DNA of 64,000 nucleotides from Alphaproteobacteria bacterium (GTDB taxonomy: Bacteria; Pseudomonadota; Alphaproteobacteria; Rhizobiales; OSC116): assembly GCA_002400495.2 (NCBI GenBank), contig NVQL02000076.1, positions 1-64,000 of the forward strand, given 5' to 3'. Below, piece by piece: positions 1-64,000 of this stretch (positions within the stretch are counted from its first letter, which is position 1; each line of letters begins with the position of its first letter). The translations under genes were made by a program, and so were the position numbers. Under the pieces are notes generated by a model that searched no databases, was not told the DNA's origin, and saw only the letters and a program-made list of their open reading frames with translations.

Positions 1-156
1 CGTTTGATTTGGGGAAGTGATTGCCCATTTGTCGGGGATGAAGACCATGCAAACTATCGTTCGACATTGGATTGGTTTCTAAATGCCGTTCCCGATGAGA
101 AAGATCGCGAACAGATCCTCGGTAAAAATGCGCTGGCTTTATACTTTCAATCTTGA
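1..156 (+). CDS. Amidohydrolase family protein, C-terminal part (truncated by window edge)
   Basis: Frame 1 is open from base 1 and reads RLIWGSDCPFVGDEDHANYRSTLDWFLNAVPDEKDREQILGKNALALYFQS*; the WGSD(C/W)P and I.G.NA..L(Y/F) signature is typical of amidohydrolase_2 C-termini. Confidence 0.7.
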   Translation, partial: RLIWGSDCPFVGDEDHANYRSTLDWFLNAVPDEKDREQILGKNALALYFQS

Positions 157-306
157 ATAATGATCGGGCCAATTTTTATGGCTTGCGGGCAATATTTGCC
201 TGTATGGTTGCGACAGTGTTTTTAGAAATTATAAATAAGGACATCAGAATGATACAGCATCGCTGTCAGTCACTGATTCCGCGAATTGTATCGCGATGCC
301 CCCACC

Positions 307-678
307 TTAATCCCGTATTTTTAGTGTTAATGTTGCTTTCATCATTGGGTGAAAACGGCAAAAATAATCAAGGCTCATATCTTTGCTGATAATAATTTCT
401 TGCTGTTCGCCTTTTTTAAGGGTTTTTGTAGACCAACTTTTGTCCCTTGCGGTTGCGGTATGTGGTGCAATATCTATGTTCATCCAGATAACGACATCAC
501 CAATTTCGACATTTAAAATAGTGGGTTCAAACTCAAAATTGCTTATTTTAATTTGGTGAGTTTTGCGGTCTTTTCCATTAAGGGCGAGTGCTTTGCTGAT
601 AAAGTTAGGCAATAAGCTTGCAGCTACCGAAGTAGCTGCAAATATGGATAGGAATTTTCGTCTGGTTATGGATACCAT
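307..678 (-). CDS. Cupredoxin-like secreted protein (Tat-type leader)
   Basis: RRKFLSIFAATSVAAS leader; DVVIWMNIDIAPHTATA and YFCRFHPMMKATL copper-site-like motifs. Confidence 0.75.
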   Translation of the reverse strand: MVSITRRKFLSIFAATSVAASLLPNFISKALALNGKDRKTHQIKISNFEFEPTILNVEIGDVVIWMNIDIAPHTATARDKSWSTKTLKKGEQQEIIISKDMSLDYFCRFHPMMKATLTLKIRD

Positions 679-1211
679 TATTGACTAACTTTCTCGACCA
701 TCATAGCAGCGTGGTCTTGATGAGCTTTGAATATCTTTAAAGCAACGCCAAACAGCGCTTTTACTTCTGCATTCTCGATGTTTGGGATAAATGCATTTTC
801 AACAATGTCGTTTACAGCTTTATGGTAAGCAAGTTCATTTTCGGCATAAGCAATATCAAACTCCTTGCCACGTAATTGACTCAACATATCAATAGTTTTT
901 ACTGAGTTACTAAGCAATGTTTGGCTCAGGAAGTTATCTTGGGGTTCAGCTTTTAACTTTGCTAACAATGCCAATGCCTGCTCATTGACCGCAATATGAT
1001 CGCGTATCATTGTTTTGGCAAACTCCTGAATTTCAGGGTTGTCGGATATGCCCAATGCTAAATGCGCAATTTTAATATCAATATTGTCTGCAACATAGGC
1101 AACATGGGCAATCTCAAGATCGTTTAAATCTGCTGGGCTTTGAGCTTGGGCTGAGCCTGTTGTTACCGCAAATGATAAACCGATTGCCAGTATGGAGTTT
1201 CTTAATTTCAT
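678..1211 (-). CDS. DUF4142-type putative periplasmic protein
   Basis: ORF 678..1280 with a better start at MKLRNSILAIGLSFAVTTGSAQA (signal peptide); helical pattern EFAKTMIRDHIAVNEQALAL...; stop overlaps start of the cupredoxin gene. Confidence 0.65.
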   Translation of the reverse strand: MKLRNSILAIGLSFAVTTGSAQAQSPADLNDLEIAHVAYVADNIDIKIAHLALGISDNPEIQEFAKTMIRDHIAVNEQALALLAKLKAEPQDNFLSQTLLSNSVKTIDMLSQLRGKEFDIAYAENELAYHKAVNDIVENAFIPNIENAEVKALFGVALKIFKAHQDHAAMMVEKVSQ

Positions 1212-1384
1212 CTTTTTTTCCTTAATCATTGAATTGTGCCAGCAGATAGCTGCTAACAATTGCAATAAATACCATTTCAAAAGTATGATGAATGATGACT
1301 AGTCCTTTAAAACTGATCAATCGTACAATCTCTATTATTATTTGATCAATATGTTATGTTTGTAAGAACTTTGGAGGGTTTGAT

Positions 1385-2329
1385 ATGGATTTACTGAGTG
1401 ACATTCTTTCTCACATGCAATTAGAAGGCATGCTTTATTTTAGAACTTCTTTTACGTCACCCTGGAGTGTTCGTATGCCAAGCTATAAGAATGTGGCTAG
1501 GTTTCACTTTGCACATAGAGGACGGTGCTTGGTGAGGATTTCCCCAGATGAGCCGCCAGTGTTCTTAGAACAAGGCGACTTTTTAATTATCATGCGAGGC
1601 TCAGCACATACGCTCTATTGTGATCCGACCACTGAAAACCCAGCAACAAGACTTGACGATGTTGTTGAACGATCTGGTTTTAATGGCTCTGGTGTACTTG
1701 TTTATGGTGAATTAGGAACAGACCAAGAAACTCAGTTAGTGTGCGGACATTTTGCATTTGGTAAGAATGTACAGCATCCGTTTATTGATGCCTTGCCGAA
1801 TTATATACATATTAAGGATTATGCCAACGCTAACGGAATGTGGATGGAGCACACCCTAAAAATAATTGGTAATGAAGCTGGAGGTAAGCAAATGGGTGGT
1901 GATTTAATTGCCATGAAAATGTCAGAAATAATATTTGCACAGGCAATTAGAAGTTATCTCGAAAAAGACGGGTTAAGTAAGCCAGTATTAGCAGGTTTTG
2001 CGGATAACTCGATTGCCCAAGCCTTAACAGCTATTCATAAAAACCCCGGGAATGCTTGGACTTTGGAAAACCTGTCGCAAATATCAGGTATGTCTCGCAC
2101 AGCGTTTACAGCAAGGTTTTCTGCATTAGTTACGATGAGTCCATTAAAATATATTACGTTTTGGCGCATGCAATTAGCTACCCAACAACTGACAAATTCT
2201 AATGCGCCAATTATCGATATTGCCGAAATGGTGGGCTATCAATCTGAAGAGGCATTTAGCCGTGTATTTAAACGCCATTATCTAAAACCGCCCGGAGTTT
2301 ATCGACGAACAGCTATTTCGGAAGGTTGA
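1385..2329 (+). CDS. AraC family transcriptional regulator with cupin sensor domain
   Basis: C-terminal double HTH: TLENLSQISGMSRTAFTARFSALVTMSPLKYITFWRMQLA...IIDIAEMVGYQSEEAFSRVFKRHYLKPPGVYRR. Confidence 0.88.
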   Translation: MDLLSDILSHMQLEGMLYFRTSFTSPWSVRMPSYKNVARFHFAHRGRCLVRISPDEPPVFLEQGDFLIIMRGSAHTLYCDPTTENPATRLDDVVERSGFNGSGVLVYGELGTDQETQLVCGHFAFGKNVQHPFIDALPNYIHIKDYANANGMWMEHTLKIIGNEAGGKQMGGDLIAMKMSEIIFAQAIRSYLEKDGLSKPVLAGFADNSIAQALTAIHKNPGNAWTLENLSQISGMSRTAFTARFSALVTMSPLKYITFWRMQLATQQLTNSNAPIIDIAEMVGYQSEEAFSRVFKRHYLKPPGVYRRTAISEG

Positions 2330-2352
2330 TATTATTTGTGAACTTTTAGTTT

Positions 2353-4287
2353 CTATGGATTGGATTTGGTTCGTTGCCTAGGATAAGGTTCATTCAATAA
2401 TTTTGGCATTCCCTTCGGTGGCATTTTGCGTTTCTGAGCTGCAATTCTGTACATTGCGTTGGATGCGCCATAACCTTTGTAGGCACCGCGCCTTTCTGTT
2501 ATTTCGAAGAAAAAACCATCGCCGTAGCTTTGGCTGTATAGTTGGAAGAATTCGCCATTTTCATCTCGGTCATATAAAATATGATTTTGCCTTAGTTTTT
2601 GAAGTAAATTTGCGTCCAGCTCAAATCGAGTATCGAGATCATCATAATAATTATCGGAAATTTTTAATGGAATGAAACCATTTTTGCATAATTGTTCGTA
2701 AGTTTCGAATATATCGGCTGTTGAAAATGCCAAATGCTGAACACTCGAACCAAAACTTTCGGCCAAGAAATTGCCAGCTAAAGTTCTTCTGTTTTCGGCA
2801 CCGTTTAAGGTTAAACGAAAGCTGCCACTTTCATTTTCTATCACTTGGCTGCGGATTAATCCTGCGGGATCGACCACATCAATCATTGGGGTTTTATGAG
2901 TGTTGAAAATTGAAGCGTAAAATAACAACCAAGTGAGCATTTCCTCGTAATTCATGGTTTCTGCAATATGGTCTATGGTTCGTAGGCCTGCGCCAATAGG
3001 CGGTTTGGTGTTTTTTGGTTGTTTAAATTCGATTTCCCAAACTTTTTCTAAACCTGATTTATCGTCAATGAAGTGAATGATCCCGCCACCGACACCTCGA
3101 ATGGCGGGAATTTTTAGTTCGCCTGGGCCTACGGGTTGTTCAAAAAGAGAGGCTCCTAGCGTTTTTGCACGTTCCACCGTCGCTTGAGCGTCACTAACGC
3201 GCATACCTATGTCACAAATATTAGTGCCGTGATAAATATATGAAGATTGAGCAAAGCCTTCGCGCTCGGTGTTGATGACTATGTTAATTTTGCCTTGCCG
3301 CCATAGTGCAACCTCTTTTGATATATGGTTGCCTGATTTTTCAAACCCCATCGTCGATAATAATTTGCCTAATTCTTCTGCTTCTGTTTCATTTGCGGCA
3401 AATTCTACGAACTCGATGCCTTTCACATCGGTTTTTTTCGGCATGTCGGGCACATTTATGATTAAGTTTGGTTCTGCATATTTCACTTCATCCATTAGGT
3501 TTAAAAGCGATCGATATCCGTCTAATGCAATGGCTTTAGGTGAGCCACCTCTGAATTGGTCGTTGAAGATCTCTAGAGATAGAACTCCTTCATATCCAGT
3601 TGCTGCAACTGCGCTCATAAAAGCGACAACATCAAGATCACCTTCTCCGGGCATATTTCTAAAATGTCGGCTCCAATAGAGTAAATCCATATCTATATTG
3701 GGGGCATCGGCCAATTGGACAAAGAATATTTTATCGCCGGGAATTGATCGGATGGTTTGAGGGTCAATTTGACGGCCTAACGTGTGAAATGAATCCACAA
3801 TAAGCCCAACGTTAGGATGATCTGCGCGACGAACAATTTCCCATGCATCGCGGTGGTCACTTACATGCTTGCCCCAAGCCAAAGCTTCATAACCAATACG
3901 TAAATTGCGTTTTGCAGCTATTGCTCCTAGCTCAGCTAAATCATCGGCAGCGCGGTCAATACCCCCTAAAGCCGCAGATGCGACACTGGAACATATGAGA
4001 ACCAAATCAGTACCAAGTTCCTGCATAATATCGAATTTACGTTCTGCTCTTTGAAACGCTTTGCTTCTATAGGGTTCAGGCAAACCTTCGAAATCTCTAA
4101 ATGGTTGGAATAAATAAATTTCTAAGCCGTGATCTCTAACCATTTGGCCAACTTCTTTTGGTGAGCCATCAAAAGCTAAAAAATCATTTTCAAATATTTC
4201 AATGCCATCGAAACCAGCCGCTGAAATTGCGGCTAGTTTTTCGACAAAATCACCTGCTATAGAAACAGTTGCAATGGATGTTTTCAT
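2353..4287 (-). CDS. quiC: Two-domain sugar phosphate isomerase/epimerase + 4-hydroxyphenylpyruvate dioxygenase-like protein; probable 3-dehydroshikimate dehydratase
   Basis: N-terminal xylose-isomerase-like TIM barrel (MKTSIATVSIAGDFVEKLAAISAAGFDGIEIFENDF) fused to VOC/HPPD-like C-terminus (IDHIAETMNYEEMLTWLLFYASIF...; FFFEITERRGAYKGYGASNA); next to shikimate dehydrogenase and TRAP transporter. Confidence 0.82.
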   Translation of the reverse strand: MKTSIATVSIAGDFVEKLAAISAAGFDGIEIFENDFLAFDGSPKEVGQMVRDHGLEIYLFQPFRDFEGLPEPYRSKAFQRAERKFDIMQELGTDLVLICSSVASAALGGIDRAADDLAELGAIAAKRNLRIGYEALAWGKHVSDHRDAWEIVRRADHPNVGLIVDSFHTLGRQIDPQTIRSIPGDKIFFVQLADAPNIDMDLLYWSRHFRNMPGEGDLDVVAFMSAVAATGYEGVLSLEIFNDQFRGGSPKAIALDGYRSLLNLMDEVKYAEPNLIINVPDMPKKTDVKGIEFVEFAANETEAEELGKLLSTMGFEKSGNHISKEVALWRQGKINIVINTEREGFAQSSYIYHGTNICDIGMRVSDAQATVERAKTLGASLFEQPVGPGELKIPAIRGVGGGIIHFIDDKSGLEKVWEIEFKQPKNTKPPIGAGLRTIDHIAETMNYEEMLTWLLFYASIFNTHKTPMIDVVDPAGLIRSQVIENESGSFRLTLNGAENRRTLAGNFLAESFGSSVQHLAFSTADIFETYEQLCKNGFIPLKISDNYYDDLDTRFELDANLLQKLRQNHILYDRDENGEFFQLYSQSYGDGFFFEITERRGAYKGYGASNAMYRIAAQKRKMPPKGMPKLLNEPYPRQRTKSNP

Positions 4288-4292
4288 AATGG

Positions 4293-5588
4293 TTATCCTT
4301 TATAGCCGAATAATCTTGGGAAATAGAGAACGAAATCTGGCACGAATGTTATGATTGCCAGAGCCGCAATGAGCGCCAATATAAATGGCCAAATTTCACG
4401 TATAATCCTGCCGACTGGTTGGTTGGTGATGTTGGCGACGATGAACAGCAAAAGCCCATAAGGCGGGGTGATTAGGCCTAACATAGCGTTTACAACCGCT
4501 ATAACGCCAAAATGCAGCAGATCTATGCCCATGGATTGAACTGTTGGTAGTAATATAGGAACCACAATCAGGATGATGACGCCACCTTCTAATACACAAC
4601 CGAGCACGAGCATAAGGATGTTTACAGCCAATAGAAAACCGATTTTTGAAAGCTCTAAATCTATCATGAATTCGGAAATCGCAATGGGGATGTCTTCGCG
4701 AATGATTACATAATTAAAGGTAAGTGAACCTGCGATTAAGATGCCAATTGAACCAACCGACCTTGACCCACTTTTTAGCGTGTTCCAAAATGCACTGAGC
4801 GAGACTGAACGATAAAGTAGAACCGAAATGATTAAGGCATAAGCCGCTGCGACTGCCGCGGCTTCAGTCGGAGTCATTATGCCGCCATAGATGCCACCTA
4901 AAAGAATTACGGGCAGCATAAGCGCTGGAAATGCTTCATATGTAACTTTGGGAAGCTCGCGCAACGGAACGGCATTATCTGTTGGGAAATTCCGCTTTCG
5001 TGCAATCCAATAATTCATCAACCCCATCATCAGCGCCATCAATAAACCCGGCGCCATGCCTGCTGCAAACAGGTAGCCGACTGATTGATCTGAGACCAAC
5101 GCATAGAGCACCATTGGTATTGAAGGAGGGATGATGGGCCCCACAGTGGCCGTTGCAGCTGTAATGGCAGCAGCATAAGCTGGTGTGTATTTGCCGTCCT
5201 TTGTCATAAGATTGATGACGATTTTACCCATGCCAACAGCATCAGCTATCGCAGACCCAGACATGCCAGAAAAGATAACTGATGAGACAACATTCACATG
5301 GCCCAGCCCACCTCGAAACCGGCCTACCAATGCCTGACAGAATTTTAATAATTTTTCGGCTAGCGAGCCAATGTTCATAATGTCTGCTGCAAGTATGAAT
5401 AATGGAATGGCAAGCAGAGTGTAGCCATTATACAAGCCTTGTAGCATTTGCTCAGAGGCGATTGAAGGGTCGAACCCTTTGAGTATGAGGTATAAAAAGG
5501 AGCCAGACATCATGGCCAAGCCAACAGAAAGGCCGGATACGACCAAAGCAACGATCAAGATCATCGTGACGGTGAATGGATCAATCAT
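4293..5588 (-). CDS. dctM: TRAP transporter large permease (DctM family)
   Basis: GLSVGLAMMSG..., MSGSAIADAVGMG, PTEAAAVAAAYAL; typical DctM hydrophobic protein. Confidence 0.92.
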   Translation of the reverse strand: MIDPFTVTMILIVALVVSGLSVGLAMMSGSFLYLILKGFDPSIASEQMLQGLYNGYTLLAIPLFILAADIMNIGSLAEKLLKFCQALVGRFRGGLGHVNVVSSVIFSGMSGSAIADAVGMGKIVINLMTKDGKYTPAYAAAITAATATVGPIIPPSIPMVLYALVSDQSVGYLFAAGMAPGLLMALMMGLMNYWIARKRNFPTDNAVPLRELPKVTYEAFPALMLPVILLGGIYGGIMTPTEAAAVAAAYALIISVLLYRSVSLSAFWNTLKSGSRSVGSIGILIAGSLTFNYVIIREDIPIAISEFMIDLELSKIGFLLAVNILMLVLGCVLEGGVIILIVVPILLPTVQSMGIDLLHFGVIAVVNAMLGLITPPYGLLLFIVANITNQPVGRIIREIWPFILALIAALAIITFVPDFVLYFPRLFGYKG

Positions 5589-6102
5589 ATGTATGACTTT
5601 CAGGATGAGTTTCTAATTCTTCGGGAAGGCGATTGCCTGCAATGCCACCCCATGCGATCAACAACATGCGGACGATTACGGCGATGTGAAAAGGAATATA
5701 AATGCTGAAAACTAAATCAAATTGCCAAAGGAATGCAGCGGTACGTTCAATACTCATAAAAGTGACATAGTCCCAAGCATCTGGAAGCGTCCACATAAAA
5801 ATTCCCGCGGTAACTAGACCACTAAAAACATCAAATGCGCGGCGCATGCCTCGTGGCACAGCATAATAGACGATATCAAGCCGGATCATATCACTAGTTT
5901 TTATGACGAAAGCAAAGCTAAATAAAATACCCCAGAGCCAAGCGATCGTGACCCATTCTACTGTCCAAAGAACTGGCCAGCCAAGAACGTATCTGAAGAC
6001 TATTTGCATGATAAAAACGATGAACATGCTTAGAAGTAACGCAGCAGTTAAATGGTTTGACCATCGCGCAATAAGATTTGCCCAATTTCGAATTTTGTTC
6101 AT
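5581..6102 (-). CDS. dctQ: TRAP transporter small permease (DctQ family)
   Basis: 4-TM protein, FRYVLGWPVLWTVEWVTIAWLWGILFSFAFVIKTSDMIRLDIV; overlaps dctM. Confidence 0.9.
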   Translation of the reverse strand: MNKIRNWANLIARWSNHLTAALLLSMFIVFIMQIVFRYVLGWPVLWTVEWVTIAWLWGILFSFAFVIKTSDMIRLDIVYYAVPRGMRRAFDVFSGLVTAGIFMWTLPDAWDYVTFMSIERTAAFLWQFDLVFSIYIPFHIAVIVRMLLIAWGGIAGNRLPEELETHPESHTYD

Positions 6103-6133
6103 TAGAGGGAGCCTGATAAAGATAAGGAAAGTG

Positions 6134-6161
6134 AGGGTAGATAACGCTGGTTATCTACCCT
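6134..6161. terminator. Intercistronic hairpin between dctP and dctQ (12-bp perfect stem, 4-nt loop)
   Basis: AGGGTAGATAAC-GCTG-GTTATCTACCCT. Confidence 0.6.
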
Positions 6162-6173
6162 TTGTGTTGTTGA

Positions 6174-7157
6174 CTATTTACCGATGGCAGTAATTTTGTC
6201 CATCAGGCCTTCTGGCCAGTCCACATCTTGACCTTCTGCGGCATAGACTTTAATCACGTTTGCAAGGAATGCATCGAGATCTGGCGTATAAACAGTTAGG
6301 CCATTCTTGATCATGTCTTGCTCGAGTGACACTTCTAAATCCAAAGTAATTTTATCCATCACTTCTCTGAAGTTGTCAGCACATTCTTGAACTTTTGCTT
6401 GTTGATCAGCGTTCATTGAGTTCCATTTGGAAATTGAAATCGCGAATGAATTATTGGCGATTTGATGAGCTGTTTTGCCGATATGCGTCAATACCTCGTC
6501 AAATTTCATGCTGCGAACTGCAGGAAAAGCGTTATCCTGACCATCAATTGCGCCCGTTTGAAGCGCTGTATAAACTTCAGTAAACGGAATCGGGACGGTT
6601 GTTGCGCCCATTGCACGTCCTACCAATTGCCAACCTTCTCCTGGAGGCATTCTAAGCTTGATGCCATCAAGATCGGCAGGTGTCATGATTTTTTTGTCAC
6701 CTTTATAGCCTAAGTGACGTGCGCCAATATATGGGTTGGCTAGTAGTTTTACTTTGGCTTTATCTTCTATCTCAGCCAAAAGATCATCTAAAATGCCACT
6801 CGTCCAAACTTGACGCAAATGGTCATAATTGCGGTACAGGAATGGTACACCCAAAACCTTGGTATGCGGTACTTGGTTGTAAAAATCAAAAATAGCAAGG
6901 TTGCCCATGTCTAAATTACCGCGTTGCATAGCAGTTAGCTCAGTACCTTGTTTGAATAAAGTTGCACCATGATACGATTTGAAATTAAATTCATCTCCAA
7001 GGCATTCGCCGAATTCCTTGCGCAGAGTAGCTGTTCGGATGTCACCCTCTGACACTGTATCCGAAAAAATTAATTCGACTTTGTCGGCTGCAAACCCAGT
7101 TGTGGTTAACAGACCAAGTGCCAAAGCGGTGAGCCCGCTAGTTAGTTTTAAACGCAT
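6174..7157 (-). CDS. dctP: TRAP transporter substrate-binding protein (DctP family)
   Basis: Signal peptide MRLKLTSGLTALALGLLTTTGFAA; DLDGIKLRMPPGEGWQLVGRAMGATTVPIPFTEVYTALQTGAIDGQDNAFPAV is the DctP signature. Confidence 0.92.
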   Translation of the reverse strand: MRLKLTSGLTALALGLLTTTGFAADKVELIFSDTVSEGDIRTATLRKEFGECLGDEFNFKSYHGATLFKQGTELTAMQRGNLDMGNLAIFDFYNQVPHTKVLGVPFLYRNYDHLRQVWTSGILDDLLAEIEDKAKVKLLANPYIGARHLGYKGDKKIMTPADLDGIKLRMPPGEGWQLVGRAMGATTVPIPFTEVYTALQTGAIDGQDNAFPAVRSMKFDEVLTHIGKTAHQIANNSFAISISKWNSMNADQQAKVQECADNFREVMDKITLDLEVSLEQDMIKNGLTVYTPDLDAFLANVIKVYAAEGQDVDWPEGLMDKITAIGK

Positions 7158-7202
7158 TATGTTTCCTCCCATTTGCGTGTTGATGTCGGATTACCCGACG
7201 AA

Positions 7203-8096
7203 TTAACGGTTGAAAGCGTCAAATGTCGCTCTCATCCGGTTTTTATAGGGCTTAAGCCCAGTAAAGAGTTCAAAGGCGCGAACCGCCTGATAGATCGCCA
7301 TGTCCGAACCATCCATAACTTTGCAGCCAAGAGTTTTGGCAGCGGCAAGGAATTCGGTTTCCAACGGAAAATAAATGATGTCAATAACCCAATGATGTGA
7401 ACTTAAAAGTTCGATTGGAATAGGCGTTCCTGAATGGGCTGCCATGCCGATCGGGGTGGCGTTTATAAGCCCATCGGCCGCATTTACCGCTTGGACAACG
7501 TCAGTAACAATTGAAATTTTATCGTTGTTGGTTCGCGCGCGAAGTCTGTTCGCCAAATCTTGCGAAGTATGTTGGTTTTCATCGTAAATCATCAAATGAT
7601 CGATTTTTTGGTCAATAAGTGCGTTTGCAACAGCTGCGCCAGCTCCGCCTGCACCAATTAACAACACATTTTTACATTCGACGCCTGCCATATTATGTTT
7701 GAAGGCTTCCGCAAAACCCCAATAATCAGTGTTGTGTCCATAACGTTTGCCATCTTTAAACAAAACTGTATTCACTGCTTGAACTGCTTGAGCGGCATCT
7801 GAAAGATTGTCTAGAAACGGAATTGCGGCTTTTTTGAATGGATGGGTGATATTTACCCCATTGCAGCCACTTGCTTCAGCTTCTTTGAGAAGTTGTTCTA
7901 TATGTGTTTCTGCAGTCAGATTTTGAGTGTCAATTAAATCATAACGATATTGAATGCCCAATGCTGCGCCTTCTTCCATGTGCATCTTAGGTGTGCGCGA
8001 ATTTTGGATTCCCTCGCCAATCAGTGCGGTATAGAAATTGGACTTATCCAACTTACCACTGATGGGTTGCACATTGTTATCAACTCGAATTACCAA
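7203..8096 (-). CDS. aroE: Shikimate dehydrogenase family protein
   Basis: GCNGVNITHPFKKAAIPFLD, LLIGAGGAGAAVANAL, INATPIGMAAHSGTPIP are shikimate/quinate dehydrogenase motifs. Confidence 0.9.
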   Translation of the reverse strand: MVIRVDNNVQPISGKLDKSNFYTALIGEGIQNSRTPKMHMEEGAALGIQYRYDLIDTQNLTAETHIEQLLKEAEASGCNGVNITHPFKKAAIPFLDNLSDAAQAVQAVNTVLFKDGKRYGHNTDYWGFAEAFKHNMAGVECKNVLLIGAGGAGAAVANALIDQKIDHLMIYDENQHTSQDLANRLRARTNNDKISIVTDVVQAVNAADGLINATPIGMAAHSGTPIPIELLSSHHWVIDIIYFPLETEFLAAAKTLGCKVMDGSDMAIYQAVRAFELFTGLKPYKNRMRATFDAFNR

Positions 8097-8143
8097 AACT
8101 ATCTCCTAAACTGAGTGAGATTACTCAACGTTGTAAAGTTTGT

Positions 8144-8184
8144 ACCGTCTAGTACAAAAAGTCAACAACTTTGTACTAGACGGT
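8144..8184. promoter_or_regulatory. Perfect 15-bp inverted repeat in the divergent promoter; candidate TetR operator
   Basis: ACCGTCTAGTACAAA-aagtcaacaac-TTTGTACTAGACGGT. Confidence 0.75.
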
Positions 8185-8245
8185 TAATAATTTTTTATGT
8201 AGCATGGGCTAACACATAATTCGATACAGCCGAGGAAGCCATTAA

Positions 8246-8908
8246 ATGGAATTGGAAGAAAAACCGATTAAAGCAGTGAAGCGGGACCCTAAAGGTGTGC
8301 GGCGTAACATATTGCGCGTGTCGTCAAAAGAATTTGCAGAATATGGCTTATCAGGGGCGCGTGTAAATGAAATTGCAGCTTTAACTAAAGCCTCTAAGCG
8401 TATGATTTATTATTATTATGGCGATAAAGAAGGTTTGTATAAAGCTTGTCTGGAAGCTGCTTACTCACATGTAAGGGCAGGCGAAGAAAAATTAGATTTG
8501 GGTGGGTTGGAGCCTGATAAAGCATTGGCAAAATTAGTCGGATTTACCTTTGATCATCATCGGAAGAATCCCGATTTTATACGCTTGGTTATGATCGAAA
8601 ATATACACAAAGCAGCCTTTCTTAAAGGCTCAGAAATCATTCGTAGTGTCAATGCCGCTGCCATTAAAAACCTAACTGACATCATCATTAGAGGCCAAAG
8701 TTCTGGCGTGTTTCGTGATAAACTAGACCCTGTAGAATTGCATTGGCAAATATCCGCATTGAGTTTTTTTAACGTGTCAAACAAACCAACTTTTTCGGCA
8801 CTATTTGATAGTGAACTTTATTCGGATGAGGGGCAGCGGACACTTCGCGATCACGCTGTTGAAATGATATTGCTATATGTCAGCCATAAACAAGGAACGC
8901 AAAAATGA
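8246..8908 (+). CDS. TetR/AcrR family transcriptional regulator
   Basis: ILRVSSKEFAEYGLSGARVNEIAALTKASKRMIYYYYGDKEGLYKACLE HTH. Confidence 0.93.
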   Translation: MELEEKPIKAVKRDPKGVRRNILRVSSKEFAEYGLSGARVNEIAALTKASKRMIYYYYGDKEGLYKACLEAAYSHVRAGEEKLDLGGLEPDKALAKLVGFTFDHHRKNPDFIRLVMIENIHKAAFLKGSEIIRSVNAAAIKNLTDIIIRGQSSGVFRDKLDPVELHWQISALSFFNVSNKPTFSALFDSELYSDEGQRTLRDHAVEMILLYVSHKQGTQK

Positions 8909-9834
8909 TGAATCCAGAACTGAAACCTTTTCTAAAACGCTGGGATGAGGAATGGGCAAGCCTTAAAATGGGTGCAACGCCCGCAGATCGACGCGCGCAT
9001 TTTGAAATTTCTGCTCGTAATATGCGCCTTCCTACACCAGAGGATGTTGATACAAGTGTTGAATATTGGATCGATAGCCCAAATGAACAGGTGCGTGTGC
9101 GCGTATTCCGGCACAATAGTGAAGGAAAACAACCATGTTTGATTTACATGCATGGTGGTGCATTTATGCAGGGATCTCCAGAGACACATTGGGATATAAC
9201 CTCGCGCATTGCTTCATGGAATCAACAAACTGTTATAAGCGTGGATTATGCTAAGGCGCCTGAAAAACCTTATCCGAGGGCGATTGACCAAGTAGGTGCG
9301 GTTGTTCATTGGGTAAATGATAATGCAGAAAAACTAAATATTGACCCTGCCAAAATCTCAATTGGTGGCGATAGTGCGGGCGGAAATTTAGCGGCCGCCG
9401 CCACTTTGGATACTCGAGGTGATGTTACTTTGATTGCCCAATTACTTATATATCCGGCTTGTGATTACGATCGGTCAAGACCATCGTATTTGGAAAACCC
9501 TAATGGTCCCATTGTAACTGTTGCGGGAATGGCAGCTGTAGATGCAAATTATTGCCCTAATCTAAGTGACAGATTAAGCCCTAGATCAGCACCATTGTTA
9601 GCAAAAAGCCATGCTGGTTTGCCACCAGCATTTGTTGCGGTAGCCGAATGCGACCCGCTACGTGATAGTGGTATTGTATATGCTGAGGCGCTAGAGTCAG
9701 CAGGGGTTTCTGTCGAACTTGACACTGGTGATGGTCTGATTCACGGGTATTTGCGTTCTCTAGATTATTGCGAAGACGCGAATGCCAAGCTTAAAAAAAT
9801 GGCTGCTTGGTTAAAACAGCTAAACGACTTGTAA
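8905..9834 (+). CDS. Alpha/beta hydrolase (HSL-type esterase)
   Basis: YMHGGAFMQGSPETH oxyanion motif and GGDSAGGNLAAA nucleophile elbow. Confidence 0.92.
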   Translation: MMNPELKPFLKRWDEEWASLKMGATPADRRAHFEISARNMRLPTPEDVDTSVEYWIDSPNEQVRVRVFRHNSEGKQPCLIYMHGGAFMQGSPETHWDITSRIASWNQQTVISVDYAKAPEKPYPRAIDQVGAVVHWVNDNAEKLNIDPAKISIGGDSAGGNLAAAATLDTRGDVTLIAQLLIYPACDYDRSRPSYLENPNGPIVTVAGMAAVDANYCPNLSDRLSPRSAPLLAKSHAGLPPAFVAVAECDPLRDSGIVYAEALESAGVSVELDTGDGLIHGYLRSLDYCEDANAKLKKMAAWLKQLNDL

Positions 9835-9844
9835 ACATAAGAAT

Positions 9845-9871
9845 CTGGCAAGCCTGTCATTGGCTTGCCAG
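9845..9871. terminator. Intercistronic hairpin (10-bp perfect stem)
   Basis: CTGGCAAGCC-tgtcatt-GGCTTGCCAG. Confidence 0.55.
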
Positions 9872-9887
9872 CCGAAGGAAATATTCT

Positions 9888-10781
9888 GTGATTAATGAAT
9901 TAAACACCCCAAATATCGAATGCGTGGTTTCAGGAAATGATCAATTAGGGGAGACGCCCTTGTGGTGTGACCAAACTCAAAAATTGTGGTGGTTAGATAT
10001 AGAGAAACCAAAATTGCAGTCTTTTGACCCCGAAACTGGGAAACATGATTATTTAGCCATGCCAGGAACTTATTTAGGCTCTCAAGCTTTGACAAATTCG
10101 GGTGATCACTTGGTGGCCATTGACTTGGATTTACACTTTTTAAATTTCAAAACGGGTGAAACCAAACCATTTGTTCAAGTTGAGTCTGGTTTTGATAACC
10201 GGCTTAATGATGGTCGTGTTGATAGTAGAGGACGACTTTGGATTGGGACAATGGATAACCAATATATCCGCCCGAACGGGGGGCTATATAGGGTTGATCC
10301 TGATGGCACAGTGACCAAAATGTTGGAAGGCATAAATGTCAGTAATGGCATTGCGTTTTCGCCCAACAATGATAAGTTCTATTTTACTGACACTCGCCGT
10401 TATCAAACATGGGTTTTTGATTTTGATATCGATGAAGGTGTGTTATCTAACCAACGTTTATTTGCAGATTATAGCCAAACAGGAGACCGTCCTGATGGCG
10501 CATGTGTTGATGTAGACGGTTGTTTGTGGACAGCTTTTTTTGCAGGTTCTCGGATTGTTCGTTATCGGCCTGATGGTGAGATCGATAGGATGATTACCTT
10601 ACCCGTCAGTAATCCGACTTGTATTTGTTTCGGTGGTCGGGATTTAACAACACTGTACATTTCGACTGCTTCAAAATTTCTGTCAGATGATCAGTTGAAA
10701 ACTGAACCATTGGCAGGTGCTCTTTTGGCCATTCACGGATTGGGGCAGGGGCTTGCGGAACACAGATTTGATAGGCATTAG
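9888..10781 (+). CDS. SMP-30/gluconolactonase/LRE family protein
   Basis: GTG start at 9888 preceded by GAAGGAAA; LGETPLWCDQTQKLWWLDIEKP, NDGRVDSRGRLWIGTMD, NGIAFSPNNDKFYFTDT, DGACVDVDGCLWTAFF. Confidence 0.9.
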   Translation: MINELNTPNIECVVSGNDQLGETPLWCDQTQKLWWLDIEKPKLQSFDPETGKHDYLAMPGTYLGSQALTNSGDHLVAIDLDLHFLNFKTGETKPFVQVESGFDNRLNDGRVDSRGRLWIGTMDNQYIRPNGGLYRVDPDGTVTKMLEGINVSNGIAFSPNNDKFYFTDTRRYQTWVFDFDIDEGVLSNQRLFADYSQTGDRPDGACVDVDGCLWTAFFAGSRIVRYRPDGEIDRMITLPVSNPTCICFGGRDLTTLYISTASKFLSDDQLKTEPLAGALLAIHGLGQGLAEHRFDRH

Positions 10782-10947
10782 TCGGAAGTTTTTTAACTCG
10801 AACATTTTGAGTGATTTTAAATCAACATTATATATAAATCAATAATACAGCAATAAAGTAGCAGCTGTGGAGCCATTTTTCTCTTGGCCAAAGCCAATGT
10901 ATTGGTTTGACTGTAGCAGGTCATTCAATTATTTAAACTAAGTTGTC

Positions 10948-11829
10948 GTGCATATGAATGTAAATTTTTCAAAACCTAGCAATACCAACGGAATTATTTT
11001 TGTTATAGCTGCCACTTTTTTCTTCGCGTTGGGCGATGTTGCTACCAAATATCTTGCAACTAGATATCCTGTTGAGGTTATACTTGCTGTAAGATATGTT
11101 CTTAATTTTGGGCTCATTTTTGTTTTCTTTTATCCTCGAATGAAATCAAGAATTTGGGCTATAAATAGAAGATGGCTTGTATTTTCTCGCGGCCTGTGTT
11201 TGGCTATGGCGTCACTTACTCTGGCTTTGGCCTTACGTGTCATGCCGGTGGGCGAAACAATAGCAATTATTTATCTCGCACCTTTTCTGGTCATGTTGCT
11301 GTCACCCTCCTTATTAGGTGAGAAAGTTCACAAAGGAGTGTGGATTTGGGCCATTGCTGGTTTTATAGGGGTTATCATAATTCTTCGCCCGGGCGCAGGA
11401 TTGGATCCGATTGGCATTGCGCTTGCTTTGGCTAATGCAGGTCTTGGGACAGTATATCACCTGCTTACTCGCTTGCTTTCACGAACTGAGAATTCAGTAC
11501 CATTGCTGTTCCATTCTGCTTGGGTCGGGTCGGTCATATTTGTGTTATGGAGTATGCCTTTATTGCCCACGCTTCACATCGAAATGGTGGATTTGTGGGT
11601 AATGTTGGGCCTTGGTGCAACATATTCTATCGGACATTATCTGTTTACAGTCGCTTATCGAGTTGCACCGCCTGCAATTTTAGCTCCGATCAATTATGTG
11701 CATTTGATTTGGGCAGGGGGGCTGAGCTTTTTTGTGTTCGGAAACCTGCCTGGTATTATCGGGTTGATTGGAATTGGCCTAGTTGGGTTTTCTGGGGTGG
11801 CCATTGCAATTGTTACTAGATCAAAATAA
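10948..11829 (+). CDS. DMT/EamA family transporter
   Basis: Two repeats of hydrophobic helices; VAATFFFALGDVATKYLA, LLGEKVHKGVWIWAIAGFIGVIIILRPG. Confidence 0.88.
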   Translation: MHMNVNFSKPSNTNGIIFVIAATFFFALGDVATKYLATRYPVEVILAVRYVLNFGLIFVFFYPRMKSRIWAINRRWLVFSRGLCLAMASLTLALALRVMPVGETIAIIYLAPFLVMLLSPSLLGEKVHKGVWIWAIAGFIGVIIILRPGAGLDPIGIALALANAGLGTVYHLLTRLLSRTENSVPLLFHSAWVGSVIFVLWSMPLLPTLHIEMVDLWVMLGLGATYSIGHYLFTVAYRVAPPAILAPINYVHLIWAGGLSFFVFGNLPGIIGLIGIGLVGFSGVAIAIVTRSK

Positions 11830-12067
11830 TTTTTACTGCGGTGTAAACATATTGGGACTGCGGGTTATTTCTCTGTACTTTCTTTTACAAGGGGAGATGT
11901 TTTATGAAACGGGATAAAAAGTGATTAATCGTAACTTGCATACAGTTTGCCATCTAGGTCGCTTAGTGCATGCTGCACTAGATCTTCGGAATGTCGTATA
12001 GTCTAAGAGACAGATTCAATAAAAATGTTAAAATTTGATGACTGCACCATTTGTACATGAGATTTAA

Positions 12068-12466
12068 TTGCCCCATGATCTAGAAATAGTGAAATATTTA
12101 CTAACTTGCATGAACTCAAATGAGATTTGCAAATTATCGCATGTCATCGCGCCAGATATTGAAATTATAGACCCTATTTTTAAAAAGAAAACATTCGAAG
12201 AATATGCAAAACATTTGGCGGGAATGGTTCAACACGTAGAATCAAAGCTTCTCAATATTCAAAAAATCGGCGGTGTTTATCAAGTGAATATGACTTTTAC
12301 AATAATAGACAATTCAGACTCATATCACTCCAAATTTGACGCTACTTTTCATTTTACAATTGCCAAGCAAATGGTCATTAAATCTGAATTGGTCAGGACG
12401 GCCACAAAAGAAGATTACAAATATTTTAGGAAATTTGCAAATTTTTATAGTAAAATCAAAATTTAG
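12068..12466 (+). CDS. Small protein, possibly SnoaL/NTF2-like fold
   Basis: 132-aa ORF (TTG start), pattern reminiscent of SnoaL-like proteins (IAPDIEIIDPIFKKKTFEEYAKHL...FHFTIAKQMVIKSE); in AT-rich accessory DNA. Confidence 0.4.
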   Translation: MPHDLEIVKYLLTCMNSNEICKLSHVIAPDIEIIDPIFKKKTFEEYAKHLAGMVQHVESKLLNIQKIGGVYQVNMTFTIIDNSDSYHSKFDATFHFTIAKQMVIKSELVRTATKEDYKYFRKFANFYSKIKI

Positions 12467-12949
12467 AATCAAAAAGGAAAAGGTGACGCCTTTGGCTAAA
12501 CTTGAAGGAGATGTTTTTGTTAGGCCTCCTCATTTGAAGGGGCTTTGTCTCTTGTTTAGAATACAAGCCATGCATTATAATCTAAAATGTAAACATGTCC
12601 TGGTTCAAGGTGTAATTTAGAGTTTATTGTTCCAAATATTGGACACCATTCGCGAACTAAGGCAAAACATTTTTATTGGTTGAAAATCCATATGAAATGG
12701 AGAAGAATAAGTTTAATCAAATTGGGTCTGATTAGGTCTTGAATATTCGGGTTTTAATTTATATAAGTAATTGATTTTGATAGGGAAAATGAATAGATCA
12801 AGCGGACTTTAAATAGCTGGTTTTAGCTGCTAAATTACGATCTTTTTTGCCCTTCACCCGCTCCAATTTTTCTGATTAATATTATTGAATCAATAATTTA
12901 GATTTTTTTGGCCCGAAAAAAAACTTTTTGAAATTGGCGCGGACCAAAA

Positions 12950-13278
12950 CTACCACTCGATTTTGCCCAAACTGGCCATCGTATCTGTCGATAATGACCA
13001 CCTTTCTACCCCTTTGTATAGACCTCAGAAGTCTTCGCTTGAGTGTGTCCATGGATGGCCATAATTTGGTATTGAGTACACCCTGCTTGGGCCAATAAAT
13101 GACCTGCTGCTTTTCGGATTCCATGACTGGATAAATTGTAGAATCCAGCTTGATCACAGCACTTGCTAAATAGTTGTCCAAGAGCGTCGGATGTTCTATA
13201 AAATTTACCGTAAGCCGATATAATGTAAGGCGATTCAGATTTTGCAGTTGCCCGAGTTGTATTGATCAATGAAAGCAA
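12950..13278 (-). pseudogene. Tyrosine recombinase/integrase C-terminal remnant with one-base frameshift
   Basis: HGIRKAAGHLLAQAGCTQYQIMAIHGHTQAKTSEVYTKG then TAG; restoring one G in the GGGG run (+ strand cccc at 13009-13012) gives TKGVERWSLSTDTMASLGKIEW*, a canonical integrase tail. N-terminus absent (in-frame stop upstream). Confidence 0.85.
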
Positions 13279-13285
13279 TATTAGT

Positions 13286-13353
13286 CCAATATGCTATGAA
13301 AAACTAATGGCTTAAGAAACAGGTCGTGTCCACTTTTATCAAACAAGTCCAAG
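13286..13353 (+). mobile_element. IS3-like element end (transposase C-terminus plus terminal repeat), copy A, remnant
   Basis: Encodes NISPICYEKLMA* (C-terminal SP.xYEK motif) followed by tgtccacttttatcaaacaagtcca; 55/68 positions identical by hand count to the reverse complement of 15105..15172. Confidence 0.68.
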
Positions 13354-13627
13354 TTGGCGAAAAGGGTATTATGCTGAGGTCTCATAACCAAATGAAATAC
13401 CAAACTTGAGAGAAAAGATTAAGGCCAAAACAATACAAATGAAGGTTGCGATATCAAATTAATGCTGCATAATTAAACAATAGAGATCAACAAAACTCTG
13501 GCTTAATTCAAACAACTATTTGTCTCAATGCATTTGGAGACGGATGGGTGAATTTTTAGAGCTATGAGTATACCGGTGAAAAATATTTATGACCCTATTT
13601 GAGAAGAATTAATTGTAGGAGCGAGTG

Positions 13628-14668
13628 ATGTCGGAACTTGAACTTAAAAAAATCGAAATTATGGCGCGTGAGGTGACGGTCAAGGAGAAGGAACTTGATC
13701 ACAAAATATCTGCCGCTGATAAAAGCGCCTGGCGATCGCCTCTAGTTGTGGCTGTTCTTGCGGCCACATTGGCCGCGTTTAGTAATGCTGCTATCACCTA
13801 TTATAGTTCTCACCTAGATCGTGAGGCTGCTGCCACCAAATTTGAAAGGGACAATAAGCTAGCTGAAAGTGCCGCCGAACGTGAGCGGATTCTAGAAATG
13901 ATCAAAATTGGCGAACCTGAACAGGTTCAGCGAAATTTGCAATTTCTTGTTGATACTGAGCTTGTTAAAGCCCCCGCGACAGTGGCAAGCCTACAAAATT
14001 ACTACAAAGATAGAGAGCCCGGTACTGGTCCAGGTACCTCGCAAACTCAGCTAACCGATAGTGGAGGCTACAGCAGAAGGCAATTGTTTAAAAGTGGCAC
14101 CACACTTACCTATGCATTTATGGAAAAGCCATCTGCCGCCATGTTGGAAGCCGTCGGAGAAGCGGCAAATGAATGGATGCAGCATGCGAATATTCGGCTC
14201 GCTTTCATACAAAACGCAAACGATGCGATCATCCGAATTATGCCGTCGCGTACTAGAAATGCATCAATGATCGGCAGGAGTGCTCTGAATGCATCGGCCG
14301 ATAAACCGACAATGTGGTTGTTCGAACATCCATCTTTTGGCACAAGTGAGAAGGCAGTCATTCTTCACGAATTCGGCCATGCGCTAGGATTTGTACATGA
14401 ACATCAAAATCCTTCTAGTGAAATTCCTGAGGATGTTAAGAAGGCTTACGAGTATTACGTAAAAATGTCCCCGAGGAATATGTATCTTCTCAATAAGAGC
14501 AATGTTTATCCTTGCATTCGTGATTTCGATCCAATTTCCATCATGATATCCACAATACCTTCTGAGTTTACTGTTGGTAAAGTCAAGTTCGGTGGAGCTA
14601 CCGCACTCTCTGAATCTGATAAGCTATGCATTGCGCAAATGTATCCAAATCATACAGCTGAGGAATGA
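13628..14668 (+). CDS. Metzincin-type zinc metalloprotease with N-terminal coiled/TM region
   Basis: HEFGHALGFVHEHQNP (HExxHxxGxxHE) zinc site; candidate Met-turn ISIMIS; N-terminal TM WRSPLVVAVLAATLAAFSNAAITYYSS preceded by charged helix. Confidence 0.82.
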   Translation: MSELELKKIEIMAREVTVKEKELDHKISAADKSAWRSPLVVAVLAATLAAFSNAAITYYSSHLDREAAATKFERDNKLAESAAERERILEMIKIGEPEQVQRNLQFLVDTELVKAPATVASLQNYYKDREPGTGPGTSQTQLTDSGGYSRRQLFKSGTTLTYAFMEKPSAAMLEAVGEAANEWMQHANIRLAFIQNANDAIIRIMPSRTRNASMIGRSALNASADKPTMWLFEHPSFGTSEKAVILHEFGHALGFVHEHQNPSSEIPEDVKKAYEYYVKMSPRNMYLLNKSNVYPCIRDFDPISIMISTIPSEFTVGKVKFGGATALSESDKLCIAQMYPNHTAEE

Positions 14669-14767
14669 TGAAACTCATACGTTTTCTGTTGTCGGAAATT
14701 TCAGCCCTTTTAGGCGCACTTCGCCTCGCTTATAGTCAAGCTCATATAAGTTGATTAAACTGATAAT

Positions 14768-14884
14768 ATAACATATTCATTAGATTTTCGTCATAAAGTT
14801 CTGTCTGTTCGTGAGAAGGACGGGCTTGCAATTTCCGAGGTTGCTTTGCGTTTTTATATTGGTTTAGCCAATGTGACTTCGTGA
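14768..14884 (+). pseudogene. IS630-like transposase N-terminal HTH remnant
   Basis: Frame from 14768: (I)TYSLDFRHKVLSVREKDGLAISEVALRFYIGLANVTS* resembles IS630 OrfA N-termini (TYSxDFRxKVLxxxxxxGxsxxxvAxRFxvgxxxVxxW); degenerate downstream. Confidence 0.62.
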
Positions 14885-15104
14885 ATGGAACAAAATAAAA
14901 AACCCACATGAACGGAACCGTAAGTAATGAAGAGATGGTGGATTTTTTATTTTAATTGTAAAAAAACATGAAATTTAGATACAAAGGCCAGAATAATATT
15001 TCCGAATAATTACACAAACAGTCGATGAAATTTCCTAGTTAATTATATTTAGCTGTCCATCTTCGAATGCTTTGAGATAAATCGGTGATTGAACTAAGCT
15101 AGAG

Positions 15105-15172
15105 CTTGGACTTGCCTGATGAAAGAGGGCACAACTCGTTTCTTAACCCACTAATTTTTCATAGCGCATTGG
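15105..15172 (-). mobile_element. IS3-like element end, copy B, remnant, inverted relative to copy A
   Basis: Reverse strand encodes SNANPMRYEKLVG* then gagttgtgccctctttcatcaggcaagtccaag; aligns gap-free to copy A. Confidence 0.65.
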
Positions 15173-15326
15173 GTTGGCATTGCTGCTTCCTGTTTTTTTG
15201 TTTCAATTCACTGAAAACCTGGTTTTCCAAGGAAGCTGCTTTCGAAGCACTTAATCCGCGATGATTAATTTTAACGTTGTAGAAGCTGTATTTCAGCATC
15301 TTGAGCGGAATAAACAAAGTAGATTT

Positions 15327-15357
15327 TATACAAATGAAAATATATATTGACAATTGT
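15327..15357 (+). promoter_or_regulatory. Shared upstream element (CAAATG-N10-TTGACAATTG) ahead of the PNP operon
   Basis: TATACAAATGAAAATATATATTGACAATTGT; 26/31 identical to 31689..31719. Confidence 0.65.
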
Positions 15358-15431
15358 ACGGTAATGATGAAAATTATAAATAATTTGTTAGGGTTATTTT
15401 TTACCAATATTGTAAATTAAGTGAAATTTAT

Positions 15432-16265
15432 ATGCAGCAAGGTTTTTTTGACAAAGTAGAAAAATCGGTGGCGAGTATCCACGGGTATAGCACGCTTGTT
15501 CCTGAGATTGCGATTGTCACTGGCACTGGGCTTGGCTCGGTATTGGACGAGATTGAAATTGAAATTGAAATTGCTTATGGTGATATTGAGGGCTTTCCAG
15601 TTAGTACGGCGCCAAGTCATGCGGGTAAATTGATTTTAGGTCGGTTGCACGGATATCGTGTGGTGGCTTTGAGCGGTCGGTTTCATGCTTATGAGGGTTG
15701 GTCTGATGATGAGCTGGTTTTGCCGATTTATGTGTTAAAAATGCTGGGTGCGGATAGATTGATTGTGACCAATGCGGCTGGCGGGTTAAACCCGAATTTT
15801 AGTGTGCCAAGTGTTATGTTAATTGAAGATCACTTGTCGTTTTTGGGGGTGTTTCCTTTGGCGGGGCCAAATGATGATCGGCTTGGGGTTCGGTTTCCGG
15901 ATATGAGCCGTGCTTATGATCTTGATATGAGACATGCAGCCTTGGAGATTGCCGAAAAAGCTGATATTAAAATGGAAACAGGCACTTATATTGCGTGGCA
16001 TGGGCCTGCGTTAGAGACAAATGCTGAACGTAAATTTTGCCGTATGGCTGGTGGGGATGCGGTTGGTATGTCTACAGTTTTGGAAGTGGTTGCTGCCAAT
16101 CATGCTGGCATTAAAGTGTTGGGATTTTCGGTCATCGCCAATGCCGCTACGGGCGGGGATGAGCAGCAAGTGGATACGCTTGAAGATATTTTAGTGGGGG
16201 TTGATTTGGTGGCTGGAAAAATAGGCTACGTTATTGGTCAATTATTGAAAGAGAAGAGAATTTAA
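15432..16265 (+). CDS. Purine nucleoside phosphorylase family (PNP/MTA-phosphorylase class)
   Basis: AIVTGTGLGSVLDE, GRFHAYEGW, VTNAAGGLNPNF, WHGPALETNAER, DAVGMSTVLEVVAANHAGIKVLGFSVIANAATG. Confidence 0.93.
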   Translation: MQQGFFDKVEKSVASIHGYSTLVPEIAIVTGTGLGSVLDEIEIEIEIAYGDIEGFPVSTAPSHAGKLILGRLHGYRVVALSGRFHAYEGWSDDELVLPIYVLKMLGADRLIVTNAAGGLNPNFSVPSVMLIEDHLSFLGVFPLAGPNDDRLGVRFPDMSRAYDLDMRHAALEIAEKADIKMETGTYIAWHGPALETNAERKFCRMAGGDAVGMSTVLEVVAANHAGIKVLGFSVIANAATGGDEQQVDTLEDILVGVDLVAGKIGYVIGQLLKEKRI

Positions 16266-16295
16266 AAAATAGGCAAATACCCGGAGGGAAAAGCC

Positions 16296-17306
16296 ATGAA
16301 TATGTTTAAGAAAATATTGTCAACAGCTGTCGTTAGTCTCTGTTTGACGACAGCCGCTACTGCGGCAGAAAAGTCATTTTACTATATTTCGCCCAACCCA
16401 ATTGGGGTGAATGCATTTTTGCAAATGGGTGAAGTTGGTATTAAATCTGCGGCCGCACAAAATGATGCTATTGCCAAAATTGTTGAAAGTGATACGCCGC
16501 AATCGCGGTTAGAAAATATTAGTGCAGCGGCCAATGATGGTGCTGATATTGTGGTGGTCTTAGGCTTCGCATTTAATGATATTCTTGAAGAGGTGGCGCC
16601 GTTATATCCTGATACGCAATTTTTAATTGTTGACCAATGTATTTGGGTTGATCGTCCTGAAAACGTGAGTTGTGCTGTGTTCCGCGAGCATGAAGCTTCG
16701 TTCTTAATGGGTGCGATTGCTGGCTTGAATACCAAGAATAATAAAATTGGCGCCGTGTCCGCGATGGACATTCCATTCTTGCATAGATATACAGATTCTT
16801 TTGCTGAAGGCGCTAAATATGTGAACTCAGATGTTGAATTTGAGGTGCGGTATGTTGGTGGGCAAAACCCATTCCAAGACCCAGTTCGTGCCAAAGAAAT
16901 GGCAATTTCGCTAGCAGCTAGTGGTGTTGATACATTGTTTGCGGTCACTGCAGGTGGTGATTTTGGTATTTTTGAAGCAGCAGCTGAAAATGGCTTTAAA
17001 GTTTTATCGGTTGATGTGAACCATTGCCCTGCGGCAGAAGGTCATATCATTGAAGGCACATTGAAGCATGTTGATGCGGTGATTGAGACTTCAATTGAGC
17101 GTATTTTGGCTGGCGAAACTAGTTTTGTTGCTAGCTACGGCCTTAAAGAAGGCGGCATGGGTGCGCAAATATTAAGAAGCGATGCTGAGCTTGCTGATAG
17201 TAAATGCCTGGTTGCAGATCAAGCTGATACGATTAAGGCAGTGCGGGCGATTGCGGCTGAGATTATTGATGGCTCGTTGGTTATCAAAGATCCGATGGCG
17301 AATTGA
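16296..17306 (+). CDS. BMP family (nucleoside) ABC transporter substrate-binding protein
   Basis: Signal peptide; PNPIGVNAFLQMGEVG; EHEASFLMGAIAGLNTKNNKIGAVSAMDIPFLHRYTDSFAEGAKYVN. Confidence 0.88.
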   Translation: MNMFKKILSTAVVSLCLTTAATAAEKSFYYISPNPIGVNAFLQMGEVGIKSAAAQNDAIAKIVESDTPQSRLENISAAANDGADIVVVLGFAFNDILEEVAPLYPDTQFLIVDQCIWVDRPENVSCAVFREHEASFLMGAIAGLNTKNNKIGAVSAMDIPFLHRYTDSFAEGAKYVNSDVEFEVRYVGGQNPFQDPVRAKEMAISLAASGVDTLFAVTAGGDFGIFEAAAENGFKVLSVDVNHCPAAEGHIIEGTLKHVDAVIETSIERILAGETSFVASYGLKEGGMGAQILRSDAELADSKCLVADQADTIKAVRAIAAEIIDGSLVIKDPMAN

Positions 17307-17313
17307 TCCAAAC

Positions 17314-18858
17314 ATGACGAGGATTGGTTTAAACAAAACTGAGGACAGCAAAGCAGTTTGCTGTCTTTTTAATGTCTGCAAATCGTTTGGCGCTGTGCAA
17401 GCGCTTCATCACGTGTCGCTTGAAATTAGGCGCGGTGAAACCTTGGCGATTGTTGGTGAAAATGGTGCGGGCAAAACCACTTTAATGAATATATTATTTG
17501 GTTTAATGGCGCCTGATGAAGGTAGTATTTCGCTTGATGGCCAAGAGGTTGTGTTTAAAAATGCAGCGCAGGCGATTGATGCTGGGATTGGTATGGTTCA
17601 TCAACATTTCATGCTTTATCCGAACCTGACTGTTTTGGAGAATATTCTAATTGGCGCTGAAGGCAAAACGCGGTTTGGTCTGTTGGATTTTGAAAAAAGG
17701 CGGACGGAAATTTTAGCGCTGATTGATGAATTCGAATTTAAATTGGCGGTTGATAAAAAGGTGTCGGAATTATCGCTCGATGCGCAACAGCAGCTAGAAA
17801 TTATTAAAATATTATACCGTGGGTCGCAGATTATTATCTTGGATGAACCGACGGCTATTTTGATTCCTAAAGAAATTGAAGCTTTGTTTAATGTGATTAA
17901 GCGCTTAACCGATGAAGGTAAGTCGGTGATTATTGTCACTCATAAATTAGGTGAAGTGATGGAAAATGCTGATCGGGTGGTCGTGATGCGCAGTGGCGAG
18001 GTGGTTGATACGTTATTGATCAGCCAAACCAGTCAAGCCGAATTGGCAAAATTAATGGTGGGTAGAGAGATTGAACCGCTCAAGAAGATTGCATTCATTA
18101 AAGATGATGTGGTGCTTGAAGTGAACGGTTTGACGGTGCAAGGGACTGGTAAAGTGGCTATGCTTGACAATATATCTTTGCAAATAAAATCGGGTGAGAT
18201 ATTGGGCATTGCGGGTGTTTCGGGCAGTGGACAAAAGCAATTGGTGGAGGCGTTGGTTGGCTTGCGCAACCCAGATGGCGGTGAGATTTTGTTGGATGGG
18301 GTTAACGTGAATTCCAAATCAGTTAGGCAACGGCGGGATGTTGGGCTGGCGTATATTGCCGAAGATAGAATGATGGTGGGCTTGGCTGTGGATGCATCTG
18401 TTGCTGAAAACGCCATAGCAGGACGTGAGGCGAGTGGTCAATTTACTAAATATGGGCTGTTTAATTTCCAGAAAATTAGAGAATTCACTCGGGATTTAAT
18501 TGAGCGATTTGACATTCGAACCACGGGTTCTGCGCAAATTGTGGATGACCTTTCGGGCGGTAACAAACAGAAAATAATTGTTGCGCGGGAACTGAATGGA
18601 TCGCCGCGGCTTATCATTGCAGAAAACCCGTGTTGGGGTGTTGATATTGGCGCGATTAGTTTTATTCAGCGGCAATTGTTAGACTGCGCTAAGGATGGCG
18701 CAGCGGTATTATTGATCAGCACAGAGTTGGAAGAATTATTTGATTTAAGTGATCGATTGTCGGTTTTTTACGAAGGTCGGATTAGTGCTACATTTACGAG
18801 GGCAGAATTGGATATCGGCCGCGTCGGCGAAGCTATGGCGGGAGGGGAGGCGGCATGA
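17314..18858 (+). CDS. Nucleoside/sugar ABC transporter, tandem ATPase
   Basis: GENGAGKTTLMN Walker A, IIILDEPTA Walker B, second domain GVSGSGQKQLVEAL and LSGGNKQKIIVARELNGSPRLII; start re-chosen to ATG 17314 after the SBP stop. Confidence 0.92.
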   Translation: MTRIGLNKTEDSKAVCCLFNVCKSFGAVQALHHVSLEIRRGETLAIVGENGAGKTTLMNILFGLMAPDEGSISLDGQEVVFKNAAQAIDAGIGMVHQHFMLYPNLTVLENILIGAEGKTRFGLLDFEKRRTEILALIDEFEFKLAVDKKVSELSLDAQQQLEIIKILYRGSQIIILDEPTAILIPKEIEALFNVIKRLTDEGKSVIIVTHKLGEVMENADRVVVMRSGEVVDTLLISQTSQAELAKLMVGREIEPLKKIAFIKDDVVLEVNGLTVQGTGKVAMLDNISLQIKSGEILGIAGVSGSGQKQLVEALVGLRNPDGGEILLDGVNVNSKSVRQRRDVGLAYIAEDRMMVGLAVDASVAENAIAGREASGQFTKYGLFNFQKIREFTRDLIERFDIRTTGSAQIVDDLSGGNKQKIIVARELNGSPRLIIAENPCWGVDIGAISFIQRQLLDCAKDGAAVLLISTELEELFDLSDRLSVFYEGRISATFTRAELDIGRVGEAMAGGEAA

Positions 18859-19871
18859 GTGATTTGTTGAAAAAGACTAATCTGGTTGGTGTGGCATCGG
18901 CGGCTTTATTGCTGAGTTTGATATTGATCATCCCTGCGAGCAGAGACGTGGCTTTTGGTTTTTGGGATGGAGTGGTTGGCGGCAGGAATCATTTTAACCT
19001 ATGGACAACGCTGAGCCGTGCGTCAATTATCATCGGCATGGCAATGGCTGCATTGGTGGCGTTTCGGGCGGGCTTGATAAATTTAGGCGGTGAGGGACAG
19101 CTGGTTTTGGGTGGGCTGGTTGCTGCATTGGTTGGTGTTTATGTGGATTTACCGCCAGTGTTATTGGCGGTTGTGGCGCTTGTCTCGGCAATGTTGGCGG
19201 CGGGGCTTTGGGCATTGCTAGCTGGTTGGCTTGACCGTGTGGTTGGTATGCCATTGCTGGTTGCCTCGTTATTATTAAACTATCCTGCGAATTATTTTGC
19301 TTCCTATTTGGTGTCTCATCCCTTGCGCGATGTGATGTCGGGCATATCGCAATCGCATAAAATTGACAAGGCGGCAAGGCTGCCGAGGTTTTCTGGCACT
19401 ATATTGGATTATGGTATTTTTATTGTGATCATTTTGGTGATTTTAATCGTATGGTTAGAGCGGAATTCGATATTTGGATATCGGCTTAGAATGCATGGTT
19501 ATTCGGCTAAATTTGCTGAAGTGTCGGGTTTTCCGAGCGGTAAGATATTTTATCAGGCTTTGTTTATCAGCGGGGCGATTGCGGGTTTGGTTGGGTTTTT
19601 GGTGGTGTTTGGGTTTTCGCAGCGCTATATCGATGGGATGCTGACGGTGCCACTTTATGCGTGGACGGGTATTGTTGCGGTTTTGCTGGCAGCGATAACG
19701 CCGTGGATAGTGCCGATAACGGGCTTGTTATTTGCCATTTTGGCAACTGGGGCAGGCGGCATGGAACGGGTTGCGGGTATTCCGCGCGAGGCATCGCAAA
19801 TTGTGCAGGGCATGATTATTTTATGGCTGGCGGCAACGGGTAAGCCGTTAAATTCAAAGGATGGACATTGA
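18855..19871 (+). CDS. ABC transporter permease
   Basis: Hydrophobic; MAMAALVAFRAGLINLGGEGQLVLGGLVAA typical of nucleoside-type BPD_transp_2 permeases; 4-bp overlaps with neighbours. Confidence 0.9.
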   Translation: MSDLLKKTNLVGVASAALLLSLILIIPASRDVAFGFWDGVVGGRNHFNLWTTLSRASIIIGMAMAALVAFRAGLINLGGEGQLVLGGLVAALVGVYVDLPPVLLAVVALVSAMLAAGLWALLAGWLDRVVGMPLLVASLLLNYPANYFASYLVSHPLRDVMSGISQSHKIDKAARLPRFSGTILDYGIFIVIILVILIVWLERNSIFGYRLRMHGYSAKFAEVSGFPSGKIFYQALFISGAIAGLVGFLVVFGFSQRYIDGMLTVPLYAWTGIVAVLLAAITPWIVPITGLLFAILATGAGGMERVAGIPREASQIVQGMIILWLAATGKPLNSKDGH

Positions 19872-20770
19872 ACATGATGCTTGATCCGACTTTTTTTGAT
19901 TCAATCGCTCGGTTTATCACGCCGCTTTTGCTGGCTGCGTTGGGCGGGGCGTTATGCGATAGGGCGGCGGTGTTTAACATTGCGCTCGAAGGCATGATGT
20001 TGATCGGGGCGTTTTTTGGCGTGGTTGGCTCTTATTATTTTGGCAGTTGGCAGGCTGGCTTATTGTTTGCCATTTTATCGGGCTTTGCTAGTGGTGTGGT
20101 GTTTTCGTGGTTTTCGATCTATCGCAAAGGTGATGATATTGTTGTCAGCATTGGTTTTAATATATTGGCATTGGGCTTGACGGTGTTTTTGCTGCGGTAT
20201 TTGTTCAATACGCGCGGGCAATTTGATGATCCTAATATTATTGGCGTGCCGCGCATTAGCATTCCGATTATTTCGGACATTCCTTATATTGGTAATTTAT
20301 TTGCTAACCAGTCCATCTTATTTTACTTCGCGATTATATTGGTGTTTCTGATTCAATTTCTATTATTCAGGCACAAATATGGGTTATATTTGCGGGCTGC
20401 TGGTGATAATATTATGGCGCTGCGCACTGCTGGTCTTTCGCCTGAGTTGATTCAAAGTGGGGCGGTGATTGCTTGCGGAATTTTATGCGCTTTGGCGGGG
20501 GCGCAATTGTCGATCTCGAGCGTGACATTATTTGCTGAGGGCATGAGCGCGGGGCGCGGGTGGATTGCCGTGGTGATCATTATGATGTGTGCGGGGCGGC
20601 CGTTGCTTATATTGCCTGCAGCGATATTTTTTGGCCTGTTGGACGCGATTGGTTTTCGCATTCAAGCTTTTGGTGTGCCGCAACAATTTACCGATTCATT
20701 GCCGTATGTTTTGGCCATATTCATCATGGCCATTGCGATTGGCCGAAGGCGTCGTAAGTTAAATAAATAA
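19868..20770 (+). CDS. ABC transporter permease
   Basis: LLLAALGGALCDRAAVFNIALEGMMLIGAFFGVVGSYYFGSW, GLSPELIQSGAVIACGILCALAGAQLSIS. Confidence 0.9.
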   Translation: MNMMLDPTFFDSIARFITPLLLAALGGALCDRAAVFNIALEGMMLIGAFFGVVGSYYFGSWQAGLLFAILSGFASGVVFSWFSIYRKGDDIVVSIGFNILALGLTVFLLRYLFNTRGQFDDPNIIGVPRISIPIISDIPYIGNLFANQSILFYFAIILVFLIQFLLFRHKYGLYLRAAGDNIMALRTAGLSPELIQSGAVIACGILCALAGAQLSISSVTLFAEGMSAGRGWIAVVIIMMCAGRPLLILPAAIFFGLLDAIGFRIQAFGVPQQFTDSLPYVLAIFIMAIAIGRRRRKLNK

Positions 20771-20798
20771 TTGATTTTATGGATGGGGGAAGATTTAC

Positions 20799-22121
20799 AT
20801 GACTGTATTTCCACAGGCAGCCGATATTTTAGTGCTTGGCGGTGAAATTTTAACCATGGATGGTAAATTTACTAGCTTTGAAGATGGGGCTATTGCGATA
20901 TCGGACAGTAAAATTGTTGCTGTTGGGCATCAGGTAGACGCTGCAAATTGCGAGGCTTGTGATACCATAAATGCCGAAGGTATGTTGGTGACGCCTGGCC
21001 TGGTCAACACCCATTGCCATGCAGCCATGACTTTGTTTCGTGGTTTGGCCGATGATGTGCCGTTGGATTTGTTTTTAAAAACCGTATGGGCAGCCGAAGC
21101 TGAACATGTCAATTATAACAATGTTTTTGCGGGGGCGACATTGGGCATTGCTGAAATGGCAATGGGCGGAATTACGCATTTTGTTGACATGTATATGGAA
21201 CCCGAAGCGACAATTGCAGCCTCACGGAAAGTTGGCATTAGTTTAACTTCTGGGCCGATATTTATGGGTATAAATTCGGTGTCTAGCGATGAATGGCAGG
21301 AACAGATGCGGGTTGCTGATGCTTATTTATCGATAGCCAAAGACAAGCCTGACGTGCAGAATATGATTATGCCGCATTCGAGTTATGCGCTGGATATGGC
21401 GCAGTTAAAAGACTTGGTTGCATTGGCGCAAAAATATGACATTCGGATGCACACTCATGGTGCGGAAGCGCCTTCGGAAATGAAATTGGTCGCGGCGCTG
21501 CATGATGGTGCGCGACCAATTGACGTGTTTGAAAGTGCGGGTGTTTTTGCGCAAGGTGGTACATTGATTGCGCATGCGGTGGATTTAACTGATGAAGAAA
21601 TTACACGTATGGCGGATTGTGGCGTTTCGGTTTCTCATTGCCCATTATCTAACAGCAAACTGGCTTCGGGCATGGCGCGGGTGAGGGATTTGCGCGCTGC
21701 TGGTGTGACTGTTTCGCTGGGTACTGATGGAGCGTCTAGTGGAAATGATCTTGATTTGTGGAAGGCCATGCGGCTGGCGAGTTTTGTGTCGGCATTGTTA
21801 ACCGAGCAGCCTGCGGTTTTGCCTGCGCGGGAAATATTTGCTATGGCGACACGTGAGGGTGCAAAAGCTCTCGGGCTTGAAGATGAATTTGGTACGCTTG
21901 AAGTTGGCAAACGTGCGGATATTATGATGATTGATATGTCGGCTTTGCATTTAACGCCTAGCTATGATCCATATTCGTCGCTGGTGTTTGCAGCTGGGCG
22001 TGAGGATGTTTGCCATGTGATTGCGAACGGTGCGCTAGTGGTCGAAAATAAGCAACTTATTGCCGATATTTCAAGCGAAATTATGCAGGTCAAAAGAGTT
22101 GCTGATCAGATATCGGTATAA
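20799..22121 (+). CDS. TRZ/ATZ-type amidohydrolase, MTA/SAH deaminase-like
   Basis: VTPGLVNTHCHAAMTLFRGLADDVPLDLFLKTVWAAE, THGAEAPSE, HAVDLTDEEI, VSHCPLSNSKLASGMARV, SLGTDGASSGNDLDLWKAMRLAS. Confidence 0.9.
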   Translation: MTVFPQAADILVLGGEILTMDGKFTSFEDGAIAISDSKIVAVGHQVDAANCEACDTINAEGMLVTPGLVNTHCHAAMTLFRGLADDVPLDLFLKTVWAAEAEHVNYNNVFAGATLGIAEMAMGGITHFVDMYMEPEATIAASRKVGISLTSGPIFMGINSVSSDEWQEQMRVADAYLSIAKDKPDVQNMIMPHSSYALDMAQLKDLVALAQKYDIRMHTHGAEAPSEMKLVAALHDGARPIDVFESAGVFAQGGTLIAHAVDLTDEEITRMADCGVSVSHCPLSNSKLASGMARVRDLRAAGVTVSLGTDGASSGNDLDLWKAMRLASFVSALLTEQPAVLPAREIFAMATREGAKALGLEDEFGTLEVGKRADIMMIDMSALHLTPSYDPYSSLVFAAGREDVCHVIANGALVVENKQLIADISSEIMQVKRVADQISV

Positions 22122-22152
22122 CCGTTGGGTGATGTTTATGGTGTTTTGAGGT

Positions 22153-22192
22153 GCCAAAACAATAGGTCAAGGGGGAGAATTATTGTTTTGGC
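22153..22192. terminator. Stem-loop between convergent genes
   Basis: GCCAAAACAATA (16-nt loop) TATTGTTTTGGC, 12-bp perfect stem. Confidence 0.55.
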
Positions 22193-22213
22193 TGTCGGGG
22201 GATGGAGTGTCTG

Positions 22214-24265
22214 TTAACGTAGACTGGCTTCGATATTACCGCCGTCAACAGTAAGAATATGGGCTGTCGTGCGCTCACTTTTGGCTAGCATCACAAAACC
22301 ATCAGCGACATGTTTGGCTTCTACTTCACGATGTAATAAATTACCAGCCATATAGGTTTTTGTGTCTACGCCGCGGGCTTTGGAGCGGGTTTCGATGAAT
22401 TCATCATCTAGTAAGCCCGAACGAATGCGATCGGCATTAATGCCATTAACACGTATGTTATTTTCGCCTAGCTCTAGCGCGAGTTGTTTGACTAAAAATA
22501 GGGTTGTGGCTTTTGGTAGCCCATAAGCACCAAAACCTTTGCCGGGGTTTACGGCTTGTTTGGAGACGTTAAATAATAATTGCCCGCCAAAATCTTGTGT
22601 TTGCAGTATTTTGGCGGTTTGTTGAGCGAGTTTGTGATGGCTGAAAAAGTTCAAATTGAAGCTAGACATTAGTGTTTCATCATCCATTTCAACCATGCTG
22701 CTCTGCCACGCAGCGCCTGCATTGCTGACCAAAATATCAACCCCACCAAAACGTTTTACGCACGCGGTCAATATATCATTTGCGGCATTTTCTTGGGTTA
22801 TATCGCAAACCATATGTGCGTGGTCTTGGCCAAAATCGGCCTGAACTTGTTTTAAAGCGGCTTCATCTCTATCTACCAGAAACAGGTTTGCGCCTTGGTC
22901 TTTAAATGCTTTTGCGCTGGCTACACCTATGGCACCCGCAGCGCCTGTTACGACGACAATTTTGCCGTTAAAAACTTTGGGTTTTGCGCTGCCTAATTTG
23001 GCTTGCTCGAGTGACCAATATTCCATTTCGAATAAATCTTTATCGCCAATTGGGTAAAAACCACCATTGGCTTGCGCCCATTGCATAACTTGGCAAGTTT
23101 GCTCGCCAATATCGGCGGCAATGCGGGCTGCGCTGGCGTTTGCGCCTATGCCTAAAATACCTAGGCCTGGAATCCACGCTAAGTTTGGCGTGGGGCATAG
23201 CATTGTTTTGCTGTCTGCGGAGAGTTTTACTTGTTGGTTGAAATAGGCTTTATATTGTTGAATGAATTCTGCAACGGCGGTTTGAATGCCAGCTTTGCCT
23301 TGTGCCAATATATCGGCGGTTAATAGCAAGGGATGGCCTTTGGTGCGAATGACGTGGTCAGGTGTTGCCACACCGCGTGTCGCCAATTCTGCAAGATCAT
23401 CACGCATTAAGAATGATAAGTTTTCGCTTGATGAGCGTAGGTCAAATATGGGAGCGGCACAGTCTGGATCTGCTGTATGTTTGGCAATTTCTGTCGATAA
23501 AACGCCACGTAGAATGGGTAATATTTCTGAGGCGATTTGGATTTTTTGTGGGGTTTTGATTTCGGGTTTGGTGTTTTTGGTTAGCCAATCCTCGACTAAA
23601 TTGACATGCTCGATCATTAAATCGTATGATTTCTTGGCGCTATTTGCAAAGGTGAAATGCCCATGATTAATAAGCATCATGCCTTCGATATCGGGGTTGG
23701 CATCAAATATATCTGCTGCGGTTTTGGAGAGTGAGAAACCCGGCATAATGTAAGGCACAAGGGCAACGCGATCGCCAAAGATTTGTTTGGTTATTTTCTC
23801 GACATCAGGGAGGTTTGCCAATGCTAACATCGAGGTTGCGTGGGTATGATCTACAAATTTATGGGGAATATAGGCGTGTAATAAGGTTTCGACTGAAGGG
23901 TTGGGTGATTTGCTATCTAATAAGTTTGAACGTTGGATATTGACCATATCCTCATCTGATAGAGTTTCTAAATTTCGCAAATTGGCTAATGGTGCCATAT
24001 TAACAGCGGGCAAGCCTGGGGCTTGGATGGTTTCTAAATCCCAACCGCTGCCTTTAACATGTAAAACCTTTATTGAGTTTCCAAAAATATCTGTCCGATC
24101 GACCTTAACCGAGGTATTCCCCCCACCATGCATGACGAGATCGGGGTTTTGCCCTAAAAGTTGAGATGTATAAACACGAAGTGCCAATTGTTGGTCTGCT
24201 GAATCTTCGCCCGCTTCAGTTAAAAATTGTTCTGCAATCTTTGTATTCCATAAATTTTCGACCAT
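22214..24265 (-). CDS. Bifunctional class II aldolase / short-chain dehydrogenase (RhaEW-like architecture)
   Basis: N-terminal aldolase class II (VMHGGGNTSVKV, DHTHATSMLAL, LINHGHFTF) plus C-terminal SDR (VVTGAAGAIGVASAKAF, YGLPKA, TVDGGNIEASLR). Confidence 0.9.
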   Translation of the reverse strand: MVENLWNTKIAEQFLTEAGEDSADQQLALRVYTSQLLGQNPDLVMHGGGNTSVKVDRTDIFGNSIKVLHVKGSGWDLETIQAPGLPAVNMAPLANLRNLETLSDEDMVNIQRSNLLDSKSPNPSVETLLHAYIPHKFVDHTHATSMLALANLPDVEKITKQIFGDRVALVPYIMPGFSLSKTAADIFDANPDIEGMMLINHGHFTFANSAKKSYDLMIEHVNLVEDWLTKNTKPEIKTPQKIQIASEILPILRGVLSTEIAKHTADPDCAAPIFDLRSSSENLSFLMRDDLAELATRGVATPDHVIRTKGHPLLLTADILAQGKAGIQTAVAEFIQQYKAYFNQQVKLSADSKTMLCPTPNLAWIPGLGILGIGANASAARIAADIGEQTCQVMQWAQANGGFYPIGDKDLFEMEYWSLEQAKLGSAKPKVFNGKIVVVTGAAGAIGVASAKAFKDQGANLFLVDRDEAALKQVQADFGQDHAHMVCDITQENAANDILTACVKRFGGVDILVSNAGAAWQSSMVEMDDETLMSSFNLNFFSHHKLAQQTAKILQTQDFGGQLLFNVSKQAVNPGKGFGAYGLPKATTLFLVKQLALELGENNIRVNGINADRIRSGLLDDEFIETRSKARGVDTKTYMAGNLLHREVEAKHVADGFVMLAKSERTTAHILTVDGGNIEASLR

Positions 24266-24301
24266 TATGACATTTCCTATATATAATTTACCATTACCTC
24301 T

Positions 24302-24332
24302 ATTTGACAAATATCAGATACACTTGTCAAAT
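24302..24332. promoter_or_regulatory. Perfect 9-bp inverted repeat in divergent aldolase/SorC promoter
   Basis: ATTTGACAA-atatcagatacac-TTGTCAAAT. Confidence 0.68.
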
Positions 24333-24433
24333 GAAAAATAATAATTTCATACTGATTCTATTGTTGAATATTTTTTTTGGTCGGTTTAAGCTTAATACAA
24401 GTATTTGCTGCAAAAAGGAGCATTGGGATTTAT

Positions 24434-25420
24434 ATGGCATCGATTAGTAAAAGGCGTTCATCAGGCCAAGTGAGTGGAGACGAAATAGTGGTTGAGACTG
24501 CTTGGCTCTACTATCATGACGAGCTGAACCAAACCGAGATTGCTAAAAAATTAGATGTCTCGCGGGCTACAGTGGTTAATTATTTGCAAGAAGCGCGAGA
24601 GAAGGGGTTTATACGCTTAACCTTATCTCCCAGTGTGTTTTCTGGGCATAAATTATCGCATATTTTGCGCAAACGTTTTGGCTTGAAGTCGGTTTTGATT
24701 ATTCCTGATGGGGACAAACAAGAAGCTCAAAAAAGTGAGCGTGTTGCCCGTGCTGCTGCTGAATGGTTGCCTGATTTATTGGAAGTTGGTGACACATTGG
24801 GTGTGGCTTGGGGGCAAACGTTATTTCAAGTTGCAGATAGCTTGGTGGCTTCACCCATTAAAGATTTAAAAGTTGTGCAATTGATCGGGTCGATGGCAAC
24901 GCCTTATGGGTTTGATGCTGAAATTGTATCTGCTAATTTGGCTTTAGGGTTGGGCGCGCAGTGTGTGAACTTGCATGCTCCTGCAGTTTTAACCAGTGTT
25001 GAACTGGCCAAACAGCTCAAAGCTGAGCCGATTATTTCTAAACAATTAGAAGCTTTGAAAGATTGCAATAAAGCGATTTTTGCAGCTGGTTCTTGCACCC
25101 CAGAAAGCCATGTGGTTAGCGGTGGCTTGGCGACGCAGAGTGACCTTAAATATTATATTTCAAAGGGCGCTGTTGGCGTGCTATGTGGGCAATTTATTGA
25201 TGGCAATGGCAAGGCTGTCGCAGGGCCGTTAGAAGAAAGAATAATCGGTGTAGAGCTTAAAAATTTGGTTGGGCTTGAAATGGGCTTGTTGGTGTCTGCA
25301 GGTGTTGACAAAGCAAGAGCTATGCTAGCGGTTATGAAGGGCGGCTACACAACCCACCTTGTGACCAATGCAACCACAGCGGCCAAGATTATTACCTTGG
25401 CCGATGAAGAAAATATCTGA
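24434..25420 (+). CDS. SorC family sugar-binding transcriptional regulator
   Basis: VVETAWLYYHDELNQTEIAKKLDVSRATVVNYLQEAREKGFIRLTL HTH; SorC effector domain. Confidence 0.92.
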   Translation: MASISKRRSSGQVSGDEIVVETAWLYYHDELNQTEIAKKLDVSRATVVNYLQEAREKGFIRLTLSPSVFSGHKLSHILRKRFGLKSVLIIPDGDKQEAQKSERVARAAAEWLPDLLEVGDTLGVAWGQTLFQVADSLVASPIKDLKVVQLIGSMATPYGFDAEIVSANLALGLGAQCVNLHAPAVLTSVELAKQLKAEPIISKQLEALKDCNKAIFAAGSCTPESHVVSGGLATQSDLKYYISKGAVGVLCGQFIDGNGKAVAGPLEERIIGVELKNLVGLEMGLLVSAGVDKARAMLAVMKGGYTTHLVTNATTAAKIITLADEENI

Positions 25421-25422
25421 AT

Positions 25423-26517
25423 TTAAGCATGCTCTGGAAATAGTTTTAGCATCGCTTCATTATTGGCTGCACATACGCCGCGTTCGGTGATTAAGCCCGT
25501 GATTAAGTTTGCTGGTGTTACATCAAACGCAGGGTTGCCGCCTGGTGTGCTATCTGGCGAAATTTGCACAGATGTTACTGTGCCATCTGCCAATTTACCA
25601 TATACATGCGTAACTTCTTTGCCTGTTCTCTCCTCAATGGGGATTTCTTTAATGCCATCATTAACCGTCCAGTCGATGGTGGGTGAGGGCAGAGCCACAT
25701 AGAATGGAACGTTATTGGCTTTTGCTGCGAGGGCTTTTAAATAGGTGCCAATTTTGTTGCACACATCGCCTTGCGCTGTGGTGCGGTCTGTGCCGACAAT
25801 CACCAAATCGACTTGCCCATGTTGCATCAAATGGCCGCCTGCATTATCGACTATTAAGGTATGTGGCACGCCATGGCCTGCCATTTCCCAACTGGTCAAT
25901 TGTGCGCCTTGGTTACGCGGGCGGGTTTCATCGACCCATATGTGAATGGGAATGCCAGCTTCTTGGGCATGATACATGGCCGAGGTTGCGGTGCCCCAAT
26001 CAACAGTTGCGAGCCAGCCAGCGTTGCAATGGGTGAGGATATTAATGGTTTCCCCCGGCTTTTTCTTGGCGGCAATCTCGCGAATGATAGCGAGGCCATT
26101 TTCGCCAATTTTTCGGTTAATTTCGACATCTTCATCGCAGATTTCTATGGCTAATTTATAGGCGGCTTCGAGGCGCTCGTTTGGGGCGAGGGGCAATAAG
26201 ACAGATTTTACACGGTCGAGCGCCCATCTTAGGTTGATGGCGGTCGGGCGAGTTTTGTTGAGCGCTTGCCAAGATTGTTCTACATATGCATCGCTCGTGT
26301 CTTCGGCCATGGCTAAAGCCATACCATATGCTGCGGTTGCGCCAATAAGTGGGGCGCCACGCACCAGCATGTCGGCAATGGCTATTTCGGCATCTTTGCG
26401 GCTGGTTAAATCTACGATTTTAAATTCGTGTGGCAATAAGCGTTGTTCAATTATTTTTACAGTGCGCCCATCATCATCAAGCCAGATTGATCTATAATGT
26501 TTGTCTTGTACTTTCAT
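25423..26517 (-). CDS. mtnA: S-methyl-5-thioribose-1-phosphate isomerase
   Basis: [81 protein letters not shown]. Confidence 0.95.
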
Positions 26518-27782
26518 AGCTTGCTGTCTTTCTCAATTTTTACGATAAATTGGTTGATATTGTCTATATTTTCAAATTTTTTGCTTTGAGTTATGAGCTT
26601 GCGCCCCATGGCGATGCAGTTTTTTTCGACATTGGCGCGCGCTTTAATGTCTTCAATTGTATCAATTTCCATAATGTGCGCGAGGCCGATGGTGCGCCTG
26701 ATCATCTCGGCACCCGCAAAGCCGATGGCGTCTTGCCAAATTGTGGTTAGCAGTTGGGTCAGAGCCTCGTCGCTAGCGTTTTGATGGCCTTGGTCTTTGA
26801 ATAATTTGTCTTCAAATAAAATACCATTGCGTTCTGTTTGCCAAAGGTTTGAAAATTCTTGGGTAAATGATATCCAAATTTTTTCGACTATTTTTAGAAT
26901 CCATTTGCGGTAATCATCACGATTGTCATCGGTAGTTTGATGACCTTGTTGCGCAAAATAGGCCATCCAAAAATTAGCGAGTAGCATGCCGACATCAAAA
27001 CCTATAGGACCGTAAGTGGCAAATTCGGGGTCAATTATCGACGTTTCATTTTGCGTGACCATGATTGATCCTGTATGCAAATCGCCATGCAGTAGGGTTT
27101 CATTTTGAGTGAAAAATTTAGCTTTTAGAATTTGAACGGCTATTTTTAATTCAACGTCTTTACGTAGATCGCTGACCACTGCGTCTAAAGCTGGGGAATT
27201 AATATTATTGCTGTCAGCATCGTAATAGGGGTCGGTAAATACCAGATCTTCAGTTATGTTGCAAAGGGCTACATTGTCGGAAAATATGGCTAAATCGGCC
27301 TTAAAAGCAGGAGCGGTCAGTGAGTAACTTGAGCCTCGAAATAACGTTTGAGCGCAGAATATACCCATATCATGCGCTAGGTTTTTGTGTTTTATGCCGT
27401 CTTTTAAGCTATGGCGTAAAATAACGTGTGGCTGCATAAATTGCATGACCAAAATAGCTTGTTTTTGGTTGAAATAATAAACCTCTGGAACCAAATTATT
27501 TGTGCGCTCTGCTTGACGCACTAAAGCCTCATGTTCAAAGAAAGCGCGCTTTAAAGTTAGTGGCCAGCTTTCGCCCACCACGCGGACATAGGGCAGTGCT
27601 TGTTTGACGATTAATTTGCCTTTTGGGCCTTGTACAATGAAAACTAAATTTAAATTGCCATCGCCAACTTCATTTGAAGTCCATAAATTAGGGTCGTCAC
27701 CAAGCCTTGCTTTTAGCGTGTTAATGTCGCCCAATCGGGTGCTAAGTGTTTCAATTGTTAACTCTTTATAGTCTTCCGACAT
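26514..27782 (-). CDS. mtnK: S-methyl-5-thioribose kinase
   Basis: [76 protein letters not shown]; 4-bp overlap with mtnA. Confidence 0.95.
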
Positions 27783-27852
27783 TCAAAACTCCCTTTTATT
27801 GAATGTAATTGGTTTTGTTAGTTTCGCTTGATTTAGCAAGAGTGACAAAATT

Positions 27853-27888
27853 TATATCAATTGTCAATATGATTTGACATTTGATATA
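27853..27888. promoter_or_regulatory. Near-perfect palindrome between mtnK and the divergent sugar ABC operon; contains the shared CAAWTG-N10-TTGACA element
   Basis: TATATCAATTGTCAA-tatgat-TTGACATTTGATATA, arms match at 14 of 15 positions. Confidence 0.72.
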
Positions 27889-27931
27889 TTTTGCTTTTAA
27901 GTTAGGCGAAATAGAGGGACGATTAAACCGA

Positions 27932-29485
27932 ATGGGTAAAGTTAATTCATCGATAAAACTAACTGGGCTTGAAAAGAGTTTCGGCTCAAACCGTGTTCTA
28001 CGCGGCATAGATTTAGATATTCCTGCAGGGGAGGTCACCATTTTAATGGGCGCAAATGGTGCAGGAAAATCTACCTTGGTTAAAGTTATGTGCGGTGTGC
28101 ATAAGGCGGATTCTGGCACGATATATTTGGCGGGAGAAGAATTTAATCCACAGACACCCGCTGAGGCCATCAAGGCCGGCATCGTGACTGTGCATCAAAA
28201 TATTAATGATGGTGTGGTGCCTGATTTAGATGTTGCGTCTAACCTTATGTTGGACGTATTGGCGAACCCTCATAGTTCGGTTTTTTTATTGCCGTCGAAA
28301 ATTAGAAAATCGGCGAAACAAGCGGCCGAAAGGCTTGGGCTTGATTTGGATATGAGAGCGCCCGTACACAGCTTATCGCTTGCTGATAAACAGCTTGTTG
28401 CAATCACCCGCGCCATGGCTCATGAGCCTAATTTACTTATATTGGATGAACCAACTTCGTCGCTGTCTTTATCGGAAACCCAAAGATTATTTGAATTGCT
28501 AGATAGGCTGAAAGCGCGTGGTGTGGCGATATTATATATTTCTCATCGTATGTCAGACATTAAACGTATGGCAGACCGCATTGTTAGTATGCGAGATGGC
28601 GAAGTGAGTGGTGTGTTTGAAGGTGATGATTTAGATTATATCGGTGCGGTAAATGCCATGCTTGGGCGTAAAATAGCGGATGTTGATATACAGATTCCTG
28701 AAGTTGGTGCGCCCGTATTGGAGCTTGAAAATATTCAATTATTGCCTAGCTCGAAGCCATTTTCGTTGGCAGCGCATAAAAACGAAATTATTGTGATTAC
28801 AGGTTTGGTTGGCGTTGGGAAATCGCTACTTGCTTCGGTTTTATTTGGGCGCGAAGCTTTGTTCAAGGGTGAGATATCCTTGAATGGCCAAAAATACAAT
28901 CCTAAAAATATCACCGATGCGATTAATGAAGGGGTGTTTTTATGCGCCAAGGACCGTGGCACGAATGGCATCATTCCAGAATTTAATATCAGTCATAATA
29001 TATCACTGCCATTTTTATCGACATTATCGAAATTTGGCTTTATTGGCCGCGGCGCGGAACGAGGTTTTGCCAAAACCGCCATAAAAGATTTGGGCATTAT
29101 TTGCCAAGGTGAAGATGACAATATTGAAGAACTTTCTGGCGGTAATCAACAAAAGGTCATGGTGGCTAGATGGTTGATGAAAAGCTCAAAATTACTAATT
29201 TTAGATGAACCTTTCCAAGGTGTTGATATTGCAGCGCGGCGCGATATTGGCAATAAATTACGCGAAACCGCCAAGGATAGAGCGACGATTGTTTTTGTCA
29301 CAGAATTGGATGAGGCGCTTGAAATAGCCGATCGAATTTTTGTGATGTCAGAACATGGCGTGGTGGGCGAGCATAGAAATATGAATGCGGATGCTGATTT
29401 GATATTGGCGCAAGTTTTGGGTGATCAGGTTATGGATAAACGGATGAATAAGAATATTGGAATTAGTGAAGGAGCTGCCTTGTGA
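27932..29485 (+). CDS. Ribose-type sugar ABC transporter, tandem ATPase
   Basis: MGANGAGKSTLVKVMCG, LLILDEPTSSLS, LSGGNQQKVMVARWLMKSSKLLILDEPFQGVDI. Confidence 0.93.
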   Translation: MGKVNSSIKLTGLEKSFGSNRVLRGIDLDIPAGEVTILMGANGAGKSTLVKVMCGVHKADSGTIYLAGEEFNPQTPAEAIKAGIVTVHQNINDGVVPDLDVASNLMLDVLANPHSSVFLLPSKIRKSAKQAAERLGLDLDMRAPVHSLSLADKQLVAITRAMAHEPNLLILDEPTSSLSLSETQRLFELLDRLKARGVAILYISHRMSDIKRMADRIVSMRDGEVSGVFEGDDLDYIGAVNAMLGRKIADVDIQIPEVGAPVLELENIQLLPSSKPFSLAAHKNEIIVITGLVGVGKSLLASVLFGREALFKGEISLNGQKYNPKNITDAINEGVFLCAKDRGTNGIIPEFNISHNISLPFLSTLSKFGFIGRGAERGFAKTAIKDLGIICQGEDDNIEELSGGNQQKVMVARWLMKSSKLLILDEPFQGVDIAARRDIGNKLRETAKDRATIVFVTELDEALEIADRIFVMSEHGVVGEHRNMNADADLILAQVLGDQVMDKRMNKNIGISEGAAL

Positions 29486-30495
29486 AGCAAGCAAGTTTGA
29501 GTAAAGACAAAATTAAAGCTGTTGCCATTCGCTATGGATTTTTAACCTTGCTCGCTGGGTTGGTGTTGTTTTTTAGCCTATCTGCGCCCGGTTTTGCGAC
29601 ACCGTTTAGTGCGGTGTTTATATTTCAGTCGGTGGCGATTACGGGTATTTTGGCGTTGGGTGTCACTGCAACTTTGGTGGTTGATGGGTTTGATTTGTCA
29701 ATTGGTTCTATCGCCACATCTAGCTTGATGTTGTCGGCCTATATTATGGTGGTGCTAGAGCAGAATGCTGTTGTGGCAGTTATTGCTTGTTTGGCCATGG
29801 GGGCCATCGTTGGCTTGGTTAATGGTGTTTTAATTGTCTATATGCGAGTGCCCGATTTGCTGGCTACTCTTGGTATGATGTTTTTGCTGATTGGTTTACA
29901 GCGCATTCCAACCGAAGGCCGCTCTATTGCTCAAGGCATGACACTACCTGGTGGCGAAACCGCTACGGGGGTGTTTTCTAAGTCATTTTTGGCATTGGGG
30001 CGTCATAAATTTGATTTTTTCATAGAAAATTTCATTCCATTTTCAGTCATTATATTCGTGGTGATTGCGGTTTTAATTTGGTTGTATTTTGAATTTACCC
30101 GTTATGGGCGGGTTATGTATGCGATTGGCTCTAACGAGCGTGCCGCTGGCTTAGCTGGTGTGCCCGTGCATAAATATAAAATTATTGCCTATATGATTTC
30201 AGGCGTTTTGGCCTCAGTTGGTGGTATCTTGTTGGCTGCGCGTTTGGGTCGGGGGGACATCGCTTCGGGCAATAACCTATTGCTCGATTCGGTGGCGGCG
30301 GCGTTGATTGGTTTTGCGGTGCTTGGAGCGGCAAAACCTAATGCATTTGGCACTGCCATTGGTGCGTTGTTTGTCGGTATTTTATTGCAAGGTATGACGA
30401 TGATGAACGCGCCTTATTATACGCAAGACTTTGTAAAAGGCGCGGTATTGGTTGTGGCTTTGGTGTTTACTTTTTCACTATCAAATCGACGGTAA
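29482..30495 (+). CDS. Ribose-type sugar ABC transporter permease
   Basis: BPD_transp_2-like; GYGRVMYAIGSNERAAGLAGVPV-type motif (RYGRVMYAIGSNERAAGLAGVPVHKYK), TLVVDGFDLSIGSI. Confidence 0.92.
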   Translation: MKQASLSKDKIKAVAIRYGFLTLLAGLVLFFSLSAPGFATPFSAVFIFQSVAITGILALGVTATLVVDGFDLSIGSIATSSLMLSAYIMVVLEQNAVVAVIACLAMGAIVGLVNGVLIVYMRVPDLLATLGMMFLLIGLQRIPTEGRSIAQGMTLPGGETATGVFSKSFLALGRHKFDFFIENFIPFSVIIFVVIAVLIWLYFEFTRYGRVMYAIGSNERAAGLAGVPVHKYKIIAYMISGVLASVGGILLAARLGRGDIASGNNLLLDSVAAALIGFAVLGAAKPNAFGTAIGALFVGILLQGMTMMNAPYYTQDFVKGAVLVVALVFTFSLSNRR

Positions 30496-30566
30496 TTCAA
30501 TTCAAAATAATATTAAACCTGACCAATTTGATATTTTAAATAAGGTCATTATTAAGGGAGAATAAA

Positions 30567-31619
30567 ATGAAAATAACCAGACGTATATTCACTTCGATGG
30601 TAGCAGGCGTGGTGTTAGCCGCAACTGGGATCATTGGAAGTGTGTCTGCAGCGGATATGCCTGCGCCATTTGACAAGCCAAGCGAAGTGAAAATTGCTTT
30701 GGTGCGTTATCTTTCGACGGGTGATTTTTTCCAAGCTTATTTGGCGGGTGTTGAATCACAAGCCAAAATATTGGGTGTTGATTTGCGTATTTTGGATAGC
30801 CGTCAGGACGCGGCTTTGCAAGCTGATATGGTTGACCAAGCGATTGCCTTGGGTGTCGATGGCATTATTGTGCAACATGGTTTAACAGAATCTATGCAAG
30901 AAGCTGTGAAACGGGCGATTGCCGCTGGCATTAAAGTGGTGGCATTTGATGTGGACGTCGAAAACCCAGATGTGCCACAAATTGAACAGTCTGACTTTAT
31001 GTTGGCTAAAATGGCGCTAGATCAAGCCATTATTGACAATGGCACAACATTTAATGCTGGCTATGTTTATGTTCCGGGCATTGCGCCGCTTGACCGTCGT
31101 GATGTGGCGTGGAAAGAAGTTAAAGACGCCAATCCAGGCATTAAACAACTTGCAGAATTTGGTACGTTGGACAACCCCATCGCCAACTCTGTTGCCAACC
31201 AAGCGCGTTCTGTTTTGGCGGCTAACCCAACCATTACGGTTATGTTTGCACCTTATGACGAATTTGCCAAAGGCGTAAAGATTGCGGTTGATGAAGCGGG
31301 TATGACCAGCCAAGTTAAGATTTATTCGGCTGATGTTTCGACTTCTGATATTTCTGCAATGCGTGAAGAAGGAAGTGCATGGGCTGCGACGGCTGCGACA
31401 AACCCAGCAGTTGTTGGTGAGGTTTCGGTTCGGGTGTTGGCAATGTTGCTTGCGGGCGAAGATCCTGGTCACAATGTTGTGGTTCCCCCAACTTTGATCA
31501 CGCAAACAATGCTGAATGATGGTGACATTAAAAACATGAAAGAGCTATCTGCAAAGATACCTGCATTTGCGCATGCAGATGTGGCTGTTCCAGCATGGAT
31601 GCCGCTACCTAAACGCTAA
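30567..31619 (+). CDS. Sugar ABC transporter substrate-binding protein (periplasmic binding protein family)
   Basis: Signal peptide; ALQADMVDQAIALGVDGIIVQHG; KRAIAAGIKVVAFDVDV. Confidence 0.92.
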   Translation: MKITRRIFTSMVAGVVLAATGIIGSVSAADMPAPFDKPSEVKIALVRYLSTGDFFQAYLAGVESQAKILGVDLRILDSRQDAALQADMVDQAIALGVDGIIVQHGLTESMQEAVKRAIAAGIKVVAFDVDVENPDVPQIEQSDFMLAKMALDQAIIDNGTTFNAGYVYVPGIAPLDRRDVAWKEVKDANPGIKQLAEFGTLDNPIANSVANQARSVLAANPTITVMFAPYDEFAKGVKIAVDEAGMTSQVKIYSADVSTSDISAMREEGSAWAATAATNPAVVGEVSVRVLAMLLAGEDPGHNVVVPPTLITQTMLNDGDIKNMKELSAKIPAFAHADVAVPAWMPLPKR

Positions 31620-31641
31620 AATGTAGTAGATATGAATGATG

Positions 31642-31673
31642 GGTCGACAAATTAATTTTGTCGGCCTTTTTTT
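31642..31673 (+). terminator. Rho-independent terminator
   Basis: GGTCGACAAA-ttaat-TTTGTCGGCC followed by TTTTTTT. Confidence 0.85.
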
Positions 31674-31688
31674 ATGATTGGTTCAAAT

Positions 31689-31719
31689 TATACAAATGAA
31701 AATACTACTTGACATTTGT
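31689..31719 (+). promoter_or_regulatory. Shared upstream element (CAAATG-N10-TTGACATTTG) ahead of the transketolase/RLP operon
   Basis: TATACAAATGAAAATACTACTTGACATTTGT. Confidence 0.65.
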
Positions 31720-31758
31720 TGAATATTCGGCAATTTTAGTTTAAATGAACTGAGGTAT

Positions 31759-32691
31759 ATGATGAAAAATTCAAGAACGACTGAGCAGGTGGCTTTGGGC
31801 ATTCGGCGTCGAGTGTTTGAACATACGATACTTAATAATGGTGGCTATTTAAGCCAAGCTTGTTCATCTGCCGAAATGTTGGCATGGTTGTATAATGAAG
31901 CGCTTACTATTGGCGATCCGACCTTGCCGATGATACCACGTGATTTTTCAGGCGTGCCTTCGGTTAATAATCCTGACTATGTATCTGGCGCAGGATATAA
32001 TGGCCCTGCAACGCCAGAATATGACCGCTTATTCATTGCGCCCGCGCATTATGCCTTGGTGGCTTATGCCACCTTAATTGAAGTGGGGCGAATGGCACCT
32101 GAAGGGCTTGAGATGTTTAATAAAGATGGCTCATCGGTCGAAATGATTGGGGCTGACCATTCTCCGGGTATGGAGGTTCATAACGGCACGCTCGGCATTG
32201 GCCTTTCGACTGCATCTGGCCTTGCCTATGGCCGCAGAAAACGCGGCGATAAAGGCGAAGTTTGTGTGTTTATGTCTGACGGTGAAGTGCAAGAGGGGCA
32301 AACATGGGAAGCGGTTCAAGCTTGCGCTCATCACGGTATTGATAATGTTTGGGCGATCATGGATGTGAATAATCAGCAATGCGATGGCGCGATGTCGAGT
32401 GTAATGGAAGTGCGCGATATTGCCACAAAATTCAGAGCTTTTGGCGCGGTTGCGGTGGAAATTGACGCCCATGATTTGGACGCTATGCGCCAAGCCAAAG
32501 CGGAGCCACATGAGGGGAAACCGCTTATTATTTTGGCGCATTCATCGCCGATGAAAGGCATGAAGAAATTGGAAGAAAGATTCCCACGCCTGCATTATGT
32601 GCGTTTTAAAAGCCCAGAAGAACGTGCTGAATATAATATATCAATCGCCGCGGAGCTTGGTGTTGACCCCGTTGTATATGAAACACATTAA
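31759..32691 (+). CDS. Transketolase, N-terminal (ThDP-binding) subunit
   Basis: VCVFMSDGEVQEGQTWEAVQACAHHGIDNVWAIMDVNNQQ; DHSPGMEVHNGTLGIGLSTASGLAYGRR. Confidence 0.9.
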   Translation: MMKNSRTTEQVALGIRRRVFEHTILNNGGYLSQACSSAEMLAWLYNEALTIGDPTLPMIPRDFSGVPSVNNPDYVSGAGYNGPATPEYDRLFIAPAHYALVAYATLIEVGRMAPEGLEMFNKDGSSVEMIGADHSPGMEVHNGTLGIGLSTASGLAYGRRKRGDKGEVCVFMSDGEVQEGQTWEAVQACAHHGIDNVWAIMDVNNQQCDGAMSSVMEVRDIATKFRAFGAVAVEIDAHDLDAMRQAKAEPHEGKPLIILAHSSPMKGMKKLEERFPRLHYVRFKSPEERAEYNISIAAELGVDPVVYETH

Positions 32692-32720
32692 GAATATGAC
32701 ATACATTAAAGGTAGCAAAC

Positions 32721-33725
32721 ATGGTTGAAATGGTAACACGCCCGTATGCGGGTGCTTTTGAAAAATACGCTTTGGCAAACCCCGATGTAATTTGTGTATC
32801 GGCCGATTTAACATCATCTTGCGAAATTGATGGTTTTAGAGACCGTCACCCTGAGCAATTTTTATCGATGGGCATGGCTGAACAAAATATGATGAGTTTT
32901 GTCGGCGGTTTGAACATGGCGGGATACAGGCCGTTTGTTCATACATTTGGAGTGTTTACCTATAGACGACCCTATGACCAGCTTATGGCATCCATTGCCT
33001 ATGGGCGCAGGAAAGTGCGCATTATGGGTTTTTTGCCGGGCATCACAACACCGGGCGGTATGACGCATCAGGCGATTGAGGATATTTCGGTCATGCGTGC
33101 CATGCCCAATATGACCATATTAGAAACTGGTGATGCCACCGAAGTTGAGTCTATTTGCGCAGCAGCAGATAGCATTGATGGCCCCGTTTATTGCCGTGTT
33201 TTGCGCGGCAATGTGCCTCGATTATTTGACACGCCGATAAAAGTCGGCGAAATGCGTGAGTTAAGCTCAGGCAGCGATATATTAGTGGTCACTGCGGGCA
33301 TCACAACCGAAGAGGCGATGCGCGCGCGCGCGGCATTACAAGATGCGGGTGTGTCTATACGTCATTTGCATTTAAACACGTTAAAGCCATTCGATTCTGA
33401 AACTTTGTTGGATCACTTGCAGTCGGTAAAATACGGGGTGATCACGCTTGAAAACCATGTCGTTACGGGCGGGATTGGTTCGATAGTTGCGGAAACGATT
33501 GCAGATGCGGGTATCGCCAAACGGCTTATTCGTTTAGGTTTGCAAGATACTTATGCGCATGGTGGCTCGCGTGCTTATTTAATGCGTTATTATGGCCTAG
33601 ATGCATTGGCCTTAATACATGCAATTGATGATATGTTGGGCAACTCGACAGGCATAGGTGAAGAAGATTTGAATGCAGCACGTGTAGACGCTGTGCATTC
33701 TCTGGCTAAAGCTGAAGGGTTATAA
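32721..33725 (+). CDS. Transketolase, C-terminal subunit
   Basis: VSADLTSSCEIDGFRDRHPEQFLSMGMAEQNMMSFVGGLNMAGYRPFVHTFGVF; VITLENHVVTGGIGSIVAETIAD. Confidence 0.92.
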   Translation: MVEMVTRPYAGAFEKYALANPDVICVSADLTSSCEIDGFRDRHPEQFLSMGMAEQNMMSFVGGLNMAGYRPFVHTFGVFTYRRPYDQLMASIAYGRRKVRIMGFLPGITTPGGMTHQAIEDISVMRAMPNMTILETGDATEVESICAAADSIDGPVYCRVLRGNVPRLFDTPIKVGEMRELSSGSDILVVTAGITTEEAMRARAALQDAGVSIRHLHLNTLKPFDSETLLDHLQSVKYGVITLENHVVTGGIGSIVAETIADAGIAKRLIRLGLQDTYAHGGSRAYLMRYYGLDALALIHAIDDMLGNSTGIGEEDLNAARVDAVHSLAKAEGL

Positions 33726-33727
33726 TC

Positions 33728-34843
33728 ATGTCGCGGTTTAATGTGACCTATAAAATATTTGCGGATAATGATAAACATGCTTTGAGCCGTGCCGAAAATA
33801 TAGCCTTGGAACAAACTGTAGAAATACCGCGTGACATCGTGCCAAAAGGTTATATTGAAGACAATATATTGGGCAAACTAGAGGATATAACGCGTGCCGA
33901 TAACCAGAGTTTTAACGCTCAAATTAGCTACAGCCCTGACAGCGTAGGCAGCGAATTGCCGCAATTGCTAAATGTGATATTTGGCAATAGCGGCATCCAA
34001 AAAGGCTTGAAAGTTATCGATCTCGAATTGGGTGATGTTTTATCCCAGCGCTTTACAGGTGCAAAATTTGGTATTGATGGCGTGCGTAAAAAAATTGGCC
34101 GTTCAAGCGGCGCATTAATTGCTGCGGTGATTAAGCCACAAGGGTCGAGTGTTGATGAGTTGGCGTTGATTGCCTATCGCTGTGCGTTGGCTGGTGCGGA
34201 TATCATTAAAGACGACCATGGGTTAACCAATCAACATATGGCGCCATTTAAAGAGCGGGTTGAGAAGATTTGTGAAGCGGTGGCAAAAGCCAATTTAGAA
34301 ACGGGACTCAATTGTTTGTATTTCCCGAATATTGCAGGCCATAGCGCGGATTTAGAACGATATGCTGAATTTGCTAAGAATTCGGGCGGTGGTGGCGTGT
34401 TGGTTATGCCTGGATTATTTGGGTTTGATGCGGCTTTGCGTTTGGCAAGGGATGATGATTTTAATTTACCGATTATGACGCATCCGAGCTTTTTAGGGCC
34501 GTATATTTTGTCTGAAGACACAGGTTTTAGCCATGCGATGATGTTTGGTAAAATACAACGTCTATGCGGTGCTGATATTTCGGTGTTTCCAAATGTTGGC
34601 GGTCGGTTTGGTTTTTCTGAGTTGGAATGCCGATCTATTGCCATTGCTTGCAAATCAGATGATGGCATTGGCAAACCAATCATGCCTAGCCCTGGGGGCG
34701 GGATGACCAAGGAACGTGCGGCAGATTTAAAAACCATGTATGGAGACGATGTGGTTCTTTTGCTGGGTGGTTCGTTGCTGCGTTATGGCGATAAAATTGG
34801 TGACGGAATTAAAGAAATGCGCACGGCGCTTGATGCTGTTTGA
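33728..34843 (+). CDS. RuBisCO-like protein (form IV RLP)
   Basis: IAAVIKPQGSSVDELALIAYRCALAGADIIKDDHGLTNQ, NIAGHS, MTHPSFLGPY, FPNVGGRFGFS, PSPGGGMTKER, LLLGGSLLRYGD; RuBisCO large-subunit fold motifs with altered catalytic residues. Confidence 0.92.
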   Translation: MSRFNVTYKIFADNDKHALSRAENIALEQTVEIPRDIVPKGYIEDNILGKLEDITRADNQSFNAQISYSPDSVGSELPQLLNVIFGNSGIQKGLKVIDLELGDVLSQRFTGAKFGIDGVRKKIGRSSGALIAAVIKPQGSSVDELALIAYRCALAGADIIKDDHGLTNQHMAPFKERVEKICEAVAKANLETGLNCLYFPNIAGHSADLERYAEFAKNSGGGGVLVMPGLFGFDAALRLARDDDFNLPIMTHPSFLGPYILSEDTGFSHAMMFGKIQRLCGADISVFPNVGGRFGFSELECRSIAIACKSDDGIGKPIMPSPGGGMTKERAADLKTMYGDDVVLLLGGSLLRYGDKIGDGIKEMRTALDAV

Positions 34844-34866
34844 GTGTTTAGCAATCAATATGTGTG

Positions 34867-35421
34867 TTAGCAATTCTTGTAAGCTTGGCTTATCCATCCA
34901 CTTAGCTGCTCATCAACTTCGTTGATAGAGGTGATGTTAATTCTGTGACTGCACATGTCTTTGACAACCTTGACCCTTGAGTGATTGGTAGAGGCTGGTA
35001 AATTAATACCTATTTGAATTCGTTTTGCTGAAGGCGCTTGGATCAAGGCAAACATTTTGTTTCTGCGAAAGGCAACACCAGTTTTTTGGATGACTTTGGT
35101 TATATCATCCCCCATTGCCTCGCAAATTGCTGCGATCTCATTATATATTGGTAAAAGATGGGCTTTAGAACCTGAATATTGAGTGTTGAAGAGGTTGTCT
35201 TTGGATTCGGGACCACCTGCGCTATATTCGCGAATTCTTGTTGCTAGCAAATTGGCATTTCCATGCCCAAGGCCGTAAGCCGACTTTAAATATTTTAATA
35301 TTTCCATATGTTTATTCAAAGAGACAATTTTTGGTTCGGTTGCATGTTGCGCAACTGATTTACCTGTTTGGGTTAAAATATTTGATAACTGCGTTGCGGC
35401 AATTTGTTGGTTTTTGTCCAT
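34867..35421 (-). CDS. DUF4287/DUF5655 domain protein
   Basis: KHMEILKYLKSAYGLGHGNANLLATRIREYSA and IYNEIAAICEAMGDDITKVIQKTGVAFRRNKMFALIQAPSAKRIQIGINL. Confidence 0.8.
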   Translation of the reverse strand: MDKNQQIAATQLSNILTQTGKSVAQHATEPKIVSLNKHMEILKYLKSAYGLGHGNANLLATRIREYSAGGPESKDNLFNTQYSGSKAHLLPIYNEIAAICEAMGDDITKVIQKTGVAFRRNKMFALIQAPSAKRIQIGINLPASTNHSRVKVVKDMCSHRINITSINEVDEQLSGWISQAYKNC

Positions 35422-35577
35422 TGTTATTGGTTCCTGAGTGATTGGTTGTTTAAACAGTAATAAATGGGTCGCGCGAATAATTTACAGCTCTGCTTAATTC
35501 ATATTCCATAAGCATCTGCGTTGTGTTGAATTTAGATTATCGGAAAATATAAATATGGTATTGTATGAATTTAACAG

Positions 35578-36429
35578 TCAAATTTCTGGTACAAAGCCTG
35601 CCGCGCCACTTGCGGTGTTTGCATTATAGAAAGCTTTTTGTGCCGCTACATATTGAGTGGGCGTATGCCCTGTATGGCGTTTAAAACTTCTAATAAAATG
35701 GGCTTGGTCAAACCATCCATTGTCATTTGAAATGGCTGTCCAATCAATCTCTTTGGAAACATCAAGGCGGTTGAGCACATTTCGCATGCGAAGTAAATTT
35801 GACAAGCTTCTTGGGCTTAGCCCTACCACACGCGTAAATGTACGCACTAACGAGCTGTTCTCCACTCCCATTTTCTGGGCAATATCGGCTATTGGGGTTT
35901 TTGGATTGGCTTCTAATATAGAAACAACGTCGCTACAAAGCTGTTCTCCTACAACTTTCTTGCCAATGTTTTGGCAGAGAAATTGCTCAATTAATCGTGT
36001 TTTTTCTTGACCATTATTTAATGAGAGTAGCTGCTTCCTCAGGTCCTTAGCGGGTTGCCAAAAATCTAATAATTTTACAATTTTTCCTCTTAATGATGCG
36101 GGGGGAATGCCAAATAAACGTTCCGCACCAATGGCGGTGGCGACGATGCCAACGGCATGGGTTTCGCCAAGGGGTCGGTTGGTTATTGGGGCGTTATGTG
36201 GGCCGATAAGCAGGCCTGTTGAGCTCTGAACTGGTGACTCTAAATGTAATAATGGTGTCTGTTCAATTGCATCACCTAAGATAAATATGGCAACCACCGA
36301 CCCTGTCGGGGCAATTTTTTCTTGTTTGTATGGCACGGTGCCTTTGGCAAACCAGATAGATTCAACATAAAGTTTTAAAGTTTCGCTTGGTTTTAATGAA
36401 TAAAAATCAAATTGAAAATCGGCTGTCAT
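35578..36429 (-). CDS. AraC family transcriptional regulator
   Basis: IADIAQKMGVENSSLVRTFTRVVGLSPRSLSNLLRMRNVL...DNGWFDQAHFIRSFKRHTGHTPTQYVA. Confidence 0.9.
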   Translation of the reverse strand: MTADFQFDFYSLKPSETLKLYVESIWFAKGTVPYKQEKIAPTGSVVAIFILGDAIEQTPLLHLESPVQSSTGLLIGPHNAPITNRPLGETHAVGIVATAIGAERLFGIPPASLRGKIVKLLDFWQPAKDLRKQLLSLNNGQEKTRLIEQFLCQNIGKKVVGEQLCSDVVSILEANPKTPIADIAQKMGVENSSLVRTFTRVVGLSPRSLSNLLRMRNVLNRLDVSKEIDWTAISNDNGWFDQAHFIRSFKRHTGHTPTQYVAAQKAFYNANTASGAAGFVPEI

Positions 36430-36470
36430 ATATTATCCTTTCCATCAATCTTATGTCACATATTCGCTAA

Positions 36471-36499
36471 AAACACGCATTTTTAGTGAATGCGTGTTT
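36471..36499. promoter_or_regulatory. Stem-loop/inverted repeat upstream of the AraC gene
   Basis: AAACACGCAT-ttttagtga-ATGCGTGTTT, 10-bp perfect arms. Confidence 0.5.
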
Positions 36500-36791
36500 C
36501 TTAAGGAGTTGACTAAATGAGAAGCCCATGAGTATTTGATGACGTTCTATACAGAAAAATTATTAGCGATGAATGTTATGAAACCATCAAAGCGGGAGGC
36601 GTTGTTACGCGCAGATTAGAGCTGATTATTTTCATAAAATATAAAATTTGTAATTATAATAAGTAAAGGAAATGACTTTTTGTTCACTATTAACTATGAT
36701 AAAAGGTAAGAAATTTTAATCACTACTAAAAAATTATTTTAGTCCTTGCAATATAATGCCCTAGCAAGTCGTATTACTTAGAGTGTAAACA

Positions 36792-37913
36792 ATGATGGAA
36801 ATGAGTCATTCTCCGCTATTAATTATTGCTTCTTTTGCGCTTGCAATTCTAGGCTCGTTTACAACATTACGTTTAACATCCAACCTTCGAAATTTTGATA
36901 TAGCAGCTCGTAAAATACGGGTTGTGCAGGCTGCCTTTGTATTGGGGGTTAGCATATGGTCAATGCATTTTACTGCCATGTTGGCGGTTAAACTTCCTGT
37001 TGTTATTAGTTATGATCCAGTGCTTACATTGTTGTCGGCATTGATGGCGATTTTAGCCATTGAAGTGGTTTTTTTGTTTTTGCATTTTGGCAAGCGCACA
37101 AAATCTAAAGTTTTTATTGCGGGTATCATCACGGGTGCTGGCATTCTTGGTATGCATTATTTGGGCATGAATGCCATTTCTGCGAATGTGGTGATTGTTT
37201 ATGATCCACTGGGTGTGGTGATCACCATTATTGTGGGTGTTTTGTCTTCTATTTTGGCGATGAAGATTGCCTATGGTGGCGAAAGGTCGTTTTCAAATAC
37301 CGTTTTAGGGGCGATTATTTTGGGTTTATCAATGTCTGCTATTCATCACACTGCTATGCATTTTACCATGATGAGTAAAAATGATGCGGTGGCAGATTTA
37401 GCGCTTTCACTGTTAAATGGCGAACAATTGGCTTTACTGGTGGCTATCTCGTCATTCACTTTATCTTGTTTGTTTTTACTTTTAGTGGTTCCTGCCGAAA
37501 AGCAGGTATTTGGTGCTGGCACGAGTGAAGAGGTGGAAGCCCCTGTTGATATGCCGACAGCTGATGAGCCGCCTGTACAAGAAATTCAAATTCCTTATGA
37601 GCAAGAAAATTTACAGAGATACCTTCCTATGGGTGAGGTTTATTTCATTCGCGCTAGTGGGCATTACACATATATTGATGATGGCACGAAAGAGCTTTTC
37701 TGCCCGTGGTCAATCTCGCGTTTTAAAGATTGTTTAGACCCCTTGTCATTCATTCGCATTCACCGCAGTTACATTGTGAATAAGGATTATATCAAAGGCA
37801 TTAAGCGCCGTGGTGATAAATCTTATTGCGTGGTGAATAATGACAATCAAGATGAAATCCCGATCTCTCGTTCGCGCATTCACGAGTTTAAGAAGATGCT
37901 GCAAGCGAATTAA
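36792..37913 (+). CDS. MHYT-domain membrane sensor fused to LytTR DNA-binding domain (CoxC/CoxH-like)
   Basis: SIWSMHFTAML, GILGMHYLGMNAI, SMSAIHHTAMHFTM repeats of MHYT type; C-terminal LytTR GEVYFIRASGHYTYIDDGTKELFCPWSISRFKDCLDPLSFIRIHRSYIVNKDYI. Confidence 0.88.
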   Translation: MMEMSHSPLLIIASFALAILGSFTTLRLTSNLRNFDIAARKIRVVQAAFVLGVSIWSMHFTAMLAVKLPVVISYDPVLTLLSALMAILAIEVVFLFLHFGKRTKSKVFIAGIITGAGILGMHYLGMNAISANVVIVYDPLGVVITIIVGVLSSILAMKIAYGGERSFSNTVLGAIILGLSMSAIHHTAMHFTMMSKNDAVADLALSLLNGEQLALLVAISSFTLSCLFLLLVVPAEKQVFGAGTSEEVEAPVDMPTADEPPVQEIQIPYEQENLQRYLPMGEVYFIRASGHYTYIDDGTKELFCPWSISRFKDCLDPLSFIRIHRSYIVNKDYIKGIKRRGDKSYCVVNNDNQDEIPISRSRIHEFKKMLQAN

Positions 37914-38021
37914 TGCGATTCTTCCCCTGCATTTGGCGCAAAATAACTGCATTTCGTTAAAAACGAGCGGCAATCGTTGCTCTGTGCTTCCTTTTTAGAA
38001 TGGTTCAAAGGTCTACTCATA

Positions 38022-38043
38022 TTAGAGACTTTATAAACTCTAA
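38022..38043. promoter_or_regulatory. Inverted repeat upstream of coxM
   Basis: TTAGAG-actttataaa-CTCTAA. Confidence 0.35.
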
Positions 38044-38082
38044 AAAATTATAATTACGTAGATAATTATTGGGGAGGGACAT

Positions 38083-38946
38083 ATGATACCAGGTAGTTTT
38101 GAATACCATAGACCACCGACAATTAGTGACGCCGTAGGCTTGCTTGTTTCGTTTGGTGATGATGCACTCATATTGGCGGGAGGTCACAGCCTCATCCCGA
38201 TGATGAAATTGCGCATGGCAGTGCCAGAATATTTAATTGATTTGCAAGACATTAGTTCGCTTAAGTCTATTTCGGTTGAAGGCGACCAAATAACACTTGG
38301 TGCCATGGTGACGCAGGCTGAGCTGATTGCCTCTAGCGCACTTAGCGAAAAATGCCCTATATTACAAACCACATCTTTGCAAATTGCTGACCCGCAAATT
38401 CGTAATGTTGGCACTATTGGTGGCAATGTTGCCAATGGCGACCCTGGCAATGATATGCCTGCGGTTATGCAATTGTTGGATGCCACTTATACACTGGTTG
38501 GGCCAAATGGTGAACGTGATGTGAAAGCTCGTGATTTTTATGAAACGGCTTATTTTACTGAACGTGCCGATGACGAAATTTTAACGGCGATTAAATTTAC
38601 CGCACCCGCTGCGGGACATGGCTCTGCCTATGAAAAGCAAAAGCGTAAAATTGGTGATTATGCCACGGCTGCGGCTGGCGTTGTGCTCACTATGGCAGAT
38701 GGCATTTGCACTTCGGCTTCGATCGGGCTTACTAATGTTGCTGATACGCCGCTTTGGGCTGAGGCTTCGGCCGCGGCTTTGGTGGGTACGTCAGTTGATG
38801 AGCCAGCTATAAAAGCGGCTATGGACGCGGCGAAAGCGATTGCTGACCCTGCTCAAGATAGTCGTGGACCGCGTGAGTTCCGCATTCATGTCACGGGCAT
38901 TATGGTGCAACGTGCCATTCAGCAAGCTGTTAAAAACGCCCAATAA
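38083..38946 (+). CDS. coxM: Aerobic CO dehydrogenase medium (FAD) subunit
   Basis: [44 protein letters not shown]. Confidence 0.94.
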
Positions 38947-38971
38947 TATAACCCCACAAAGGTTTGAGAAA

Positions 38972-39463
38972 ATGCAAAAATTAGATATTAAAATGAATAT
39001 CAATGGTGCAGATGTCGAGGTAAATGTCGATTCGCGCACTTTGCTTATTCATATATTAAGAGAAGAGTTAAATATAACAGGCCCGCATATTGGTTGTGAC
39101 ACTACCCATTGCGGTGCGTGTACGGTTGATCTTGATGGTAAATCGGTTAAAGCCTGTACAATATTTGCGGGTCAAGCCAATGGCACGACCATCAAAACTA
39201 TCGAAGGTATGGCCAATGCAGATGGCACATTACATGCGTTGCAGGCTGCTTTTAAAGACAATCATGGTTTGCAATGTGGGTTTTGTACCCCCGGTATGAT
39301 TGTTCGGGCTTATCGTCTGTTGAAAGAAAATCCGAACCCGACTGAAACTGAAATTCGCTATGGAATTTCGGGCAATCTTTGCCGATGCACGGGTTATCAA
39401 AATATTGTCAAATCGATTCAGGTTGCCGCAACTGAATTGTCCCAACAGGAGGCAGCAGAATAA
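38972..39463 (+). CDS. coxS: Aerobic CO dehydrogenase small (2Fe-2S) subunit
   Basis: [74 protein letters not shown]; start set to ATG 38972. Confidence 0.95.
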
Positions 39464-39464
39464 T

Positions 39465-41888
39465 ATGAATGAACAAGCTCCGATTTCGCGCGATGAACGC
39501 GTTAAAAAATTAGAAGGCCTTGGCAGTTCTCGCAAACGGGTTGAAGATGTACGCTTTACCCAAGGCGCAGGCAACTATGTTGATGACATTAAATTGGATG
39601 GCATGTTGTTTGGTGATTTTGTCCGCAGTCCTTATGGTCATGCGCGCATTAAGTCTATTAATACTGAAGCGGCGCTGGCCGTGCCGGGTGTGCTGGCGGT
39701 GATAACCGCTGCTGATTTAAAGCCACTTAATTTGCATTATATGCCGACGTTAGCGGGCGATGTGCAAGCTGTGTTGGCGGAAGAAAAAGTGTTATTCCAA
39801 GGCCAAGAAGTGGCTTTTGTGGTGGCGACAGACAGATATGCCGCTGCTGATGGTGTTGAACTGGTTGAAGTTGATTATGACGAACTTCCAGTGATTAATG
39901 ACGCCTTTAAAGCCATGGATGATGACGCGCCTGTATTGCGCGAAGACATTCAAGACAAAATGGAAGGCGCCCACGGCACACGTAAACATCACAACCATAT
40001 TTTCAATTGGCAAGAAGGTGACAAAGAGGGCACAGAAAAAGCCCTAGCCGAAGCTGATGTTGTGGTTGAGGAGATGATCACTTATCACCGTGTGCATCCT
40101 TGCCCGCTTGAAACTTGTGGCTCGGTTGCATCGATGGATCCAATCACTGGCAAACTTACCGTTTGGGGTACTTTTCAAGCGCCGCATGTGGTACGGACTG
40201 TTGCCGCGTTAATTACCGACATTCCAGAACATAAAATCCGCATTATTTCGCCTGATATTGGTGGCGGGTTCGGTAATAAAGTTGGGGTTTATCCCGGTTA
40301 TATTTGCTCAATTGTTGCGTCAATCGTTACGGGCAAGCCTGTTAAGTGGGTTGAAGACCGCATTGAGAATTTAATGGCTACGGCTTTTGCGCGTGATTAT
40401 CATATGACGGGTAAATTATCTGCGACTAAAGATGGTAAAATTACGGGTTTATCGGCACATGTGTTGGCTGATCATGGTGCGTTTGATGCTTGTGCTGATC
40501 CTACAAAATTCCCTGCTGGTTTCTTTCACATTGTGACAGGTTCTTATGATATTCCTGTGGCTCATGTGTCGGTTGATGGTGTTTATACCAATAAAGCGCC
40601 GGGTGGTGTGGCTTATCGTTGCTCGTTTAGGGTGACCGAGGCGGCTTATTTGATTGAGCGGATGATTGATATTTTGGCACGTAAGTTAGATATGGACCCT
40701 GCTGAAATTCGGATGAAGAATTTCATTAAGAAAGAACAATTTCCGTATAATTCTGCATTGGGTTGGGAATATGATTCTGGCGATTATCACACTGCATTAG
40801 AGCAAGCTTTAAAAGCTGTGAATTATGATGATTTACGGGCTGAACAAACTGAAAATCGTGCTGCATTTGAGCGCGGCGAAACCCGCAGCCTGATGGGCAT
40901 TGGTGTGGCATTCTTTACTGAGATTGTTGGCGCTGGCCCGGTGAAAAATTGTGACATTCTTGGCCTTGGTATGTTTGACTCGTGCGAAATCCGTATTCAC
41001 CCAACTGGCTCAGCCACTGTTCGACTTGGTACGATTAGCCAAGGGCAGGGTCATGCGACGACCTTTGCGCAGATTGTGGCATCGGAAATTGGCATTCCTG
41101 CTGAAGCCATTACGTTGGAAGAGGGTGATACTGACACCGCGCCTTACGGCCTTGGTACATATGGTTCGCGTTCAACCCCTGTGGCTGGTGCTGCGACCGC
41201 GATGGCGGCGCGTAAAATTCGCGCCAAAGCGCAAATGATTGCCGCCTATATGCTTGAAGTGCATGAAGGTGACTTAGAATGGGACATTGATCGTTTCCAA
41301 GTTAAGGGCAATCCTGAGCTGCACAAAACCATGGTGGAAATTGCTTTTGCTGCATACAGCTTGGCCGTTCCTGGCTTAGAACCTGGTTTAGAAGCCGTGT
41401 CTTATTATGACCCGCCAAATATGACTTATCCATTTGGTGCTTATATTAGTGTCGTCGATATTGATGTTGATACGGGCGTTGCCGATGTGCGGAAATTCTA
41501 TGCACTTGATGATTGCGGTACGCGCATCAACCCAATGGTGATTGAAGGCCAAATTCATGGCGGTCTGACTGAAGCGTTGGCCATAGTGATGGGGCAAGAC
41601 ATTAGCTATGACAAGCATGGCAACATCACTGGCGGTAGCTTGATGGATTTCTTCCTGCCGACTGCGGTTGAAACACCGACTTGGGAAACTGACTTTACCG
41701 TCACCCCGAGCCCGCATCACCCAATTGGTGCCAAAGGCGTTGGTGAAAGCCCCAATGTTGGCGGTGTGCCCGCGCTGTCAAACGCGGTGCATGATGCTTT
41801 TGCGCATAAAGGACTGACGCATACCCAAATGCCGCATGACCATTGGCGTGTTTGGAAAACAGCTCAAAGCTTAGGCCTTACTGGGTAA
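39465..41888 (+). CDS. coxL: Aerobic CO dehydrogenase large (Mo) subunit, form I
   Basis: Active-site motif AYRCSFR (form I CoxL signature AYxCSFR) in APGGVAYRCSFRVTEAAYLIER; GGGFGNKVGVYPGYICS; GVGESPNVGGVPALSNAVHDAF. Confidence 0.95.
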   Translation: MNEQAPISRDERVKKLEGLGSSRKRVEDVRFTQGAGNYVDDIKLDGMLFGDFVRSPYGHARIKSINTEAALAVPGVLAVITAADLKPLNLHYMPTLAGDVQAVLAEEKVLFQGQEVAFVVATDRYAAADGVELVEVDYDELPVINDAFKAMDDDAPVLREDIQDKMEGAHGTRKHHNHIFNWQEGDKEGTEKALAEADVVVEEMITYHRVHPCPLETCGSVASMDPITGKLTVWGTFQAPHVVRTVAALITDIPEHKIRIISPDIGGGFGNKVGVYPGYICSIVASIVTGKPVKWVEDRIENLMATAFARDYHMTGKLSATKDGKITGLSAHVLADHGAFDACADPTKFPAGFFHIVTGSYDIPVAHVSVDGVYTNKAPGGVAYRCSFRVTEAAYLIERMIDILARKLDMDPAEIRMKNFIKKEQFPYNSALGWEYDSGDYHTALEQALKAVNYDDLRAEQTENRAAFERGETRSLMGIGVAFFTEIVGAGPVKNCDILGLGMFDSCEIRIHPTGSATVRLGTISQGQGHATTFAQIVASEIGIPAEAITLEEGDTDTAPYGLGTYGSRSTPVAGAATAMAARKIRAKAQMIAAYMLEVHEGDLEWDIDRFQVKGNPELHKTMVEIAFAAYSLAVPGLEPGLEAVSYYDPPNMTYPFGAYISVVDIDVDTGVADVRKFYALDDCGTRINPMVIEGQIHGGLTEALAIVMGQDISYDKHGNITGGSLMDFFLPTAVETPTWETDFTVTPSPHHPIGAKGVGESPNVGGVPALSNAVHDAFAHKGLTHTQMPHDHWRVWKTAQSLGLTG

Positions 41889-41900
41889 TATTTAATATTG

Positions 41901-41940
41901 AGCATTGGCCATCTAGTGATGTGGCCAATGCTTAATTTTT
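41901..41940 (+). terminator. Stem-loop with U-rich tail between coxL and coxD
   Basis: AGCATTGGCCA-tctagtgatg-TGGCCAATGCT then taattttttt. Confidence 0.75.
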
Positions 41941-41952
41941 TGGATGATTTAT

Positions 41953-42831
41953 ATGAATGAACTAACTGATCTGCAAGATAAATTGGAGAAGGAAAATTAT
42001 ATTGCGGATGAAAATTTAGCCATTGCATTGAAATTGTCACTCGACCTTAGACGCCCGTTATTGTTAGAAGGCGAGGCGGGAGTTGGCAAAACTGAAATTG
42101 CCAAAATATTAGCCGCTATATTAGATACGAAGTTAATTCGCTTGCAATGTTATGAGGGGTTGGATGCCGCCTCGAGTATTTATGAGTGGAATTATCAAAA
42201 GCAATTATTATCGATCAAAGCCTCTGAAAAATTCAGCACTAATGTTGAAGATATTGAAGGCCATATTTTCTCGAAACAATTTTTAATGGAACGGCCATTG
42301 CTGCAAGCCATTAGTCAAGACAAACCGCCTGTTTTGTTGATTGATGAAATTGACCGTGCGGATATGGAGTTTGAAGCTTATTTGCTCGAAATATTATCTG
42401 ACTTTCAGGTGACCATACCTGAATTGGGCACCATTAAAGCCAAATCTATACCCTATGTGATTTTAACCTCAAATGGCACGCGTGAGCTATCAGATGCATT
42501 GCGCCGCCGCTGCTTGTATTATTATGTCGATTTCCCGACCCAAGAGCAAGAATTGCAAATTATTTTGGCTAAAATGCCAAATATTGGGAGTGATATGGCG
42601 TTGCAAATTGTGAAATTTGTTAAGGCGCTGCGCCAAGAAAATATTGATAAAATACCTGGAATTGCCGAAACGCTAGATTGGGCGGCGGCGCTGTGCAGTT
42701 TAAACATTACTGACCTGCAAGATGATTTAGACAAAATTCAATCAAGCCTCATTTGCTTGTTAAAGACCGAAGTTGATTTAAGATCCATTCAGGTTGAAGT
42801 GACGTCTCGGCTTATTGGTAAGGCAGTGTGA
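41953..42831 (+). CDS. coxD: MoxR-type AAA+ ATPase (CoxD)
   Basis: PLLLEGEAGVGKTEIAKILA Walker A; PVLLIDEIDRADMEFEAYLLEILSDFQVTIPELG Walker B. Confidence 0.92.
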   Translation: MNELTDLQDKLEKENYIADENLAIALKLSLDLRRPLLLEGEAGVGKTEIAKILAAILDTKLIRLQCYEGLDAASSIYEWNYQKQLLSIKASEKFSTNVEDIEGHIFSKQFLMERPLLQAISQDKPPVLLIDEIDRADMEFEAYLLEILSDFQVTIPELGTIKAKSIPYVILTSNGTRELSDALRRRCLYYYVDFPTQEQELQIILAKMPNIGSDMALQIVKFVKALRQENIDKIPGIAETLDWAAALCSLNITDLQDDLDKIQSSLICLLKTEVDLRSIQVEVTSRLIGKAV

Positions 42832-42833
42832 AT

Positions 42834-44018
42834 ATGACCGTTCCTTCAAACCCTATTTTAATTGGCATGGTCGAATTTATTGAGCATTTGAGGTTTAATG
42901 GCTTTGGCTTGGGGGTTTTAGATACGCAGCAGGCTCTAAATAGCATTGTTGATACGCGAGGTAATCTGACTACAGACCGCAATTGTTTAAAAATCTTACT
43001 GACCAAAACGCACGAAGAATGGCTGAGATTTGATGATTTGTTTGAAGCCTATTGGTTTGAACGTGGCAAAGTGAAATCGAAACTTCAAAAAGCTTCGCAA
43101 AAATCACTTCAAGACAATAAGGCCGCAAAAAAGCTATCAAAACCTTGGCAAGATCATCTTGATGGTGAACAAGAAAAAGCTGAGTCTGATATTCCGCAAA
43201 TCGAGGCCACTAAAAAACAAGATTTAGATGGCGAAGCTTCGGGGCGGCTGATTGCGGCTGACAAGAGCGTTTTATTTAAAACTGATTTTCGTCAATTTGT
43301 TGATCCTGTAGAGATTGCCGAAGCTGAGCAATTGGCTTATCGGTTGGCATCGGCCATTCGCAACCGCAAAAGTCGCCGTTATATTAGCCAAAAACGGGGT
43401 CAAAAAATTGATTTAAGACGCACCATTAGAGATAATCTTAAACATGGTGGTGAGATGATTGATTTGCGCATGAAAACCGCGCCAGAAAGGCCGGTTAGAA
43501 TTGTTACCTTGCTTGATGTCTCAGGCTCAATGAAGCATTATAGTCGGTTTTTTCTGCAATTTGTTAAGGGCTTGGTTTGCTCGTGGATGGAAAGCGATGC
43601 TTATCTTTTTCATACTAAATTGGTGCGCATCACGGGGGCGATTAAAAATAAAAACTCGCTCAGAGCCATGACCCAGCTATCACTGCTTTCGCATGGTTTT
43701 GGCGGTGGTACAAAAATTGGCGAAAGCCTTGCGGTGTTTAATGAACATTATGCCAAACAGACGGTGAATAACCGCACTGTGGTGATTATTCTAAGCGATG
43801 GTTATGACATTGGTGCGCCTGAGAAAATGGCGCGTGAACTTAAGCAGCTTAAGCGAAGAAAATGTCGGATTATTTGGTTAAACCCTTTGTTGGGTTGGAA
43901 AAATTATAAGCCTGTCACCGCTGCCATGCAAGCTAGCTTGCCGCATATTGATCATTTTTTTGCTGCCAATACGGCGGCATCCTTGGCTAAGATTGAACCC
44001 TATTTGGCTCGACTGTAA
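42834..44018 (+). CDS. coxE: VWA domain-containing protein (CoxE)
   Basis: VRIVTLLDVSGSMKHYSRFFLQFVKGL MIDAS motif; GGGTKIGESLAVFN; VIILSDGYDIG. Confidence 0.92.
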   Translation: MTVPSNPILIGMVEFIEHLRFNGFGLGVLDTQQALNSIVDTRGNLTTDRNCLKILLTKTHEEWLRFDDLFEAYWFERGKVKSKLQKASQKSLQDNKAAKKLSKPWQDHLDGEQEKAESDIPQIEATKKQDLDGEASGRLIAADKSVLFKTDFRQFVDPVEIAEAEQLAYRLASAIRNRKSRRYISQKRGQKIDLRRTIRDNLKHGGEMIDLRMKTAPERPVRIVTLLDVSGSMKHYSRFFLQFVKGLVCSWMESDAYLFHTKLVRITGAIKNKNSLRAMTQLSLLSHGFGGGTKIGESLAVFNEHYAKQTVNNRTVVIILSDGYDIGAPEKMARELKQLKRRKCRIIWLNPLLGWKNYKPVTAAMQASLPHIDHFFAANTAASLAKIEPYLARL

Positions 44019-44028
44019 GGATAGGAAT

Positions 44029-44838
44029 ATGACAACTACACAAAAAATATTAAATCTCATTGAACAATTACGGCAGCAATCCAAGAGTTTTTGTATCGCC
44101 ACGGTGATTAATATCTCTGGTTCGACAGCCGCTGTGGTTGGCACAAAAGCGGTTATCACTGAGGATGGTGAAATGCACGGGTTTATTGGTGGTGGTTGTG
44201 TGACGGGGGCGGTCAAACGCAATGCCTTGGAATGTTTAGAAAGCGGCACGCCTAAGCTCATTCGGGTTGCGCCTAAAGATAAGCAAAGCTTGGATGACGA
44301 GTTAAGCGATATGCAGTTATTTGTCTCGCATTGTGCCAGCGGTGGGACAACTGATTTCTTTTTAGAACCCATGAGTGCCAGACAAAGATTATTCATTTGC
44401 GGCGCGTCGCCAATTGCGCAATCATTGCTTAATTTTGCTAAGGATCTTGGCCGTAGGGTTGTTGTCATTGCTGCACAAGATGATCAGGCTAAAATTGTTG
44501 GGGCTGATGAATATTATGAGGATTATGAATTTGACCGATGGCAGGTTACTGCTGAAGATTCAATTGTCATTGCCACGCAAGGCAAGCAAGATTTAAAAGC
44601 TCTGCTTGCCACGCTGCACAGTTCGGCAGGTTATAAAGCTATGATTTGTAGCACTAAAAAGCTGGTGAGTTTGAAGCAGAAAGTTTTGGCTGAAACTGAT
44701 GATGATAAAGCTTTATTCTCAAATTTATATGCGCCAGCGGGGTTGGATATTGGAGCGGTTTCACCAGAGGAAATAGCGCTGGCAATCATGAGCGAAATGG
44801 TGGCACACTATCGGAAAACTGCGGGGGATGGAGCATGA
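44029..44838 (+). CDS. coxF: XdhC/CoxI family protein (CoxF-like)
   Basis: FCIATVINISGSTAAVVGTKAVITEDGEMHGFIGGGCVTGAVKRNALECLESG; FICGASPIAQSL. Confidence 0.85.
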   Translation: MTTTQKILNLIEQLRQQSKSFCIATVINISGSTAAVVGTKAVITEDGEMHGFIGGGCVTGAVKRNALECLESGTPKLIRVAPKDKQSLDDELSDMQLFVSHCASGGTTDFFLEPMSARQRLFICGASPIAQSLLNFAKDLGRRVVVIAAQDDQAKIVGADEYYEDYEFDRWQVTAEDSIVIATQGKQDLKALLATLHSSAGYKAMICSTKKLVSLKQKVLAETDDDKALFSNLYAPAGLDIGAVSPEEIALAIMSEMVAHYRKTAGDGA

Positions 44839-45464
44839 CAGGACAGCAAACTGGATTGCAAATTATTTTACTCGCGGCGGGGCTTTCACGCCGAATGGGG
44901 CAGGAGAATAAGTTGTTATTGCCCTATTTTGGCAAACCAATTGTGCGCCATGTGGTGGAAACCATCATTCAAGCCAAAATTGGCAAATTGAATATTGTGA
45001 CTGGCTTTGCGGCGGATAAGGTTGAAGAAGCGCTTGCGGGTTTGGATGTCGCATTTATTCATAATTCTGATTTTGAGCAAGGGCAGATGGGCACCGTAAA
45101 GGTAGCATACCAAAATATCGGCAAGCCAAATGACGATGTCATGATTGCTTTGGCGGACATGCCGCAAATTACCAGCTTGGAATATCAGCAACTTGTTGGG
45201 GCCTTTGAGCAGCAACAAAAACAAAAGATTATCATTCCATATTTTGGAGATAAACGTGGCAACCCAATCATAATGCCTGCTAAATTTAATGCAGAGATTG
45301 GCAATGGCTCAATGAATGCGGGCTGTCGCCAACTGACTAAAAAACGACCTGCTGATGTTTGCAAATTTTCTGTTTCAAGCGCCGCTTATATTGCCGATAT
45401 AGACACGCCTGAAGAATATGCCAATGTCGCGGCAAATCAGTACACATTCCCCATATGCTGTTAA
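44835..45464 (+). CDS. MobA-like nucleotidyltransferase (molybdenum cofactor maturation)
   Basis: IILLAAGLSRRMGQENKLLLPYFGKPIVRHV; VMIALADMPQIT; IIPYFGDKRGNPIIMP. Confidence 0.9.
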   Translation: MTGQQTGLQIILLAAGLSRRMGQENKLLLPYFGKPIVRHVVETIIQAKIGKLNIVTGFAADKVEEALAGLDVAFIHNSDFEQGQMGTVKVAYQNIGKPNDDVMIALADMPQITSLEYQQLVGAFEQQQKQKIIIPYFGDKRGNPIIMPAKFNAEIGNGSMNAGCRQLTKKRPADVCKFSVSSAAYIADIDTPEEYANVAANQYTFPICC

Positions 45465-45491
45465 TAAAAATCTAAAATAAGGAAACTAGAT

Positions 45492-46052
45492 ATGGAACTT
45501 AAAGATCAACAAAAAATCAATGCTTCGCGGGCCATTGTTTATGCGGCGTTGAATGATGCTGAAATTTTGCGCCAATGTATTCCTGGTTGCGAGGCCTTGG
45601 AAATGACATCTGAAACTGACATGACCGCGACAGTGGTGCTAAAAGTCGGCCCGGTTAAAGCCAAATTTAAAGGGGTTATAAAACTTTCAAATTTAAATCC
45701 TCCTGTTAGCTACACGCTGACGGGCGAAGGCAAAGGTGGTTCGGCTGGCTCGGTAAAAGGTACAGTCGATGTGAATTTGGAAGAAGATGGCAGTGCGACC
45801 ATTCTTAATTATGAAGTGAGCGCTGTGGTGAGCGGAAAATTTGCTCAATTGGGCGGGCGTTTAATCGATTCAACCTCTAAAAAATTGGCAAGTCAGTTTT
45901 TCAAAAAATTTGGTGAAATTGTTGAAAATAGTGAAGGTTCTGCGGCGCAAATTCCTGCTGAAGTAAAATCAGAGTCTGGTATGAATTGGAAGCCAATTGT
46001 CATTGGCGGCATTGTTATTATTGGTGCGATTATTTATGCCATGTCAAGTTAG
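45492..46052 (+). CDS. coxG: CoxG family SRPBCC protein with C-terminal membrane anchor
   Basis: ASRAIVYAALNDAEILRQCIPGCEALEMTSETDMTATVVLKVGPVKAKFKG; KKLASQFFKKF. Confidence 0.92.
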   Translation: MELKDQQKINASRAIVYAALNDAEILRQCIPGCEALEMTSETDMTATVVLKVGPVKAKFKGVIKLSNLNPPVSYTLTGEGKGGSAGSVKGTVDVNLEEDGSATILNYEVSAVVSGKFAQLGGRLIDSTSKKLASQFFKKFGEIVENSEGSAAQIPAEVKSESGMNWKPIVIGGIVIIGAIIYAMSS

Positions 46053-46055
46053 GTG

Positions 46056-47018
46056 ATGAAATTGTTAGATATTACATATAGTTCCGAACATGAAAATGAA
46101 ATTGGCGCGCCTCACTCTATCATTGAGCAAGTTGGCGCGATGTTAAGAAACCCATCGGCTGCGGTGATGGCAATTATTGTTGGTATTGATGGGCCTGCTT
46201 ATCGCCCTTTGGGCGCGAGCATGGTGTTTTTTGAAGGTGGCAAGCGGCTTGGCAGCTTGTCTTCGGGCTGCATTGAATCTGACCTTACCATTTATGCAAA
46301 AGACGCGTTGGTGGATGGAAAAACCGTGCAATTGCGCTATGGCGAAGGCTCGCGGTTTATTGACATAAGATTGCCTTGTGGTGGTGGTTTAGATATTTTG
46401 TTGATTCCGAAACCTGACATTGAGGCTTTGGAGAAATTACATAGAAATTTACTTTCACGCCAAGAATGCAGCCTTAAGGTGAATGTAAAAACGGGTCAAA
46501 TTGGCTTAGTTGAAACCTGCGAAACCCAATCTATTGGTGATGATTTTTATATAAAATTTATGCCAGAAATTAAATTTTTAGTTTTTGGAAAAGGGCCTGA
46601 GGCCAGTACGTTTGCGAGCTTGGTGAATGTATCAAACTATCAGAATATTCTCTTTTCACCTGATGAAGAAACCATTGAAGTTGCCCAAAATAATGGCTGT
46701 TTTACGCAGCATTTGGTTAGCACTAACATTCCACAAATTGAGCAAGCAGATAAATGGACGGCGATTGTTTTGTTTTTTCATGACCATGATTGGGAACCTG
46801 AGATTATTAAACAAGCCTTTAAAACCGAAGCTTTTTATATCGGTGCGCAAGGCAGTCGGCGCACCAATGAAGCTCGTATTGCGCGTTTGGTAGAGCTTGG
46901 GGCTTCATCTGAAGATTTGGTGCGATTATATGGGCCGATAGGCTTGATAAAATCGGTGAGGGATGCCCGAACCTTAGCGGTTTCGGTGCTTGCAGAAATT
47001 TTGGATTTAGCTATATGA
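46056..47018 (+). CDS. coxI: XdhC/CoxI family protein (CoxI-like)
   Basis: AVMAIIVGIDGPAYRPLGASMVFFEGGKRLGSLSSGCIESDL; YIGAQGSRRTNEARIARL. Confidence 0.85.
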   Translation: MKLLDITYSSEHENEIGAPHSIIEQVGAMLRNPSAAVMAIIVGIDGPAYRPLGASMVFFEGGKRLGSLSSGCIESDLTIYAKDALVDGKTVQLRYGEGSRFIDIRLPCGGGLDILLIPKPDIEALEKLHRNLLSRQECSLKVNVKTGQIGLVETCETQSIGDDFYIKFMPEIKFLVFGKGPEASTFASLVNVSNYQNILFSPDEETIEVAQNNGCFTQHLVSTNIPQIEQADKWTAIVLFFHDHDWEPEIIKQAFKTEAFYIGAQGSRRTNEARIARLVELGASSEDLVRLYGPIGLIKSVRDARTLAVSVLAEILDLAI

Positions 47019-47087
47019 ATTGAGTGCTGACATATATTGGTCATCACAGATGCTATCAAGTGGTTTTAACTTAAATGAGATAGCCAA

Positions 47088-47450
47088 ATGATTCCAAATT
47101 TATTTATATTATATGTAAAAGACCCAATTGTAAGTCAGGTTTTTTATGAAAAGTTGTTTGAATGCAAAGCTGCCACTGCGTTCCCCCCATATGTTGCTTT
47201 TACGTTTGAGAACGGCATTAGCTTGGCTTTATGGTCAATTCATGCTGATAGTTTTGTATCGGGTGGAACGGGTCATAAATCGGAATTTTGTTTTATGTAT
47301 TCGGAAGAAAGTAAAGTGCGTGACACTTATCAAAAATGGAAATACATGGGTGTTGAAATTGAACAAGAACCAATGAAAGCGGCTTTTGGATTGACATTTG
47401 TAGCGCTTGACCTTGATGGACATCGAATTCGAGTTTGTTTGGATAATTGA
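47088..47450 (+). CDS. VOC/glyoxalase family protein
   Basis: NLFILYVKDPIVSQVFYEKLFECKAATAFPPYVAFTFENGISLALW...FVALDLDGHRIRV. Confidence 0.82.
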   Translation: MIPNLFILYVKDPIVSQVFYEKLFECKAATAFPPYVAFTFENGISLALWSIHADSFVSGGTGHKSEFCFMYSEESKVRDTYQKWKYMGVEIEQEPMKAAFGLTFVALDLDGHRIRVCLDN

Positions 47451-47540
47451 TTTATTAAAGTGAGATTTAATCGCTCCATACCAATTTTTATTTAGGCTAT
47501 ATGCATATGCTGAGTTGCTTGACTTTGGCATATGTGTGCT

Positions 47541-47555
47541 TTACTTGACAAGTAA
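47541..47555. promoter_or_regulatory. Perfect odd palindrome upstream of HAD/SIS/GatZ operon
   Basis: TTACTTG-A-CAAGTAA. Confidence 0.45.
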
Positions 47556-47580
47556 CTTGAACTTGCGAAATGTGGCTAAA

Positions 47581-48246
47581 ATGACGATTAAACTTATAAT
47601 TTTTGACTTTGATGGTGTGCTGGTCGACAGTGAATATATTGCAGGACAAGTGACCACCGAAGCGCTACGTAAGTATGGCGTAAAAACCGATTTAGACACC
47701 ACATTAAGACGTTTTGTCGGTATGCATGATACCGTAATGCGCGGGCATTTGGCCGAGGATGTTGGCGAAGCGCATGTTGATGAATTTTTAAATTTAGTTA
47801 AAGAAAACACACACTTGGCTTATCGTGATCAATTAGTGCCACTGCCTGGTGCGGTGGAAATGCTAGCTGAGCTTGATTTGCCGTTGTGTATTGGCTCTAA
47901 TAGTCGGCTTGCTGGCCTTAAAAGCAAATTGGAAATTACCAAATTAAATCGCTTTTTTAGTGAAGATAGGCTTTATGTTGGTTCCATGGTGCCAAAACCC
48001 AAACCTGCGCCCGACCTGTATTTACATGTGGCTGAGCAGCATAATGTATTGCCAGCAGAATGCATAGTGATTGAAGACAGCGCTCATGGCATTAATGCCG
48101 CGGTGGATGCCAAAATGCCAGTTATTGGGTTTTATGGCGCTTCGCATTGTTATGATGGGTATGAGCAAAAGCTAAAGAAGGCTGGCGCTGATATATTGTT
48201 TAATCAGCTTCGTGAGATTCCTAATATAATCAAACAAATGGCTTGA
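47581..48246 (+). CDS. HAD family hydrolase (beta-phosphoglucomutase-like)
   Basis: LIIFDFDGVLVDSEYIAGQVT; IGSNSRLAGLKSKLE; VIEDSAHGINAAVDAKMPVIGF. Confidence 0.92.
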   Translation: MTIKLIIFDFDGVLVDSEYIAGQVTTEALRKYGVKTDLDTTLRRFVGMHDTVMRGHLAEDVGEAHVDEFLNLVKENTHLAYRDQLVPLPGAVEMLAELDLPLCIGSNSRLAGLKSKLEITKLNRFFSEDRLYVGSMVPKPKPAPDLYLHVAEQHNVLPAECIVIEDSAHGINAAVDAKMPVIGFYGASHCYDGYEQKLKKAGADILFNQLREIPNIIKQMA

Positions 48247-48273
48247 ATCGATCAAAAACAATCAAATATGTGA

Positions 48274-48302
48274 TTGACATTGATTTTTTTGCCTCATATA
48301 GT
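48274..48302 (+). promoter_or_regulatory. Sigma70-type promoter
   Basis: TTGACA-17 nt-TATAGT upstream of the SIS gene. Confidence 0.55.
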
Positions 48303-48337
48303 GTCGTTTAACAGCGATAAACTTGTGAGGATTTTGC

Positions 48338-49306
48338 ATGGCGAACCCAACTTTAAACAGTATTTTTGGCCAATTTGGTTTTTGGAAAAAGGCAGAAATG
48401 CCCGCGAAATTGGTAGATGACTCGCCTTTGCGCGTGGTTGTCGGCTGTGGCACATCTTATAATTTAGCGCTTTCGGTGGCATCAGCACTTAATGCTGCGG
48501 GGTTTAGAGCCATTGATGTGCCTGCTGGTGAATGGATTGTGCGGCCCGAGGCATATGCGCCGCAACAAATGAGCGATATTGAAGTGATTGCTTTGTCGCG
48601 CAGTGGCGAAACCACTGAAACTGTGCAAGCGGCTAAAATAAGCCAAACGCGCGGGCAAAAAGTGATTGGCATTACTTGTGAACCTGGCTCATCATTAAGT
48701 GCAGTATCTGATGTGAAGATTGAATTTGTAACCCATGCAGAAGAGGGCATTGTGATGACTTGCTCGGCCAGCCTTATGTTGTTGGCTGGTTATGCTTTGG
48801 CGGGCCTGAGAATTGATGATGAACTGGCACAGCGGGCTGAAAAATTGGTATCGGCGATAGATGCTGTGGCAGTTGGCGATTATGCGGGACGTACGCATTT
48901 TGTATTTTTGGGTGGCGGCGCAAATTACGGTGTGGCGTTGGAAGGCGCGCTTAAACTACAAGAAATGGCTATCTGTTATACGCAAGCGTTTCACCCTGGT
49001 GAATATCGGCATGGGCCAGTGAGTTTGGTTGATGAGCGCACTGCCATTATAATGCTTTACCATTCTGATACGGCTGAGGACGAAGCAGTTTTGGTGAAAG
49101 AATTACAGGCCAAAGGCGCTTGGGTGTTGGGGCTTGGTGGGGCAGGTGATGTCGAGTTGAATGTTGCAAGTGACGGCGACCTTGCGGGTGTAGAAATATT
49201 ACCAGCACTACAATTATTGGGTGAGCGTTATGCCTTGGCGCATAATATTGATACGACCGCACCACGCCATTTAACCAAAGTTGTGATGTTGGAGGATGGC
49301 GAATGA
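48338..49306 (+). CDS. SIS domain sugar isomerase/deaminase-like protein
   Basis: VVVGCGTSYNLALSVASAL; LSRSGETTETVQAAK; GGGANYGVALEGALKLQEMAICYTQAFHPGEYRHGPVSLVDE. Confidence 0.9.
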   Translation: MANPTLNSIFGQFGFWKKAEMPAKLVDDSPLRVVVGCGTSYNLALSVASALNAAGFRAIDVPAGEWIVRPEAYAPQQMSDIEVIALSRSGETTETVQAAKISQTRGQKVIGITCEPGSSLSAVSDVKIEFVTHAEEGIVMTCSASLMLLAGYALAGLRIDDELAQRAEKLVSAIDAVAVGDYAGRTHFVFLGGGANYGVALEGALKLQEMAICYTQAFHPGEYRHGPVSLVDERTAIIMLYHSDTAEDEAVLVKELQAKGAWVLGLGGAGDVELNVASDGDLAGVEILPALQLLGERYALAHNIDTTAPRHLTKVVMLEDGE

Positions 49307-50592
49307 ACCAAGCGTTACAATATTTACTTGATTTGCCAGAGCAGCATAATGATGGAGCTGCCCGCGGCATAACATCGGTTTGCAGCGCGCACCCTCTGGT
49401 GATTGAAGCGGCTTTAATAGAAGCGGCTGCAAATAATAGTGTGGCTCTGATTGAAGCAACTTGTAATCAAGTGAACCAAGATGGTGGTTATACGGGTATG
49501 CAACCACAAGATTTTAAAGATTTTGTGCTAAAAATTGCTAAAAATATAGGGTTTGCGCATGATAATATTTTATTTGGCGGCGATCATTTAGGCCCCAACC
49601 CTTGGCGGCATTTAAAGGCTGATGAGGCGATGGCAAAGGCCATTGATATGACGGCGGCTTATGCTGCGGCAGGTTTTTCGAAGATTTATTTGGATGCTAG
49701 CATGGCTTGCGCCGATGATGAAAACCCATTGCCAGCGGCAACAATCGCTGAACGTGCTGTTGAACTGGCTGCTTCGGCTGAAGTTACTGCACGGGTTCAT
49801 GGGCATCCTTTGCCAGCTTATATTATTGGCACTGAAGTGCCAGTGCCAGGTGGTGCATCTGAAGAATTGGATGTGTTAGAGGTGACGACATCCATTAGTG
49901 CAACTGAAACATTGTCTCTACATAAGGCAGCTTTTGCGGCAGCAGGGTTAGAAAATGCATTTGCGCGCTCAATCGGTTTGGTTGTGCAGCCTGGGGTTGA
50001 GTTTGGCCATGCCAATGTCATTCATTTTAAAGTATTCGACGCGCAATTATTATCCGCATGGCGTCCACTAAACCTAAATATTGTGTTTGAAGCGCATTCG
50101 ACTGATTATCAAACCGCGCAAGCATTGAGAGAACTGGTTGCTGGTGGTTTTGCTATTCTTAAAGTTGGCCCTGGGCTGACATCTGCTTTGCGTGAGGCTT
50201 ATTATGGGCTTGACCAAATTGCGGGTATTGTTTGTAATGGTTATGAAGCGGGCACATTGCCTGCTAAAATGGAACAAATTATGCTGAATCGGCCAGAATA
50301 TTGGCAGGATTATTATGAGGGCACTGCGGCAGAAAAATATGTACAGCGCCATTATAGCTATAGTGACCGCATTCGATATTATTGGACAGATGCCGATGCG
50401 TTGCAAGCGGTGGATCGGTTATTTGCTGCGTTGGATGGAGTCGTAATTGCTGAAACATTGATTAGCCAATATCTACCGCGCCAATATGCGGATATGGCTA
50501 TAAATGGTGAGGAGGCTAGTGCAAAAAGCCTGGTTATTGCGGCTGTACGCACGGTGTTGAGCGGTTATTCGGAGGCGTGTGATTTTGATTAG
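49303..50592 (+). CDS. GatZ/KbaZ family protein (tagatose-bisphosphate aldolase non-catalytic subunit / possible tagatose-6-P epimerase)
   Basis: RGITSVCSAHPLVIEAALIEAAANNSVALIEATCNQVNQDGGYTGMQPQDF; LFGGDHLGPNPWRHLKADEAM; LKVGPGLTSALREAYYGLDQI. Confidence 0.93.
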   Translation: MNQALQYLLDLPEQHNDGAARGITSVCSAHPLVIEAALIEAAANNSVALIEATCNQVNQDGGYTGMQPQDFKDFVLKIAKNIGFAHDNILFGGDHLGPNPWRHLKADEAMAKAIDMTAAYAAAGFSKIYLDASMACADDENPLPAATIAERAVELAASAEVTARVHGHPLPAYIIGTEVPVPGGASEELDVLEVTTSISATETLSLHKAAFAAAGLENAFARSIGLVVQPGVEFGHANVIHFKVFDAQLLSAWRPLNLNIVFEAHSTDYQTAQALRELVAGGFAILKVGPGLTSALREAYYGLDQIAGIVCNGYEAGTLPAKMEQIMLNRPEYWQDYYEGTAAEKYVQRHYSYSDRIRYYWTDADALQAVDRLFAALDGVVIAETLISQYLPRQYADMAINGEEASAKSLVIAAVRTVLSGYSEACDFD

Positions 50593-51349
50593 TAATCGTC
50601 AGGACATGATCCGCAATTATTTGTTTGAAAAAGGCCAAACGCCGGTTCAAACCTTAGCTGATGTTTTGGGCGCTTCTTTGGCGACAGTGCGCCGTGATTT
50701 GGCTGAAATGGAACAAGCAGGCTCTATTGAGCGTTTGCATGGTTCGGCTAGAATCGCTAGTGGCGCTCAAGATGAGGTGGCTTTTGATGCGCGCGAAAGC
50801 GCCAACTTGCTGGCCAAGCGAGCGATTGCTTCAGAGGCAGCAAAAAACATAATTGCCGGCAGTACGATATTTTTAGATGCGGGTACGACGGTATTGCAAT
50901 TGGCAAAGCGTATAAAATTGCTGGGCATGCCGTTGACGGTGTTTACCAATGGGGTGGTTGTGGCGCAGGAATTGGCGTATATCCCTGAAATTTCGGTAAA
51001 TTTATTAGGTGGACGCATTCGGCCAGAAAATATGTCAATTGTCGGGCCATTGGCAGAACGGATGATTGATGACTTGTGGTTTGATCAGTTGTTTTTGGGC
51101 GCGAGTGCAATTGCTGATGATGGCTGGTTGTCTAGCTATGATGCGGATGAAGCGCGACTGAATGCCTGCATGACAAAGCGCGCTCAAAGCGTCTATATTT
51201 TGGCTGATGGTGACAAATTTAGCAGCCGTGCCACATATAATGTTTTTTGCTTGTCGAATGCTATGAAATTAATCACTGATGTTGCACCCAATCAGGCGTT
51301 TGGGAGCTTTGCTCAAAAGGCAGATTTGGACATTATTTACGCGGAATAA
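50579..51349 (+). CDS. DeoR/GlpR family transcriptional regulator
   Basis: RQDMIRNYLFEKGQTPVQTLADVLGASLATVRRDLAEMEQAGSIERLHGSARI. Confidence 0.92.
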   Translation: MILISNRQDMIRNYLFEKGQTPVQTLADVLGASLATVRRDLAEMEQAGSIERLHGSARIASGAQDEVAFDARESANLLAKRAIASEAAKNIIAGSTIFLDAGTTVLQLAKRIKLLGMPLTVFTNGVVVAQELAYIPEISVNLLGGRIRPENMSIVGPLAERMIDDLWFDQLFLGASAIADDGWLSSYDADEARLNACMTKRAQSVYILADGDKFSSRATYNVFCLSNAMKLITDVAPNQAFGSFAQKADLDIIYAE

Positions 51350-52220
51350 GACCTTGTATGGTTTGTTTGGCTGTGCGGTTTGTGTCACGGGTTTGGCGGG
51401 TTTCGTTGCCAAAGGGGGACGCATCCAAAATCTGCATCATGTCTGCGGCGGCGAGATGAAAACCATTTGGCACACCGACTGACTCAAAAGTTTGAGCTAT
51501 TTCACGCATTTCTGGCGCCCAACGCCCTGCATCTGCAGGCAGGCGCTGAATGTTGGTGGTGGCGCGGATGAAAGTCTCATTTTGGCTGGATTCTAGTTCG
51601 GCCAATAATTCATCTAACAGGCCAAGATTATCGGCGGTTAAAAGTGCGCCTGCTAGTAGGCTGTTGATGCCTTTGGTGATGGCAGCATAGCTCATTTTCA
51701 TGCCTGAGGCACGGCCAACTTCATCACCAAGTTGTTTGATTTGAAAAGCCGCGCCCGCCGTTTGGTTGAGCTGTTGGCAATCGGCGCCTGATACATAAAG
51801 ACAAGGCAAATAGGGTTTATTACGGTTGACCAGTGGTGGCCCGCCTATAATACCTGCGTCGACAAATTTAACATCGCTGTCATTAAACAGCTCGGCGATT
51901 TCTCGTGTGTGATCTGGCGAGATGGCGTTGCATTCGACATAGGTGAATTTAAGGTGCGAGGCTTTGGCTTGTTCTGCCACCTGTGTGGCCAATTCGGTGG
52001 CCAAAGCGGGCGGTACGATTGATAGGAAAATCTGGCAATCTGATAGCAGGCTTTCAAGATTTGGGCAGTCTTGCATTTGGGCTTGTTTGGCGCGCTCTAG
52101 GGTTTCGGGGCTGCGGCCTGTTAATATTGTGGTGATTTCATAACCTGCATTTGTATATGCTGCGGCAACGCCTGCGCCCATTACGCCCGCTGAAATGATG
52201 GAAATTGTTGGCTTGGTCAT
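51333..52220 (-). CDS. NAD(P)-dependent oxidoreductase (6PGDH-like, DUF1932 C-terminal)
   Basis: ISIISAGVMGAGVAAAYTNAGYEITTIL; FVDAGIIGGPPLVNRNKPYLPCLYVSG; convergent 17-bp overlap with DeoR gene. Confidence 0.85.
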   Translation of the reverse strand: MTKPTISIISAGVMGAGVAAAYTNAGYEITTILTGRSPETLERAKQAQMQDCPNLESLLSDCQIFLSIVPPALATELATQVAEQAKASHLKFTYVECNAISPDHTREIAELFNDSDVKFVDAGIIGGPPLVNRNKPYLPCLYVSGADCQQLNQTAGAAFQIKQLGDEVGRASGMKMSYAAITKGINSLLAGALLTADNLGLLDELLAELESSQNETFIRATTNIQRLPADAGRWAPEMREIAQTFESVGVPNGFHLAAADMMQILDASPFGNETRQTRDTNRTAKQTIQGLIPRK

Positions 52221-52229
52221 GGTGTTTCC

Positions 52230-53081
52230 TTAAATGTCTTTAATAAAATCGGCATAGGCATCGGCATAATCTGGGTGCCAGCGTGATAGAGGTGGGCGAT
52301 TTTTGATGATGTCATCTGCCGCCCAGCGCATGCGTAATTCATCTAGTGGGCGTTTTACATCATTGTCGGGGCAGAGAATGTAGAAATCGCCTTTTTCTAA
52401 GCTGGCGATCATGAATTCGGTAATTTGTTCTGGCAGCCACGCGTCGTCTGGAAGCTCGGTGCGGCCCGGGCAGGAGAGTGGGGTATATACAAAGCCTGGG
52501 ATGAGCAAATGGGCGCTGATATTCGCGCCGTCTGTATTGCGAAATTCATGTTGCAGAGCTTCGGTAAAGGAAATAACGCCGCTTTTGGCGACATTATAAG
52601 CAGGGTCACCTGGCGGTGTGGTGATGCCTTGTTTTGAGCCTGTATTGATGATCAAGCAAGGCCCTTTGCGTTTGAGCATATTGGGTGCGAAAACATGGCA
52701 GCCATTGATAACCCCATGTAAATTGACATCTAATATACGTTGCCATGTTTGGCTTTTGTTGAGCATATCGCTTCCGGGTTGAACGGCGGCGTTATTCATA
52801 AGAATGTCTGTGCCGCCAAATCGTTGTTGAACGGCAGCTTCTAAGGCGATTAAATCATCCATTTTACTGACATCGGTTTCGTGTGCCATGACATTATCCG
52901 CGCCTTTTGCGGAGGTGGCTGCAACGGTTTTTACGGCTTGGGCTAACCGATCAGCGCCTATGTCGGCAATGACAACATTTAAGCCCATTTTGGCAAATTG
53001 CACGGCGGTGGCCAAGCCAATGCCTGATGCGCTGCCTGTGATAACGGCTGTAGAACCAGAAGATAGAGCAGGATGAGTCAT
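52230..53081 (-). CDS. SDR family oxidoreductase
   Basis: AVITGSASGIGLATAVQFAKMGLNVVIADI; NNAAVQPG; YNVAKSGVISFTEALQHE. Confidence 0.92.
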   Translation of the reverse strand: MTHPALSSGSTAVITGSASGIGLATAVQFAKMGLNVVIADIGADRLAQAVKTVAATSAKGADNVMAHETDVSKMDDLIALEAAVQQRFGGTDILMNNAAVQPGSDMLNKSQTWQRILDVNLHGVINGCHVFAPNMLKRKGPCLIINTGSKQGITTPPGDPAYNVAKSGVISFTEALQHEFRNTDGANISAHLLIPGFVYTPLSCPGRTELPDDAWLPEQITEFMIASLEKGDFYILCPDNDVKRPLDELRMRWAADDIIKNRPPLSRWHPDYADAYADFIKDI

Positions 53082-53195
53082 GAGTTTTCCAATCAGATAG
53101 TATAATTTAAGAATTATTGTAAAATAACATAAATAATAGACATCTGAAAGGTGAATTAACGTTAATCTTGCGGGTTTTTAACTTGGGTGAACGGT

Positions 53196-54107
53196 TTAAG
53201 ACTTATACTGCGCGCCTATAGTGCCTAAATAGATGGCATATAGACTGGTAGAAGCGGTGATGAATAAGCGGTTGCCTTTGGGGCCACCAAACTCGACATT
53301 GGCGACAAGCTCGCCGATGGGAATTTCGCCAATTAAGCCGCCATCTGGGGCAAAACATTGCACTGATTTGCCTGCGCTGGTCCAGACATTGCCATTGACA
53401 TCGAGCCTGAAACCATCGGATAAACCGTTTTCAATATGGGTGAAAACACTGCCATTGGCGAGTGTTTTGCCATCTATAACGTCGAATTTTCTGATATATT
53501 TGGGGCAACTGTCATTATGGGTGTTGCCAGTGTCGGAGATGTATAGAATTGTTTCATCGGGCGAGAATGCCAAACCATTTGGTTTGTCGAAATCATCGGC
53601 GACCACAGTTAGCTCATTTGTTTGTGGGTCGAGCCTGAAAACGAAGCAGCCTGCTTGTTCTTGGTCGGCTGTTTTGCCTTCGTAATCGGTTAAAATGCCA
53701 TAAGGTGGGTCGGTGAACCATATGGTGTCATCGGATTTTACGACCACATCATTGGGTGAGTTGAAGCGTTTGCCTTCAAATTGATCGGCCAAAATTGTGA
53801 TGCTGCCATCATGCTCGGTGCGGGTGACGCGGCGGGCTAGATGCTCGCAAGTGATTAAGCGGCCTTGCAAATCTCGGGTGTTGCCATTGCTGTTGTTGGA
53901 TGGATTGCGAAACACGCGGCTGCCTGCATCTGGTGTCCATTGATGCATAACATTGCTTGGCACATCGCTATAAAGCAGATAATCACCATGCGGAAAATAA
54001 ACAGGGCCTTCGCCCCACAACATGCCAGTGGCTAATTTTTCTAAGTTTGCGGTTGGTAGATAGAGGCCTACAAAACGCTCATCGTGAATGATTATACTGT
54101 CTGACAC
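53196..54107 (-). CDS. SMP-30/gluconolactonase family protein
   Basis: LWGEGPVYFPHGDYLLYSDVPSNVMHQW; NSPNDVVVKSDDTIWFTDPPYG; GLAFSPDETILYISDT. Confidence 0.9.
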   Translation of the reverse strand: MSDSIIIHDERFVGLYLPTANLEKLATGMLWGEGPVYFPHGDYLLYSDVPSNVMHQWTPDAGSRVFRNPSNNSNGNTRDLQGRLITCEHLARRVTRTEHDGSITILADQFEGKRFNSPNDVVVKSDDTIWFTDPPYGILTDYEGKTADQEQAGCFVFRLDPQTNELTVVADDFDKPNGLAFSPDETILYISDTGNTHNDSCPKYIRKFDVIDGKTLANGSVFTHIENGLSDGFRLDVNGNVWTSAGKSVQCFAPDGGLIGEIPIGELVANVEFGGPKGNRLFITASTSLYAIYLGTIGAQYKS

Positions 54108-54312
54108 ATTATTCTCGCTTTTATTTTGGTTGATAAAACAATATGCGGATTTATTCAATTGTATGCCTGAATAGCCTGATTGTTGATGCAGCTAATTGCA
54201 AAAGACACTGCGGGTATCCGCATGAAGTATAGCGGAAAATTGCTTTTTTAATATGTAAATCCCCTTCTTTGTTGAGCTTAACTGTGTATGATGGTTTTGA
54301 GGATTATCATCT

Positions 54313-55539
54313 ATGGACAGTTTGAATAAAGACGCTTTGTTAGACCGTGTATTGGCAATTTCGCATGCCATTGCAGGGCAGTTAGATTACCAAAGCGTGC
54401 TGCGTCAAGTGGCGGGCGAAATATATGAATTGTTTGAATTTGACCATGTGGATGTGGCAATTATTAACCCAAGTGGCATAGATTTTACGGTTTATGAAGT
54501 GGGTATGGAGACGGAGTGGGGACGTAATATTAAAGGCAATCATACGATTGTTAACAGTCCTGTGCGTTCGGTATTGCTAGGTGAATTGCCGTTTTTATTG
54601 ACTGATGATGCGTTGATTGATGAGAGGTTTCATTTTGAAGGGGCGTTTGACTCGCCGATTTTTGAAGCCGCGTTGCATAGCCGCATCATTGTGCCGCTGC
54701 ATGCACATGGTTCATTGTTGGGCACATTAAATATTAGTAACAAACAGAAGCAAAAATATAACCAGACCGATGTGACTGTTGCCAATTATATTGCGGATTT
54801 ATTGGCGACTTACTTTTTTGCTGTCTCACAAGGCGAGGAAGCCAAAGCCGCGGTGATTGCTGAAAACCAAGCTTTGAACCGTGAGAATATGTTGCGTATT
54901 GGCGCGTTGCGGCTTACCGAAGGTATGGAGCAAGAAAGAAAGCGCATTGGTATGGATTTGCACGACCAAACCTTGGCCGATTTAACCCGCACCGTGCGAC
55001 ATATATCGCGCTTACGGCGGCGCGAGGAGGTGAATGTGCATGATTTGGCATTGCTGGAAGATGAAATTGATACCTGCCTTAAAGAATTGCGTAACATTAT
55101 TGAAGATACCAAGCCTGGCGTGTTAGAATTATTTGGCCTGTCGCAAGCCATTGAAGCGCAATTGTTGCGCGCGGTGGCGGGTATAAGGCCGTCTATTTCG
55201 ATTGGCGTTATTGACAAAACTGAGGCATATTTAGATGCGGCTGATGAATCGCTGCAAACCACGATATTTAGGATTGTGCAAGAAGCTATTAACAATGCAG
55301 TAAAGCATAGCCGACCAACCTATTTAAAGGTGGAAATGTCAAAGACCGAAACTGGCGCACGGATAGAGATTATGGATGATGGTGCGGGCATAGATAATGA
55401 TGCTGATATGACAAGCGGCGGTTTGGGCAATATGAATGTGCGGGCTGCGTTAATTTCGGCAGAAATATCTTTTTTGCCAGTTAAGGCTGGTGGTACGCAT
55501 GTGGTGTTAGACATTCCGTTTGAAGCGGTGGTTCAGTGA
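54313..55539 (+). CDS. GAF-domain sensor histidine kinase (NarX/DegS-like HisKA_3 type)
   Basis: RKRIGMDLHDQTLADLTRTVRHISRLRR H-box; TIFRIVQEAINNAVKHSRPTYLKVEM; IMDDGAGID...GGLGNMNVRAALISAEI. Confidence 0.93.
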   Translation: MDSLNKDALLDRVLAISHAIAGQLDYQSVLRQVAGEIYELFEFDHVDVAIINPSGIDFTVYEVGMETEWGRNIKGNHTIVNSPVRSVLLGELPFLLTDDALIDERFHFEGAFDSPIFEAALHSRIIVPLHAHGSLLGTLNISNKQKQKYNQTDVTVANYIADLLATYFFAVSQGEEAKAAVIAENQALNRENMLRIGALRLTEGMEQERKRIGMDLHDQTLADLTRTVRHISRLRRREEVNVHDLALLEDEIDTCLKELRNIIEDTKPGVLELFGLSQAIEAQLLRAVAGIRPSISIGVIDKTEAYLDAADESLQTTIFRIVQEAINNAVKHSRPTYLKVEMSKTETGARIEIMDDGAGIDNDADMTSGGLGNMNVRAALISAEISFLPVKAGGTHVVLDIPFEAVVQ

Positions 55540-55559
55540 ATGAGTGAGAAGAGGGATTT

Positions 55560-56285
55560 ATGGATATATTGATAACAGAAGATGATGCTTTGCATCGCTC
55601 GTTTTTACGTGGTGCGGTGGAGAATGCTTTGCCTGAGCTGGATCGGATTTTTGAGGCCGATGATGGTGATGTCGCGATTGATATTATTAAGAAAAATAGT
55701 ACAAATTTCGTGGTGATGGATTTGCAGATGGAGCGCACCAGTGGGGTTGAGGCGGCCAAGGAAATTTGGCGGTTAGAGCCTGATACACGGATATTATTTT
55801 GGTCTAATTATTCGGATGAAGCCTATGTGCGCGGTATTGCGCGGATTGTGCCTAAAGGTGCCGTTTATGGTTATTTGCTGAAATCGGCCAGTGAAGAAAG
55901 CCTAGAGCTAGCGGTGCGCGGCGTGTTTTTGCAGGATCAATGCATTATCGACCGCGAAGTGCGGGGCGTGCAATTGCGCACGGAGAATCGTTTAGAGGGT
56001 TTGACGGATGCTGAATTTGAAGTGTTGCATGACATTGCGCTTGGCCTGACAGATAAGATGATTGCGTCGATGCGCAAAATGTCGACACGTGGTGTACAGG
56101 GGCGGTTGAAACATCTTTATGATAAATTGGGCTTGGACGCTAAGAATAATGACCCAGAGCTGGGGCCGATTTATAATTCGCGCACCCGTGCGGTGGCGAT
56201 TGCATTGTCACGTGGCTTGCTGAATGTCGAAGGCATTGCCGCCAAACAAGAAAATCTTGATAAGTGGTTGCTGCAGAATAAATAG
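55560..56285 (+). CDS. NarL/FixJ-like response regulator
   Basis: MDILITEDDALHRSFLRGAVE; NFVVMDLQMERTSGVEAAKEIW; C-terminal LTDAEFEVLHDIALGLTDKMIASMRKMSTRGVQGRLKHLYDKLGL HTH. Confidence 0.88.
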   Translation: MDILITEDDALHRSFLRGAVENALPELDRIFEADDGDVAIDIIKKNSTNFVVMDLQMERTSGVEAAKEIWRLEPDTRILFWSNYSDEAYVRGIARIVPKGAVYGYLLKSASEESLELAVRGVFLQDQCIIDREVRGVQLRTENRLEGLTDAEFEVLHDIALGLTDKMIASMRKMSTRGVQGRLKHLYDKLGLDAKNNDPELGPIYNSRTRAVAIALSRGLLNVEGIAAKQENLDKWLLQNK

Positions 56286-56426
56286 AGCAGAAGCGGGTAT
56301 CCGCATATTCATAGGTAAATTGACGCAGTGCAAATGCGCGTGGTGCGGTATATTTTTTGGCGGGAAGAATTAATCTATGTCCACGGTTGAGGGATCGTAT
56401 GAAATTATAAACGAGGGAGAAGATTT

Positions 56427-57560
56427 ATGAAAAATTTATTGAAATCAAGCGTTGTTGGTTTGGCATTATGTGCCAGCCTTGGCGTCACAGGTGTCGCTTT
56501 TGCTGGCCCTACATATGTTGATGGTCCAGGCGCTTTGCCTGCTTGCTTTACACCATGGGCAGAAGATACCAAATTTATGCAATGGGAAAAGAAAGAAGGC
56601 CCATTTAAAGTGGCTGTGGTCAACGGTTTTGTTGGCAATAGTTGGCGCATTCAAATGGTGCAAACTGCCAAAGCTTATGTTGAACAGCCTGAAATTGCAT
56701 CGCAAATTTCAGAGTTTAAAATTGTATCTACGGGTACTGATGCCGCTGCACAATTGGGCGCGATTGAAGATTTTATCAACCAAGGTTATGACGCGATTAT
56801 TACCATTGCGGTGAGCCCAACTGGTTTTGATCGGGCGATTAGAATTGCTGATCGTAATGATGTGGTTTTGGTGCCGTTTGATAACATTCTGGACACTGAA
56901 GCGGTGATGATGGTCAACGAAGATCAGCTTTTGATGGGTGAAATGGCCGCTAATCATTTGATTAAACATATTGGTAATTCAGGTAAAATCCTTGAAGTGC
57001 GTGGTTTGGCTGGTAACTCAGTTGACCGTGATCGTCATTTAGGTTTCCGCAAAATTATGGAAGCTGCTGGCAATGAATTTGAAATCATTGAAGTGGTTGG
57101 TAACTGGGATGATGGACAAGCGCAAAAAGTAACTTCTGATGCGTTGGCTGTGCATGGTTCTTTTGATGCTGTGTTCACACAAGGCGGCTCTACCGGTACA
57201 GTGCGGGCGTTTATGGAGGCTGGTCATAAGTTTGTGCCAACTGCTGGTGAAGCTGAAAATGGTTTCCGTAAATTAATTGCTTTGCATTCAGATGAAGGCC
57301 TAAAAGGCTTGTCAATGGGGCAAACTCCTGGTTTGGGTGCTATATCTATTAAAGCGGCTTTGTCGGCTCTAAATGGCGAAGTGATGCCGCAATTGATCTC
57401 TGTGCCAATCCCGTTTGCGGATTATAACACTTTGGTGGATGGCGAGAATTTCTGGTCAGACCTTTCTGATAACTTCTTCACTGCCAATGAATTCCCACCT
57501 TGTGACGTGAATATTTCGGCGATTGAAATTATGGCACAAAGCAAAGATGATTCTCAGTAA
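56427..57560 (+). CDS. Sugar ABC transporter substrate-binding protein
   Basis: Signal peptide; FKVAVVNGFVGNSWRIQMVQTAKAYVEQ; AIEDFINQGYDAIITIAVSPTGFDRAIRIADRNDVVLVPFD. Confidence 0.92.
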   Translation: MKNLLKSSVVGLALCASLGVTGVAFAGPTYVDGPGALPACFTPWAEDTKFMQWEKKEGPFKVAVVNGFVGNSWRIQMVQTAKAYVEQPEIASQISEFKIVSTGTDAAAQLGAIEDFINQGYDAIITIAVSPTGFDRAIRIADRNDVVLVPFDNILDTEAVMMVNEDQLLMGEMAANHLIKHIGNSGKILEVRGLAGNSVDRDRHLGFRKIMEAAGNEFEIIEVVGNWDDGQAQKVTSDALAVHGSFDAVFTQGGSTGTVRAFMEAGHKFVPTAGEAENGFRKLIALHSDEGLKGLSMGQTPGLGAISIKAALSALNGEVMPQLISVPIPFADYNTLVDGENFWSDLSDNFFTANEFPPCDVNISAIEIMAQSKDDSQ

Positions 57561-57581
57561 TCTAACACTCTCCTTAGAACG

Positions 57582-57608
57582 CACGACCAGCTTTAACGGC
57601 TGGTCGTG
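57582..57608. terminator. Intercistronic hairpin after SBP gene (10-bp perfect stem)
   Basis: CACGACCAGC-tttaacg-GCTGGTCGTG followed by ttaattattt. Confidence 0.65.
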
Positions 57609-57640
57609 TTAATTATTTGCATATCACCGAGACTTTATAA

Positions 57641-59206
57641 ATGGTTGAACAAGTTGCGCATAAGCGAGCCGATGATTCAGATTTGATTTTGCAGCTCGAA
57701 GGCATCAGTAAACGTTATGGCGGCGTGAAAGCGCTGAGCCAAGTTGATTTTAGCTGCAAAAAAGGCAGTATTCATGCCATTTTAGGCGAGAATGGTGCAG
57801 GCAAAAGCACGTTGATTAAAATTATATCGGGCGTGGTACAGCCAACAGAAGGCACATTAAAAGTTGCTGGCCAAGTGCAGCAATTTGCTAGCCCCACCCA
57901 AGCAAGTGAATATGGGGTTGTGTGCATATTTCAAGAATTATCTTTAATACCAGACCTATCAGTTGCTGATAACATTTGCATCACCGATCCGCCGCGCAAT
58001 CGCTTTGGCTTGATTGATAAAGCTGAGCAAATAAGAGTGGCGACAGACTTATTGGCGCGGGTCAATTGTGCTGATGTCAACCCGCGGGAATTGGTGAAAA
58101 ATCTGCCGCTTTCGCGCCGCCAAATGGTGGAGATTGCCAAGGCATTGGGGCGCAAACCTAAATTATTGATATTAGACGAGGCGACATCAGCTCTATCGGC
58201 GGCGGATGTTGAAAAAGTATATGAGATTTTGCGTGGTCTGCGTGAAGAAGGCCTGACCATGTTGTATATCTCGCATCGGATGCATGAGATTGAAGAGCTG
58301 GCCGATCGCTTGTCGGTGTTTCGTAACGGCGAGCATATTGAAACGTTTGATAAGGGCGCGCGCAGTAATGATGAAATCATTGAAATGATGATTGGCCGCG
58401 AATATTCGAGCGTGTTTCCGCCGAAACCAACTCATGATGATAAATTACTCACTGTGTTAGAAGTAGAGAATCTAAGCTGGGATGGCCGACTTAATAATGT
58501 GTCGTTAACGCTGGGTGAAGGCGAGATTATTGGGCTGGGCGGGTTAGACGGCCAAGGCCAACATGAAATATTGCTCGCGTTATTTGGTGTTTTGCGCGGT
58601 TATGAAGGCAAGATTAAATTGCATGGCAAAGAGGTTGCTATGGGCAGCCCAAAACAGGCAAAATCTGACGGCAGCATTGCTTTGATACCCGAAGATCGTA
58701 AAACCGAAGGCTTGATGTTGCCGATGAGCATTCAGGATAATATTTCAATTGCCACGCTTGATCAGTTAACCAAAGGCCTCATCATTGACAAATCGGCTGA
58801 GGCGGCCAAGATTGCCGAAATGATCGAAAAAATGAGCATTAAAATTGGCAATGTTGATGATGCCGTGGCGACGCTTTCGGGCGGTAACCAGCAAAAAGTG
58901 GTGATTGCCAAATGGCTGATGACAGGCGCAAAAATTGTGCTGTTGGACGACCCAACCCGCGGCATTGATGTTGGCACTAAGCAAGAGCTTTACCAATTGT
59001 TCCGCGATCTTGCCGATAGTGGGCATAGCATTATTTTATATTCAACTGATTATGATGAATTGATTGGTTGTTGTGATCGGGTGTCGATTTTCTATCAGGG
59101 CGAGATTATTCGCGAGTTAACGGGTGATGAGATTAATGAGACTAATATTGTGGCGGCATCGCTGAATATGGAAATATCGGGGCAACAAGCAGGGACGATG
59201 CCATGA
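57641..59206 (+). CDS. Sugar ABC transporter, tandem ATPase
   Basis: GENGAGKSTLIKIISGV; LLILDEATSALSAAD; LSGGNQQKVVIAKWLMTGAKIVLLDDPTRGIDVGTK. Confidence 0.93.
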   Translation: MVEQVAHKRADDSDLILQLEGISKRYGGVKALSQVDFSCKKGSIHAILGENGAGKSTLIKIISGVVQPTEGTLKVAGQVQQFASPTQASEYGVVCIFQELSLIPDLSVADNICITDPPRNRFGLIDKAEQIRVATDLLARVNCADVNPRELVKNLPLSRRQMVEIAKALGRKPKLLILDEATSALSAADVEKVYEILRGLREEGLTMLYISHRMHEIEELADRLSVFRNGEHIETFDKGARSNDEIIEMMIGREYSSVFPPKPTHDDKLLTVLEVENLSWDGRLNNVSLTLGEGEIIGLGGLDGQGQHEILLALFGVLRGYEGKIKLHGKEVAMGSPKQAKSDGSIALIPEDRKTEGLMLPMSIQDNISIATLDQLTKGLIIDKSAEAAKIAEMIEKMSIKIGNVDDAVATLSGGNQQKVVIAKWLMTGAKIVLLDDPTRGIDVGTKQELYQLFRDLADSGHSIILYSTDYDELIGCCDRVSIFYQGEIIRELTGDEINETNIVAASLNMEISGQQAGTMP

Positions 59207-60264
59207 GTAATTTTAAGATATGGATGGCGAGCAATTGGCGGTTGTTTTTGGCCATTGGCATTTTTTGCCTGATTTATGGCACTTATAGTTTTTTGCATCC
59301 AGCAGGTGGCAGTAGCCGCTTATTTGTACAAAATTCCAATGAGAGTTTTGTATTGATCAGCGTGGCGATGGCGCAGACTTTGCCCGTGCTCACTGGTGGG
59401 TTGGACTTGTCGGTTGGCTCGGTAATGACCATGATTAATGCGTTGGCCTCTAATGTGGTGAATGGTAGCCCAACCGAAGTGTTTTTGGGCATAATATTAT
59501 GCTTGTGTTCAGCTGCCTTAGCGGGTTTTATCAACGGCTGTATCATTGTTTATGGCCGTTTGCAGCCAATCATTGTGACTTTGGCAACGGGTGCGGTGTT
59601 TATGGGCATTGCGTTATTTTTGCGCCCCACACCAGGTGGTGAGGTGGATGGAGATTTATCATTTGCTGCGACGTTTGATTTGAATGAGATTTTCTTCACC
59701 TATGGATGGCCTTTGCCAGAATGGTTCGAAAATAGTTTAGGGCTTATACCCACGCCTGTTGTGTTGATTGTGATTGTGGTTTTGGTGATCTGGGTGCCGT
59801 TTAAAAATAGTGTGACGGGGCGTGGTTGTTATGCCGTTGGTTCGGCCGAAGGCGCGGCTTATATGTCGGGCTTGAATGTGGATCGCTCGCGTTTGGCAGC
59901 CTATACCTTGGCTGGCCTGTTTGCTGGTATTGGCGGTTTATATCTAGCCTTGCAAACTGGCAGTGGCAATGCTGATATTCCGCAAGCTGGGGCTTATACG
60001 CTTAACAGCATTGCGGCTGTGGTGATTGGCGGTACGTCGCTTTATGGCGGCATCGGCGGGGTGGTTGGCTCTATATTTGGTGCCATGTCATTGCGTGCAA
60101 TCTCGTTTAATTTCAGGGTGTTTGATGCTGATGGGCCGTTGGGCTTTATTTCTGACCCGTTATTGCAACCGTTATTTGAAGGCAGTATTTTGTTGATTGC
60201 TGTCAGCGCTGGTGCTGCGCGGGTGTTCAGCATTAAAAACCGCCTCAATCTGTTTGGGAGCTAG
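59203..60264 (+). CDS. Sugar ABC transporter permease
   Basis: LPVLTGGLDLSVGSVMTMINAL; GRGCYAVGSAEGAAYMSGLNVDRSRLAAYTLAGLFAGIGGLYLA. Confidence 0.92.
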   Translation: MSNFKIWMASNWRLFLAIGIFCLIYGTYSFLHPAGGSSRLFVQNSNESFVLISVAMAQTLPVLTGGLDLSVGSVMTMINALASNVVNGSPTEVFLGIILCLCSAALAGFINGCIIVYGRLQPIIVTLATGAVFMGIALFLRPTPGGEVDGDLSFAATFDLNEIFFTYGWPLPEWFENSLGLIPTPVVLIVIVVLVIWVPFKNSVTGRGCYAVGSAEGAAYMSGLNVDRSRLAAYTLAGLFAGIGGLYLALQTGSGNADIPQAGAYTLNSIAAVVIGGTSLYGGIGGVVGSIFGAMSLRAISFNFRVFDADGPLGFISDPLLQPLFEGSILLIAVSAGAARVFSIKNRLNLFGS

Positions 60265-60266
60265 CT

Positions 60267-61217
60267 ATGAAATCATGGATAGAAAATATTGACAAGCCGA
60301 TAAAATATGCGCTTGGTTTCATTGTCTTGGTGCTGATTGTCGGCAATATTTATACGCTGATTAATTTGGGCACAATGCCGTTCTTTTCGCCTAATTATTT
60401 GTTGCAACAGCTGCAAGTGGCTTCATTTTTGGGATTAATTGCCACGGGCATGATGGTGGTGATTTTGCTTGGGCATATCGATTTATCCGTGCCGTGGACA
60501 TTAACTTGTGCGGCGATGACCGCCACAGCAGTTGGTGGTGATGGTGCGATGTTGGCAGGTTTAACTGCGGGCTTGATTATCGGCCTGATTAACGGCATCG
60601 GCGTGGCGTTTTTGCGGGTGCCTTCGATGATTTTTACACTGGGTGTTAACACCGTGGTGCAAGGTTTGATGATTGTGCATACGGGTGGCTACGCGCCGCA
60701 AACTGCATCAACACCGATTATGAATTTTCTAGCCACAGGCTATATTGCGGGCATTCCAACCGCGTTATTTGTATGGGCGGCAATTGGCGGGCTGATTATA
60801 TTCATGCTTAACCGCACACCGATGGGGCGTTATTTATATGCGATGGGCAATCGTGAGGTTGCGGCCTATCTTTCTGGCGTCAATACGCGGCTTATACTGA
60901 TTGCGGCCTTTGTGATTTGTTCGTTATGCGCGGCGATGGCGGGTATATTATTGGCGGGCTATTCGGCCAAGGCTTACCAAGGTATGGGTGATTTATATTT
61001 ATTGCCTGCCATTGCGGCGGTGGTGATTGGCGGCACTAATATATTGGGTGGCAAAGGCACACTCGCTGGCACTGTTGTTGGGGCGATATTGATTGTTTTG
61101 TTGCAATCGGTGTTATCAGTGATGCAAATGCCCGAAGCGGGTCGGCAAATTATTTATGGTTCGGTGATTATTGGCATGTTGCTGGTTTATGGCCGCGCAG
61201 AGAAAAAAGAAAGCTAG
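60267..61217 (+). CDS. Sugar ABC transporter permease
   Basis: GMMVVILLGHIDLSVPWTLTC; MGRYLYAMGNREVAAYLSGVNTRL; AAVVIGGTNILGGKGTLAGTVVGA. Confidence 0.92.
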   Translation: MKSWIENIDKPIKYALGFIVLVLIVGNIYTLINLGTMPFFSPNYLLQQLQVASFLGLIATGMMVVILLGHIDLSVPWTLTCAAMTATAVGGDGAMLAGLTAGLIIGLINGIGVAFLRVPSMIFTLGVNTVVQGLMIVHTGGYAPQTASTPIMNFLATGYIAGIPTALFVWAAIGGLIIFMLNRTPMGRYLYAMGNREVAAYLSGVNTRLILIAAFVICSLCAAMAGILLAGYSAKAYQGMGDLYLLPAIAAVVIGGTNILGGKGTLAGTVVGAILIVLLQSVLSVMQMPEAGRQIIYGSVIIGMLLVYGRAEKKES

Positions 61218-61234
61218 GGGTTAGCCTAGCTTTC
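61209..61234. terminator. Bidirectional terminator between convergent genes
   Basis: GAAAGCTAGG-ggttag-CCTAGCTTTC, with A-tract 5' and T-rich 3'. Confidence 0.75.
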
Positions 61235-61242
61235 ATATTTAT

Positions 61243-62157
61243 TTACATTAAATGTTTTTTGAAATGGTCAATGGTGCGTGTCCATGCCAACTCGGCCATT
61301 TTTTCATCATATCTTGGGGTTGAATCATTATGAAAACCATGATTCACGCCTTCATAAATATAGGCTTCATAATTTGTGCCACTGGCTTTAAGTGCTGCTT
61401 CATAGTCAGGCCAGCCTGCATTCACGCGGCTGTCTAATTCACCATATTGCATCATCATTGCGGCTTTGATTTTGGGCACATCTTCGGCGCTAGGCTGGCG
61501 ACCATAAAATGGCACTGAGGCTTTTAGCTCTGGATAGGCCACAGCTAATGCATTGCACACACCGCCGCCATAACAAAAACCAACACAGCCTACATTGCCC
61601 GTGCTGTCGGCGCTTTTGAGTAGATATTCAGTGCCTGCAAAAAAGTCATTCATTAGCTTTTCGCGGTCAACTGTGCGTTGTAAATCGCGGCCATCGGAGT
61701 CATTGCCGGGGTAACCGCCAACACTTGTAAGGCCATCGGGTGCTAGTGCCATAAAGCCAGCTTTGGCGGCGCGGCGGGCCACGTCTTTAATATACGGGTT
61801 GAGGCCGCGGTTTTCGTGGATGACTAAAACAGAAGGTAGTGGCCCTGTGGCATTTGCGGGGCGCACCAAATAGCCTGTCACTTCGCCATGGCCGTTGGGT
61901 GAGGGGTAAGTGATGTAAGTGGCTTTAATATCGGGGTCGTTAAATGAGACTTGCTCAGCAAGTGCATAATCGGGGCTGAGCATATTGAGCAAAGCCAGAG
62001 CGGTTACACCGCCTACGGCGAATTTGCCCGCGCTATGTAAAAACTCACGCTTGGTGATTTTGCCATGGGCATAAAAATCGTAAAGGTCTAATAATTCTTG
62101 ATCAAAATCGGCAGCAGTAAGACGCTCGGTGCTTTGGCTAATGGCTACGGTATCCAT
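61243..62157 (-). CDS. Dienelactone hydrolase family protein (possible exported, twin-helix leader)
   Basis: [65 protein letters not shown]. Confidence 0.9.
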
Positions 62158-62269
62158 AATATTCTCCCTAAATATTTGTTGGTTTAAGTATATTCGCATT
62201 TATACTTAAGCCTAGCATTGTGACAAAAGTTTGTCGCAACACAATATTGTGAATAGAGAGTATTTGTTT

Positions 62270-63496
62270 TTAAATTACGCCATGTTGCTTGTGTGAAAGG
62301 GTGGTGATTATGCCGCGTAACTCGGCAAGGCCACGCAAGCGGCCAATGGTTGGATAACCTGGTTGGCCTCTTCTGCCTAAATCTTCCATCAGGTCTTGGC
62401 CGTGATCTGGTCTGAACGGTATGTTCCAATCGGCGCGGCCTTGGGCTTTGCGCTTTTCTTCTTGTTGCAAAACGGCTGCAATTAGGGTGACCATATCGAT
62501 ATCGCCGCCTAAATGTTCGGACTCATAAAATGAGCCTCTGATGCCATCGGGGTCTCTTGGCTCGATGCGTTTTACATTGCGCAAATGTAGGAAATGTACA
62601 TGCTCGCCTAAGCGTTGCATCATGCCAGTTAAGTCGTTATCTGATCTTGCCCCGAGGGAGCCAGAGCATAATGTAATGCCGTTGGCAGGGCTAGATACGG
62701 TTTCGACTATATATTTATAGTCAGACTCAACCGACATGATTCTGGGTAAGCCGAGCAATGAAAATGGTGGATCATCGGGGTGGCAACACATGCGGATGCC
62801 CACTTTTTCGGCTGTGGGGATGACTTGTTCGAGAAAATCGACAAAATTTGCGCGTAATTTATCTTTATTAATGTCATCATATTCGGCCAAATGGCTGCGG
62901 ACATCATCTAAGCTTAATGTGTCGTTAGCGCCAGGTAAGCCGAAGGTGATGTTTTTAGTGAGCAGCGCAATCGTGTCATCATTCATGCTGGCAAAACGTG
63001 CATTGGCTTGCTCGATAATCTCATCAGGAAAATCGGCCTTGGCATTGGGGCGGGCTAGGATGTGAATGTCATAAGCCACAAAGTCGATATAATCATAATG
63101 CATGCAAGAGCCGCCATTTTGAAGCGGCATAACTAAATCTGTGCGTGTCCAATCTAAGATTGGCATGAAATTATAACATACGATTTCGATGCCAGAGGCG
63201 GCGATGTTCTCGAGGCTGGTTTTATAAGCTTCGATGTGAGCGCGCCAATCGCCTTTTTGTTTTTTAATGTCTTCGGATACAGGCACGCTTTCGACCACAT
63301 CCCATGTCAGGCCAGTTGCTTTGCCATGTTGGTTGGTGGTGATTTGCTGATGGCGTTTGTCTAGCTCATCTTTGGTCCAAACCTCGCCATTGGGAATGTG
63401 GTGTAAAGCCGATACCACAGCTTCGACGCCGGCTTGTTGCATGTCGCTTGTGCTGGTTAAATCATTAGGGCCGAACCATCGCCATGTTTGTTTCAT
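62270..63496 (-). CDS. uxuA: Mannonate dehydratase
   Basis: MKQTWRWFGPNDLTSTSDMQQAGVEAVVSALHHIPNGEVW; MCCHPDDPPFSLLGLPRIMS; NIPFRPDHGQDLMEDLGRRGQPGYPTIGRLRGLAELRGI. Confidence 0.95.
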   Translation of the reverse strand: MKQTWRWFGPNDLTSTSDMQQAGVEAVVSALHHIPNGEVWTKDELDKRHQQITTNQHGKATGLTWDVVESVPVSEDIKKQKGDWRAHIEAYKTSLENIAASGIEIVCYNFMPILDWTRTDLVMPLQNGGSCMHYDYIDFVAYDIHILARPNAKADFPDEIIEQANARFASMNDDTIALLTKNITFGLPGANDTLSLDDVRSHLAEYDDINKDKLRANFVDFLEQVIPTAEKVGIRMCCHPDDPPFSLLGLPRIMSVESDYKYIVETVSSPANGITLCSGSLGARSDNDLTGMMQRLGEHVHFLHLRNVKRIEPRDPDGIRGSFYESEHLGGDIDMVTLIAAVLQQEEKRKAQGRADWNIPFRPDHGQDLMEDLGRRGQPGYPTIGRLRGLAELRGIITTLSHKQHGVI

Positions 63497-63507
63497 AGGG
63501 TATCTTT

Positions 63508-64000
63508 CTATCGGTTGAACACTAAATTAGGCAGGAAGAGGACAACTTCTGGCAAGAAAAGCAGCACTGCCACTAAGCCTAAAATGGCCAACATAAAGGG
63601 TAGGGCTTCTTTGACATATTCTTCAATTTTTACATTGAGCAGGGAGCAAACCGTATACATGGCGACGCCGACGGGTGGGGTCATCGAACCAAAGGTGACG
63701 ATGGTCATCATTAAAATGCCGAAATGCACGGGGTCAAAACCAAGTTGTTTGATGATGGGCACAAAGATAGGGGTTAGGAGTAATACCAAAATTGTGCTTT
63801 CGAAAAACAAGCCTGCGACAAACAGGATGGCTAAAATAACCGCCACAATGGCATAGGGGTTGGTAAGGCCTTCGAGCAAGAATTTAGATAGGTCTTGCGG
63901 CATTTGTAAAAAGATGATGGCAAAACCAATCATGCCTGACATTAAGATGATCAGCATGATGAGGCCAATATCTGCAACGGCGTGAGAAAATGCGGTTTTG
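63508..64000 (-). CDS. TRAP transporter large permease (DctM family), partial at window edge
   Basis: Reading frame continues open to base 64000 (KTAFSHAVADIGLIMLIILMSGMIGFAIIFLQMPQ...; MMTIVTFGSMTPPVGVAMYTVCSLLNVKIEEYVKEALPFM). Confidence 0.9.
   Translation of the reverse strand, partial: KTAFSHAVADIGLIMLIILMSGMIGFAIIFLQMPQDLSKFLLEGLTNPYAIVAVILAILFVAGLFFESTILVLLLTPIFVPIIKQLGFDPVHFGILMMTIVTFGSMTPPVGVAMYTVCSLLNVKIEEYVKEALPFMLAILGLVAVLLFLPEVVLFLPNLVFNR

Follow-up and report, generated by a model that had tools for sequence, protein, structure and literature searches.

Which enzymes take over the product of MtnA at a locus that carries, beside MtnA and MtnK, both a class II aldolase and a RuBisCO-like protein (RLP) with a split transketolase (TK)? 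The question is raised by positions 15327 to 34843 of the window, i.e., of the stretch of 64,000 nucleotides analysed here (positions 1 to 64,000 of contig NVQL02000076.1, assembly GCA_002400495.2). The reading that we favour, with a probability of roughly 0.58, is that this block is a catabolic or salvage system for 5-(methylthio)pentose compounds operating via MtnA, the RLP and cleavage by the split TK.

Gene content and genomic context

All genes named here are intact open reading frames, from the start of purine-nucleoside phosphorylase (PNP) at 15432 to the end of the RLP at 34843, and curated NCBIfam cut-offs were passed by MtnA, MtnK, PNP and the aldolase. The forward-strand genes at the left end encode PNP (15432..16265; NF006054, 299.6 bits vs. 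a cut-off of 218), the BMP/PnrA-type nucleoside-binding protein of an ABC transporter (16296..17306; PF02608, 154 bits), the ATPase (17314..18858) and two permeases (18855..19871 and 19868..20770) of this transporter, and a TRZ/ATZ amidohydrolase (20799..22121). The last is a probable deaminase of the methylthioadenosine (MTA) / 5'-deoxyadenosine type; its best PDB match is 4f0r, an MTA/SAH deaminase (235.7 bits), and no NCBIfam model scored above its cut-off. Homologues of PNP (44% identical) and of the deaminase (47%) are found in a Ponticoccus operon, and those of the binding protein (53%), the ATPase (49%) and the permeases (59 and 56%) at the same locus.

On the reverse strand lie the class II aldolase fused to a short-chain dehydrogenase (aldolase-SDR; 22214..24265; NF006192, 880 vs. 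639 bits; PF00596), which falls below the rhamnulose-1-P aldolase cut-off, MtnA, the 5-methylthioribose-1-phosphate isomerase (25423..26517; TIGR00512, 423 vs. 279 bits; single copy in the genome), and MtnK, the 5-methylthioribose kinase (26514..27782; TIGR01767, 499.5 vs. 275 bits; PDB 2pyw and 2olc). The remaining genes are on the forward strand. They encode a SorC/DeoR-type sugar-phosphate-sensing regulator (24434..25420; PF04198, 193 bits), found at most related loci, and a ribose-type (CUT2) ABC transporter with ATPase (27932..29485; 47-64% in related type-1 loci), permease (29482..30495; 60-82% in such loci) and substrate-binding protein RbsB (30567..31619; 57-80% in type-1 loci), followed by the N-terminal, ThDP-binding TK subunit, TKN (31759..32691; PF00456; PDB 6yak, split TK N-chain), the C-terminal subunit, TKC (32721..33725; PF02779 and PF02780; PDB 6yaj and 6yak), and the RLP (33728..34843). 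The best PDB match of RbsB is 4ry8 (226.6 bits), annotated as 'Periplasmic binding protein'; we take this entry to be an EFI methylthioribose-binding protein from Thermotoga lettingae and did not count it as evidence.

A sequence-only reading had listed these genes from PNP to RLP and had proposed a core of MtnK and MtnA within one functional block served by two uptake systems, one for nucleosides and one for the free sugar; the names were confirmed, and the core and the two putative uptake routes are supported. Its statement that mtnB/C/D/E are absent from the window also holds. Of its proposed check for mtnBCD in the rest of the genome, the mtnD part was run: acireductone dioxygenase (PF03079) has no match in the host genome, which is 91.6% complete. 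The genome-wide check of canonical salvage thus covered mtnD alone, and mtnB/C/E were looked at within the window.

The host genome encodes its own MtnP outside the block, and because it has no other MtnA, endogenous MTA must also go through the block's MtnA. A full-length transketolase and DXS are encoded separately as well; the split TK is thus an extra enzyme, and its being the cell's sole transketolase or DXS is ruled out. In base composition the block agrees with other contigs from the host genome (tetranucleotide r 0.90-0.95), and contamination or a chimera was rejected on this ground. No RNA elements or tRNAs were found in the window. Since RLP and TK are missing from five same-genus genomes, a horizontal gain is likely.

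Recurrence of the locus and position of the aldolase

The sequence-only reading had also proposed a neighbourhood search for mtnA, mtnK, RLP and split TK, and this search showed that the unit recurs widely. The arrangement mtnK-mtnA-ribose-type ABC-TKN-TKC-RLP is present in many Hyphomicrobiales genomes, and variants of it occur in Rhodobacterales and Vibrio; one pattern scan of genome contigs, whose patterns reach close relatives only, matched Maritalea alone. TKC at 64% identity or more was found in 25 of the 398 genomes of the order, the host included. Because the arrangement is repeated in Maritalea porphyrae and many genomes of other families, the block is, on this comparative evidence, no chance assembly. 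In Agrobacterium and Ensifer, mtnK, mtnA, TKN, TKC and RLP stand in this order in one uninterrupted operon, a few bases apart. In one genome (locus L120) MtnA and TKN are fused into a single protein, and the genes for TKC and RLP come next. Ponticoccus, without mtnK and without the aldolase, has a PNP-deaminase-mtnA-BisC-TKN-TKC-RLP run beside the homologues of the window's nucleoside (BMP) transporter.

These variants bear on the view, held by the sequence-only reading, that the aldolase-SDR and hence a DHAP shunt form the centre of the block. MtnA, fed by MtnK or PNP, would then pass its product to the aldolase-SDR for cleavage to DHAP plus (methylthio)acetaldehyde or acetaldehyde, and RLP and TK would serve another sugar. 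Clusters of kinase, isomerase and class II aldolase work in this way in Bacillus thuringiensis and E. coli (PMC6079011, PMC10986504), and the aldolase-SDR stands directly after mtnK-mtnA in L022 and L109. As the main route, however, we consider the shunt unlikely, because the aldolase-SDR is present at 7/16 of the complete-type (type-1) loci, in which RLP and split TK are constant, and was not seen at 9/16 (two of these incompletely covered), because no aldolase stands beside RLP and TK in Ponticoccus or L120, and because the MtnA-TKN fusion exists.

The RLP and its partners

The RLP is regarded as distinct because it passes no curated model (MtnW, 160.7 vs. 513.6 bits; PRK09549, 205.7 vs. 409), and identity with MtnW, or with OiaX of the apionate pathway (70.7 vs. 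700), was ruled out on these scores. It matches 3qfw, which we take to be R. palustris RLP1, with 221 bits, and the KPQG and KDDHGL motifs are common to both, in line with the isomerase type first suggested for it.

In the RLP tree, the family forms two clean clades, one with cupin neighbours and the other, which includes the window's RLP, with the split TK. The TK-linked clade is sister to the cupin-linked DeepYkr RLP1 clade (34-38% identical, both motifs being common to both), and the swap of partner is a single change on the tree. Cupin and TK stood together at no RLP locus looked at. A methylsulfurylase-type cupin, searched with a Terrarubrum protein assigned by position next to the RLP and not by assay, had no match in 17/17 TK genomes (the host and 16 others) and a match in 5/5 cupin-clade genomes. 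Because a His like Rubisco H327 is kept in the TK clade and lacking in the cupin clade, the reaction of the TK-clade RLP may differ from that of the other. For DeepYkr RLP1 of R. palustris a 1,3-isomerase role is established, and the one known in vivo RLP role of the family ends with a cupin making an isoprenoid precursor and methanethiol (PMC5893883).

On the basis of the L120 fusion, the Ponticoccus operon lacking mtnK and aldolase, and the cupin/TK swap, we place MtnA, RLP and split TK at the core of the system, with the aldolase-SDR as an optional side branch. Fusion, operon order and swap also indicate that the TK, which the sequence-only reading had left without a role, acts next to the RLP.

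The split TK and its possible donors

The ThDP/Mg motif (SDG...N) and the activating Glu (E411 in E. coli; EQNM) are conserved in the split TK. Throughout the group, the donor contacts of E. coli TktA are changed: H26 (C3-OH) to Tyr, H100 (C1-OH) to Met/Leu, H461 (phosphate) to Phe (or Leu, alignment-dependent), and D469 (C4-OH) to Gly. A GA(E/D)HSPG motif marks the MtnA/RLP-linked group and is absent from the other split TKs compared; part of the more distant split TKs show the same contact losses. If 1-(methylthio)xylulose-5-P were the donor, loss of the C1 contact alone would be predicted, and the loss of the C3-OH, C4-OH and phosphate contacts suggests a donor of another shape. The altered residues are thus compatible with more than one exact substrate.

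One candidate is a branched sugar phosphate (apulose-4-phosphate-like), for which the split TK would be a transferase, with the RLP linked to a non-methylthio pentose. All four changed contacts are consistent with this, as are the FGGY kinases and Zn dehydrogenases at type-2 loci, and split TKs acting on apulose-4-P are known, AptAB being an apulose-4-phosphate transketolase. We nevertheless hold it to be highly improbable, given the methylthioribose cut-offs passed by MtnA and MtnK, the MtnA-TKN fusion and the low OiaX score; apiose naming was found nowhere among the annotated neighbours seen at related loci.

Another candidate is disposal of 5-deoxyribose or 5'-deoxyadenosine, where the RLP would make DXP from 5-deoxyribulose-1-P and the TK would split DXP, or DXP would feed isoprenoids. 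TKC is similar also to DXS, MtnK/MtnA homologues accept 5-deoxyribose, and an RbsD/FucU-type mutarotase-like gene occurs at 4 loci, as is reported for a 5-deoxyribose cluster of Denitrovibrio (PMC6079011). The genome, however, already encodes DXS elsewhere, and a BisC-type S/N-oxide reductase is present in 9/10 type-2 loci and in Ponticoccus. This reductase points to a sulfur-bearing sugar, or at least to some oxidisable substituent. In our estimation the 5-deoxyribose route is quite improbable.

Proposed pathway

The route that we favour, via MtnA, RLP and split TK, would start from methylthioribose, MTA and possibly their sulfoxides. The free sugar would be imported by the ribose-type transporter and phosphorylated by MtnK, and nucleosides would enter through the BMP-type transporter and pass through deaminase and PNP, with MtnP as the internal route. 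Both arms would meet at 5-(methylthio)ribose-1-P, to be converted by MtnA to 5-(methylthio)ribulose-1-P, and the RLP would then, as in its DeepYkr relatives, carry out 1,3-isomerisation to 1-(methylthio)xylulose-5-P. Cleavage between C2 and C3 by the split ThDP enzyme would yield glyceraldehyde-3-P and leave a methylthio-C2 unit bound to ThDP; this unit may be released as methylthioacetaldehyde, transferred to an acceptor, or lose methanethiol to give an acetyl unit. The last outcome, tentative and on balance doubtful, would make the enzyme phosphoketolase-like, expelling CH3SH from the ThDP adduct and forming acetyl-P or acetate, and would allow methylthioribose or MTA to be converted to central metabolites and methanethiol without oxygen. 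The aldolase-SDR would be a second, optional outlet, yielding DHAP and an aldehyde that is reduced or oxidised. Against the favoured route count the TK contacts changed in addition to that of the C1-OH, the His kept in the TK-clade RLP, the type-2 loci at which the TK has no RLP beside it, and the host genome's lack of BisC. What stands of the sequence-only interpretation is one block with two uptake routes and, since mtnD had no match, the lack of a full set of canonical methionine salvage genes; the comparative data speak against its aldolase-centred route.

If this proposal is true, alphaproteobacteria of the sea and of soils exploit methylthioribose, MTA and perhaps their sulfoxides from outside the cell by C-C cleavage. 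It would represent a new branch of methionine/sulfur salvage, explain what one group of split TKs does, and add to the possible sources of volatile methanethiol.

Comparison with known systems

The sequence-only reading had not recognised the arrangement of aldolase-SDR, RLP and split TK, and in the open-access literature, outside which most subscription papers lie, we likewise found no description of RLP plus split TK in methylthio metabolism. Bacillus MtnW (2,3-diketo-5-methylthiopentyl-1-P enolase) is similar in being an RLP that acts after MtnA, but the block's RLP is far below the MtnW cut-off and no mtnD was found in the host genome. The Carboxydothermus split TK (6yak) and AptAB are likewise two-chain ThDP enzymes; the TK of the block differs from other split TKs in its changed donor contacts, its GA(E/D)HSPG motif and its linkage to MtnA and RLP. 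The DHAP shunt of B. thuringiensis, R. rubrum and E. coli (MtnK or MtnP, MtnA, Ald2/DrdA) resembles the block in MtnK, MtnA, the class II aldolase domain, a sugar transporter and a sugar-sensing regulator (PMC6079011, PMC12632272), whereas the aldolase here is SDR-fused and optional. The MTA-isoprenoid shunt of R. rubrum and R. palustris (MtnP, MtnA, DeepYkr RLP1, cupin methylsulfurylase) likewise has, after MtnA, an RLP that belongs to this broad family and carries both motifs (PMC5893883); the block has a split TK in the cupin's place and, in addition, sugar and nucleoside uptake systems. A whole RLP sister clade is thus accompanied by importers and a dedicated ThDP enzyme instead of a cupin.

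Gene content of the block and its genome

Open reading frames and profile searches place sixteen intact genes at 15432-34843 of the window, and the whole gene set named by the sequence-only reading is among them: a purine-nucleoside phosphorylase (PNP), a BMP-type ABC transporter (four genes), a TRZ/ATZ deaminase, an aldolase-SDR fusion, a SorC regulator, MtnA, MtnK, a ribose-type ABC transporter (three genes), the N- and C-terminal subunits of a split transketolase (TKN and TKC) and a RuBisCO-like protein (RLP). MtnA, MtnK, PNP and aldolase-SDR pass curated cut-offs. The RLP scores below every curated RLP cut-off, and an MtnW enolase is therefore ruled out.

The genome (3.96 Mb, 122 contigs, completeness 91.6%) carries elsewhere an MtnP (PRK08931, 490 vs 437 bits), a second PNP, a full-length transketolase and DXS. 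At this completeness, the genome search found no MtnD, for which a check had been proposed, no match to a methylsulfurylase-type cupin, no BisC-type molybdopterin S/N-oxide reductase above cut-off and no MtnA other than that of the block. Because this MtnA is the only one and MtnP is present elsewhere, endogenous MTA must also go through the block's MtnA.

Around the block, 13625-14668 encodes an astacin-like (M12A) metalloprotease domain protein with a hydrophobic, membrane-segment-like stretch near its N-terminus. At 36792-42831, coxM, coxS and coxL-like genes of the aerobic CO dehydrogenase family lie between an MHYT-LytTR regulator immediately upstream, which resembles CO-sensing regulators of the CoxC/CoxH type, and an AAA ATPase gene. 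Additional genes of sugar catabolism occupy 49303-63496: a GatZ/KbaZ-like protein (49303-50592), another sugar ABC transporter (56427-61217; Peripla_BP_4 binding protein, ATPase and two permease-like ORFs) and, near it, a UxuA-type D-mannonate dehydratase (62270-63496).

Recurrence in other genomes

The neighbourhood search suggested earlier for mtnA, mtnK, RLP and split transketolase showed that the unit recurs. The collection scan found the same order in Maritalea porphyrae (aldolase-SDR, SorC, mtnA-mtnK, rbsABC, an RbsD/FucU gene, TKN, TKC, RLP). Of the 398 genomes searched in the order, 25, the window's own among them, encode a TKC of at least 64% identity, with a gap below this down to 47%. 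Type 1 loci (15 genomes of the order plus Maritalea, two covered only in part by the fetched stretches) contain mtnA, mtnK, rbsABC, TKN, TKC and RLP. Type 2 loci (10 genomes) contain another sugar ABC transporter, an FGGY kinase, Zn dehydrogenases and often a PfkB kinase, with BisC at nine and RLP at seven; no mtnA or mtnK was seen in the fetched neighbourhoods. The three genomes without RLP, which are 96-99% complete, all come from a single genus. In Ponticoccus alexandrii (type 3), a single run of PNP-deaminase-mtnA-BisC-TKN-TKC-RLP adjoins a BMP transporter and SorC. Between this locus and the window, the transporter, PNP, deaminase and SorC share 44-59% identity.

In Agrobacterium sp. MA01 and Ensifer, a few bases separate the genes of an mtnK-mtnA-TKN-TKC-RLP run, and the arrangement in Vibrio nigripulchritudo is TKN-TKC-RLP-FGGY kinase. 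In G598, a genome from another group of the class, a 656-residue protein (locus L120, 7149-9119, minus strand) joins MtnA (residues 2-346) to TKN (436-629). The genes for TKC and RLP come next, and a PNP gene lies nearby; we found no earlier description of the MtnA-TKN fusion. On plasmids of Paracoccus seriniphilus (L130) and Marinovum (L131), no RLP lies beside TKN-TKC. The pair occurs there with genes for BisC, a sulfonate/taurine-type ABC transporter and a sulfatase, together with a class II aldolase, an FGGY kinase and a Zn dehydrogenase, a set that suggests a sulfated or sulfur-containing sugar as substrate. On Sinorhizobium and Paracoccus plasmids (L145, L146), genes for an SDR and a TRAP transporter accompany a separate group of split transketolases (33-39% identical).

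The partner of the RLP

Clade by clade, the RLP neighbours either a Terrarubrum-RLP-type cupin or the split transketolase, and none of the loci examined has both. On a quick tree, with L129 and L120 on long branches of uncertain placement, the neighbour type switches once (support 99 for the cupin clade). The cupin was found in 5/5 cupin-clade genomes searched and had no match in 17/17 transketolase genomes; a Fisher test on loci (24/0 vs 0/18, p 3e-12) is a guide only, the counts being round and related genomes non-independent. One genome with a transketolase-linked RLP (G071) carries a second RLP (L029, 6398-7510, minus strand) with neither partner alongside, on a long branch of uncertain position. 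In the cupin clade, MtnA is followed by 1,3-isomerisation by the RLP to 1-(methylthio)xylulose-5-P, and then by the cupin (PMC5893883). Given this known pathway and the swap of neighbours, the simplest reading of the sequence comparisons is that the transketolase substitutes for the cupin and would act on the RLP product.

Proposed pathway and active-site residues

Methylthioribose would be taken up by the ribose-type transporter and phosphorylated by MtnK, and methylthio-nucleosides would pass through the BMP transporter, deaminase and PNP, both giving 5-(methylthio)ribose-1-P, which MtnA would convert to 5-(methylthio)ribulose-1-P. The assignment of a sulfur substrate is based on the identities of MtnK and MtnA and on the S/N-oxide reductase in sister clusters. 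We infer the RLP reaction and every later step. By shifting the carbonyl, the RLP would form 1-(methylthio)xylulose-5-P, which the split ThDP enzyme would cut between C2 and C3 into glyceraldehyde-3-P and a ThDP-bound methylthio-C2 unit, which may lose methanethiol to leave an acetyl unit, or alternatively be protonated or transferred. Phosphoketolase (water loss) and sulfoacetaldehyde acetyltransferase (sulfite loss) offer parallels for methanethiol loss. In RLP-less type 2 genomes, the dehydrogenase and xylulokinase-like FGGY kinase could directly yield a 1-substituted ketose-5-P, and this would account for these genomes being able to dispense with an RLP.

The window-type RLP shares KPQG and KDDHGL with 3qfw, which we take to be R. 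palustris RLP1, where MtnW proteins instead have KDDE; unlike the cupin clade, the transketolase clade has His, in GF(S)H, at the Rubisco H327 position. With residue roles taken from the E. coli and yeast enzymes, the split transketolase retains H66, H261, Ser at 385, H473 and R520 as well as the activating Glu (E411 in E. coli TktA) and the ThDP motif. An Arg (Lys in one row) adjoining the R358 column of the alignment is probably the stand-in for R358. GA(E/D)HSPG is present in 15/15 group members compared. H26 (Tyr instead), H100, H461 and D469 (Gly instead) are lost. Loss of H100, which contacts the C1-hydroxyl, suits a methylthio group at C1; the lost contacts to C3-OH, C4-OH and phosphate are unexpected for 1-(methylthio)xylulose-5-P and are the chief argument against that substrate.

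Comparison with known systems

The sequence-only reading did not recognise this arrangement, and we likewise found no report joining RLP to transketolase in methylthio metabolism among the open-access papers searched, so that priority of the link is not proven. Its proposal that the aldolase leads to DHAP is kept in part, as an optional side outlet that may operate where the gene is present; aldolase-SDR occurs at 7/16 type 1 loci, two of them covered only in part, and is thus dispensable. The block resembles the MTA-isoprenoid shunt as far as the RLP and differs in that its genome lacks the cupin; it resembles the DHAP shunt at the side branch and differs in that its aldolase is dispensable. 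By membership, it therefore belongs to neither shunt.
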